A DNA stretch of 40,500 bases from Methylovulum sp. (lineage in GTDB: Bacteria > Pseudomonadota > Gammaproteobacteria > Methylococcales > Methylomonadaceae). Positions 1 through 40,500 of the stretch are shown here, piece by piece (position 1 is the stretch's first letter; every line of letters starts with the position of its first letter). A program made the position numbers and the translations under genes. The DNA is taken from positions 1-40,500 of the forward strand of contig JAURZI010000010.1 of assembly GCA_030653435.1 (NCBI GenBank). Direction: 5' to 3'. The notes under the pieces were generated by a model. The model was not told the origin of the DNA. It worked only from the letters and a program-made list of their open reading frames with translations, and made no database searches.

Positions 1-210
1 CAAAAAGTTTTTGACCTTGCCTTCCATGAAGGTGACGCCGTACAGATGGCTCATCCTCCTCAGCATTTCCACCTGGATGGCGGAGATGGCCAAAAAGTCA
101 AACAACGGCACCGGCACCAAGCCCGCCGCCATCGACACGTACATGCTCTTCTTGACCAGTTCCTGGGCGTCTTCGTAAGTATTGTTTTCTGCTTTTACCA
201 ATTCTGTCAT
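1..210 (-). CDS. DUF697-like small membrane-associated protein, partial (3' end outside window)
   Basis: The reading frame starts at an ATG at 208-210 and stays open for 70 codons to the left edge, so only the N-terminus is present. A good Shine-Dalgarno (GAGGAGA, about 6 nt before the ATG) fixes the start. The protein begins MTELVKAENN and continues with a hydrophobic stretch rich in Ala, Val, Pro and Leu (about residues 27-47), then EMLRRMSHLYGVTF. The pattern of a Pro-rich hydrophobic helix followed by IQVxMLxxxxxLYGV resembles the DUF697/YcjF C-terminal family, which is membrane-associated and of unknown function; the match is from memory of the family. It is separated from the NRPS cluster by about 300 bp and has its own ribosome site, so it is probably an unrelated neighbour marking the left border of the cluster. 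Confidence 0.7.
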   Translation of the reverse strand, partial: MTELVKAENNTYEDAQELVKKSMYVSMAAGLVPVPLFDFLAISAIQVEMLRRMSHLYGVTFMEGKVKNFL

Positions 211-371
211 CACACTCTCCTCAGTTCATTTATGGGTTAACCTCGACCGCGTCTACACGACGGTTTTAGGATAATAAATATAGTTAGTCCTAGCAAGCTT
301 TAACTTGGAAAGCCGCAGCCGCCATGACCAGCAATTTTTGGCTATGATGTTGCCATACGTCAGCAACAGGC

Positions 372-429
372 ACACAGGGCTAACGCTGCATGCCCTTCCT
401 CCTTTACACGTTGTGCGCTTAGCCCGTGT
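372..429 (-). terminator. Possible imperfect stem-loop after the cluster
   Basis: The arms at 372-386 (ACACAGGGCTAACGC) and 415-429 (GCGCTTAGCCCGTGT) are complementary over most of their length with one-base bulges, around a loop of about 28 nt. It lies about 85 nt past the last cluster gene on the same transcript. No T-tract follows on the minus strand, so if it terminates transcription it is not a canonical intrinsic terminator. It could equally be a chance palindrome. Confidence 0.25.
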
Positions 430-458
430 TTCTTTTGGGCCTTAGACCTTACCGCAAT

Positions 459-491
459 TTAAATGCTGAATAGTCCAAGGCAGCTTACCAT
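459..491 (-). CDS. Ten-codon mini-ORF with a strong ribosome-binding site
   Basis: Directly after the lipoprotein stop, the minus strand shows AAGGAGGG followed 7 nt later by an ATG, which encodes the 10-residue peptide MVSCLGLFSI and then TAA. The ribosome site is better than those of most real genes in the window, but the peptide resembles nothing I know. It may be the remnant of a lost downstream gene, a short peptide, or chance. I list it because the initiation signal is so good, not because a product is likely. Confidence 0.2.
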   Translation of the reverse strand: MVSCLGLFSI

Positions 492-513
492 TTCCTGCCC
501 TCCTTAAGCCGGT

Positions 514-1620
514 TTAGAACACTTTGATTAACTGCTGCATAGGCAACTGCTTGGGATCTATTGAAATAATCGTGAACAAATCCGTTAAAATCTTAAACGA
601 GTCACGATTCCACGTGGAATGTTCCTCATCATCCACGTCGGCTATTTTGTAAGTCATCCCCAAATATTCAACTTCCGCAACAGCCGGAGTCAACTTATCA
701 TGTTCTCCCCACCTCATTTTCAAAATTGGCTTTCTTTCAAAATCAGGCACTTCGGTAAGCTTTCCGCCAGTCTGCAACCATTCGTCAAAATGTTGTTGTG
801 AGTGCCCTACCGCCCCCAATATCGCTGAAAAAGGCCTCATAATAAACGATACTTTTGGAATCCCGTCACTCGTATTGAGCTTAACCATGCCATCTTGCCA
901 AAAACTATAGCTCGGATCTGAATACAGTTTCGTTAACAAATCCCCGGCTTCAGGAGGAATTTCCAAGACATTTTCGCCTTTAACCACATTAATATTAAGG
1001 GCTTGATTAAGTTGCAATTGCCGGGTTAGCGCGGCTAAGCGCAAGAAGTTCCTGAAATTATGGGGCCGCAACTTGTTGTCCGGCATATTGTTTAACACCA
1101 TTTTCTTGCCCGATGGATATTCCAAATTGACCGATACCAATAATATCCTCATCAATTGGTCAACAGGGACGCCTTGTCTGAGCTGCTCGAAGAAAACTTT
1201 AGTGTCAATAGGCGAAAATAACGATGTTGCAAAAACCTCTCCGCTTAACGGCGTAAAGGAAAAATTCGGCGATTCCGTCGCACTCAGGCCAAGCGTGCCG
1301 ACAAAGCTGAAGGCCTTGGTTAACACGTTCGCAACGACTGCGCCGATTGTTCTTGAGTCAGTGAATGTGCCACCCATCGTGGCGCCAAAAGAAAACGAGG
1401 AGTTAATGCTGGACATCTGCATAAAATAACTCGAGTGTGAATTCGCCCTGCGCGCCAAATTCATCAGCATTTGCTCATTGGACAAGTCCGCATAGGTTTG
1501 GGACATCTTGCTAAAAGAATCTTTTAAAGCCACACCTCCGCACCCTGACAGCACAGCCACGCTTAAAAAAATCGTTAGCCCTTTAACAATTATAGATCCT
1601 GCACAACCCCGTTTTTTCAT
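514..1620 (-). CDS. Predicted outer-membrane lipoprotein of unknown function
   Basis: This encodes about 368 residues. I place the start at the ATG at 1618-1620 (MKKRGC), because GAGGTGG lies about 6-8 nt upstream; a GTG three codons earlier overlaps that ribosome site and is a worse choice. The N-terminus is a lipoprotein signal: basic residues, a hydrophobic core, then the lipobox LSGC with the lipidated Cys at residue 27. Gly follows at +2, so there is no inner-membrane retention Asp and outer-membrane sorting is expected. The mature part has a Ser/Phe/Gly-rich segment (SSFSFGATMGGTF) and an otherwise soluble-looking C-terminal half. I do not recognise the family. It follows the exporter gene by about 57 bp in the same direction, so it may be co-transcribed and help export or immunity; that is inference. 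The gene is visibly AT-richer than the NRPS genes. Confidence 0.8.
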   Translation of the reverse strand: MKKRGCAGSIIVKGLTIFLSVAVLSGCGGVALKDSFSKMSQTYADLSNEQMLMNLARRANSHSSYFMQMSSINSSFSFGATMGGTFTDSRTIGAVVANVLTKAFSFVGTLGLSATESPNFSFTPLSGEVFATSLFSPIDTKVFFEQLRQGVPVDQLMRILLVSVNLEYPSGKKMVLNNMPDNKLRPHNFRNFLRLAALTRQLQLNQALNINVVKGENVLEIPPEAGDLLTKLYSDPSYSFWQDGMVKLNTSDGIPKVSFIMRPFSAILGAVGHSQQHFDEWLQTGGKLTEVPDFERKPILKMRWGEHDKLTPAVAEVEYLGMTYKIADVDDEEHSTWNRDSFKILTDLFTIISIDPKQLPMQQLIKVF

Positions 1621-1677
1621 GTATCCCACCTCGTCAGTTAATCAAAAAAACCAGTTCCATCGCTCATGCTCGATCCG

Positions 1678-3333
1678 CTACTGTAACATACTGTCTTCTA
1701 CCATAAGGCCCATGTCCATAACAAATAACCTGTCACAATGGGTGAAATATTTTTCATCATGGGTCACGACGATAACCGTCTTGTTCAGATCTTTTAATTT
1801 TTGCAAAATGACTTCATAAAAAAACTGCCTGAACTCAGGGTCCTGATCGGCCGCGACTTCATCGAAAACATAAATCGACTTGTCTTCCAATAAAGCAATA
1901 ATCAAGGCCAATCGCTTCTTCTGCCCTGTCGATAAACTGGTATTGGTGAAGCGTCCGTCCTTATAACCGGTTTTTTTATCCAGCCCCATGATTACCAGAT
2001 ATTCGTTGACTGAGGCGGTATCAATATCGTGTTGGCCATAAAACCGGTCAAACAAATGAAAATCGGTAAAAATAATTGAAAACAGGTTGCGGTAATTGTT
2101 TAACAAGCTGCTGTCTATGGCATGGTCATCGACCACTATGGATCCCGAATCGGGCTTATAAAGCCCCGTCAATAGCTTAAGGAAAGTGGATTTGCCGCTG
2201 CCGTTGCCGCCACGGATAAAAACCAGCTCGCCGCGATTGATGGTTAAATCAAAAGGCCCTACGGCAAATGCCCTGGTTTGGTTTGGTCCGGGATACATGA
2301 ACTGGACGCGGCTGATGACTAATTGCCTAAAATAATCAGGCGCCATAAATACGACCCGCTCGTCGGTTATCGCCTCTTTTGCCGCAAACAGCCTCTCCTC
2401 CAGATTATGCAAAAAATCCACCGCAACATTGGCTCTGGCTACGCTGGGGATCATATCAATGATGATGACGATAGGCCCCATAATAAACAAAACGATAGTT
2501 GTGATCGACATAATCTTGTCAGCATCCAAGTCGCTGATCTGCGGCAATAAAAAAACGATGCTGGCCATCAGCACATAAAAATAAAGCTGGGCATAAAGCT
2601 GTAGATTAACATTGCTGATGTCGGTTTTCGTATTATGCTGCATCGCCTCTTCGGATACGCGCCCCATATAATTGCGGTACAAGTCATCGCTTTTGTCGCG
2701 ATTGATCTTTAACTCGTTAAAGCCATCCAGCACATGCTGCATATAGGTTAAATACTCATTTTGCTTGGCCAGGGCCTGCTGCATGGTCTTACTGATGGAT
2801 TTGACCAACACATAGATAGTGATGACCGCCCCCGTGATACAGATCACCGCCAGCAAAAAAGCCATTGTAGAAATACTGGCCATATACGCAAAAGAGCAGA
2901 GCAGCATGACCATCGCCGGGAATCCGTCGGCCAAACGGTGCGCTCCCTGGGAAATCAGTTCGGTTTTTTCCGAGAGCACCGACAGGATTTGCGACTTGCC
3001 AATTTCTTCATAAGACAATAGCTTCAAATCCCTGAGACCTTCCAAAATCCTGCCCCGGTATTGAAAAATACCAATTTGCACCAATCGGCTGATACTGTGG
3101 GTGACATAACGCTTGCTCAGGAAAAAAAGCGCCACGCACAGCACGAATAGCAGGAATAGACGGGCATCCAGTTCGGCATTGTCAAAATCCTTGGCCGCCG
3201 CGTTTAAAATAACCAAAACCAGCGCATTGATGGCACCCGATACCGTAGATGCAATGACCAGCAGCAGCTTGGTGTGCGGAGTCCTGATCGCTAAAAAATC
3301 AAGCAATTTTGATTTGATGACCGGACTCTTCAT
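1678..3333 (-). CDS. Cyclic-peptide-type ABC transporter, fused permease and ATPase (PvdE/SyrD/YojI-like)
   Basis: This 551-residue protein fuses a membrane domain to an ATPase domain. About six hydrophobic helices lie near residues 22-44, 57-73, 136-155, 158-178, 245-265 and 275-293. The nucleotide-binding half has Walker A GGNGSGKS (375-382), signature LSTGQ (467-471), Walker B IYVFDE (487-492) and the switch His in VVTHDE (H525). Size and order fit the cyclic-peptide exporter family that includes PvdE and SyrD, which move non-ribosomal peptides across the inner membrane. Its ATG overlaps the stop codon of the JmjC gene as ATGA, so the two are translationally coupled. The likely role is export of the peptide made by this cluster to the periplasm; cargo and direction are inferred from context. 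Confidence 0.9.
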   Translation of the reverse strand: MKSPVIKSKLLDFLAIRTPHTKLLLVIASTVSGAINALVLVILNAAAKDFDNAELDARLFLLFVLCVALFFLSKRYVTHSISRLVQIGIFQYRGRILEGLRDLKLLSYEEIGKSQILSVLSEKTELISQGAHRLADGFPAMVMLLCSFAYMASISTMAFLLAVICITGAVITIYVLVKSISKTMQQALAKQNEYLTYMQHVLDGFNELKINRDKSDDLYRNYMGRVSEEAMQHNTKTDISNVNLQLYAQLYFYVLMASIVFLLPQISDLDADKIMSITTIVLFIMGPIVIIIDMIPSVARANVAVDFLHNLEERLFAAKEAITDERVVFMAPDYFRQLVISRVQFMYPGPNQTRAFAVGPFDLTINRGELVFIRGGNGSGKSTFLKLLTGLYKPDSGSIVVDDHAIDSSLLNNYRNLFSIIFTDFHLFDRFYGQHDIDTASVNEYLVIMGLDKKTGYKDGRFTNTSLSTGQKKRLALIIALLEDKSIYVFDEVAADQDPEFRQFFYEVILQKLKDLNKTVIVVTHDEKYFTHCDRLFVMDMGLMVEDSMLQ

Positions 3334-4247
3334 GCCCTATTGCCACTGAGCAGTTTTTTTAACTTAAAAATAAACCGGTTGAAGCGCAACACCCAGTGCC
3401 AAGGCAAGCGGTTCATCAGCAGCATGACGATTGACCGTGACGAGTTAAAATTGCGCCAAAAAGGCCGTACTTTCCAAAAGTGGTTGCAGGAACACACATA
3501 ACCATCACCTAAGGCTATTACTTCATGCCACCAATGGGTCGGGATGTACAACAGCTGCCCCGGATTCAATACCAGCTCGTACCGATGCTGTTTGGCCTTG
3601 CTGTAATCCGGGTGTTTATCCAGGTCGGGATTATCGATATTGACCTGGCTGACCCAGAACGGCAACGTATCGTAAAAACCGAATGGATATAAATAGGCGG
3701 TTTGTTCCGGCGGAAACAAAATAACTTTCTTGCTGCCATGTAGCTGTATCAAGGTACCGTCGCCGGGATCAAAATGCAGGGGTTCCGCATGGCCGGCCGG
3801 ACCCACCCAGACATTCAAGGTCGCCCCGCGGATAGCCGGTTCCAGGCCTAAATCCCGCGTTAAAAAACTCAGTTCGGTAGCTATGGATTTTGCCGCTTCG
3901 GTATGGCCGATAGGGCTTTGCGCCAAATACAGATGCTTTATTTTGGCGCTGCCATCCTGGATACAGGCAGCAAACGCCGTCATCGTCATCATTAAGTGGT
4001 CGCAGTATTTAGTCCATAAATGCCTGGGCTTGGCAAAATGCCCTTCCCCGTAGTGGCGAACCAAATACTCATCATCGCCCAAATGACCACACAAAAAATT
4101 GAGATCCCAATCCACCGACGGCTTAATAAAATCAGTAATGACTACAGGTTTGCCCCGATTCCGGTAATCCTGGATAAAGCGTTGTGCCGTTAAGTCCGCC
4201 ATTGACAACTCATCTACCCGCATCCCGCCTAGCGATTGTTCATTCAT
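3330..4247 (-). CDS. Cupin-8/JmjC-type Fe(II)/2-oxoglutarate-dependent hydroxylase, putative tailoring enzyme
   Basis: This 305-residue protein has the JmjC/cupin_8 pattern. PLHFD supplies His158 and Asp160, and IPTHWWHEV supplies His241, giving an H-x-D...H iron site; GSKKVILFPP (171-180) and LNPGQLLYIP are typical strands of the fold. Family members hydroxylate amino-acid side chains of proteins or small molecules with Fe(II), O2 and 2-oxoglutarate. Set between the TE-containing NRPS and the exporter, it probably hydroxylates a residue of the peptide or a carrier-bound amino acid, which could also create a carbamoylation site; the substrate is not evident. The start ATG at 4245-4247 overlaps the end of the NRPS by 8 bp and has GAGAGAA a few bases upstream. 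The C-terminal 40 residues are basic and hydrophobic (PWHWVLRFNRFIFKLKK) and may touch the membrane. Confidence 0.82.
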   Translation of the reverse strand: MNEQSLGGMRVDELSMADLTAQRFIQDYRNRGKPVVITDFIKPSVDWDLNFLCGHLGDDEYLVRHYGEGHFAKPRHLWTKYCDHLMMTMTAFAACIQDGSAKIKHLYLAQSPIGHTEAAKSIATELSFLTRDLGLEPAIRGATLNVWVGPAGHAEPLHFDPGDGTLIQLHGSKKVILFPPEQTAYLYPFGFYDTLPFWVSQVNIDNPDLDKHPDYSKAKQHRYELVLNPGQLLYIPTHWWHEVIALGDGYVCSCNHFWKVRPFWRNFNSSRSIVMLLMNRLPWHWVLRFNRFIFKLKKLLSGNRA

Positions 4248-7200
4248 CGTGTATTCTCTCTAGCGTTTCATTAATTAAACGCGCCACATGGCTAATCTGC
4301 GGCGTCTCCATCATGTTTTCATGGCAACCCGGCAACCAATGCAAGCTTATGCCTAGCCCGGAATCCTGGCTCCAGCCTAAATAATCATCGTCGGTGATGC
4401 GTCGGGCGCCGTCTTTGGCCCTAAACAACGTGATCTGGCTATTGATAGGCGCAGGGTCGTATAACATCTGCAAATTGCTGCGGCAAACATCGAAATAACG
4501 CTTGCAAGCCTCATCATCCATAGCTCTGGGCACTAAGCCAGCTTGTTTGGCGCGGGCAAAAACCCGTTTTAACTGTGCGGCTTCGTCATACTCGCGCAAC
4601 GCTTCGGCGTCAAAACCCAAGCTCGAAAACAGGCTGACCAGGAAGTCGGCATGGTCGGTTTGGGCAACACCGGCTTGGGTCAGTTCGGGATGCGCGGTAT
4701 CCAACAAGCCCAGAAAAGCAATGCTTTCGCCGACGGCCTCAAGCTGGCAGGCCATTTCGTAGGCAACCAGCCCGCCGAAAGAATAGCCTAATAAACAATA
4801 AGGGCCGCGTGCCTGGACTGTTCTTATAGCCTGCACATAATGGGCCGCCATAACCGGCAGCGTCTGCACGATGTCTTGTTGGGCATCCATGCCGGCGGCA
4901 CGTAAACCGTACACAGGTTGCCCATGCCCTAGCGCCTTTGCCAAGTCGTTGTAGCAGATCACATGGCCGCCTACCGGATGGATACAAAACAGCGGTGTCC
5001 GCTCGCCTTGCGCTTGCAACGCGACTAATGGCGTCCACTCTGTTTGGATATCGTCAGCGATTAACCGCGCTAAGCTTTGGATGGTCGAGGCTTGGAAAAT
5101 AGCGGCCAATGGCAGGCTTTTGCCAAAAGTCACCTTAATCTGCGTCATTAAATCCAGCACCAGCAGGGAATGCCCGCCCAGCTCAAAAAAATCATCATCT
5201 GCAGACAATTCCCTGTCCAATTGCAGGATTTCCCGCCATAGTTTTGCCAACGTCTGCTGAACATAACCGACCGGCGGCGACAGCACTGGCGCTACCGGCA
5301 AACTTGCCTTAGGGTCGGGCAAGGCTTTCCTGTCCAACTTGCCGTTCGGTGTCAACGGAAACTCGGTAAGCATGACCAAGGCCGCAGGCACCATAAAACC
5401 AGGCAAACAGGCTTTGCATAGCTCATAAAGCCGTGCCTCCAAGGAAGCGACATCATCGGTGGACGATTTGACATAAGCCACTAATTTCCGGTCACTGGCG
5501 GCCGCATCACCTAGCGTCAACACGACACAATCCTCAACACCGGCGTCCGATAGCAACAGCGTCTGGATTTCGCCTAACTCAATCCGGTAACCCCGTACTT
5601 TCACTTGGTGGTCCAGCCGTCCGTGATAGACCAGCTCACCCAAAGCATCCCCGTCAGGCGCAGTAAAACTGACCAAATCGCCGGTGCGGTATAGTCGCCC
5701 GCCGACAACACCGCTAAACGGGTCGGGCACGAATTTCTCGGCCGTCAGCCTGGGTTGCTTATGATAGCCGCGCGCCAAGCCCATGCCGCCCAAGAACAGC
5801 TCACCCGGCGTACCGGGCAATCCCGGCTGCCCATAAGCATCCAACACATAAGCCTGGGTATTATCGATGGGTTGGCCTATGCACGGGCTGGCATGCGCCG
5901 CGCGTAACGTGTACGTCGAGTAAGTCGTGTCTTCCGATGGCCCGTATAAATCGTAGACTTTTTCAATATGCGGTTTGGCATACAGTTTATTCACTAAGTC
6001 TGTCGATAAAGGCTCACCGGCCAGATTGACTATCCGCACGGAAACCGGCAAGGCATCGGCGCGCAATAATTCTTCAGCCGCCGACGGCACGGTATTAATC
6101 AAGCCAGGCGCCAGATAGGCAAACTCGGCAATCTCGACCACATTACGCAGCAATACGACCGTGCCGCCCGCCGCCAGCGTGGCAAATATCTCAAATACGG
6201 ACAGATCAAAGCAAACCGACGTACCCGCCAACACTCGGCTTAATTGTGCCCCGCTATATACCGTTTGCGCCCAGGCCACCATCGCCACGGCGCTGCGATG
6301 CGTAATCGCTACGCCTTTAGGTTTGCCGGTAGAACCCGATGTGTACAACAAATAGGCAAGATTCTGCTGGCTTAGGCGTTGCCGTCCTACCTCCAGGTTT
6401 AAATCGGCATCCGGCCAGGCTTGATCAAGCAGCAGCATCGAGGTCGCCGCCAAGCTGGCGTGTAACTGCATAGTGTGTGATTCCGTCAGCAAGAGCAGGA
6501 CATCCGCATCTTGCAGCGCGTGTGCCAATCTGGCGCTAGGGTAATCCGGATCCAGCGGCACATAAGCCGCGCCGCTTTTCAATATTGCCAGCAAGGCCAC
6601 AATCAAATCGGGGGTTCGCTGTAGGCACACGCCTATCATGGTTTCCGGCCCGGCACCTTGTGCGGTTAAAATCGCCGCCAGCCGATCCGCTTTGGCATTG
6701 AGTTCGCCATACATTAGCCGAACCCCGGCCTGCTCGACGGCAATAGCTTCAGGACAGCCTACGGCACGTTGCTCGAACAGGGTATGCAAATAAAGCTCAG
6801 CGTTGACCGGCACTGCGTTTGCGTTCCAGTGATGGACAACCCGTTGATATAAGCCGTCATCCAGTAGCGAAAAATCCCCTATCCTGCCGGTGGGCTGCCG
6901 CGCTATCTGCTCCAGCACCCGGAAAAATCCATTGCATAGCCTTTGTATGGTTTCCGCTTTAAACACATCGGTATTGTATTCGAACACGCCCGTCATCTGC
7001 TCGCCGCCTTCTTGTATGGCTAGCGTCAAATCGAATTTGGCCTCTTTTGCGACCAGCGGCAACGGTTCGACCTGTAAATCTGCCAAGCCCAGCGGCTCCG
7101 TACCGACATTTTGATACACGAACAGCACTTGAAAAAACGGCGTCCCTGCCAGATCGCGTTCAGGTTGCAAGGCTTCGACCAGCTTTTCAAACGGCAAGCC

Positions 7201-10200
7201 TTGATGTGCAAACGCATCGATGACTGTTTCCCGCAGTTCGGACAGCAAGCCGGTAAACTGCGGATTGCCGGTAATGCAATGGCGCAACACCAGCGTGTTG
7301 ACAAAAAAACCGATCAGCGGCTCGGTTTCCTGCTGAGTCCGGTTGGCAACCGGCGTGCCTACCGCAATATCCTGCTGTCCGCTATACCGCGCCAAAAATA
7401 CCGTTAATGCCGCCAATAACAGCGTAAAAAACGAGCATTGCGATTGTTCCGCAAGCCGCAGCAAGCTTCGGGTAAGGCTGGCGTCCAGGCTAAACGGCAC
7501 CGAAGCCGCCGCAAATGTCGGTAGTGCAGGCCGGGCAAAATCGGCATGCAAATCCAGCGCGGGCGGATAATCGGCGAGCTTCCGCCGCCAGTATGCCAGC
7601 AGGGTTTCCAGTCTTGCGCCATCCAGCCACTGCCTTTGCCAAACAGCATAGTCGGCATATTGTACGGGCAAAGGCGGCAATAGCTCAGCCGGGGCAGTAT
7701 CCGGCTGCGCACCATAGAGCACAGCCAGTTCCCGTATGAACAAGCCTTGTGACCAACCATCCGACAACAGGTGATGGTTGTTGATGACCAATACGTGCCT
7801 GTCCTGAGCCATCCGTAACAAACGCACCCGTATCAGCGGCAAACAGTCCAGCGCAAACACATAAGCCGATTCCTCAGCCAGGATGTTTTGTAGCTGCTGC
7901 GCTTGCACCCCGACATCGTCAGTGCACAAATCGTCGTGCTGGATCCGCAATTCGTTAAGCCCCAGGATTTTTTGCCTGACTTGCCCGCCTTCCTGCACAA
8001 ATACCGTCCTCAGCATGGCGTGGCGTTGCACAATGGCGTTAAGGCAATGCTGTAATCGCGCCACATCCAGCGCCCCGCTGAGTTTAAGCGCAACCGCCAT
8101 ATTGTAAGCCGTACTTTGCGGATACAATTGCTGTAAAAAATACAGCCGCTCTTGTGCAAACGACAAGGGGTAGGAATCGGCCTGCGGGGCTGGCGTCACG
8201 GCAATGTCGGCATGTTGCTGGCATGCCGCTATCGCCTGGGCCTGCCCACGCAGCGTTGAATGCGTAAAGACTTCACGCACCGGCAGTTTCACGCCAAAAA
8301 CGTTTTGTATGCGGCTGATCAATTGCATAGCCAGTAAGGAATGTCCGCCGGACAGGAAAAAATCGCTGTCGCGGGTCGGTTCAACGGCTAATAATTGTTG
8401 CCAGATAGCAGCCAGACGTGTTTCATCATCCGTCACCGGCGCTTCAGACCTTACCGTTTGATAGTCGCCCGCTTCAGGTTCCGGCAATGCCTTATCATTG
8501 ATTTTGCCGTTAGGCGTCAGCGGCATGGCCTCCAGCCTGACCAGCGCCGACGGCTGCATATAAGCCGGCAACAGGGTCTGCAAGCGGCTACGCAAGCCAT
8601 CGGCATCAAAAGCGTGTTGCGCCGAAACGGTAAAATAGGCCAACAGGCGCTTGCCGCTATCGCCATAATCCCGCGCCAGCACACGGACTTGTTGAATGGC
8701 GGGATCCGTCGCGATTGCCGCAGCTATACCGGACAGCTCAATACGAAACCCGCGTATTTTTACCTGTTGGTCGGCTCGGCCGATAAATTCCATCGCGCCG
8801 TCCTCGCCGCAGCGCACCCTATCGCCGCTGCGGTACATACGCTCGCCGGACTGGGCGGCAAACGGGTCGGGCACAAACTTATCGGCGCTTTCCCTCGATT
8901 GATGCCAATAGCCTTGCGACAAACCGTCCCCGGCGATATACAGCTCGCCGCAGACGCCGACGGGCACCGGTTGAAGGCAGCGATCCAGTATATACAAACG
9001 CGTGTTCGCCAAGGCCCAGCCTATTGGCACTGTTACGGCCTCTGGCGCTACCTGCTGGATGTCATACCAGGACGTAAACGTCGTGTTTTCGGTAGGGCCG
9101 TAAACGTGTAAAAAATGCTCAGGCTTGCCCTGCTCCAACACTTTTCTGACTTGCACAGGATCGACGGCTTCGCCGCCGAACAGCAAATAGCGCAAACCGG
9201 CAAACGCATCGGCCTGTTGCTGGACGATTTGATTGAATAAAGCCGTCGTCAGGAACAGTACATTGATTTTTTGTTGCGCCAGAAACCCGGCAAACGCATC
9301 AGCTGCGAGGCTAATATCCCGATCGACAATAACCAGACTGGCGCCGTTCAGCAATGCGCCCCAAACCTCGAAAGTTGCCGCGTCAAATGCCGTATTGCTG
9401 GCTTGCGCGATACGGTCTCCCGGCCGAATATCGACGTAATCCGTACTCAGCACCAAGCGGTTGATCGCCGCATGGGCCACCGTGACGCCCTTGGGGACAC
9501 CGGTGGAACCTGAGGTATACATGATGTACGCCAACGCATTAGGCCACCCTAAAACTTCAGGGTCCGTATCGGGGTAGGCCGACAAATCCGCCAAATCCAA
9601 GACCAGCAACGGCCCCGCCCCGTTGATCGCCCGCGCAGTATCGGCCAGCGTCGATTGGGTAATCATCAACACGCTATCGGCATCCTCGATCATTAAGGTC
9701 AGGCGCTCCGTCGGATAAGCCAAATCCAACGGCAAATAGCTCGCGCCCGACTTTAACACCGCCAGCAGCACGGCGACCATGTCTATGCCGCGCTCCAGAT
9801 AAAGCGCAACCCTGTCCCCTGCCACAACTCCGTAATCGCTTAACAACCAAGCCAAACGGTTTGCCCAGCTATTCAGTTCGCGATAGCAGACTACGCGATC
9901 ACCGTGTATCAGCGCCGGTTGGTCCGGTGTAGCTTGCGCCTGCTTTTGAAAGTTTTCATGCACGGTCGATAGCCGTGGATAATTGGAGACGCTATTATTC
10001 CTGCCGTAAACAATGGCCCGATACTCATCCTCGGCTAACAGGCAAATTCCGGACAACAGCCCGTCGGGCTTTGCCGCTACCGCTTGCAGCAAATTCACAT
10101 AATACCCCATCATCCGCGCCATGCCGGTTGCGGAAAACAAATCGGTGTCATACTCCAGCGCACAATCCAGACCGTCAGGCGCTTCCTGCACCGATAAGGT

Positions 10201-11469
10201 CATATCGAATTTTGCCGTGCTGCGGGGTGCGGGGATCAGCTCCACAGCTAAGCCATCTAACGGCAAAGATTGGGCGGAGGCATGGTTGTAGGTGAACATC
10301 ACCTGGAATAGCGGGCTTACCGATTCGTTGCGTTCCGGTTGCAAAAACTCCACTATTTTTTCAAACGGTACGGCCTGATGATCGGATATATCGAGAAAAC
10401 TACGCTTCGTCTGTTGCAGCATATCGCTAAAGCTAAGCTGTCCAGCGCAGTTAATTTTTACCGGCAAGCTATTGACGAAAAATCCGATCAGGTCTTCAAG
10501 CTCGCGGCACAGACGTCCGGCAAACGGTGTGCCTATCAGCACATCAGTTTGCCCGCTATAGCGACCCAGCAGCAACCCAAAAACGGACAGCATCAGCACA
10601 AACGGCGAAACCCGCAATCTACGCGCCAATGCCGACAAGCTTCCGGCCAGGGGTTGGGCTATCTGGAACGTGTGTACCGCGCCTAGTTGGCGGCTGGTTT
10701 TAGGTCTGGGGAAGTCGGTAGGCAGTTCCAACAACGTCGGCGCATCCGCCAGATAATCTCGCCAGAACGCCAGATGTTCAGCCCATTGCCCGGTTTGCAG
10801 GGCCTGCTGTTGCCAATAGGCATAATCGGCGAATTGTAGCGTTAGCGGGGCCAACGGCGACGACGTGCCGTTGAGCCTGGACTGGTAAAGCGCCGCAAAT
10901 TCGCGCATAAACACATTGACCGACCAGCCGTCCGTGACGATATGATGGACGCAGGTTGCCAGCACATGGTCGTCGGCTGCCAAACGGATCAAGCGCAACC
11001 TGAGCGGCTGCCCCTGCCCCAAATCAAAACGGGTATCGGCCAAGTCTTGCAATACGGTTTGCAATGCCGAATCCTGATCCGGGACGCCAGTCAAATCATC
11101 CACCGGCAAACTGAAAGGCTTAGCCGGTAGTATCTGCTGAAAACTACCGGCATCGGTCTGATAAAAACGCGTCCTCAATACGTCATGCCGCCCAATTATC
11201 AGCGACAGCGCCGCTTCCAGCGCGGCTAGATCAAGAACGCCGCGCAGCCGTAAAAAAATCGGCATCGTGTACAGGCTGTCAGCCCCGGTAAACGTCTGTA
11301 AAAACCATAGCCTTTGTTGGGCATAAGCCATAGGCGCGGGTACATCGGCGGGACGCGGCGCAATAGTGGGCGATGTTGCGGCATTAGCTTGTTTGGCGGC
11401 CAGTTTTTTTAGCAGCAACGCTTTCTGTTGGGGGGACAGCTGTTCCAGTTTTAATGTCTTGTCTTGCAT
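4240..11469 (-). CDS. Terminal NRPS, C-A(Ile?)-PCP-C-A(Ala)-PCP-TE
   Basis: This 2409-residue protein holds the last two modules and the release domain. The N-terminal helix (1-30, LSPQQKALLLKKLAAK) is a linker. C1 (about 45-480) has HHIVTDG (175-181). A1 (about 500-1000) has MYTSGSTGVPKG and code DAFFLGVTFK, best read as Ile; its A8 motif is odd (RIELSGIA where LGEIE is usual). PCP1 core is GGHS (S1044). C2 (about 1098-1540) has HHLLSDG. A2 has LYTSGSTGKPKG and code DLFNNALTYK, the known Ala code. PCP2 core is LGGHS (S2101). TE has GYSFGG with Ser2230, probable Asp2257 and His2383. Both C domains look LCL-like, matching upstream modules without E domains. The TE releases the finished chain by hydrolysis or cyclisation, which cannot be told apart here. 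The start ATG is 7 bp after the previous NRPS stop. Confidence 0.95.
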   Translation of the reverse strand: MQDKTLKLEQLSPQQKALLLKKLAAKQANAATSPTIAPRPADVPAPMAYAQQRLWFLQTFTGADSLYTMPIFLRLRGVLDLAALEAALSLIIGRHDVLRTRFYQTDAGSFQQILPAKPFSLPVDDLTGVPDQDSALQTVLQDLADTRFDLGQGQPLRLRLIRLAADDHVLATCVHHIVTDGWSVNVFMREFAALYQSRLNGTSSPLAPLTLQFADYAYWQQQALQTGQWAEHLAFWRDYLADAPTLLELPTDFPRPKTSRQLGAVHTFQIAQPLAGSLSALARRLRVSPFVLMLSVFGLLLGRYSGQTDVLIGTPFAGRLCRELEDLIGFFVNSLPVKINCAGQLSFSDMLQQTKRSFLDISDHQAVPFEKIVEFLQPERNESVSPLFQVMFTYNHASAQSLPLDGLAVELIPAPRSTAKFDMTLSVQEAPDGLDCALEYDTDLFSATGMARMMGYYVNLLQAVAAKPDGLLSGICLLAEDEYRAIVYGRNNSVSNYPRLSTVHENFQKQAQATPDQPALIHGDRVVCYRELNSWANRLAWLLSDYGVVAGDRVALYLERGIDMVAVLLAVLKSGASYLPLDLAYPTERLTLMIEDADSVLMITQSTLADTARAINGAGPLLVLDLADLSAYPDTDPEVLGWPNALAYIMYTSGSTGVPKGVTVAHAAINRLVLSTDYVDIRPGDRIAQASNTAFDAATFEVWGALLNGASLVIVDRDISLAADAFAGFLAQQKINVLFLTTALFNQIVQQQADAFAGLRYLLFGGEAVDPVQVRKVLEQGKPEHFLHVYGPTENTTFTSWYDIQQVAPEAVTVPIGWALANTRLYILDRCLQPVPVGVCGELYIAGDGLSQGYWHQSRESADKFVPDPFAAQSGERMYRSGDRVRCGEDGAMEFIGRADQQVKIRGFRIELSGIAAAIATDPAIQQVRVLARDYGDSGKRLLAYFTVSAQHAFDADGLRSRLQTLLPAYMQPSALVRLEAMPLTPNGKINDKALPEPEAGDYQTVRSEAPVTDDETRLAAIWQQLLAVEPTRDSDFFLSGGHSLLAMQLISRIQNVFGVKLPVREVFTHSTLRGQAQAIAACQQHADIAVTPAPQADSYPLSFAQERLYFLQQLYPQSTAYNMAVALKLSGALDVARLQHCLNAIVQRHAMLRTVFVQEGGQVRQKILGLNELRIQHDDLCTDDVGVQAQQLQNILAEESAYVFALDCLPLIRVRLLRMAQDRHVLVINNHHLLSDGWSQGLFIRELAVLYGAQPDTAPAELLPPLPVQYADYAVWQRQWLDGARLETLLAYWRRKLADYPPALDLHADFARPALPTFAAASVPFSLDASLTRSLLRLAEQSQCSFFTLLLAALTVFLARYSGQQDIAVGTPVANRTQQETEPLIGFFVNTLVLRHCITGNPQFTGLLSELRETVIDAFAHQGLPFEKLVEALQPERDLAGTPFFQVLFVYQNVGTEPLGLADLQVEPLPLVAKEAKFDLTLAIQEGGEQMTGVFEYNTDVFKAETIQRLCNGFFRVLEQIARQPTGRIGDFSLLDDGLYQRVVHHWNANAVPVNAELYLHTLFEQRAVGCPEAIAVEQAGVRLMYGELNAKADRLAAILTAQGAGPETMIGVCLQRTPDLIVALLAILKSGAAYVPLDPDYPSARLAHALQDADVLLLLTESHTMQLHASLAATSMLLLDQAWPDADLNLEVGRQRLSQQNLAYLLYTSGSTGKPKGVAITHRSAVAMVAWAQTVYSGAQLSRVLAGTSVCFDLSVFEIFATLAAGGTVVLLRNVVEIAEFAYLAPGLINTVPSAAEELLRADALPVSVRIVNLAGEPLSTDLVNKLYAKPHIEKVYDLYGPSEDTTYSTYTLRAAHASPCIGQPIDNTQAYVLDAYGQPGLPGTPGELFLGGMGLARGYHKQPRLTAEKFVPDPFSGVVGGRLYRTGDLVSFTAPDGDALGELVYHGRLDHQVKVRGYRIELGEIQTLLLSDAGVEDCVVLTLGDAAASDRKLVAYVKSSTDDVASLEARLYELCKACLPGFMVPAALVMLTEFPLTPNGKLDRKALPDPKASLPVAPVLSPPVGYVQQTLAKLWREILQLDRELSADDDFFELGGHSLLVLDLMTQIKVTFGKSLPLAAIFQASTIQSLARLIADDIQTEWTPLVALQAQGERTPLFCIHPVGGHVICYNDLAKALGHGQPVYGLRAAGMDAQQDIVQTLPVMAAHYVQAIRTVQARGPYCLLGYSFGGLVAYEMACQLEAVGESIAFLGLLDTAHPELTQAGVAQTDHADFLVSLFSSLGFDAEALREYDEAAQLKRVFARAKQAGLVPRAMDDEACKRYFDVCRSNLQMLYDPAPINSQITLFRAKDGARRITDDDYLGWSQDSGLGISLHWLPGCHENMMETPQISHVARLINETLERIHDE

Positions 11470-11476
11470 AACCCGG

Positions 11477-14400
11477 CTAACCCGATAATAAAGCGGCTAG
11501 CGCGTCGTCTGACAAACCCTCCAGCTCGGCCAGCAAATCCGCCTGGTCGCCGGCGTTGAGGGCGTCAAACTGCGCCGCCAAAATCCAGTCCGCCAACTGG
11601 ATGATCGTGGGGTGCTCGAAGACTACGCGCATCGGCATTTCGACGGCAAAAACCTGTTTGATGCGTGCGACAACCTGGGTCGCATTGAGCGAATGCCCAC
11701 CCAGCTCAAAAAAGTTTTGCGTGGTGCCGATAACCGGCAGGTCTAATACGGCTTGCCAGATAGCCAGCAAGTGTTCTTCGATCTCGTTTTCAGGCATCCG
11801 GCATTCAGATCCTGGTTCAGCAACACCGGCCTCTAAAGGCGACGGCAACGCGCGGCGGTCCACTTTGCCGCTGGGTGTAAGCGGCATTTTTGCCAGCATC
11901 AGCCAATACTGGGGCACCATATAATGCGGCAGGCGTTGGGCGACATAGTCCCGTAATTCGGCAGATCCAGGCACAGCCGCGCCGGTTACCAGATACGCTG
12001 ACAAAAACTTGTCGCCAGCCCCGTTATCGCCGGCCATCACGACGCTTTCCTGGACTTGCGGGTGGGCATTCAAGACCAGTTCTATTTCACCCAGGTCAAT
12101 ACGAAAGCCCCTGACTTTAACCTGATGGTCCGTACGGCACAGGAACTCAAAGTTGCCATCCCGGGTAAAACGCACCCTATCGCCGCTTTTGTACATTCGT
12201 GCGCCCGGCATGACGGAAAACTCATCCGGTAAAAACAGTTCTGCGGTACGCCGGCTATCGTTTAAAAACCCGATGCCCACGCCTAGCCCGCCTACGCACA
12301 GCTGTCCAGACAAACCCATCGGCACCGGATTTAAACCTTCATCCAGGATATAGACGCGGTCATTATCTATCGTCACGCCCAACGGTACGTTTTTATGTAC
12401 ATAACGTCCGGGGTCGTCAACATGAAAGGCCATGCACACATCGCTACATTCCGTCGGTCCATAAGCATTGACGATGTCCGTGCGGCCTTTAGCATAATCA
12501 AGCCAGGGCTGCATACGGCTGAAGACTATCGTTTCCCCGCCCAAAAAAACAGTGCGTAAGGATTGCAACGCTTGCGGCCGCGCGGCGACCGCATCGGCCA
12601 ATGGATAAAACGCACTGGGCGTCGTGCTGAACCAGCCGACATGATGGCTTTCTATCAGCTTGACGATCTGTTCAGGGTCATATTGCGCTTCGGCATAAAG
12701 ATGCAGCACACCGCCAAAAATCAACGGCGCAAAAATGGTTTTTTGCGTCAGGTCAAAACTCAGGGACGTGCATAGCAGCGTCGAAAACGCCTGCTGCAAG
12801 GCGAATTTTTCGCAATACCAGTGCAATACCATATTGGCAAAGCCCTTGTGCTGGATCGCGGCGGCTTTGGGCGTACCGGTGGAACCCGACGTGAAGATAA
12901 TATAAACCAGCTGTTCGCCGCTGAGCTTGGGCAATGCGCCCAAACCCGCCTCGGCGGCTAGCAGTTCTTCAATATGATAAACGCCCAATTGGCCGGCATC
13001 CGCTTGCAAGCCCGCCAGCAAGGGCGCCAAGGCCTGCTGCGCCACAACCACCTGCAAGCCCGCACCTGCCACGATCAGTTTTAAACGCTGTTCGGGGTAA
13101 TGGGGATCCATGGGCACATAAGCCGCCCCGGCTTTCAGTATGCCCAGCAAGGCGATGACCATATCCAGGCTGCGTTCCAGGCACAGCCCTACCAAATCGC
13201 CGTTTTTTACGCCGCGGGCCATGAGCACTTTCGCAACACGTACGGAGCGCTCGGCCAATTCGCGATAAGTCAGGGTATGTCCGGTGCAAACGACCGCAAC
13301 CGCATCGGGAGTCCGCTCTATTTGTGCGTCCACAGCATCGAGCACTGTAGCATAGCGTAGCGGCAGCTCCCGGTTTTGGTTCCAGGCCTGCACAATAGTC
13401 CGGTAATCATGGGCCGCCAGCAACGGTACCGCGCCCAGCCTGATGTCGGGCCGGGCAGCGGCATGTGTGCATAAATTAACAAAATGACCGGCCATGTCCT
13501 TGATGGTGTCAGAGTAAAACAAGTCGGTGCAATAACCGAATTCCAGGCTGACGCCATCAACCTGTTCGGCAGCAACGACGGCTAGATCAAACTGGGAATT
13601 GTCCCTAGGCAAGGGCAATTGGCTGATGCTGACACCGGGTAATTCAAACGTCTGATCAGACGCACTTTGAAAGGTAAAAAACACCTGGATTAACGGCGAA
13701 TAGCTTAAAGACCGCTCAGGGCGCAACACATCCAGCAACTGTTCAAAAGGGCAATCCTGATGCTCGTATGCTGCCAATGCCGTCGCTTTAAGCTGGCGCA
13801 GCAAGTCCCGAAAGCTCATCTGCGGTTCCACGTCGGCGCGTATGACCAGCGTGTTGGCAAAAAAACCGATCAACGGCTCAAGTTCCAACTGGTTGCGGTT
13901 CGCCACCGGTGTGCCTATGACCATATCCGATTCTTCGCTGTAACGGTGCAGCAACACCAAAAATGCCGCCATCAAGACCATATTTAGCGTCGCGCCCTCG
14001 GCTGCCGCCAGTTGTTTTAAGGCCGCAGTAGTCTGTGCGGAAAGCGCTGCATCCCATGTGGCGCCTGCAAAACTCTGCACTGGCGGCCTGGGTTTGTCGG
14101 TGGGCAGCATTAATAAGGGCGGCACGTTGGCCAGCTGGGTCTGCCAGTAACTCAGTTGCCTGTCCCGGATGTCACCGACAAACCATTCGCGTTGCCAAAG
14201 TGCATAATCACCGTATTGGATGGCCAGTGCAGGCAATCCACTGCTTATGTGGCCCTGGATTTGGGCCGTATAGAATGCGGCCAACTCGCGCATGAACACG
14301 CCCATAGACCAACCATCCGAAATAATATGATGGACGACAGAAACCAACACATGGCTGTCGTCGGCCAGCGTCAGCAACACAACATTTAATAACGGCCCTT

Positions 14401-14773
14401 GCCGCAAGTCGAACACATGACCTGCCCGGCTTAACGCCACCGCTTCGGCCTGCTTGAGTTGCCGTTCCAGGGGGGCAGGAGGGAGCAGCTGTTTTTCCAG
14501 ATTAAAACCGATAGCCGGACGGATCCATTGCGACGGCTCGCCCTGATAATCGGCAAACGTGGTACGGAGGATTTCATGGCGCTGGACTATCTGCGCCAGC
14601 GCCGCTTCCAGCGCAGCAACATCCAAGGTTCCCGCCAGGCGTAAAGCGGTCGTAATATTATAGGCGGTGCTGCCGGGTTGCAATTGGTCAAAAAGCCATA
14701 AGCGTTGCTGGGAAAAAGACAGCGGGAACTGATAAATATCTTCTGTTAAGTCTTGCTGCTCATTATTCATCAT
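11477..14773 (-). CDS. NRPS, C-A(unassigned substrate)-PCP
   Basis: This is a one-module NRPS of about 1098 residues. I start it at the tandem ATGATG (14768-14773), preceded by GGAG at 4-7 nt. A GTG or ATG further upstream would add 20 residues encoded by a palindromic repeat and is unlikely. C domain (about 12-460) is LCL-like with FPLSFSQQRLW and HHIISDG (148-154), fitting acceptance of an L-configured chain from the Val module. A domain (about 475-980) has IIFTSGSTGTPKAAAI, with Ala where the A3 motif normally has Gly after PK, and code DLKSFGADVK, which I cannot assign. PCP core is LGGHS (S1028). The C-terminus (LAELEGLSDDALAALL) is a short acidic helix that may dock to the basic N-terminal helix of the next NRPS. 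The gene follows the carbamoyltransferase by 61 bp. Confidence 0.93.
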   Translation of the reverse strand: MMNNEQQDLTEDIYQFPLSFSQQRLWLFDQLQPGSTAYNITTALRLAGTLDVAALEAALAQIVQRHEILRTTFADYQGEPSQWIRPAIGFNLEKQLLPPAPLERQLKQAEAVALSRAGHVFDLRQGPLLNVVLLTLADDSHVLVSVVHHIISDGWSMGVFMRELAAFYTAQIQGHISSGLPALAIQYGDYALWQREWFVGDIRDRQLSYWQTQLANVPPLLMLPTDKPRPPVQSFAGATWDAALSAQTTAALKQLAAAEGATLNMVLMAAFLVLLHRYSEESDMVIGTPVANRNQLELEPLIGFFANTLVIRADVEPQMSFRDLLRQLKATALAAYEHQDCPFEQLLDVLRPERSLSYSPLIQVFFTFQSASDQTFELPGVSISQLPLPRDNSQFDLAVVAAEQVDGVSLEFGYCTDLFYSDTIKDMAGHFVNLCTHAAARPDIRLGAVPLLAAHDYRTIVQAWNQNRELPLRYATVLDAVDAQIERTPDAVAVVCTGHTLTYRELAERSVRVAKVLMARGVKNGDLVGLCLERSLDMVIALLGILKAGAAYVPMDPHYPEQRLKLIVAGAGLQVVVAQQALAPLLAGLQADAGQLGVYHIEELLAAEAGLGALPKLSGEQLVYIIFTSGSTGTPKAAAIQHKGFANMVLHWYCEKFALQQAFSTLLCTSLSFDLTQKTIFAPLIFGGVLHLYAEAQYDPEQIVKLIESHHVGWFSTTPSAFYPLADAVAARPQALQSLRTVFLGGETIVFSRMQPWLDYAKGRTDIVNAYGPTECSDVCMAFHVDDPGRYVHKNVPLGVTIDNDRVYILDEGLNPVPMGLSGQLCVGGLGVGIGFLNDSRRTAELFLPDEFSVMPGARMYKSGDRVRFTRDGNFEFLCRTDHQVKVRGFRIDLGEIELVLNAHPQVQESVVMAGDNGAGDKFLSAYLVTGAAVPGSAELRDYVAQRLPHYMVPQYWLMLAKMPLTPSGKVDRRALPSPLEAGVAEPGSECRMPENEIEEHLLAIWQAVLDLPVIGTTQNFFELGGHSLNATQVVARIKQVFAVEMPMRVVFEHPTIIQLADWILAAQFDALNAGDQADLLAELEGLSDDALAALLSG

Positions 14774-14834
14774 TAATCTCCACTTATTCTGGTGTTGACC
14801 ATCCAAGGCGTGCACGGCACGCCCATATCCCACG
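14774..14834. repeat. Intergenic gap with a solitary palindromic repeat arm
   Basis: The 61 bp between the carbamoyltransferase stop and the next NRPS start contain GGCGTGCACGGCACGCCC (14807-14824), which folds on itself as GGCGTG...CACGCC. It is nearly the same as the right arm of the longer inverted repeat at 16896-16962, on the other side of the carbamoyltransferase gene. The rest of the gap holds the ribosome site for the NRPS. Confidence 0.6.
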
Positions 14835-16826
14835 CTAAGGTTTTAACATGATAAACCGCGATGACCATAGTTCAGTCACTTCCGCACACACAGATGACCG
14901 CTGTTCCAGGGTCAACTCCGCCTTGCCGAGCAAATCATCAAGGCGAACTCCCCCATCGGCATGGCACAGCACGTCGTAGGCCAAGCCGGAAATAACGCGT
15001 CGGCTGCCGCCGTCATAATTCCACTCCAAATAACATTGTGCGCTACGTTGGGAATAATCCCGATAACAATCTTCTTTCAGCAAGCGCGCCGCTTTCGGCA
15101 AGGCCGGTTTCAGCGCCAATAATTCGGCTTCGCCCCATGGGCGCTTGGTCAATAAATAATCACCCACAACCAGATAATCCAGACCGGAGGTCAAATAACA
15201 CACGACCGCATCATCAACATTATCGACTATAGGTTCGGCATGGTTATTAAACGAAGTGTTCAGCAATATCGGGATGCCAGTCTTGGCGCGGAATGCGTCG
15301 ATTAACGCCCAGTAACGGGGGTTGCACTCGCGACTGACGGTCTGCAGGCGGGCGCTGCCATCAACATGGGTGATAGCCGCCAGCAAAGCGCGATGTTCGG
15401 CTTTTACGGGCAACACAAACGACATAAACGGAAAATGCTGTTCGTCATTAGGGACATCGAAGAAATCATGCACGTATTCTTCTTGGATGGACGGCGCGAA
15501 CGGGCGGTAACTTTCCCGCATTTTGATCATCGCATTGATGGTTTCTTTATGGCTGCCTAAGCGCGGGTCGGCAATAATGCTGCGGTTGCCCAAGGCCCTA
15601 GGGCCGAACTCGGAGCGGCCTTGCACCCAGCCCAGCACTTTTCCGGCGATGATCAGATCACTGGCCTGTTGCGCCGTATCGTCCATTTTGACGATGTCGG
15701 TAAAAGCGCGCCATTTTGCCAAAGCCTGCTCCAGCGTTACACCTTCAGGCGTAGGCGTACCCCAATAAGCATGCTGGACACGGCGTAGCGGCAACGACGG
15801 TTGCAAGCGATGGGCGGTGTAAATCGCCGCGCCGTAAGCGCAACCGGAGTCGGCGGCAAACGACGGCACAAAAACCTGCCGAAACAGCATGGCTTGCAGG
15901 ATTTTGCCGTTCATGCTGCTGTTTTGGCCTACGCCGCCCGCTATCGCCAACTGCTGATGCCCGGTGAGCCGCTGATAATGCCGCAAGATGTGCATGACGA
16001 TAGTTTCCAGCGCCAGTTGCAGCGCCGCAGCAATATCTTTATGCACTTGCGTGAAGGCCTCGTTTTTTTGGCGCGGCATCAGGTCTTCGTACAGGCTGAC
16101 GATGCGTTCCCGGTGCAGGGTGTAATCGCCATCCGGCAATAAGCTGTAGAAACCGGCGAATTTTTCTGCAAACCGCTGCGCGTCGCCATAAGGCGCCAAG
16201 CCCATGACTTTATATTCATCAAATATCTGGTAACCCAGGAAGCGGATCACATCCAGATAGAAAAAACCCAGGGACTCGTTGACCGGCTTGGTCATCAAGG
16301 TTTTGAATTCCTTACCCTGCACATCGACCACCGTAGTTGAGACATTATCGCCGGAACCGTCTATCGTCAGCACCAGGCTTTGCTGATAGCCCGACATATA
16401 ATAAGCGGTCGCGGCATGGGCCAGATGGTGGTTAACAAAACTGAACATGTCCCTGGGCAGATCCACGCCCAACTCGCGTTTGAACAGATATTGGTAAACG
16501 GCCCTGGCATCCTGCAAATCCCCCAAGCCAGGCTTTACCAGCCGCAATTGCTTCAGCGATTCGTTCAGGAACGGTTCGCTGACATAAACGGCAATCTGAT
16601 CGAGTTGATGCAAAGCCATACCCGCTTCCTGCATGCAAAACCGCACGGCGTCATGCCAGATTTTATTCGTGTGCTTGATGCGGTTAAAACGCTCTTCTTC
16701 GATACCGGCCACGACGACACCATCACGTAGCAACACCGCCGCCGCATCGTGCAGCAAATCAGTGCCGAAGTCGAAATAAGACTCATAAACCGGATCGAAG
16801 CCGCCTGCTAACCCTAAAATCACCAT
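14835..16826 (-). CDS. O-carbamoyltransferase, NodU/CmcH/TobZ family
   Basis: This 663-residue protein matches the carbamoyltransferase family over its length: HDAAAVLLRDG (26-36) and EEERFNRIKHT (43-53) near the N-terminus, the metal-site motif NHHLAHAATAYY (132-143, with H133/H134/H137), TIDGSGD (154-160), AIAGGVGQN, and the C-terminal GRSEFGPRALGNRSI and MRESYRPFAPS. Family enzymes make carbamoyl-adenylate from carbamoyl phosphate and ATP, then transfer the carbamoyl group to a hydroxyl of an antibiotic or Nod factor. In this cluster the acceptor could be the Thr hydroxyl, the beta-hydroxyl left by the PKS, or a hydroxyl made by the JmjC enzyme; the sequence does not decide. The start ATG (16824-16826) has AAGGG about 7 nt upstream. 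It is the only non-NRPS gene inside the downstream NRPS run, and GC-rich palindromic repeats flank it on both sides, which suggests later insertion. Confidence 0.92.
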   Translation of the reverse strand: MVILGLAGGFDPVYESYFDFGTDLLHDAAAVLLRDGVVVAGIEEERFNRIKHTNKIWHDAVRFCMQEAGMALHQLDQIAVYVSEPFLNESLKQLRLVKPGLGDLQDARAVYQYLFKRELGVDLPRDMFSFVNHHLAHAATAYYMSGYQQSLVLTIDGSGDNVSTTVVDVQGKEFKTLMTKPVNESLGFFYLDVIRFLGYQIFDEYKVMGLAPYGDAQRFAEKFAGFYSLLPDGDYTLHRERIVSLYEDLMPRQKNEAFTQVHKDIAAALQLALETIVMHILRHYQRLTGHQQLAIAGGVGQNSSMNGKILQAMLFRQVFVPSFAADSGCAYGAAIYTAHRLQPSLPLRRVQHAYWGTPTPEGVTLEQALAKWRAFTDIVKMDDTAQQASDLIIAGKVLGWVQGRSEFGPRALGNRSIIADPRLGSHKETINAMIKMRESYRPFAPSIQEEYVHDFFDVPNDEQHFPFMSFVLPVKAEHRALLAAITHVDGSARLQTVSRECNPRYWALIDAFRAKTGIPILLNTSFNNHAEPIVDNVDDAVVCYLTSGLDYLVVGDYLLTKRPWGEAELLALKPALPKAARLLKEDCYRDYSQRSAQCYLEWNYDGGSRRVISGLAYDVLCHADGGVRLDDLLGKAELTLEQRSSVCAEVTELWSSRFIMLKP

Positions 16827-16895
16827 AGTAAACCCTTAGCTATTGTCATATCTCTTGTTTGATGTAGGCCACGAAACCATTTTCTGCACATCCCT

Positions 16896-16962
16896 TGTAG
16901 GGCGTGCCGCGCACGCCATCGGCGGCTCGATACCGGAAAAGGCGCGCACGGCGCGCCCTACA
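16896..16962. repeat. GC-rich inverted repeat between Val-NRPS and carbamoyltransferase
   Basis: Two 22-bp arms, 16896-16917 and 16941-16962, are reverse complements of each other with three mismatches, around a 23-bp centre. Each arm starts or ends with TGTAGGGCG or its complement, and each can also fold on itself. It looks like a REP/MITE-type dispersed element. The right arm runs into the end of the Val-NRPS: the stop codon (16958-16960) lies inside it. The remaining bases of the intergenic region (16827-16895) hold only the ribosome site of the carbamoyltransferase. Confidence 0.75.
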
Positions 16963-19900
16963 GCACTTTCCGCCGACTTCGGTCACGCTTGACCAGTTGC
17001 GGCCCGTTGCTTTCCGGTTGTGCCAATGCTTGCAGTTTTTCTGCAAACGCCCTGATCGTCGGCGCTTCAAACATCAGCCGTAGCGGCACTTCTTTGTTTA
17101 ACTGTTTGCGTATTAACGAGACCACCTGCGTGGCTTTTAACGAATGCCCGCCCAAACGGAAAAAATCATCGGTGACACCGATGGCATCCCGGTTCAAAAC
17201 CCGCTGCCAGATAGCCTGCAAAGCCCGTTCAGTATCATTGTCAGGCAGCGTAAACCGACCACCGACAGGAAGCGATGCAAAAGGGTCAGGCAAGGCCATG
17301 CGGTCTACTTTACCGTTTTTATTGAGCGGGAAAGCCGCTAGCTCGACAAACACATCGGGTATCAAATAACGCGGCAAAGTCTGCGCCAACGCCTCGCCCA
17401 AACCTTGGGCATCGAGACTGCCGACGGCATCGCCATCTGTAACGACATAAGCGACCAACGCCTTGTCACCTGACGCATCCTGGACAATATGGGCCAACGC
17501 GTCTTTAATCCCGATACGTTTTTTTAGCGCGGACTCCACTTCCTGCGCTTCGATACGGAAGCCGCGTATCTTGAATTGGCTATCGGCCCGCCCGATAAAC
17601 TCCAGTTGACCCTGGGCATTAAGGCTGACCAAATCGCCGGTACGGTATAAACGCTCGCCTGCTTGCAAACCATAAGGATGCGGGACAAACACCGCCGCCG
17701 TCAGTGCCGGTTGTTGCCAATAGCCCAGCGCCACACCCGCCCCGCCGACATAAAGCTCACCGACAGCCGCTATCGGTTGCGGACGCAAGAGCTTGTCCAA
17801 TACCCAAGCTTCGGAATTGGCAATGGGCTGGCCGATAGGTACGCTACCCATAAGCCCGGAAGCTTCCGTCATGCGATGGCAACAACTGAATGTCGTGTTT
17901 TCCGTCGGCCCATAGCCATTGACAAACACCATGCCGGGATAACGCTGCAACAGCCGCTTAACATGATCCGGCGACACCACATCACCGCCCGCCAACAGTT
18001 GCCGGATCTGAGCCAGGTCGTCCAGTTGCCCGTCCACCATCTGGTGGAACAAGCCTGCCGTCAACCAGAGTATGCTGACCTGATGTCGCTTAAGCGTGGC
18101 ACCCAATTCCGCAAGACCGGGCTGCGGGTTATCCTCTACCGCCAAAGCAACGCCATTCAGCAACGGCGCCCAAATTTCAAACGTTGACGCATCAAAAGAC
18201 AACGGCGCAAACTGCAAAAACACATCGTCGGCGCCGATAGTGACGAAATCGGTAGCCATCACCAAGCGGCTGATATTGCGCTGGCTGACGCACACGCCTT
18301 TCGGTTCACCGGTAGAACCGGAAGTATAAGAGATATAAGCCATTGCCGCAGCGGTGACCGCCACGCTCGGGTTTGTGTCGTCAACCGACCCGGACAATAT
18401 ACGGTAAGGATCGACGTGCGCCAATGTCCCAGCCCATCCGGCAGCTTCATTGTTGATGATGATGATGAGCCGGACGCCGGCATCCTGGCACAACCAGGCT
18501 ATTCTGGGCTCAGGCGTGTCCGCCTCTATACCCAGATAGGCCGCGCCCGCCTTGATCAGCGCCAGCACGGCAATAACGCGCATGCAGCCCCTAGGCAAGG
18601 CTACTGCGACGATATCGCCGGGTTTCACGCCTGCGGCTATCAGGCCATGCGCCATGCGGTTGGCCTGGGCGTTAAGCTCCACAAAGCTATAACGGTTTTC
18701 GCTGTCCATCAACGCGGTTTGCGTGCCGCAGAGCTGCACCGTCTTTTCAAACAAACAGGCCAGATTCTCCTGTTCGGGGAAGGTATTGGCGACGCCGCGC
18801 CCGTGCGCCAATAAGCGCGCCGTTTCCTCTGCGCTTAACATCGCCAGCGCCTGTACCGGTTCATCTGTCTGCGTCACCACCGCGACCAGCAGATTGATGA
18901 AATGCTGCGCCACTTGCTGGATATAAACGCTACTGTAGCGGGCCTCGTTATACAAACAGGTCACCGTCCATGATGTTCCGGGGGCGATAACTAGCGTCAA
19001 ATCATAATGGGTTTCTTCGCGAGCATGGATGTCACTGACATAAAAATCTGCCTGGCTTGCAGACACTGACTCGTCCAGATGATAATTCTCGAACACCAGC
19101 AAATGGTCTGCTGAACCTTGTTGCGGCTGAACATCCGCCAAGGCCAGGAACTGGAAGGCCTGGCTTTCGGTATTATGCTGGTGCAGCCGCGCCAATAAGG
19201 CCGAGACCGGTTCTGCCATCGCAAAGCTGACGCGTACCGGCACAGCATTAATCAACAGACCTACCATACGCTCTATCTGGGGTATCCCGCTGGGACGACC
19301 GGAAACTACCGTGGCAAACACCACGTCCTGCCGGTTGGTATAGCGCCCCAGCAATAAGCCCCAAGCCGCTTGTACCAACGCATTGACGGTTACCTTGTGC
19401 CGTTGGGCGCAAGCTTGCAACTGTTCCGGCAACGCTGCCGGCAAACTGATTTTTTGTTCGCTTGCCTGCGGTTTCCATCCGCCACAAGCCGGTAAGGATG
19501 CGGTTTCCGCATAGCCATCAAGATAGGTTTGCCAAAAACGCAACCCTGCTTCGGGATCCTGCTGCTTCAACCATTGCAGATAGGCGCTGAACGGCGGCGT
19601 CGGCGCTAGCCGGGGCGTGGTGTTTTGTTGCAAGGCCGCATAAAGCTGCCCCATCTCCGCCATCAGGATGCCGACGCTCCAGCCGTCCAGCAGGATATGA
19701 TGAAAACTCCAGACCAGACACCAGCGTTGTCCGCCTAAATCGAACAGTTTTACCCTAAACGGCGGTTGGTCGACCAACTTAAAACGTTGCGCCAAGTCGG
19801 CATGCAGATAATCGGCTATCGCTTGTTTTTGCTCCGCATCCGTGCGCCCTGCCCAATCTTCAACAGTAAAAAATGCGGGTGTATGGTGTAACACGGCTTG

Positions 19901-20131
19901 CAGCGGTTGCTGGGTTTTGTTGACGATGAAAACGCTGCGTAAGACCTCATGGCGGGCAACCAGCAACTCCCAGCTTTGGCGATACAACTCAGGGTTTAAA
20001 GCGCCCGCCAGCGTGAAGCAGAGTTGTTCATGATAGGCGGTGCTGTTGCCGTCCAGCAGGCTCTGGTAAAGCATCCCTTCCTGCATCGGCGTTAGGGGGC
20101 AGAGGTCTTTTAAATTGTCTTTGCTAATCAT
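16958..20131 (-). CDS. NRPS, C-A(Val)-PCP with COM-type acceptor N-terminus
   Basis: This is a one-module NRPS of 1057 residues. The N-terminus MISKDNLKDLCPLTPMQEGM matches the COM acceptor type of TycB-like proteins, which pairs with a COM donor after an E domain; the preceding protein ends with such a donor. The C domain (about 10-440) is DCL-like, with PLTPMQEGMLYQS and HHILLDG (144-150), as expected after a D-Thr module. A domain (about 455-955) has SYTSGSTGEPKG and code DAFWLGGTFK, close to the known Val code DAFWIGGTFK. PCP core is LGGHS (S997). It has no E domain, so L-Val is expected. Its ATG overlaps the stop of the Thr-NRPS as ATGA. The C-terminal tail is strongly basic (KRDRSRRKVL) and its stop lies in a palindromic repeat, so the original C-terminus may have been altered. 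Confidence 0.95.
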   Translation of the reverse strand: MISKDNLKDLCPLTPMQEGMLYQSLLDGNSTAYHEQLCFTLAGALNPELYRQSWELLVARHEVLRSVFIVNKTQQPLQAVLHHTPAFFTVEDWAGRTDAEQKQAIADYLHADLAQRFKLVDQPPFRVKLFDLGGQRWCLVWSFHHILLDGWSVGILMAEMGQLYAALQQNTTPRLAPTPPFSAYLQWLKQQDPEAGLRFWQTYLDGYAETASLPACGGWKPQASEQKISLPAALPEQLQACAQRHKVTVNALVQAAWGLLLGRYTNRQDVVFATVVSGRPSGIPQIERMVGLLINAVPVRVSFAMAEPVSALLARLHQHNTESQAFQFLALADVQPQQGSADHLLVFENYHLDESVSASQADFYVSDIHAREETHYDLTLVIAPGTSWTVTCLYNEARYSSVYIQQVAQHFINLLVAVVTQTDEPVQALAMLSAEETARLLAHGRGVANTFPEQENLACLFEKTVQLCGTQTALMDSENRYSFVELNAQANRMAHGLIAAGVKPGDIVAVALPRGCMRVIAVLALIKAGAAYLGIEADTPEPRIAWLCQDAGVRLIIIINNEAAGWAGTLAHVDPYRILSGSVDDTNPSVAVTAAAMAYISYTSGSTGEPKGVCVSQRNISRLVMATDFVTIGADDVFLQFAPLSFDASTFEIWAPLLNGVALAVEDNPQPGLAELGATLKRHQVSILWLTAGLFHQMVDGQLDDLAQIRQLLAGGDVVSPDHVKRLLQRYPGMVFVNGYGPTENTTFSCCHRMTEASGLMGSVPIGQPIANSEAWVLDKLLRPQPIAAVGELYVGGAGVALGYWQQPALTAAVFVPHPYGLQAGERLYRTGDLVSLNAQGQLEFIGRADSQFKIRGFRIEAQEVESALKKRIGIKDALAHIVQDASGDKALVAYVVTDGDAVGSLDAQGLGEALAQTLPRYLIPDVFVELAAFPLNKNGKVDRMALPDPFASLPVGGRFTLPDNDTERALQAIWQRVLNRDAIGVTDDFFRLGGHSLKATQVVSLIRKQLNKEVPLRLMFEAPTIRAFAEKLQALAQPESNGPQLVKRDRSRRKVL

Positions 20132-23100
20132 GAAAAAATATCGTCCAATTCATCCAAACTCAGCGCGGAATAGGTCAAGTCCGACGGTGTCGGCTCGACT
20201 GCGCGATGCAAACAAAAATCGATCACGGCAAGCAGTTGGGTCATATACAGATCAGCCAGAGTTTGTATTGAACCGGTTTCCAATGCGGCGTCATAACGCC
20301 ACTCAACGCGCAGCTCACCGGACAGCACCATCGCACTAAACTCCAAGGCACCGGGCCTGAGCGCCTGCGGTGCAACCGCAGCGCCGGTGTCTTTAGTCAA
20401 GATGCGGTAAAGCCCGGCATCGTCGGTGCTGTCAAAACGTCCCAAATAATTAAAAACCAGGGCAGGATTGAATGCCAGGGATGCGCCGCCGGTTTCGTTA
20501 GGCGGCGTCACATAGCGCAACACGCCATAACCCACGCCCTTACCCGGCACGTTACGCAGATTTTCCTTCACCGATTTGATTTGATAAGCCAAATCACGAC
20601 CGGCTATCTGGCTTAGGCAAAAGGGATACAACGACGTGAACCAGCCGACCGTGCGCGTGACATCCAAACCGCCGGGCAGCGGTTCCCGCCCATGCCCTTC
20701 AAGCAATAACAGGCTGTGCGTCCATCCCGCCCAAGCCGACAATGCCGGTATCAAAGCACTTAACAACAGCTCTTCGGTGCTGGTGTTAAAGGCGCTGTTC
20801 GCTTGCTCCAATAACAAGGTGCTGGCCTCTGCGGGCAATAACCGGTGTAGGCTGTTGGCATCCTGATAACGGCAAGGTTTCGCCGCCCATGATGGCCCGG
20901 AGCGGTTGGCAATAACGCCGCGCCAGTATGGCAATTCCGCCAACAGCGGCTGGCTGCGGCTATAAGCTGCCAAACCTGCCGCCCAATCCGCATAACTGTC
21001 GCTGGGCTCAGGCAATTGAGCGCTTTGTCCTGTCAATGCCGCTTGATAAAGCGTACTAAAATCCTCCAGTAAAATGCGCCAGGACACGCCGTCAACCAAC
21101 AAGTGATGGATCACAACCAATAAGCGGTCGCCTGACGGGCAACGATAAACAGTCAGACGGATTAACGGCGCTACCGCCAAATTGAAATCGCGCTGTAGCG
21201 TTTCGGCATGCCTGACCATCGCGCCGTCAACATCCGCTTCGGCCATTAACGAAACCGTCGCCACGCTCACCTGTCCGGCGGCATGGATTAATGCCTGCGG
21301 GCCTTGCTCGCCGATCTCAAAACCGCAACGCAACACCGCATGTTGTATTAACAGGCGGTTCCAGGCTTGCGCCACCAACTGCGGCTGCCAATCCCCGCTT
21401 GCCGCTTCCAGCAAGGCCGAATGATTAAAATGTTGCTGATGTTCAGGCTGCTGTTCAAAAAACCAGCGCTGCACCGGCGTCAGCGCGATGACGCCGGTAG
21501 CTTCCTGGGTTTTACGGCGTTGTTCTACCGGACGTAACCAGGAAGCTAATTCACGTATAGTCGGATAACGGAATACATCCTGCACGTCTAGCGCATAACC
21601 TTTTTGCCGCGTATGCGACACGACACGGATGGCCTGGATGGAATCACCGCCCAACGCAAAAAAGTTTTCCTCTACGCTTATTTGCGGCCGTTGCAAAACC
21701 TGGGCCCAGACTGTCGCCAACACTTGTTCCTGCGGACTGGTCGGCGCTTGATAGGCGTCACTTGCCGTAGCCGTGGGCGCAGGCAAGGCCGACTTGTCAA
21801 TTTTGCCGTTTGCCGTCAGCGGAAACCGGGCTACATGGATGAACAGGCCCGGCACCATATAAGCAGGCAAATAACGGCTCAGATAATCGCGCAGCTCAGC
21901 GACAGCAATAGGTAAACCGTTTTGGCTACGGTAATAAGCGACTATCGTCTGTTGCTGACCCTGCGCTGATAATTGGCGTGACGCATCGTGTAATAAAACC
22001 GCGACGGCTTGGTCAATCAGCGGCTGGCGCATCAAGACCTGCTCGATTTCACCCAATTCTATGCGGAACCCATGAAACTGGATCTGTTGGTCCAGACGAC
22101 CGAAATATTCCAACTCGCCGTTGTCGAGATAACGTCCGGTATCGCCGGTACGGTAATACCGCCCTGCGCCAGCTAACTGGGGGAGGTCCACAAACCGCTG
22201 TACGGATAATGCCGGTCTGTCCAAATACCCCAGGCTAACACCCGCACCGCCGACAAAAAGTTCGCCCGGCACACCCGGCGCTGACAGCTCGCCGTAACGA
22301 TCCAGCACCAGCACGCTCAAATCCGCCAAGGGTTTGCCTATCATGCTGCCGCGCACGGCGACCTCCCGTGGCATTATCCGCTTGTACGTAACATGCACCG
22401 TGGTTTCAGTAATACCGTACATATTAACCAACTGGGGTTGCTCATAAGCTTGGAACCAAGACGCCAACGACTTGAAATCCAGCGCTTCGCCGCCGAAAAC
22501 CACATAACGCAAAGCATCCAGTTTGTTGTCGCTTGAGCGGTCAACATCGCACACCAGTTTAAAAGCGGTCGGCGTCTGGTTCAGCACGGTCACTTTTTGC
22601 ATTGCCAGCAATTGATAAAAATCGCCCGGCGAACGGCTTAGCCAGTAAGGCACGATAACCAATTTACCGCCGTAGCGTAACGCCCCCCACAGTTCCCAAA
22701 CAGAAAAATCAAAGCCGTAAGAATGGAACAGACACCAGACATCGTCAGCACTAAAATCGAACAGCTCATCGGCAGCTGAAAACAGCCTCGCCATATTGCC
22801 GTGACTGACCACGACGCCTTTAGGCTCACCCGTTGAACCTGAGGTATAGATGATATAGGCCGGATGCTGCGCTTCAGGCCGCCAGTGCATAACCGGTTCC
22901 ACACGTGGCTCCAGTTCATCCAAAGCCACCCGTAGCGTCGGACAGCTTAAACCGTCCAGCCCGGCAAATTCCGAACCGGCCAACAGCAGTTGCGCTCTGG
23001 CGTCATTAACGATAAAACGCATCCGATCTACCGGCAATGCGGTATCCATAGGCACATACACCATACCGGCCTTTAACACCGCCAATAGGGCAACGACCAT

Positions 23101-24669
23101 TTCCAGGGAGCGCTCAAAACACAGCGCAACATGGGCGCCAGGGACTAATCCGGCGGCATGCAGGCGGTCACAGACCGCATTGGCATAACCGTCCAACTGG
23201 GCATAGCTTAAGGTTTGCGCTTGGAACACCAGCGCCGTGTGTGCGGGATCAGCAACAACCCAGGCATTAAAGCGCTGCAATAAATCATCGAAGGGATATT
23301 GTTTTAGAGCAAGACAGCGGCTAAGCAGGCTGTGTTGCTCGGTTTCATCCAGCAAGCCGATCTGTTGCAAGGTCAGCGCTTCAGGCGCGGCACAGAGTTG
23401 TTGCAGAATACGACAAAGATGCTGTTCTATTCGGCTCGCCATATCGGCATCATAATCGGCCGAATACGCCATTTGCACCTTGATGCCGTGCTGCGCGGGT
23501 AAAAACTGAATATCCAGCGGGTAATGCGTGCGTTCGATAATTTCGTTGGACTGGACTTGCAAGGCTGCGGCATGGTCCGTACCGAGCTGCTTAAAGCGTT
23601 CATCCAGAGGAAAATTTTCAAAGGTCAGATGCGTGGAAATCAGGCGGTTCTGCAATGGATGGCTGCTTTGTATCGCATGCAAGGGCGAATAATGATGGGC
23701 TTCGGCCTGTAAGGCCTGATCCTGCAAGCCCCGCAAAAACCTGCTGACCGTCAAACCGGCTTCCGGCCTGACCCTGACCGGTATCGTGTTGATAAACAAG
23801 CCTACCATCTGCTCAACACCGTCGATCCCGGCAGGCCGTCCCGAGACCGCAGTGCCAAACACCACATCTTCGGTGTCATTGTAACGCGCCAGTAAAATCC
23901 CCCAGGCACCCTGGAATATCGTGTTCAAACTGACTTGCATGCCCTGCGATAACTGTCGGATAGCCGCCAGTAAGGTTTCCGGTATCGTGAACTGCGCCTT
24001 GATGCGTTGCGGGCCTGAGACGGGGAATAGCGTAGTAAAAGGCAGTTTGACTTCGTCCTGGTAGTCCTGGAGATAATCGCGCCAAAAGGCCAGAGTTTGC
24101 TGCCGGTCTTTTTTCTCCAGCCACTGCACATAGGTCGAGAACGGCGGGGTAAACGGCAATGTGGCCAGCACATCCTGATAAAGCGCCGTACATTCCGCCA
24201 GCAAAATCCCTAATGACCAACCATCGAGAATAATATGATGATGGCTCCATAGCACTTCGGTCCGGTCGTCAGCTAAGCGCAACAAGGTAAAACGCAATAG
24301 GCTGTCTTTATCCAGACGGAAACCGCGCCGCCTATCCCGCTCCTTAATCTGTTGCCGCCGCTGGCCTTGCGCTGCGGCATCCAGATGCCGTAAATCAATG
24401 CTGATGCTGTCCAACGGCTGTTTTTTTAACACCAGCTGCAAAGGGCGCTCAGCACCGGTATGAAAAAACAGGCTCCTTAATATGTCATGCCGGGCCAGCA
24501 ATATCTCCCATACCTTCAGGAAGCGCTGTTCATCGAACCGGCCTTCCAGCACATAAGCAATTTGCTGGATATAGGAATCATCGTTGTTTGCCAGGGCATG
24601 AAATAAAAAACCTTCCTGCAACGGCGTCAACGGGTAAATATTCGCCACGTTTTGTTTGCTTACATCCAA
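20128..24669 (-). CDS. NRPS, C-A(Thr)-PCP-E, making a D-Thr unit
   Basis: This encodes 1513 residues. It appears to start with TTG (24667-24669): an in-frame TGA lies two codons upstream, and the resulting N-terminus MDVSKQNVANIYPLTPLQEG is a full COM acceptor. No clear Shine-Dalgarno is visible. C domain (about 10-440) is DCL-like with HHIILDG (144-150). A domain (about 455-965) has IYTSGSTGEPKG and code DFWNVGMVHK, close to the known Thr code DFWNIGMVHK; its A8 region reads FHGFRIELGEIE, with His where Arg is usual. PCP core is LGGDS (S1010), the form found before E domains. E domain (about 1055-1480) has HHLLVDGVSW, EGHGRE, RTVGWFTSLYP and FNYLGRF, so it looks active. The C-terminus TPSDLTYSALSLDELDDIFS is a COM donor of the TycA type. 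The enzyme adds Thr and epimerises it before handing over to the Val module. Confidence 0.95.
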   Translation of the reverse strand: MDVSKQNVANIYPLTPLQEGFLFHALANNDDSYIQQIAYVLEGRFDEQRFLKVWEILLARHDILRSLFFHTGAERPLQLVLKKQPLDSISIDLRHLDAAAQGQRRQQIKERDRRRGFRLDKDSLLRFTLLRLADDRTEVLWSHHHIILDGWSLGILLAECTALYQDVLATLPFTPPFSTYVQWLEKKDRQQTLAFWRDYLQDYQDEVKLPFTTLFPVSGPQRIKAQFTIPETLLAAIRQLSQGMQVSLNTIFQGAWGILLARYNDTEDVVFGTAVSGRPAGIDGVEQMVGLFINTIPVRVRPEAGLTVSRFLRGLQDQALQAEAHHYSPLHAIQSSHPLQNRLISTHLTFENFPLDERFKQLGTDHAAALQVQSNEIIERTHYPLDIQFLPAQHGIKVQMAYSADYDADMASRIEQHLCRILQQLCAAPEALTLQQIGLLDETEQHSLLSRCLALKQYPFDDLLQRFNAWVVADPAHTALVFQAQTLSYAQLDGYANAVCDRLHAAGLVPGAHVALCFERSLEMVVALLAVLKAGMVYVPMDTALPVDRMRFIVNDARAQLLLAGSEFAGLDGLSCPTLRVALDELEPRVEPVMHWRPEAQHPAYIIYTSGSTGEPKGVVVSHGNMARLFSAADELFDFSADDVWCLFHSYGFDFSVWELWGALRYGGKLVIVPYWLSRSPGDFYQLLAMQKVTVLNQTPTAFKLVCDVDRSSDNKLDALRYVVFGGEALDFKSLASWFQAYEQPQLVNMYGITETTVHVTYKRIMPREVAVRGSMIGKPLADLSVLVLDRYGELSAPGVPGELFVGGAGVSLGYLDRPALSVQRFVDLPQLAGAGRYYRTGDTGRYLDNGELEYFGRLDQQIQFHGFRIELGEIEQVLMRQPLIDQAVAVLLHDASRQLSAQGQQQTIVAYYRSQNGLPIAVAELRDYLSRYLPAYMVPGLFIHVARFPLTANGKIDKSALPAPTATASDAYQAPTSPQEQVLATVWAQVLQRPQISVEENFFALGGDSIQAIRVVSHTRQKGYALDVQDVFRYPTIRELASWLRPVEQRRKTQEATGVIALTPVQRWFFEQQPEHQQHFNHSALLEAASGDWQPQLVAQAWNRLLIQHAVLRCGFEIGEQGPQALIHAAGQVSVATVSLMAEADVDGAMVRHAETLQRDFNLAVAPLIRLTVYRCPSGDRLLVVIHHLLVDGVSWRILLEDFSTLYQAALTGQSAQLPEPSDSYADWAAGLAAYSRSQPLLAELPYWRGVIANRSGPSWAAKPCRYQDANSLHRLLPAEASTLLLEQANSAFNTSTEELLLSALIPALSAWAGWTHSLLLLEGHGREPLPGGLDVTRTVGWFTSLYPFCLSQIAGRDLAYQIKSVKENLRNVPGKGVGYGVLRYVTPPNETGGASLAFNPALVFNYLGRFDSTDDAGLYRILTKDTGAAVAPQALRPGALEFSAMVLSGELRVEWRYDAALETGSIQTLADLYMTQLLAVIDFCLHRAVEPTPSDLTYSALSLDELDDIFS

Positions 24670-24829
24670 AGTTCAATACCCATTTCAAGTGTCCAATTTC
24701 GGTGGCTAAGAATAGTGTATTTTTATACGCTTGGGTAGGCCGCGAGTCACAAATCGACCTTGCACAGCGAAGAAGGTATGATGTGACCGTTAATTCGTCA
24801 ACATCAAACTAATTCCGTGAGCATAGCCC
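24670..24829. promoter_or_regulatory. Divergent intergenic region between Thr-NRPS and MAPEG gene
   Basis: This is the only head-to-head junction in the cluster, so promoters for both directions are expected. On the minus strand TTGTGA (24747-24752) and TATAAA (24722-24727) are 19 bp apart, a weak sigma70-like candidate about 50 bp before the Thr-NRPS start. I see no convincing promoter for the MAPEG gene. On the minus strand a seven-codon ORF (MGIELWM, 24664-24687) overlaps the TTG start of the NRPS. Confidence 0.3.
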
Positions 24830-25249
24830 ATGAACCCGAATTTAATTATTTTCCCGGTATTCGCCATAGTGCTGCTGACCTTCGCCGTCGGCATCTTAAT
24901 GCTCAAGTGCAGATTTAAGGCAGTAAAAGAAGATGGCCTGAACCGTAGCTATTTCCTGCTCAACAAAGGCGCCAGGCTGCCGGACTATCTTGCCAAAGTG
25001 ACCAACCACTATGCCAACCTCTTTGAACTGCCGGTTCTTTTCTACGTGTTGTGTCTGATTATTTATAGCGGCAACCACACAGACCTGCCCTATACCGTCC
25101 TTGCCTGGTGCTTTGTCATTAGCCGATACGCCCATGCCTATATCCATATCGGCGACAACAACGTAACACACAGGATGCTGGCTTTTTTGGGCGGCACGCT
25201 GATACTCGCAGTCATGTGGATAAGGCTTGCGGTCCAGTTGCTAGGCTAA
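24830..25249 (+). CDS. MAPEG-family integral membrane protein
   Basis: This 139-residue protein has about four hydrophobic helices: residues 5-25, 63-83, 86-104 and 117-137. Features typical of the MAPEG superfamily include KCRFKAVKEDGLNR near the first helix, the NHYANLFELPVLFYVLC segment (the N-x-x-E-x-P-x-x-F pattern) and SRYAHAYIHIGDNNVTHRM. Members are eicosanoid or glutathione-related enzymes; many bacterial ones are uncharacterised. It is the only plus-strand gene in the window and sits in the middle of the cluster, between two NRPS proteins whose ends match as a COM pair. It is tail-to-tail with the Gln-NRPS (28-bp gap) and head-to-head with the Thr-NRPS. I see no reason to assign it a biosynthetic step; it is more likely an insertion. 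The ribosome site is weak. Confidence 0.88.
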   Translation: MNPNLIIFPVFAIVLLTFAVGILMLKCRFKAVKEDGLNRSYFLLNKGARLPDYLAKVTNHYANLFELPVLFYVLCLIIYSGNHTDLPYTVLAWCFVISRYAHAYIHIGDNNVTHRMLAFLGGTLILAVMWIRLAVQLLG

Positions 25250-25263
25250 TACGCGACTAGCCT
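25243..25263. terminator. Small stem-loop in the convergent gap, possible bidirectional terminator
   Basis: AGGCTA (25243-25248) and TAGCCT (25258-25263) form a 6-bp stem with a 9-nt loop, overlapping the MAPEG stop codon and lying 15 bp from the Gln-NRPS stop. No T-tract follows on either side, so the call is weak. Confidence 0.2.
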
Positions 25264-25277
25264 CGAATAGACCCGCA

Positions 25278-28200
25278 TCATTCCAATTGCGCCAAAAAAT
25301 CATCCAGTTGTTCAATATCAAAACCGTCATAATCGATGTCCGAAGGCGTCAACGACGGTGCTGCACAATCGGCGGCGTGGGCCATGATGTCCAGCAAGGC
25401 TTGTTTGAAATGCGCCAGCAATTCGGTCACCTGCCCTTGGGTGTACAAGTGCCGCTGATAAGCGACTTCAAACGACAATTTGCCGCCGACATGTTTGCCT
25501 ACGAATTCGATGTGGTAAGGCGGGCTTGCAGCGGGTGACATCATATCGCCTATCGCTTCGTCGGCCATCGCAAACAAGCCTTGCTGTTGCCCGCCGAACT
25601 GCCCTAAATAATTAAAACTCAGCGCCGGATCGCGAAAAGCAAGCGTGCTATTTCCCCTATAGCGCAACAGGCCGTAAGCGACGCCTTTGTCGGGAATTGC
25701 CCGCAAGGTTTCTTTAACGCTTTTAATCAGATAGGCCACATCCTTATCGGCATAATAAGCCAGCGACACCGGATAACGTGTCGTAAACCAGCCGATAGTG
25801 CGGCTGGCATCCACGTCTTGCAGGACATCCCGCCCGTGGCCTTCCAGCATCAAGGTCAATTGCTGCGACGAACTCCAGCGCGTATACGCCCACAGCAACG
25901 CCGCCAGCAATAAATCATTGGCTTCGGTCTGGTAGGCGTGATGGACGCCGGTTAAAAAGCGTTCGCTATCGGCCTCGGTAAACTCACAGCTCACCGTGTC
26001 CAGATCGCGGTAACACCCGCCCTGTCCCGCCATAAACGGCCCGTGCGCGTTGCTTTCATGGTTAAGCCAATAGTCTTGTTGTTGCGCCATAAGAGTAGCG
26101 CCCTGCTGCCCAACGTGCCGCATCCAGGCCTGAAAACTGGCGGTCGGGGCTGGCGCTTGCCAGGCGTCGCCCTGTTGGTAGGCGTCATGCAGGTCTTCCA
26201 TCAGGATGCGCCAGGACACGCCGTCTATAATTAAATGGTGCGCCACCAGCAATACATGCACACCGTCTGCATGGCCATAGCAAACCACTTTAAATAAGGG
26301 CCCCGCTGTCAAGTCGAAGGATTGCTGGACAGCGGCGGCATGTGTGCTTAAGGATTCGTTGGTTACCTGTTCCAGCACGGTCAATTCAAAACCTGTGTTA
26401 TCCGAATAATATTGCCGCCAGCCCTGGCCGTCGTGCCGATAACGCAAACGGAACGCGTCGTGATGGGCGCAGACCAGGGTTAAGGCCTGTTTGAACCGGC
26501 CCAGGTCTATCGCCTCGGCGCGTAATAAAAAGGCCTGGTTAAAATGCCCGAAATGTACGCCATGTACCTGAAAAAAATGCTGTTGTATGGCGCTCAGCGG
26601 CACGTCACCTTCCGGCCTGTGCCCGGAATCCGGTTGCCTATCGTTGATAGCTTTAAGTTTGGGCGCTAATTTGCTGATGGACGGGTGCGTGAACAAATCC
26701 CTGACTTCCAGCTGCCAGCCCGATTGGCGCAAGCGCGACACAATTTGCAGCGCTTTGATCGAATCGCCGCCCGAAGCAAAGAAATTATCGTCCCTGCCGA
26801 TTACATCGATACCCAACACCGCGCACCAGATTTGCGCCAGCACGGTTTCCCGGCCGCCTTTCGGAACACCGCCCAGTGCATCGCTTAGGCGTTGACCAAC
26901 GCTAGGCGCAGGCAAGGCTTTCCTGTCGAGTTTACCCGAAGCATTCAAGGGCATCGCATCCAGCAAGATAAAATGGGCGGGTATCATGTAATCGGGCAAT
27001 TGTTCGGCTAGCCCTGAACGCAAATCGGCGACACGGGTTTGGCCTGCGACGACCAAATAAGCCACCAGTTCGTTCACCTCGCCCTGATGTACCGTGACGG
27101 CAGCTTGCAAGATGGCGGGTTGCTTCAGTAACTGCGCCTCCACCTCGCCCAGTTCAATCCGAAAACCACGAATTTTGACTTGGTTGTCCTTACGCCCTAA
27201 AAATTCGATTTCAGCGTTGTCGTTGTAATAGCCCTTATCGCCGCTACGGTACCAGCGCGCGCCGTTCTCGGCCGGAACAAAACGCTCTGCGGTTAACGCA
27301 GGCTTACGCCAATAGCCGCCGCCGACCGCCGCGCCGCCGATATAAATCTCGCCGACCAGTCCTGCTGGCTGGGCATTGCCGTAACTGTCGGCTATTTTTA
27401 TCCGGGCATGGGCTAGCGGCGTGCCAAGGGTGACCGCCGAACCGGGATAGGTACGCTGATAACAGACAGGGTGCAGTGTTGAATCCACCGTACATTCGGT
27501 AGGCCCGTAAACATTGCTGATCTGGATACGACCGGCATTGCGGCCTTGGGCAAGCGCCGCGATCAAGTCCGGCGGCAGGGCTTCACCTCCGACAATCAAT
27601 TGTTCCAGGGCTAATCCGCCAACATCAACTAAACCGGCATCCTGCATGATCTGTAATAACGACGGCGTGCAATCGCTGACCTGTATGCTGTGTTCCGTCA
27701 AAAACGCCAATAAGGCGCGCCCCTCACGCCGCGCTTCGGCGGCGCAGATATGCAAACAATGGCCCAGGCATAAGGCGGCAAAAATTTGCTGCACCGACGC
27801 ATCGAAAATAAACGACGCCATCAACGCGACATTGGCAGGCTGTTGATAGCGCTGGTATATTTCCCGCTGTAAAGCGCGTGTCAAGGCCAGCACCGAGCGG
27901 TGTTCTATCCAGACGCCTTTAGGCTGGCCGGTGGACCCTGAGGTATAAATGACATAAGCCGGGCTCTGCGGATAGATGGATACGGCACGCTGTGCGTACC
28001 CGATATCCTCGTCAAGACCGGCACAGGAAATATGCGGAAATTCGGTAAATTCATGCTTATCGCCAACCACCGCAGCAACGGCGGCGTCGTGCAAAATATA
28101 CTGCATTCTTGCGCGGGGCAACGAGGGCTCTAAAGGCAGATAAGCGCAACCAGCCGACAACACCCCCAGCATTGCGACAATATACGCATTCGACCGGGGC

Positions 28201-29963
28201 AGGTTAATCGCCACGACATCGCCGTCAACAACACCGGCATGCTGCAAGCGCAACGCTATTCTCTGGGCCTGTTCGGACAACTGCCGGTACGTGAGTTGCC
28301 CGGCACCGTCATTAATGGCAGGGGCATCGGGGTTTAAGCCCACCTGGGCATCGAAAGCGGCAATAATATTCGCATAAGGCAGCAAGCCATCATCGCATGG
28401 TTGGTGTGCCGGCATTACGATGCCGCCATCCAGCCGCAATCCCGCTAACGTTGTTTGCGGCGCAGCGACAACACCCAGCAGCACATGTTTATACTGTGCT
28501 GCCATCGCAGCTATCGCAGATGCGTCGAACAAATCGGTGCTGTACTCGAAAACGCCTTGAATTTGCCCTTGTTCCATGCCTAACTCCAAGGTCAAGTCGA
28601 ATTTTGCAGCAGAACTATGCAGCGGCTCACGGCTTATCGTCAAGCCTTGCAGCGCAATATCCGCAATCGGCGCGTTCTGCCACAAAAACATAATCTGCAC
28701 CAAAGGGTTATATCCGAAATCCCGCTCCGGCTTTACGGCGTCAACCAGGCGCTCAAAAGGCACGGTTTGCAGTTCGAAAGCTTGCAAGCAGAAATCCCGG
28801 ACTTGCAACAGCAGCTCGGTGAAGCAAGGATTGCCGTCGATACGGGCGCGTAACGGCAGGGTATTGATAAAAAAGCCGACCAACGGTTCCAGCGCCGACT
28901 CATTACGGTTAGCGGCCTGCGTTCCCACCAACAGGTCGTTGCGTCCGCTATAACGTTGCAACAAGACGAAATAAGCCGTCAGCAAGACCACAAACAGACT
29001 CACGCCATGGGCGTCTGCGAGGCTTTCCAATTGTTGGCCCAACACGGGTTCCAACGCCAACGGATACGTTGCCCCCGCATAACTGCGCGTTGCCGGACGT
29101 GGTTTGCTGTTGCTTAATTCCAGCCGATATTCGCTGTTGTCCAGCAAACGGCGCCAGGTTTTGATACCGTGCCCGATAATCCGGGTCTGCCGTTCGCGCT
29201 GTTGCCACAGCGTATAATCGCGATAGTTAACCGTGATCGCCGGTAGATCGGGCTCATGCCCATCGGCATAACAGCCGTAAGCCACCGACAGTTCCCGGCT
29301 CAAGATACCCATAGACCAGCCGTCGCCGATGATATGGTGCATCACCATCAGCATCAGCCACTCTTGCTGGTCGTAATGGATTAACATTACGCGCGATAGC
29401 GGCGCGACACCTAAATCGAATAGACTGGCAGATAACTGCTGCTTGGCTTGTTCCAGCAACTGCTGTTTTTGGGGGGGCGTATAAGCGCTAAAATCCTCGA
29501 CGCTAATAGCCAGCTCCACCCTGTCTTCGACGATCTGCTCAGCGACGCCATCCGCATTTTCTGCAAAACGCGTACGCAAGCTTTCATGACGTTTAATCAA
29601 ATAGTTAAAGCTGCGCGTTAGGACGGTTATGTCCAGATCGCCATGCAAACGGCTGGCCTGCAAAATATTGTAACTAGGCGACGCTCCTTCCAGACGGAAT
29701 AAAAACCACAAACGTTGCTGTGCAAACGATAGCGGCACGGCGGAACCGGTTGCAAAAGGGCGTAGCGGCTCAGTCCGTTCTTCTTCGGTAGCGGCGGCCT
29801 GTTGCAACAGCAGGGTTAACCCGGTTTTTTGCGCTTTCAAACGCGCCATAATCACAGGCGTCACGACGCCTTTAGGGGCGCTAAAACGCAATTCCTGTTC
29901 CGCCAAAAACAGGCGCACGCCTAATTGGCGTAATTCAACTAAAAACTCGCTAACTTCGTCCAA
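25278..29963 (-). CDS. NRPS, TubC docking-C-A(Gln)-PCP-E, making a D-Gln unit
   Basis: This encodes 1561 residues with a TTG start (29961-29963), supported by GGAGG 7 nt upstream. Residues 1-55 form a TubC_N-type docking domain (LRQLGVRLFLAEQELRFSAP, then TPVIMARLKAQK), which receives the chain from the preceding PKS. C domain (about 75-510) is LCL-like with PLSFAQQRLWFL and HHIIGDG (209-215). A domain (about 530-1015) has IYTSGSTGQPKG and code DAQDIGVVDK, one change from the known Gln code DAQDLGVVDK. PCP core is SGGDS (S1068). E domain (about 1118-1530) has HHLIIDGVSW, EGHGRD, RTIGWFTTRYP and FNYLGQF. The C-terminus TPSDIDYDGFDIEQLDDFL is a COM donor, matching the acceptor on the Thr-NRPS beyond the MAPEG gene. 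Product of the step: a D-Gln residue joined to the polyketide-extended chain. Confidence 0.95.
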   Translation of the reverse strand: MDEVSEFLVELRQLGVRLFLAEQELRFSAPKGVVTPVIMARLKAQKTGLTLLLQQAAATEEERTEPLRPFATGSAVPLSFAQQRLWFLFRLEGASPSYNILQASRLHGDLDITVLTRSFNYLIKRHESLRTRFAENADGVAEQIVEDRVELAISVEDFSAYTPPQKQQLLEQAKQQLSASLFDLGVAPLSRVMLIHYDQQEWLMLMVMHHIIGDGWSMGILSRELSVAYGCYADGHEPDLPAITVNYRDYTLWQQRERQTRIIGHGIKTWRRLLDNSEYRLELSNSKPRPATRSYAGATYPLALEPVLGQQLESLADAHGVSLFVVLLTAYFVLLQRYSGRNDLLVGTQAANRNESALEPLVGFFINTLPLRARIDGNPCFTELLLQVRDFCLQAFELQTVPFERLVDAVKPERDFGYNPLVQIMFLWQNAPIADIALQGLTISREPLHSSAAKFDLTLELGMEQGQIQGVFEYSTDLFDASAIAAMAAQYKHVLLGVVAAPQTTLAGLRLDGGIVMPAHQPCDDGLLPYANIIAAFDAQVGLNPDAPAINDGAGQLTYRQLSEQAQRIALRLQHAGVVDGDVVAINLPRSNAYIVAMLGVLSAGCAYLPLEPSLPRARMQYILHDAAVAAVVGDKHEFTEFPHISCAGLDEDIGYAQRAVSIYPQSPAYVIYTSGSTGQPKGVWIEHRSVLALTRALQREIYQRYQQPANVALMASFIFDASVQQIFAALCLGHCLHICAAEARREGRALLAFLTEHSIQVSDCTPSLLQIMQDAGLVDVGGLALEQLIVGGEALPPDLIAALAQGRNAGRIQISNVYGPTECTVDSTLHPVCYQRTYPGSAVTLGTPLAHARIKIADSYGNAQPAGLVGEIYIGGAAVGGGYWRKPALTAERFVPAENGARWYRSGDKGYYNDNAEIEFLGRKDNQVKIRGFRIELGEVEAQLLKQPAILQAAVTVHQGEVNELVAYLVVAGQTRVADLRSGLAEQLPDYMIPAHFILLDAMPLNASGKLDRKALPAPSVGQRLSDALGGVPKGGRETVLAQIWCAVLGIDVIGRDDNFFASGGDSIKALQIVSRLRQSGWQLEVRDLFTHPSISKLAPKLKAINDRQPDSGHRPEGDVPLSAIQQHFFQVHGVHFGHFNQAFLLRAEAIDLGRFKQALTLVCAHHDAFRLRYRHDGQGWRQYYSDNTGFELTVLEQVTNESLSTHAAAVQQSFDLTAGPLFKVVCYGHADGVHVLLVAHHLIIDGVSWRILMEDLHDAYQQGDAWQAPAPTASFQAWMRHVGQQGATLMAQQQDYWLNHESNAHGPFMAGQGGCYRDLDTVSCEFTEADSERFLTGVHHAYQTEANDLLLAALLWAYTRWSSSQQLTLMLEGHGRDVLQDVDASRTIGWFTTRYPVSLAYYADKDVAYLIKSVKETLRAIPDKGVAYGLLRYRGNSTLAFRDPALSFNYLGQFGGQQQGLFAMADEAIGDMMSPAASPPYHIEFVGKHVGGKLSFEVAYQRHLYTQGQVTELLAHFKQALLDIMAHAADCAAPSLTPSDIDYDGFDIEQLDDFLAQLE

Positions 29964-30026
29964 ACAGCGCCTCCGTTAAGTATATGGCGAAAACAGCCCG
30001 CACCCCGGACTTGATGGGCTACAGAC
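29964..30026. promoter_or_regulatory. Short spacer with the ribosome site for the Gln-NRPS
   Basis: This 63-bp spacer between the PKS stop and the Gln-NRPS start contains ACGGAGG on the minus strand (29971-29977), 7 nt before the TTG start. It decides the TTG as the start codon. No terminator or promoter is evident. Confidence 0.6.
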
Positions 30027-33000
30027 TTAAATAACGCCGCCTTCATATTCAGTTTCATCGTCATCACCGCTTACCGTGGTTATGGCAACCGCCGCCTGCA
30101 AGGTTTCAATCTGCCTTGCCAGTTTCGCTATCGTGGCATATTCGAAGGCCAATTTAACTTCCAGATTCATAGCCAGGGATGTTTTCAGCCGTGACATGAC
30201 GCGGATAGCAATTAAGGAATCGCCGCCCAACGCAGCAAAATCATCATCGACACCCGGTTGCTTGATGCCTAAAACTTCACTCCAGACCTCGGCGATCATG
30301 TGTTCGGTGGCGGTTTCAGGCGCCCGATAAGCTTGCAAACCATGTGGCCGCTGCTGTACCGTTTGTTGGGGGACGTCGGCGTCATGGGCTGGGTTCATCT
30401 GGGGCTCGACGCCCGCAGCCCTGTTTGTCCTGACCAGCAACTGCGGGTAAGGTGAGCGCAATGCCCGGCGTATCGCGGCAAACCCTTCAGTATCGGTGAT
30501 GCCGCCTTCCAGCTTAAGGCCGGAGCTGTTTAAGACCCGTTCTTCAAATGCAAGCGCCTGACCGATACTTTGCCAACGGTCCCAATCCAGCACATGCACA
30601 CGACCTAAATCCTGATGTCGGCAATAATGCGCGAACGCGTCCAGATAACTGTTGGCGGCGGTATAGGCGATATTGCCCTGCCCGCCCGTTATCGCGTTTA
30701 GCGACGAAAACAGCAACACAAAATCCACGGACTTAAAATCGATGCTGCGCTGCAAGGCCAGCGTCCCCAGCACTTTCGGACGTAACTCGGCCAGCGAACG
30801 CTGACGATCCTGAATCGCGATATAACCCCGGCTATCGCTGGCGGCCGTATGGAAAACGCCGTTGATAGCTCCGGCTTGCTGCGCTAATTTCTGCATCGCG
30901 GCGGTATCGCACACATCGACGGTATGGACGTGGACTTTGGCGCCCGCACGCTCCATATCCAACAAGGCGCGGATAGTTTCGGCGCGGTCACGGACACCGC
31001 CGAGCTTGCCGGCTCCCGGCATTTTCGCCACCACCAGACAACAATCGGTGTCCAGGCGCTGCTGCGGCGTTAACGGAAATACTGCGACATGGGCAAACAA
31101 ACCATCGGCATTCATGACATGTTCCCAGGCATCCGGCGATAGTAATGGCGTCGTGCCTGACCTGAGCTCCGCATCTTCGAAATACCACCAGCCTTCCGCC
31201 AAGCCCCAAACCATTTCATACCATCGCGGTATCGGCGGGGTTTCGACCAAGCATAATTCGCCGCCCGGCTTTAATAACCGGCTGACGCAATCAATCGCCC
31301 GGCGAATATCCGGCGTGGCATGGACAACATCCAGGCCGTAAATCAAATCGAAGCTCTGTAAATCGAATCCTTGTGCGACCGGATCCTGAAAAATATCGAA
31401 CACGCCGAAACGCATAAAATCCAGACCCAGGCTTGCGGCTTGCTGTTGCACCTTCAGCACAAAGGATTTGCCTATATCGGTAAAATAATATTCGACGTTT
31501 TTACCCTTCAGCCCAGGCGCAATAATGCCCGTCAATACGCCGCTGCCGCCGCCTATCTCCAAAATACGCACAACCTCCGCAGACGCGTCCACGATGTCAT
31601 CAACATGTTTTTTCAATAACTGATAGTACACGCGGTGATTGGAATGCTCCACCGTGTTCCTGCCGGTTTCGGAAATTAAACTGCGGTCGCCATCGGGGTA
31701 TAACACGCTGATCGCCGATATGCTACCGGATAACGCCTCCCGATAATGACGGACACAATAAGCGACCATCTCGTACAGCGGCCTGAAACCTGGAAATTGT
31801 TCATTAATGCGCTGTTCCAACGCGGCAATGTCTTGCGCCCAGGGACGCGCTGCCGGAAGCGTAAAACTGAACTGGTCGGCCGCGTGCAGGATTAAGCCGT
31901 CACGTTGCAAAATCTCCAGCAACAACAACAGGAACTTATCGAATTTCGGCAATACGCCCAGCTGCGCGCGTAGCGCATCCAACGCCCAGATTTGCCCGCC
32001 GTGCGGCGCTACGCCTGCCCCGTCGAAGAAGTCCAATAAATACAGACTGCATAATTGTTCCAGCTGGTCTTTTAAGCCTGGATAGCTGTTTAAGCCGGGT
32101 ATTGACAATTCAGCTTCCAGCGCTTGCTGTTCATGCGCCAATTTTGCCTTCAGCGCAGCAAAATTGACGGCTTCGTTAAGCCCTGCATCCTTCAGCAAAC
32201 CCGACCATGCGCTGTTATCGGGAAACGGCTGGCGCGTGGTCAATAACAACGTAGCCTGATAACGCCTCGCAAGAAAACCGGCGATGCTCATGCCGATACC
32301 GCCTAAGCCGCCGGTAATCAAATAGACCCCTTGCGGTTTGATGAGGTCTTCAGCGCCGGGTACGTCATCCAGCACCACCGAATCCAGCAGCGGCGACCAG
32401 TAATGCCCATGCCGACTAGCGAGCACCGCCTCCCCTTCCCCTATTAGAATATCCGGCAGGTCTGGCTGGTCGGGATCCAGGTCCAGCAAACGGCAACGTA
32501 TCTGCGGGTATTCTTGCGGCACCACCTTAACCGGGCCCAGCGCCAACGCCTGCATCGGGTTTAAGCGGGTTTCGCCGCCGGTCACATCAAACAGGCCGCG
32601 CGTCAACACGGTCATCCGGCACTGGACAGCGTTGTGTTCACGGGCCAGCACTTTGCAAAAATTGAGCAGGCCGAAGTAAACCCCGCCCAATTCGGCCGAA
32701 TTCGCTTCCGCCTGGATGCTCCAGGCATAAACCACATCCAGGCTTTGTAGGGACGACCAGGGCAAGGCCTTGAACAAATGCTCGAAATCCTGTTCTTGCT
32801 CCGGGTTCAGGCGGAACTCGCTGGCGCTGAATTGCTGATAATAATCGCCCTGGGTGATGCGGATAACCGGCTGTTGTGGCGGGTAAGCCATGGCCTCCGG
32901 GCTGTCAAACACCAGGACGGTATCGGCTGTTGCGGATTTGCCGACAGGCCGGGGGATGCGTTTCCAATTGACGGCGGCAAACCAATGTGACAAATCCTCA

Positions 33001-35675
33001 GTCGCAACCGGCGCTTGCTCCGCGCAGGGTGGCGCAGGCGTTGCATCGACCCAGCAGCGCTGGCGCTGGAACGGATAAGTCGGCAAGCGCAGGCGCTGGC
33101 GCTGTTCGGCTTGATAAAACCTTAGCCAATCCACGTTAACACCGGAACACCAGAGTTCGGCCAGGGTTTGCAGCACAGTAGCGTGGCTGCCGACGGGTAA
33201 ACAGCCCAGACAGCGCTGGCGGTCTTGCAGCACGGGCTTTACCAGGCCTTGCAAAGCCTGCCCTGGGCCCATCTCAAGCAAGACAAGATGCTTAAACTCG
33301 GCGCATAAGCGCTTGATCCCGGAGGCGAATTGCACCGGCTGCAAGAGGTGACGCTGCCAATAATCCAGGCTTAGATCTCGGCTATCCAGCCAATCGCCGG
33401 ATACATTGGACAGATAAGGAATCCGGTTATCCGCCATGTTGACGTTTGCCAAGGCGGTGCCGAAGCTGGCTGCAGCCTGCCGCATCAACGGCGAATGGAA
33501 GGCATGGGCTACCGCCAAAGGTTTGCAGCTAATGCCCTCCGCGTTTAAACGTGACTGCAAGGCATCAATCGCCTGCTGGTTACCGCTGATGACGCATTGG
33601 GCGTCGGCATTGACCGCCGCCAGCGCCAGCCCATCAACCAGCCATGCTTGACAGCGGGCTTCCGACGCCATCACCGCCAGCATGGCGCCCACTTCGCTGG
33701 CCTGCATTAATCGGGCGCGTGCACTGACCAGGCTTAATGCGTCCTGCAAGGAAAACACACCGGCGATGCAAGCAGCGACATATTCGCCCAGGCTGTGCCC
33801 TATCATCGCCGCCGGTTTGATGTTCCAGGCCATAAACAATTGCGCCAAGGCATATTCGATGACAAACAAGGCGGGCTGGGCGTATTGGGTTGTTAACAAC
33901 TGAGCTTCGGCAGCGGCCTCATGACCGGCAGCCGGGAACAACAACTGACGCAAGTCCATACCTAACAAAGGCAACAACCTATCGCAGCAGTCATCGACCT
34001 GCGCTTTAAATACGCTTTCGCTCCGGTATAACTCGGCGCCCATGCCCAAAAGCGGCGCACCCTGGCCGGGAAACATAAAAACGATAACGGGCGCATCGGC
34101 CGCCTGTTGGTAGCCTGTTTCGTTTAACCCGGCTACCGCCTGTCCGGCATTACCCGCAACGACACACTTACGCAAAGCCAGTTCGCGGCGTCCGACCGCC
34201 AAGCTATAAGCGACATCGGCGCAATCCAGCGCCTTATTGTCCTGCAACTGCCGGGCTAACGCGGTAGACAGCTCTTGCAAGGCTTGGGGCGATTTTGCCG
34301 ATAACGGCAGCAACTGCCATGCACGCGGGGAAATACTGGCGGGCATGGTTTCGGGCGCTTCTTCGAGCACGATATGGGCATTGGTTCCGCCTATACCGAA
34401 AGAACTGACCCCGGCGCGGCGCGGCGCGGCGCTTTCAGGCCAGGGTTGCAAGCGGCTGTTGACATGAAAAGGCCCGGTAGCGAAATCAATCGCCGGATTT
34501 GCTTCGCTGTAATGCAACGACGGCGGCAGTTGCCGATGATACAGCGCCAGCGCCGTTTTAATTAAACCTGCAATGCCCGCCGCCGTATCGGTATGACCGA
34601 TATTGCCCTTGACCGAACCCAGCGCACAGTGTTGCGCCAGCGTATCATCGGCAAATGCCAGCTTCAGCGCAGCAATCTCGATAGGGTCGCCCAGCGGCGT
34701 TGCCGTGCCGTGCGCCTCGATATAACCGATGGTTTCGGGCAAGACATCGGCAGCCGCCATCGCTTCGGCTATCACCGCCGCCTGCCCGTTTACGCTAGGG
34801 GCCGTGAAGCCGATTTTATCGGCGCCGTCATTATTGATCGCAGAGCCTTTAATGACGGCAAAAATCGTATCCTTATCTTTCAGCGCATCGCCCAACCGTT
34901 TTAGCAAGACCAGTCCCGCACCGCTGGACGGCACGGTGCCGTTAGCACCGGCGTCGAACGGGCGGCAATGCCCGTCCGGCGAAGGGATGCCGCCTTGCTG
35001 ATATAAATAACCGGTTTGCTGCGGCACCAGCAAGGTCGCCCCGCCTGCAATCGCCGCATCACACTGGAAATCCCATAAGCTTTGGCAAGCGGTATGCACC
35101 GCGACTAACGATGTCGAGCACGCGGTGTTGACCGATACGCTAGGGCCTTTTAAATTCAATTTATAAGACAAACGTGTCGCGGCAAAATCCTTGTCACTGC
35201 CAATCAGCATTTGATAAAAATCAGGCGACGCACCCTGGCTAAAGCTCGCCAATAAATTATTCAGCAAATAGATGTTCATGCCGACCCCGGCATACACCGC
35301 GCACAAGCCTTGGTAGCGGTCAGGATCCAGCGCCGCCTGCTCCAGCAACTGCCAGGCGCATTCCAGCAACAGGCGTTGCTGCGGATCCATCCATTCGGCT
35401 TCTTTAGGCGTGTAACCGAACAAATGGGCGTCGAAATCTTCTATGCCCGTCACCATGCCTTTGGCTTTGACATAGTCCGGATGCTTAAGCAACCCGACAT
35501 CGACACCGGCGGCAAGCAATTCGGCATCGCTAAAAAAACGGATGGTTTCTTCGCCGTCACGCAACATGCGCCAAAACGCGTCTATATCATCCGCGCCGGG
35601 AAACCGGCAAGACATCGCAACGATTGCAATAGGCTCCCATTCGGCCTCCATAGCGGCTTGTTCTATCATACTCAT
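30027..35675 (-). CDS. Type I PKS, KS-AT-KR(with embedded methyltransferase)-ACP
   Basis: This encodes 1882 residues. KS (about 14-440) has the active Cys in ACSTS (C186), His322 in EAHGTA and His361 in GNIGHT. AT (about 530-830) has GHSLG (S628) and HAFH (724-727), the malonyl-CoA type. A KR begins with VYLITGGLGGIG (1117-1128), is interrupted by about 415 residues containing a methyltransferase (LEIGGGSG at 1372-1379, YYFTDI, DVVHATPD, GLAEGWW), and resumes near 1570, ending with catalytic Ser1658, Tyr1671 and Asn1675. The carrier domain core is LGGDS (S1820). No DH or ER is seen, so the extender should stay a beta-hydroxyl, with methylation at the alpha carbon (more likely) or oxygen. Neither the B-type LDD nor the A-type Trp of KR stereotypes is present. 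The acidic C-terminus (DDDETEYEGGVI) probably docks to the TubC domain of the next NRPS. ATGA overlap couples it to the upstream NRPS. Confidence 0.95.
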   Translation of the reverse strand: MSMIEQAAMEAEWEPIAIVAMSCRFPGADDIDAFWRMLRDGEETIRFFSDAELLAAGVDVGLLKHPDYVKAKGMVTGIEDFDAHLFGYTPKEAEWMDPQQRLLLECAWQLLEQAALDPDRYQGLCAVYAGVGMNIYLLNNLLASFSQGASPDFYQMLIGSDKDFAATRLSYKLNLKGPSVSVNTACSTSLVAVHTACQSLWDFQCDAAIAGGATLLVPQQTGYLYQQGGIPSPDGHCRPFDAGANGTVPSSGAGLVLLKRLGDALKDKDTIFAVIKGSAINNDGADKIGFTAPSVNGQAAVIAEAMAAADVLPETIGYIEAHGTATPLGDPIEIAALKLAFADDTLAQHCALGSVKGNIGHTDTAAGIAGLIKTALALYHRQLPPSLHYSEANPAIDFATGPFHVNSRLQPWPESAAPRRAGVSSFGIGGTNAHIVLEEAPETMPASISPRAWQLLPLSAKSPQALQELSTALARQLQDNKALDCADVAYSLAVGRRELALRKCVVAGNAGQAVAGLNETGYQQAADAPVIVFMFPGQGAPLLGMGAELYRSESVFKAQVDDCCDRLLPLLGMDLRQLLFPAAGHEAAAEAQLLTTQYAQPALFVIEYALAQLFMAWNIKPAAMIGHSLGEYVAACIAGVFSLQDALSLVSARARLMQASEVGAMLAVMASEARCQAWLVDGLALAAVNADAQCVISGNQQAIDALQSRLNAEGISCKPLAVAHAFHSPLMRQAAASFGTALANVNMADNRIPYLSNVSGDWLDSRDLSLDYWQRHLLQPVQFASGIKRLCAEFKHLVLLEMGPGQALQGLVKPVLQDRQRCLGCLPVGSHATVLQTLAELWCSGVNVDWLRFYQAEQRQRLRLPTYPFQRQRCWVDATPAPPCAEQAPVATEDLSHWFAAVNWKRIPRPVGKSATADTVLVFDSPEAMAYPPQQPVIRITQGDYYQQFSASEFRLNPEQEQDFEHLFKALPWSSLQSLDVVYAWSIQAEANSAELGGVYFGLLNFCKVLAREHNAVQCRMTVLTRGLFDVTGGETRLNPMQALALGPVKVVPQEYPQIRCRLLDLDPDQPDLPDILIGEGEAVLASRHGHYWSPLLDSVVLDDVPGAEDLIKPQGVYLITGGLGGIGMSIAGFLARRYQATLLLTTRQPFPDNSAWSGLLKDAGLNEAVNFAALKAKLAHEQQALEAELSIPGLNSYPGLKDQLEQLCSLYLLDFFDGAGVAPHGGQIWALDALRAQLGVLPKFDKFLLLLLEILQRDGLILHAADQFSFTLPAARPWAQDIAALEQRINEQFPGFRPLYEMVAYCVRHYREALSGSISAISVLYPDGDRSLISETGRNTVEHSNHRVYYQLLKKHVDDIVDASAEVVRILEIGGGSGVLTGIIAPGLKGKNVEYYFTDIGKSFVLKVQQQAASLGLDFMRFGVFDIFQDPVAQGFDLQSFDLIYGLDVVHATPDIRRAIDCVSRLLKPGGELCLVETPPIPRWYEMVWGLAEGWWYFEDAELRSGTTPLLSPDAWEHVMNADGLFAHVAVFPLTPQQRLDTDCCLVVAKMPGAGKLGGVRDRAETIRALLDMERAGAKVHVHTVDVCDTAAMQKLAQQAGAINGVFHTAASDSRGYIAIQDRQRSLAELRPKVLGTLALQRSIDFKSVDFVLLFSSLNAITGGQGNIAYTAANSYLDAFAHYCRHQDLGRVHVLDWDRWQSIGQALAFEERVLNSSGLKLEGGITDTEGFAAIRRALRSPYPQLLVRTNRAAGVEPQMNPAHDADVPQQTVQQRPHGLQAYRAPETATEHMIAEVWSEVLGIKQPGVDDDFAALGGDSLIAIRVMSRLKTSLAMNLEVKLAFEYATIAKLARQIETLQAAVAITTVSGDDDETEYEGGVI
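30972..32222 (-). other. Methyltransferase insert inside the PKS KR domain
   Basis: Approximate limits of the insert, residues 1152-1568 of the PKS. It has a helical lid (about 1155-1365), then a class I SAM-dependent core: motif I ILEIGGGSG, an acidic strand end in YYFTDIGKSF, FDLIYGLDVVHATPD with the His conserved in PKS methyltransferases, LLKPGGELCLVE, and GLAEGWWYFED. These motifs match PKS C-methyltransferases, though PKS O-methyltransferases are related. The boundaries come from where KR-like sequence stops (LLLTTRQPFP) and resumes (AKVHVHTVDVCD). Confidence 0.8.
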
Positions 35676-38600
35676 CTTCTGGTCCGTCCAAGTCGGTGTT
35701 TTTGTTGTTGCCGTGCACGCTGCCCGGCCTGTTTAACAACTGCGGCAGACCCGTCTGTAGCTTGGCCGTCTGAGCATTGCTCAAGCCGGGCCGCCAGTTT
35801 TGCGATAGTCGGGTAGCGGAACAGATCCACGGTCTGCAATCCGCCCTGGGTTTGTTGCTGTAATAAATTCCAGACCTGCATCAGCAATAATGAATGCCCG
35901 CCGATATCGAAGAAATTATCGTCCCTGCCGATATCATCGCGTTGCAACACCTCGCGCCATATCCCGCCAAGCAGCTGTTCCGCGGCCGATTGCAAGGGTT
36001 TACCGCTGTGCTGCCGGATGCGCCGTTCCGGCTTGGGCAAGGCCTTGCGGTCGATCTTGCCGGAATGCGTCAACGCGAATGCAGCCATGTGTATAAAGTC
36101 GGCAGGTATCATATAAGCCGGTAAGGTGTCCGCGCACCAGGCCCGCAACACCGCGTCTTCAATGTTGTCGCCGCAATAATAGGCATATAGCGTGGCGTCG
36201 CCGTCCCCTGCCCCGCCCACGACGGCGACGGCTTGCCGGATAGCGGGATGTTGCTCCAATACGGTTTCAATTTCACCCAGCTCTATGCGGTAGCCGCGAA
36301 TTTTCGCCTGAAAATCCAGGCGTCCCAGGTATTCAATCTCACCGTTGCTGTGCCGCTTTACCAGATCGCCGGTCCGGTACATGCGTTCGCCTGCCCCGCT
36401 AAACGGGTCGGGGATAAAGCGTTCCGCAGTCAAACCGGCGCGGTTGCGGTATCCACGCGCGACCCCTAAGCCGGCAATCATCAATTCCCCCGGTAATCCC
36501 GGCGGCAACAACTGCATGGCGTCATCGACGATATATAGCCGGGTGTTGCCCATGGCCTCGCCTAACAGCACCGTTGCCGTACCATCGAGCCGCCAGCGCA
36601 TGGACCAGACCGTCGTTTCGGTCGGCCCGTACAGGTTCCAGACCTGTCCGGCGCTAGCATGTAATTGCCCGGCCAGCTTAGCCGATAAGGCCTCGCCGCC
36701 GCATAGCGCTTTGAATGTCGGCGTACCGCGCCAACCCGCAGCCAATAACAAGCGCCAGGTCGCCGGTGTCGCCTGCATGACCGTGATGCCCTGCTGTTGC
36801 AAGAGCGCTTGCAGGGCATAGCCGTCGGCGCTTTGCAGGCTATCGGCGATAACCACCCTGGCTCCTGTGCACAACGGTAGATACAGCTCCAGCGCGGCAA
36901 TATCGAATGCCGGCGTCGTGACCGCCAGCAACCGGTCTTCGGCATTCAGCCCAGGGCGCTGGGCGGTGGTCTGTAGAAAATTGACGATGTTGCGGTGACT
37001 AACCTGTACGCCTTTCGGTGTGCCTGTCGAACCCGACGTGTAAATGATATAGGCCAGATTATCGGGATGCAGGCGCACGTCCGGGCTTTCGTCGCTAACC
37101 GACCGGCACCGTGTCATATCCGCCACGTCTACCGACAGCTCCAGCGCTGACGGGCCATTGACCAGCACCAGCATGGCGCCCGAATCGCCGACCATGTGCT
37201 GCAAACGCTTGGCAGGCAACTGCGGGTCTAACGGCAAATAGGCCGCACCGGTTTTTAATACCGCCAGCAGCGCAACCAGCATGTTCGGGCAACGTTCGAC
37301 GCAAACCGCGATAGTTTTTTCGGGCGCGGCGCCTTGCGCGACCAAATACTGCGCCAAACCGTTGGCCTGTAACTCCAGTTCGGCAAAGGTCAGCGTTTGC
37401 GCGCCGAACTGCACCGCAATACGCTCAGGCGTCAGCCGGACTTGCCGTGCGAGCAGCTGGGGCAAGCTGTCCGCATGCAACGCATAATCCGTGTGCATAG
37501 CCTGCTCATTGGCAACCATCAGCTGTGCACATCCGGCTTCATCCAATAGGCTAAGCTCGGCCAGCCTATCACAGGATGCTTGCAGCATCGCGACGAGTAT
37601 CTGCCGGTAATGTTTGAGCAAGGCATCTATAGCAGCTGGCGCGAACCTATGCTGCTGATAGAAAATCGTCAGCAGCAACTGGCTGCCTGGAGTCACCAAT
37701 ACCGTCAACGGCAAATCGGTTTGCTCGACGACTCGAAAATCTTCCAGCTTAAGCTCGGCAGATTCCCGCCCCAACGTTTCGGCGATAGGGTAATTCTCGA
37801 AAATAAACAGCGTGTCGAACAAGCCCTGTCCGCCGTCTATCTGGCTCCAGCGCTGCACTTCCGCCAGTTGTGCATGGGCGAACTCCAAACGCTGCATGTT
37901 ATCCTTGAACAACTGTTGCAAAAACGGCGTTAGGCCCAGTCCGGCGTGTAGTCGTACGCGCACCGGCACGGTATTGATGTACAAACCCACGCTATCCGCC
38001 ACGCCGTCCATGTCCGCAGGGCGACCAGACACCGTGACGCCGAACACGATGTCGCGGCTATTGCAATAACGGCTGAGCAGCACCGCCCATGCCCCCTGCA
38101 ATACGGTATTCAGTGTGACGCGGCGGGCGCGTGCATAAGCCTCGATGTCCGCCGTCAATCCCTCATCCAGCGACAAGTCCAACCCATGGTATCGTGCTGC
38201 GCTATGCAACTCGCCGCCCAGGTCTATAGCCAGATGGTTAGGGGACGTAAATCCTGCCAGTTGCGCTGTCCAATAGTTTTTCAACGCACCGGCATCCTGC
38301 TCTGCCAGCCAGTCTATATAGGTCTTAAAGGGCAGCCTTTGCGGCAGCTGCGGCGGCTGTCCGCCGAGCTGCGCCGCATATAGCGCGAACAGGTCTTCCA
38401 GTAATTTGGGCAAGCTCCAGCCGTCGAACAGCACGTGGTGGTAAGTCCACAAAAACACATGGCGGTCGGCGCTTAAACGCAATAAGAGACAGCGCATCAG
38501 CGGCGCCTGGGCGGTATCGAAAGCCTCCAGCCTGTCGTCATGCAGGCAGTCATGCACAGCCTGTTGCTGGGCGGTTTTATCCAAGCCGGACAAGTCTGTT

Positions 38601-40500
38601 TCGCGCCACGGCAATTCCACTTGCTTGAAAACCTGTTGCAACGGCTGTCCTGCACCCTGCCAAGCAAAACCGGTACGCAAGACCGGATGCTGCTGTATCA
38701 ATTGCCGCCATGCGTCCCGCCAGGCACCGACATGCAATCGGCCATTGAATTGCCAACTGACTTGTTGCAGATAACTCGCCGACGCCTGTGCGTATACGCT
38801 GTGGAATAACAAACCTTGTTGTAGCGGTGACAAGGGATACACCGCCTCGATATCGTCGGCATGGGCGAGGACGTCTACGTCCGCCGTCAATAATCGCCCC
38901 AGGTTTTGTGCAAAACCATCCAGTAAACGTTTAACCGTATCGGGGTGGAATTGCAAAGGACTGTAACGCCAATCCAACTGCAAACAATCGTCGTGCACGG
39001 CGCTGTTAATATCCATCAGCACATCAAAACACTGGCCCGGCGCACGTTCGTCACCGCGATTTTCCAGCGCTTGCCCGATGAAAACGCCATCGCCATCGGC
39101 GCGACTGAAACGCCCCAGATAATTAAAACGCAGCCCTGTCGTTGCAGCTCCAGACAACTGTTGTTGCAGACTGTCATCTGAAGATAAATACCGGAGCACA
39201 CCGTAACCCAAACCACGGTTCGGCAACGCGCGCAATGCAGACTTCACCGCATCCAGCGCGGTATCGGCTGTTGCCGTCACCGCCAGCGGGAATAAGGTCG
39301 TAAACCAGCCTACAGTACGGGAAACATCCAGCTCCTTAAACACATCCTCGCGCCCATGGCCTTCCAGTTCTATCGACAAGGTTTGTTTGCCCAGCCATTC
39401 CCATAAGGTTTCGACTAAAGCCGCCAACAGGACTTCTTCGACGCTGGCCTGCAACCATCGCGGCGCTTGCATCAGCTGCCGCGTCAACTGGCTGTCCAAT
39501 TGCCAATGTCCAATAACGGTATCGGCCAAGGTGACTGCCAGCCCGTCTGCGGGGTTGTCCAACGGTAAGACGGCGACTGGCACAGCGGCTTGGGTAGTCC
39601 AATACACAGCGTCGGGGCTAGCCTTGGCCCATGACTGCAATTTTTCCGCCCACTGGATATAAGACGTGGTTTTCTGCGGCAAATCAATGCGTTTGCCCTG
39701 CACTGCCGCCAGATAAGCCTGATGCAAATCCGCCAATAAAATACGCCAGGACACGCCGTCCACTGCCAGATGATGTATAACCAACAATAAGCGCCCCGAA
39801 CCCTGGTCGCGGCTGAGGAAATGCACGACGCGCACCAGCGTACCGTTATCCGGTCTGAACGAGGACTGGATAAGCTGGGCTTGCGCCGTCAAATCCTCGG
39901 CTGAGCCATATGCGCCGGTTTGCAAAACCTCGGCCACTCCGACGTCCGCCGCGATATAAAGCCCGGCCTTGCCGTTGTCCATGCTATAGCGCATCCGCAA
40001 AGCATCATGATGTTGCAACAGCGCGCCGACCGCCTGGGCCAATGCCGTGCCGTCAAGATCGGCGGCCACTTCCAGCAACACCGATTGGTTAAAATGGTGC
40101 GCGTCTACAGTCACGTTGGTAAAAAAATAACGTTGTATCGGCGTCGCGACGCAACTGCCGCTGACTATGCCCTGCTCGGCATTCGCGCTGGCCGCAGCCA
40201 GCGTTTGCGCTGCCAACACGGCTATCGTTTGCGCCTCGAACAATTGTTTCAGGCTAAACAGCAAGCCCGCTTGCTTAGCCCTGGAAATGATCTGGATACT
40301 GAGTATCGAATCGCCGCCCAGTCCGAAATAATTGTCGTGTATGCCGACACCCTGCACCCGCAGGACATCCTGCCAGATAGCCGCCAGCGTCTGTTCCACG
40401 GCGTTGCGCGGCGCCGTGTACGCGTGGTGCGCGGCCAACTCCGGTTGCGGCAGGGCTTTGCGGTTGAGCTTGCCGCTGGTGGTCAGCGGCAGTTCATCCA
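35672..40500 (-). CDS. NRPS, 5'-truncated by window: (A)-PCP-E-C-A(Gly)-PCP
   Basis: The frame is open to the right edge. The first visible residues, DELPLTTSGKLNRKALP, are the A10 motif of an A domain outside the window, so a TTG at 40436-40438 is not the start. Counting from that codon: PCP core LGGDS (S44); E domain (about 95-515) with HHLAVDGVSW (222-231), EGHGRE and RTVGWFTTLFP; DCL-like C domain (about 530-970) with YPLSPLQQGLLFHS and HHVLFDG (667-673); A domain (about 985-1470) with IYTSGSTGTPKG and code DILQLGLVWK, one change from the known Gly code DILQLGLIWK; PCP core IGGHS (S1516). All catalytic motifs look intact. The C-terminal tail is basic (RARQQQKHRLGRTRR). It makes a D-configured residue of unknown identity and then adds Gly, which passes to the PKS. 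The stop overlaps the PKS start as ATGA. Confidence 0.95.
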   Translation of the reverse strand, partial: DELPLTTSGKLNRKALPQPELAAHHAYTAPRNAVEQTLAAIWQDVLRVQGVGIHDNYFGLGGDSILSIQIISRAKQAGLLFSLKQLFEAQTIAVLAAQTLAAASANAEQGIVSGSCVATPIQRYFFTNVTVDAHHFNQSVLLEVAADLDGTALAQAVGALLQHHDALRMRYSMDNGKAGLYIAADVGVAEVLQTGAYGSAEDLTAQAQLIQSSFRPDNGTLVRVVHFLSRDQGSGRLLLVIHHLAVDGVSWRILLADLHQAYLAAVQGKRIDLPQKTTSYIQWAEKLQSWAKASPDAVYWTTQAAVPVAVLPLDNPADGLAVTLADTVIGHWQLDSQLTRQLMQAPRWLQASVEEVLLAALVETLWEWLGKQTLSIELEGHGREDVFKELDVSRTVGWFTTLFPLAVTATADTALDAVKSALRALPNRGLGYGVLRYLSSDDSLQQQLSGAATTGLRFNYLGRFSRADGDGVFIGQALENRGDERAPGQCFDVLMDINSAVHDDCLQLDWRYSPLQFHPDTVKRLLDGFAQNLGRLLTADVDVLAHADDIEAVYPLSPLQQGLLFHSVYAQASASYLQQVSWQFNGRLHVGAWRDAWRQLIQQHPVLRTGFAWQGAGQPLQQVFKQVELPWRETDLSGLDKTAQQQAVHDCLHDDRLEAFDTAQAPLMRCLLLRLSADRHVFLWTYHHVLFDGWSLPKLLEDLFALYAAQLGGQPPQLPQRLPFKTYIDWLAEQDAGALKNYWTAQLAGFTSPNHLAIDLGGELHSAARYHGLDLSLDEGLTADIEAYARARRVTLNTVLQGAWAVLLSRYCNSRDIVFGVTVSGRPADMDGVADSVGLYINTVPVRVRLHAGLGLTPFLQQLFKDNMQRLEFAHAQLAEVQRWSQIDGGQGLFDTLFIFENYPIAETLGRESAELKLEDFRVVEQTDLPLTVLVTPGSQLLLTIFYQQHRFAPAAIDALLKHYRQILVAMLQASCDRLAELSLLDEAGCAQLMVANEQAMHTDYALHADSLPQLLARQVRLTPERIAVQFGAQTLTFAELELQANGLAQYLVAQGAAPEKTIAVCVERCPNMLVALLAVLKTGAAYLPLDPQLPAKRLQHMVGDSGAMLVLVNGPSALELSVDVADMTRCRSVSDESPDVRLHPDNLAYIIYTSGSTGTPKGVQVSHRNIVNFLQTTAQRPGLNAEDRLLAVTTPAFDIAALELYLPLCTGARVVIADSLQSADGYALQALLQQQGITVMQATPATWRLLLAAGWRGTPTFKALCGGEALSAKLAGQLHASAGQVWNLYGPTETTVWSMRWRLDGTATVLLGEAMGNTRLYIVDDAMQLLPPGLPGELMIAGLGVARGYRNRAGLTAERFIPDPFSGAGERMYRTGDLVKRHSNGEIEYLGRLDFQAKIRGYRIELGEIETVLEQHPAIRQAVAVVGGAGDGDATLYAYYCGDNIEDAVLRAWCADTLPAYMIPADFIHMAAFALTHSGKIDRKALPKPERRIRQHSGKPLQSAAEQLLGGIWREVLQRDDIGRDDNFFDIGGHSLLLMQVWNLLQQQTQGGLQTVDLFRYPTIAKLAARLEQCSDGQATDGSAAVVKQAGQRARQQQKHRLGRTRR

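Follow-up and report, generated by a model that had tools for sequence, protein, structure and literature searches.

Introduction

O-carbamoyl-homoserine is, as far as the excerpt of a 2021 review goes, known from the heinamides alone. The heinamides and laxaphycins resemble the locus described here in a homoserine (Hse)-type A-domain code, O-carbamoyl-Hse (heinamide B), cluster-encoded cupin_8 enzymes, a terminal TE and D-residues. In the available part of the heinamide report, no carbamoyltransferase was assignable to the cluster (PMC8471579), whereas one is embedded in the present locus. The residue order also differs: the codes match neither laxaphycin A nor laxaphycin B, with their 11 or 12 residues. 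Laxaphycins begin on a beta-amino fatty acid (beta-aminooctanoic or -decanoic acid). The orthologous line of the methanotroph genome G107 begins on three KS-AT-DH-KR-ACP modules.

Two further systems share parts of this design. In bleomycin biosynthesis, BlmVIII is a KS-AT-MT-KR-ACP module between NRPS modules; set side by side by description, both lines hold a single C-methylating, reducing PKS module in that position, but Ala precedes the ketide in bleomycin and Gly precedes it here. The bleomycin carbamoyl sits on mannose. The carbamoyltransferases NovN and GdmN naturally modify a sugar and the hydroxyl of an ansamycin, respectively, whereas the acceptor of the enzyme studied here is probably a peptide residue. 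In the plantariitin cluster (pla) of Burkholderia plantarii, likewise of NRPS/PKS type, plaA is a carbamoyltransferase and Hse is part of the product; unlike our prediction, however, that product is described as a linear lipopeptide of three residues with Hse unmodified (PMC11858073). No product with the residue order of our locus was found in the open-licence papers searched, and the product of this pathway is probably new.

Results

Architecture of the locus

The window, the whole stretch of DNA analysed (40500 bp), is the complete contig C118 of its genome (G000), which belongs to the Methylovulum genus group; thus there is no G000 sequence right of 40500. By domain and ORF reading, the cluster occupies 514-40498 on the minus strand (Table 1). 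Eight NRPS modules are represented, seven of them complete (C-A-T) and the eighth by its A(end)-T-E tail, alongside a single KS-AT-MT-KR-ACP module. The locus further encodes a carbamoyltransferase, a JmjC/cupin_8 protein and an ABC exporter, and the line ends in a TE. HHxxxDG is present in all ten C/E domains and GG(D/H)S in all nine carrier domains. C-A-T modules with intact motifs, a KS-AT-ACP module and a TE make up a hybrid NRPS-PKS assembly line. All 11 minus-strand genes have syntenic orthologs in G107 (locus C1:4730716-4796133; 57-73% identity). The Methylobacter genome G129 has them for 10 of the 11 (58-74%), and the eleventh, N6, is present with its A domain mostly gone. Synteny holds also with G141 as far as its contig reaches, and partly with G220. 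Methylomonas koyamae R-45383 is a named strain that carries the syntenic genes. Because of the orthologs in G107 and G129, the cluster is not a product of chance, and the sequence-only reading, which had claimed at least seven NRPS modules and one PKS module, is borne out by domains, motifs and synteny alike.

Table 1. Features of the window
Feature	Position	Strand	Remarks
N1, cut at contig edge: A(end)-T-E, then C-A-T	35672..40498	-	A code DILQLGLVW (Gly)
PKS module KS-AT(HAFH motif)-MT inserted in KR-ACP	30027..35675	-	KR Tyr/Asn motif present
N3: TubC_N docking-C-A-T-E	25278..29963	-	Code DAQDIGVVD (Gln), D-Gln
MAPEG-family ORF, gap between N3 and N4	24830..25249	+	
N4: C-A-T-E	20128..24669	-	Code DFWNVGMVH (Thr), D-Thr
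N5: C-A-T	16958..20131	-	Code DAFWLGGTF (Val)
O-carbamoyltransferase, NovN/GdmN type	14835..16826	-	
N6: C-A-T	11477..14833	-	Code DLKSFGADV, homoserine-like
N7: C-A-T-C-A-T-TE	4240..11469	-	Codes DAFFLGVTF (Ile) and DLFNNALTY (Ala)
JmjC/cupin_8 protein, FIH-like	3330..4247	-	HxD and HWWH motifs; overlaps N7 gene
Cyclic-peptide-export-type ABC transporter	1678..3333	-	302 bits, TIGR01194 cut-off 286
Lipoprotein-like ORF	514..1629	-	Same place in G107, G129, G141

Each A-domain code comprises nine positions, taken from an alignment. We take the codes for Gly, Gln, Ala, Ser, Pro and Tyr to have these meanings. The match between a Nostoc-family genome (G321) and heinamide B, described below, supports those for Ile, Val and Thr, and those for Hse and Leu come from PMC7524897. 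The order claimed earlier (D-X, Gly, methylated ketide, D-Gln, D-Thr, Val, unknown, Ile, Ala, release) agrees with the codes, the E domains and the grouping of the C domains. In a tree without printed support values, the C domains that follow E domains (N1, N4, N5) form a group apart from the others, with 7/7 window C domains consistent and one exception, the third Ser module in the upstream part of the orthologs. Docking also fits a collinear order: a TubC_N domain heads N3, and in G107 acidic PKS tails stand, by eye, opposite TubC-like heads. The earlier docking claim and the carbamoyl and JmjC tailoring genes are upheld by the sequence reading.

The best structure matches of the PKS methyltransferase domain are DisA, CurJ and AprA MT2, with DisA and CurJ closest, and O-methylation was rejected because of these matches. 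The MT domains of DisA and CurJ are C-methyltransferases. The JmjC protein has an HxD...H iron motif within a Cupin_8 domain and matches PF13621 and FIH, and is a predicted 2-oxoglutarate hydroxylase. The lipoprotein-like ORF gave no family in Pfam or NCBIfam. In the gap that holds the MAPEG-family ORF, G107 has an ORF of 266 aa on the minus strand and G129 has no ORF of at least 120 aa; the MAPEG-family ORF is probably outside the pathway.

The missing upstream part

A fatty-acid or other starter outside the window had been thought possible. Syntenic methanotroph clusters run through three KS-AT-DH-KR-ACP modules and then Ser, Ser, D-Ser, which suggests the same missing start for the window line, with the first N1 module as D-Ser by orthology. 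Alternatively, the G000 cluster could be a truncated relic, since N4 and N5 are split here and form a single gene in G107, G129 and G141, and G000 at E 1e-100 has neither a G107-type Ser A domain (best matches 46%) nor an ortholog of one upstream G107 PKS gene (partial-length matches of 33-45%), a cut-off that would miss shorter fragments. Against this, the ORFs are open, the C/E and carrier motifs looked for are intact, and C118 ends at the third Ser A domain. In G107 the first two Ser modules share 99.9% over 1269 nt, and the third Ser A domain has 91-93% identity to theirs; in G129 the corresponding figure is about 89%. This similarity of the third domain to the others makes a repeat-caused assembly break plausible, and the G141 contig starts just past the same point; we therefore consider a relic very unlikely. 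Other G000 contigs with C-domain matches were considered as the upstream part, and stretches of C36, C73, C74, C131, C155 and C158 were read, as was C84. To judge by the codes and domains found there, and by how little they resemble the window synthetases, these belong to other clusters. Contig C141 of G000 has a partial PKS match.

The N6 module and its homoserine-type code

The sequence-only reading left the N6 residue without a name. The code at this position is DLKNFGSDV in G107, G141 and G220, and the decamer DLKNFGSDVK is called Hse by antiSMASH 4.1 in PMC7524897. The same nine letters occur at both Hse positions of the G321 pathway, which agrees with heinamide B at positions 2-12 in all 11 A codes and in its four E domains (11/11 amino-acid positions; residues as given in PMC8471579). 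Because the orthologs carry this code, the N6 residue of the window is probably homoserine. The Methylovulum-group sequences have variants of it, DLKSFGADV in the window and DLKSFGTDV in G198; one small alignment shifted the last two positions (VC vs DV), and the ungapped reading was adopted.

With 2/9 positions different from DLKNFGSDV, the window code may go with a changed substrate. Both Methylovulum-group sequences have S at position 278, where G107, G141 and G220 have N, and position 322 is altered too, so that in this lineage the pocket might take a different residue, possibly premade free O-carbamoyl-homoserine. We consider this improbable: the other seven positions are unchanged, and in the heinamide report, as far as consulted, the Hse and carbamoyl-Hse modules share identical codes and carbamoylation comes later (PMC8471579).

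The carbamoyltransferase and its acceptor

The enzyme has both Carbam_trans_N and Carbam_trans_C domains, and the closest solved structures are the novobiocin enzyme NovN and GdmN, over residues 1-663. Its gene directly precedes the Hse-type module in 7/8 readable loci (window, G107, G141, G129, G197, G220:C105 and a second G220 copy, G220:C171). The exception is G198, where amylase genes come after the carbamoyltransferase gene and N6 is found on a separate short contig. This adjacency suggests that the acceptor is the homoserine side chain and the product O-carbamoyl-homoserine.

We weighed two other acceptors in the following. First, the carbamoyl may go to a Ser, Thr or ketide beta-hydroxyl, with the adjacency to N6 incidental. 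Nine loci (L060-L068) with 58-61% identical carbamoyltransferases stand near NRPS genes, and in the stretches covered the Hse code is in none of the four with readable A domains (L061 Ser; L062 Gly, its partial A domain left out; L065 DSALIAEVW; L068 Gly and DAATIAAVC). The adjacency kept in 7/8 cluster loci, including both G220 copies, argues the other way and makes this acceptor unlikely. Second, the JmjC enzyme may first make a beta-hydroxyl, for instance on D-Gln, Val or Ile, on which the carbamoyltransferase then acts, leaving homoserine free. Both enzymes are in every copy whose sequence extends over both genes (window, G107, G129, G141, G220:C105), an overlapping carbamoyltransferase-JmjC pair (L069, G220:C293) stands on a contig with no NRPS match, and the G129 carbamoyltransferase is intact (74%) despite the loss of its N6 A domain. 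However, about 10.6 kb separates the two genes in the cluster and it is the gene of the Hse-type module that the carbamoyltransferase gene directly precedes, the L069 pair has identities of 53% and 41-42%, and the heinamide precedent is carbamoyl on Hse; this order of events is thus doubtful.

The Nostoc and methanotroph carbamoyltransferases are not sisters in a tree, which leaves shared descent for Hse unsupported. Nor is a link between carbamoyltransferase and Hse-type code clear in the Nostoc family. Full-length enzymes occur in 2/9 genomes with Hse-type codes (DLKNFGSDV in seven, DLKNFGTDI in two) and in 0/20 controls, which were taken in listing order from the genomes lacking a match and not drawn at random; any match at E 1e-60 occurs in 5/9 vs 8/20, and therefore there is no clear enrichment. 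G311 (DLKNVGGGV; full-length transferase) and G516 and G519 (DLTKIGEVG; none) stand outside both counts because their codes are not Hse-type. The code searches scored the best 4 and 7 candidates per genome and may therefore have overlooked some Hse-type domains. In G321, the one full-length carbamoyltransferase match (C1:3937977) is separated by about 250 kb from the last domain of the cluster that was identified.

Discussion

Module order, E domains, the C-methylating and reducing type of the PKS module, the exporter and the TE are read directly from the domains. With modest confidence, we take the window to be the 3' portion of a hybrid PKS-NRPS lipopeptide cluster of collinear order, in which the carbamoyltransferase acts on homoserine and the JmjC enzyme hydroxylates. 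Judging by the orthologs, three PKS modules would lay down a polyene-like acyl cap, and the full line would read acyl-Ser-Ser-D-Ser-Gly-[alpha-methyl-beta-hydroxy ketide]-D-Gln-D-Thr-Val-Hse-Ile-Ala-TE. Gly and the ketide would together give 4-amino-3-hydroxy-2-methylbutanoate. Hydroxyls would be available on Ser, Thr and the ketide too, which counts against homoserine as the acceptor. The JmjC enzyme may hydroxylate one residue, and the adjacent ABC transporter probably exports the product. The carbamoyltransferase would carbamoylate the side-chain hydroxyl of homoserine, free, carrier-bound or after release, a chemistry that exists, since heinamide B holds O-carbamoyl-Hse.

The Methylobacter ortholog in G129 adds a further possibility. 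Most of the N-terminal part of its N6 A domain is lost, in frame; the A remnant is 46% identical to G107, and C (76%) and T (74%) are kept. In G129, no other A domain exceeds 40% to the G107 N6 A domain (E 1e-90 or better). The retained C and T next to a decayed A are the basis for a reading that we put forward tentatively, and would sooner doubt than accept: the methanotroph clusters hold the first cluster-linked O-carbamoyl-homoserine enzyme, and the Methylobacter Hse module is a selected A-less module, loaded in trans.

If the proposed pathway is true, a residue of one cyanobacterial lipopeptide group would extend to methane-oxidising bacteria, and a candidate transferase type would be at hand for the carbamoylation left without an assigned enzyme in the heinamides. 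It would also mean a conserved lipopeptide in organisms important for methane turnover.

Organization of the assembly line

The window is a complete contig (C118, 40,500 bp) of a 4.66-Mb genome in 161 contigs (G000), and its host is a gammaproteobacterial methanotroph of the Methylovulum genus group. The sequence-only reading of at least seven NRPS modules and one PKS module is borne out: seven NRPS modules are complete, an eighth is partial, and there is a single PKS module. C/E motifs are present in all ten window domains and the carrier serine in nine of nine; the PKS-NRPS line is intact-looking, conserved across several methanotroph genera and ordinary in kind.

Minus-strand genes of the window in order from the right edge, with the nine-position pocket code of each A domain
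Gene	Position	Strand	Domains	Residue and code
N1	right edge	minus	end of A, T, E, C, A, T	Gly, DILQLGLVW
PKS gene	after N1	minus	KS, AT, MT inside KR, ACP	
N3	after PKS gene	minus	TubC_N, C, A, T, E	Gln, DAQDIGVVD
N4	after N3	minus	C, A, T, E	Thr, DFWNVGMVH
N5	after N4	minus	C, A, T	Val, DAFWLGGTF
Carbamoyltransferase	between N5 and N6	minus		
N6	after carbamoyltransferase	minus	C, A, T	DLKSFGADV
N7	after N6	minus	C, A, T, C, A, T, TE	Ile, DAFFLGVTF; Ala, DLFNNALTY
JmjC/cupin_8 protein	after N7	minus		
ABC exporter	after JmjC/cupin_8	minus		
Lipoprotein-like ORF	514-1629, near left edge, after exporter	minus		

In a C/E tree without support values, the C domains of N1, N4 and N5, each after an E domain, cluster together, apart from the remaining four window C domains. 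In the relative G107 (G107:C1:4766033-4780201, L038), the third Ser module has a C domain that also joins this after-E group, even though an E domain is lacking in the second Ser module; G129 shows the same. The N4 and N5 genes share four bases (20128-20131) in different frames, next to a T run, and are a single gene in G107, G129 and G141; their separation is either genuine or due to an assembly indel.

The AT of the PKS module carries HAFH, a motif of the malonyl type. Since the closest matches of the MT are DisA and CurJ, and the Tyr/Asn motif of the KR is present, the ketide would be expected to be alpha-C-methylated with a beta-hydroxyl group.

Relatives and the missing start

Among 201 family genomes, drawn evenly from a larger group, 76 have a carbamoyltransferase match at E 1e-60 or better, and besides the own genome only G198, G197, G129, G107 and G141 reach at least 73% identity. 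Among the best 80 of 261 relatives in a GTDB 220 scan, five loci (L055-L059) reach at least 69%, and L058 (69%) adds G220. The genes and their order in G107 (two contigs, C1 of 5.5 Mb), G129 and G141 are as in the window, as far as the contigs reach.

Upstream, G107 has three KS-AT-DH-KR-ACP genes, and its N1 (4722 aa) has three Ser codes (DVWHISLID), with an E domain in the third Ser module, followed by Gly; G129 has an equivalent N1 and an additional PKS gene, and the stretch examined closes with a partial ORF that has a KR match. Alignment to these relatives places the start of the window N1 close to where the third Ser A domain ends, and the G141 contig starts just beyond the same point. 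In G107, the first and second Ser A regions are 99.9% identical across 1269 nt, and each is 91-93% identical to the third; in G129, all three are about 89% identical. Because these regions are so alike, a repeat is a plausible, though unproven, cause of the contig end. At E 1e-100, the best match in G000 to the Ser A domain is only 46%, and one upstream PKS gene is matched at only 33-45%, over parts; thus, we infer the start of the window line from the relatives.

Hydroxylation, export and product

The window JmjC protein matches FIH. For the scytocyclamides, the consulted excerpts of PMC7524897 propose cupin_8 enzymes as hydroxylases and assign the hydroxylated residues to modules that have an E domain. 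The analogous candidates for hydroxylation in the window product would be D-Ser, D-Gln or D-Thr. Another ABC transporter of the same genome (G000:C73:79209-80870), 72% identical to the window exporter, adjoins another PKS-NRPS gene. No family was found for the conserved lipoprotein-like ORF; on its far side, G107 carries genes for DUF697, Band_7 and periplasmic-binding proteins, and similar-looking ORFs stand in the same order in G129.

The product is probably new: the portions consulted of the open-licence NRPS literature on methanotrophs, Methylovulum, Methylomonas and Methylobacter, including PMC11964084, describe no product with this residue sequence.

Homoserine as the probable N6 residue

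The N6 code is DLKNFGSDV in G107, G141 and both G220 copies, and the window and G198 codes depart from it at two positions. According to the excerpts of PMC7524897, antiSMASH 4.1 assigned DLKNFGSDVK to homoserine (Hse). In G321, a genome of the Nostoc family, a TE-terminated line reads Ile, Leu+E, DLKNFGSDV, Leu+E, Gln, Ile (this second Ile from an A domain read in two pieces), DLKNFGSDV+E, Val, Pro-like, Tyr+E, Thr. It agrees, D-residues included, with positions 2-12 of heinamide B, whose position 4 is O-carbamoyl-homoserine in the excerpts of PMC8471579; judged by its modules, G321 is presumably a heinamide producer. For the heinamides themselves, the cluster has no assigned carbamoyltransferase. 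At E 1e-60 or better, the window carbamoyltransferase has three matches in G321; one is full-length (47%) and lies some 250 kb away from the last cluster domain seen. In the accessible portions of the open-licence literature, O-carbamoyl-homoserine, in several spellings, was found only in PMC8471579.

Proposed carbamoylation of homoserine

In eight loci the carbamoyltransferase is at least 64% identical and its 3' side is readable; in seven of them the N6 C domain follows directly: the window, G107, G141, G129, G197 (whose contig ends inside this domain), G220:C105 and G220:C171. G198, a genus mate of the host, is the exception: its carbamoyltransferase is followed by amylase genes, and N6 is on a separate 3.2 kb contig. 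Across 311 genomes of the order, with four candidates scored per larger genome, at least five have, among the candidates scored, an A domain resembling that of N6 (E 1e-115 or better), and all five carry a carbamoyltransferase of at least 69%. G107 and G141 are not independent, as their N6 A domains are 98% alike.

Against this, the N6 of G129 keeps C and T domains 76% and 74% identical to those of G107, but in its A domain only 81 of 391 N-terminal columns remain, the C-terminal part is 46% identical and the core motifs are altered, all in one open frame; outside N6, the best A-domain match in G129 is 40%. The G129 carbamoyltransferase is intact despite this degradation; either the N6 carrier is loaded in trans or the carbamoyltransferase acts elsewhere. 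This Hse-type module (G129:C110:54465-56819, L057), with a decayed A remnant and conserved C and T domains, is a natural A-less module.

Of nine Nostoc-family genomes with a Hse-type code, two have a full-length carbamoyltransferase, versus 0 of 20 controls, but any match is present in 5 of the nine and in 8 of the 20; in a tree, the Nostoc enzymes are not sister to the methanotroph ones. A further methanotroph carbamoyltransferase clade, at 58-61% identity, lies near NRPS genes, with no Hse code in the stretches read.

Other carbamoyltransferases were seen in several settings. L069 (JAHZJL010000176.1, 3664-6698) is an overlapping carbamoyltransferase-JmjC gene pair with no NRPS match on its contig. 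In Paenibacillus psychroresistens, an NRPS/PKS-rich stretch (G313:C1:3377355-3427257) contains both a carbamoyltransferase and an A domain with the code DLKNFGTDI, separated by about 50 kb. The host genome has a second, edge-truncated carbamoyltransferase (62%; G000:C84:14606-15775), with an ABC transporter on the same contig.

Because of the A-domain loss in G129, the code shifts in the window and G198, the Nostoc counts and tree, and the 58-61% clade, O-carbamoyl-Hse stands as the leading reading of the N6 product residue, not a demonstrated one. With it, a rare residue gets a testable assignment.

Follow-up and report, generated by a model that had tools for sequence, protein, structure and literature searches.

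A hybrid polyketide-peptide assembly line of gammaproteobacterial methanotrophs, with a carbamoyltransferase gene beside a predicted homoserine module and a methyltransferase inside a ketoreductase

The window analysed here, a whole stretch of exactly 40,500 bases that makes up the entire contig C118 of a Methylovulum-like methanotroph, is best explained as the downstream part of a co-linear PKS-NRPS line of gammaproteobacterial methanotrophs, and we regard this explanation as probable. Its ORFs and Pfam profiles show seven complete NRPS modules, an eighth that is partial, and a single PKS module; encoded alongside them are a carbamoyltransferase, a cupin of the JmjC type, an exporter of the cyclic-peptide type and a thioesterase. 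This bears out the preliminary description of a hybrid line with at least seven NRPS modules and one PKS module. The line has complete C-A-T modules with intact motifs, a KS-AT-ACP module within the same line and a chain release domain (Thioesterase, 4.6e-31, motif GYSFG). Catalytic motifs are present in the C, E, T, TE, KS, AT, KR and MT domains. Pfam E-values reach down to 6e-210 and the gene order is conserved in other genomes, which excludes chance. Clusters of this general hybrid peptide-polyketide type are common, but we know of no compound or characterised cluster that matches this one. No described methanotroph product of this type was found in the open literature searched, and the accessible part of PMC11964084 only names gene-cluster classes.

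All features of the window described below lie on the (-) strand. The first NRPS gene (35672..40498) lacks its 5' end and is open at the contig edge; it encodes T-E domains for a D-residue, most likely Ser by orthology, followed by C-A(Gly)-T with the code DILQLGLVWK. The PKS gene is followed by genes encoding TubC_N-C-A(Gln)-T-E (25278..29963; DAQDIGVVDK), C-A(Thr)-T-E (20128..24669; DFWNVGMVHK), C-A(Val)-T (16958..20131; DAFWLGGTFK), a C-A-T module predicted to be specific for homoserine (11477..14833; DLKSFGADVK), and the terminal C-A(Ile)-T-C-A(Ala)-T-TE (4240..11469; DAFFLGVTFK and DLFNNALTYK). Read in order, the codes correspond to Gly, a ketide, D-Gln, D-Thr, Val, the residue of the predicted homoserine module, Ile and Ala, and the same residue order is found in the orthologous clusters. 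In the C-domain tree, the C domains located after an E domain fall into a single clade (support 100/98); the exception is in Methylomonas sp. UP202, where the third C domain of a 4,722-aa protein is placed among the D-accepting domains although the preceding module has no E domain. Specificity codes, C-domain tree and orthologous clusters thus agree with the order proposed earlier (D-X, Gly, methylated ketide, D-Gln, D-Thr, Val, an unknown residue, Ile, Ala, release), except that the residue then called unknown can be assigned and is most likely homoserine. A 266-aa gene located between the Gln and Thr proteins in the relatives has no significant match in the window.

The PKS gene (30027..35675) encodes a KS-AT(malonyl type)-KR-ACP module with a C-methyltransferase embedded in its KR, as indicated by Pfam, orthologues and a structural model. 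The C-MT (31011..32195; PKS residues ~1161-1555) sits inside the KR catalytic subdomain, of which the first part (32196..32342; residues ~1112-1160) carries the NADPH motif TGGLGGIG and the remainder (30516..31010; residues ~1556-1720) carries the active-site Ser/Tyr/Asn motifs. Sequence, orthologues and the AlphaFold model (mean pLDDT 68.9, pTM 0.48) concur on this arrangement. The C-MT domain itself matches the CurJ type in sequence and fold, but its placement differs: in the CurJ type the MT precedes the KR structural subdomain and the KR is uninterrupted, whereas here the MT splits the catalytic part. The accessible part of PMC2613160 likewise puts the MT before the structural half of the KR. 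In the orthologous cluster of genome G129, both remaining MT modules have an uninterrupted KR. The embedded layout also occurs in Desulfobacterota, Acidobacteriota and Rhodospirillaceae. No description of a KR-embedded methyltransferase was found in the open literature searched, including the accessible parts of PMC10127204 and PMC9317276, and no solved chain with this layout was recognised among the 50 matches listed (Foldseek, VIA-align). An O-methyltransferase of the stigmatellin type was also considered and rejected, since the solved relatives that match best are C-MTs, and none of the 14 matches listed carries the label StiD or StiE. If confirmed, the layout adds to the known module architectures, is one that ordinary annotation flattens to 'MT-KR', and bears on PKS engineering.

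A complete orthologous cluster of ~96 kb was identified in Methylomonas sp. UP202, at 4.700-4.797 Mb. The upstream genes in orthologous methanotroph clusters encode six PKS modules and three near-identical Ser modules, and the first of these PKS modules has an AprA-type loading region, whose domains were seen in G129, where the first PKS protein begins with AprA_N, winged-helix and MT2-like domains. The starter in the relatives is a polyketide, which fits the earlier suggestion of a possible starter beyond the window. The window's own assembly, scored 99.95% complete, yielded none of these PKS and Ser modules, so for this genome the upstream part is proposed by comparison with the relatives. 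The other NRPS contigs of the genome were considered as candidates for it and rejected: C36, C155, C158 and C74 have no end overlap of at least 15 bases with the window, the first three share <40% identity with the upstream NRPS of the relatives, and C74 gave no listed match. The preliminary description had presumed sequence to the right of position 40500; as the window is a complete contig, its own assembly holds none. In the same-genus bin G198, the genes for the carbamoyltransferase, the PKS and the Gln and Thr modules are each found next to unrelated genes, which means either a disrupted gene order or a chimeric bin. The lack of upstream modules in so complete an assembly and the order in G198 might suggest that the cluster is decaying in this genome, having lost its upstream half and yielding a truncated product or none. 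We consider this distinctly unlikely, because the 11 large genes of the window have open reading frames, which for the rightmost gene runs as far as the contig edge, and because the contig stops where near-identical repeats also stop two other assemblies. The window contig and those of the two relatives probably end there owing to the Ser repeats, in which case missing contigs are to be expected.

The substrate of the module at 11477..14833 and the target of the carbamoyltransferase are weighed against alternatives here. The code DLKNFGSDVK, found in most orthologues, is assigned to Hse in the accessible part of PMC7524897, which quotes a database assignment. The window code differs from it at two positions, and its nearest homologue, P0242, has DLKSFGTDVK. 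Drift of the code (N, S to S, A) towards a non-homoserine substrate in this strain would be consistent with both differences and with the second-hand nature of the Hse assignment; it is nevertheless unlikely, as the substitutions are conservative and the remaining positions, an unusual K and D among them, are conserved in all ten orthologues (window counted in). Homoserine is therefore retained as the most likely residue. The adjacent gene (14835..16826) encodes a NovN/GdmN-type O-carbamoyltransferase with both Pfam halves (Carbam_trans_N and Carbam_trans_C) and a full-length match to NovN. The enzyme is found in four genera of the order, and in 6 of 7 contigs its gene immediately precedes that of the Hse module, an arrangement that points to the homoserine side chain as the most likely target, giving O-carbamoyl-homoserine. 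Its nearest solved relatives, NovN and GdmN, carbamoylate sugar and polyketide hydroxyls, and carbamoylated Thr has a precedent in the celebesides. Several free hydroxyls would be available in the predicted product, so the target may instead be a Thr or Ser side chain, the ketide beta-hydroxyl or one of the hydroxyls on the polyketide made upstream. In G198, no Hse module follows the carbamoyltransferase, and G129 retains the carbamoyltransferase although ~300 residues are missing from the A domain of its Hse module. Given the adjacency elsewhere and the precedent of heinamide B, which contains O-carbamoyl-Hse, such another target appears somewhat unlikely. In the accessible part of PMC8471579, no carbamoyltransferase is assigned to the heinamide cluster. 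Outside the heinamides, no O-carbamoyl-Hse was found in the open literature searched, where only a laxaphycin review mentions the residue.

The Fe(II)/2-oxoglutarate hydroxylase predicted at 3330..4247 is an FIH-like Cupin_8/JmjC protein with a Cupin_8 profile and an HxD...H iron site (HFD...H). It most likely beta-hydroxylates a residue from an E-containing module, with D-Gln as a first guess for the site. Carbamoyl and hydroxyl tailoring, as claimed earlier, therefore stands for gene content, and the chemistry is predicted. The ABC exporter (1678..3333) is of the cyclic-peptide type and scores above the curated cut-off of TIGR01194 (302.3 against 286.2 bits). A putative outer-membrane lipoprotein (514..1629), whose LSGCGG motif is presumably a lipobox, is 57-61% identical to counterparts in three orthologous clusters; it is unannotated, and searches of Pfam, NCBIfam and PDB sequences found no relative, in the PDB even with a profile. 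The partial gene at 1..213 (Pfam DUF697, 2.7e-8) is conserved beside the cluster in G129, where this end has a 70% nucleotide match over 295 bases.

In the proposed pathway, six PKS modules, the first with the AprA-type loading region, would build a branched polyketide as in the UP202 cluster. The chain would then be extended on ten NRPS modules and an additional PKS module by Ser, Ser, D-Ser, Gly, an alpha-methyl-beta-hydroxy ketide, D-Gln, D-(allo-)Thr, Val, Hse, Ile and Ala. Release, probably with macrocyclisation, would fall to the thioesterase, and transport out of the cell to the ABC exporter. More tentatively, and with somewhat less than even confidence, we suggest that this 17-module polyketide-decapeptide represents the second peptide family with O-carbamoyl-Hse and the first with an identified carbamoyltransferase, and that its undescribed KR-folded C-MT layout performs methylation and reduction in one composite domain. 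O-carbamoyl-homoserine is a rare building block, and a carbamoyltransferase beside a predicted homoserine module is a direct candidate for the step still missing from its biosynthesis.

Among known systems, the laxaphycin family (scytocyclamides, heinamides) is, in the accessible parts of PMC7524897 and PMC8471579, likewise hybrid PKS-NRPS, with an Hse-type A-domain code, Cupin_8 hydroxylases and macrocyclic products. Laxaphycin identity is ruled out by a different residue sequence and starter. The codes of the window and its relatives do not give the 11- or 12-residue laxaphycin sequence in the available table of PMC7524897, and the internal PKS module is a feature of the window. The laxaphycin beta-amino fatty acid starter was not seen in the orthologous clusters: the six upstream PKS proteins (five from G129, one from UP202) list no AMP-binding or aminotransferase family, the 3270-aa protein being judged on the best 25 of 27 families. 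The G129 loading domains are shared with AprA-type loading modules (apratoxin); this region comes from the orthologous cluster and not from the window's assembly. The C-MT resembles those of CurJ and DszA, which, unlike it, are not inserted within the KR catalytic subdomain. Unlike NovN and GdmN, the carbamoyltransferase lies inside an NRPS cluster beside the predicted homoserine module, and the window thus includes an enzyme of a kind to which no gene is assigned in the heinamide cluster.

The window, an entire contig of 40,500 bases (C118) in a 4.66 Mb assembly of 161 contigs, contains 11 large genes. All lie on the minus strand and are spaced by at most 63 bases or overlap slightly, except at two gaps of 131 and 608 bases. 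Profile searches, with Pfam and with domain models derived from the window itself, identified one PKS module and eight NRPS modules, seven of them complete and one partial. Also encoded are a carbamoyltransferase, an ABC transporter, a Cupin_8/JmjC protein and, at the end of the assembly line, a thioesterase. The count of at least seven NRPS modules and one PKS module in the preliminary description is exact. The window is a genuine, conserved assembly line, and no described product for it was found in the literature searched.

The near relatives of the window are gammaproteobacterial methanotrophs. The best named match within the genus is a PKS fragment of Methylovulum sp. FW215_bin.51 (76% identity). 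Among 201 family genomes, drawn from a larger group and including that of the window, a full-length orthologue of the PKS (30027–35675) with at least 64% identity is present in four, the window's genome counted, and a fragment with 77% identity in one. Syntenic orthologues of the large ORFs share 57–74% identity in Methylomonas sp. UP202 and two further methanotroph genomes, G129 and G141, except for the predicted homoserine module of G129, whose A domain is shortened. The arrangement of genes, starting at the ABC gene and reaching the Gly module, is also conserved in G220, which belongs to a different family of the same order. The relatives' clusters contain some further genes. In two of them, the genes for the Gln and Thr proteins are separated by one for a 266-aa protein (L062:14812–15612 and L070:15145–15945), which appears methyltransferase-like by eye and has no Pfam match and no match in the window. 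Both the UP202 and G129 clusters encode Band_7 and periplasmic-binding proteins; that of UP202 also has a dicarboxylate symporter, and that of G129 a phosphopantetheinyl transferase and a stand-alone thioesterase (loci L061, L066 and L067).

The A-domain codes DILQLGLVWK, DAQDIGVVDK, DFWNVGMVHK, DAFWLGGTFK, DAFFLGVTFK and DLFNNALTYK are those of residues that we take to be Gly, Gln, Thr, Val, Ile and Ala, respectively. In these codes, as in that of the remaining module below, the final K (tenth position) was supplied by a script rather than read from the sequence. Three C domains of the window are placed after an E domain; the C-domain tree groups them in one clade (100/98) with their counterparts from UP202 and with an additional UP202 domain. 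This additional domain is an exception, as its preceding module has no E domain. The module between Val and Ile (C-A-T; 11477–14833), which most likely activates homoserine (Hse), has the code DLKSFGADVK. Its orthologues (n = 10, including the window's copy) share the pattern DLK(N/S)FG(S/T/A)DVK, and seven of the ten have DLKNFGSDVK, a code that PMC7524897 reports as assigned to Hse by antiSMASH 4.1.0. No code starting with DLK was found outside these orthologues among 149 A domains from the 120 proteins listed. A protein record (P0241) is 100% identical to the Hse-module protein with a later start; the longest contig of that record is 16,687 bases, and it may come from a second assembly covering this stretch.

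The carbamoyltransferase (14835–16826) aligns with NovN along its entire length (1.5e-156) and also matches GdmN. Of 7,998 protein matches, 120 are listed; apart from the window's own, 13 of these share 69–83% identity, below which identity falls to 61% (62% over partial lengths). Genes with at least 69% identity occur in 7 of 311 genomes of the order, including that of the window, where a second, partial match (62%) lies on C84. The gene is located immediately ahead of the Hse module in the window, UP202, G129, G141, G220 and G197; in the same-genus bin G198 it is followed by amylase genes instead. We infer that the enzyme forms O-carbamoyl-Hse, which, in the literature searched, was found described only in a laxaphycin review (heinamides).

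The closest solved structure to the cupin is FIH (1.9e-25), and the HFD...H site is present. In a scytocyclamide study, Cupin_8 proteins were proposed as hydroxylases of residues in E-containing modules (PMC7524897); D-Gln would fit as the target here. The ABC protein scores above the TIGR01194 cut-off. The adjoining lipoprotein (514–1629) is conserved and has no family match in Pfam or NCBIfam and no sequence match in PDB; it is possibly an outer-membrane partner of the exporter.

In UP202 and G129, three Ser modules followed by the Gly module are encoded in a single protein (4,722 and 4,717 aa). Upstream of it come three PKS proteins, and the opposite end of the cluster has another three; the first of this latter trio in G129, when scanned against Pfam, starts with AprA_N, WH_AprA and AprA MT2-like domains. 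The Ser A-T regions share 91–99% DNA identity in UP202 (L063–L064) and approximately 89% in G129; in UP202 this suggests a recent event of duplication or gene conversion. The window, G141 and G220 contigs each start within or just ahead of the carrier domain of the third Ser module, where G141 is nearly identical to UP202. The D-residue of the window's partial module is probably D-Ser, and the window's contig probably broke off at this Ser-module repeat. No upstream PKS of the cluster was recognised, by open-frame size and contig, among the 20 KS matches in the window's own assembly, which lie on the window, on C36, C141, C134 and C5, and on two contigs with multiple KS domains, C73 (96 kb) and C131 (67.5 kb). 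These two carry very large PKS/NRPS frames (8,561, 6,484 and 4,912 aa) that are rich in KS domains. Other NRPS or NRPS-PKS genes, less than 40% identical to the cluster where compared, are present on C36, C155, C158 and C74; one C36 protein has the architecture KS-KR-T-C-A-T-KS-AT-KR-T-TE.

Two observations count against the proposed cluster reading. The Hse module of G129 (L067; 54465–56819) lacks about 300 A-domain residues, in frame. In G198, counterparts of five cluster genes (75–84% identity) each lie on their own short contig (L093, L094, L100, L102 and L104), four of them adjoin genes without a cluster match, such as amylases and a DUF3418/HrpA-like protein, and the best match to the terminal NRPS shares 45% identity. 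Since this bin consists of 950 contigs with 7% contamination, the pattern is consistent with either true dispersal or chimeric contigs. The cluster as a whole is of an already known type; what sets it apart, and is worth testing, is the KR-embedded methyltransferase together with an in-cluster carbamoyltransferase adjoining the Hse module.
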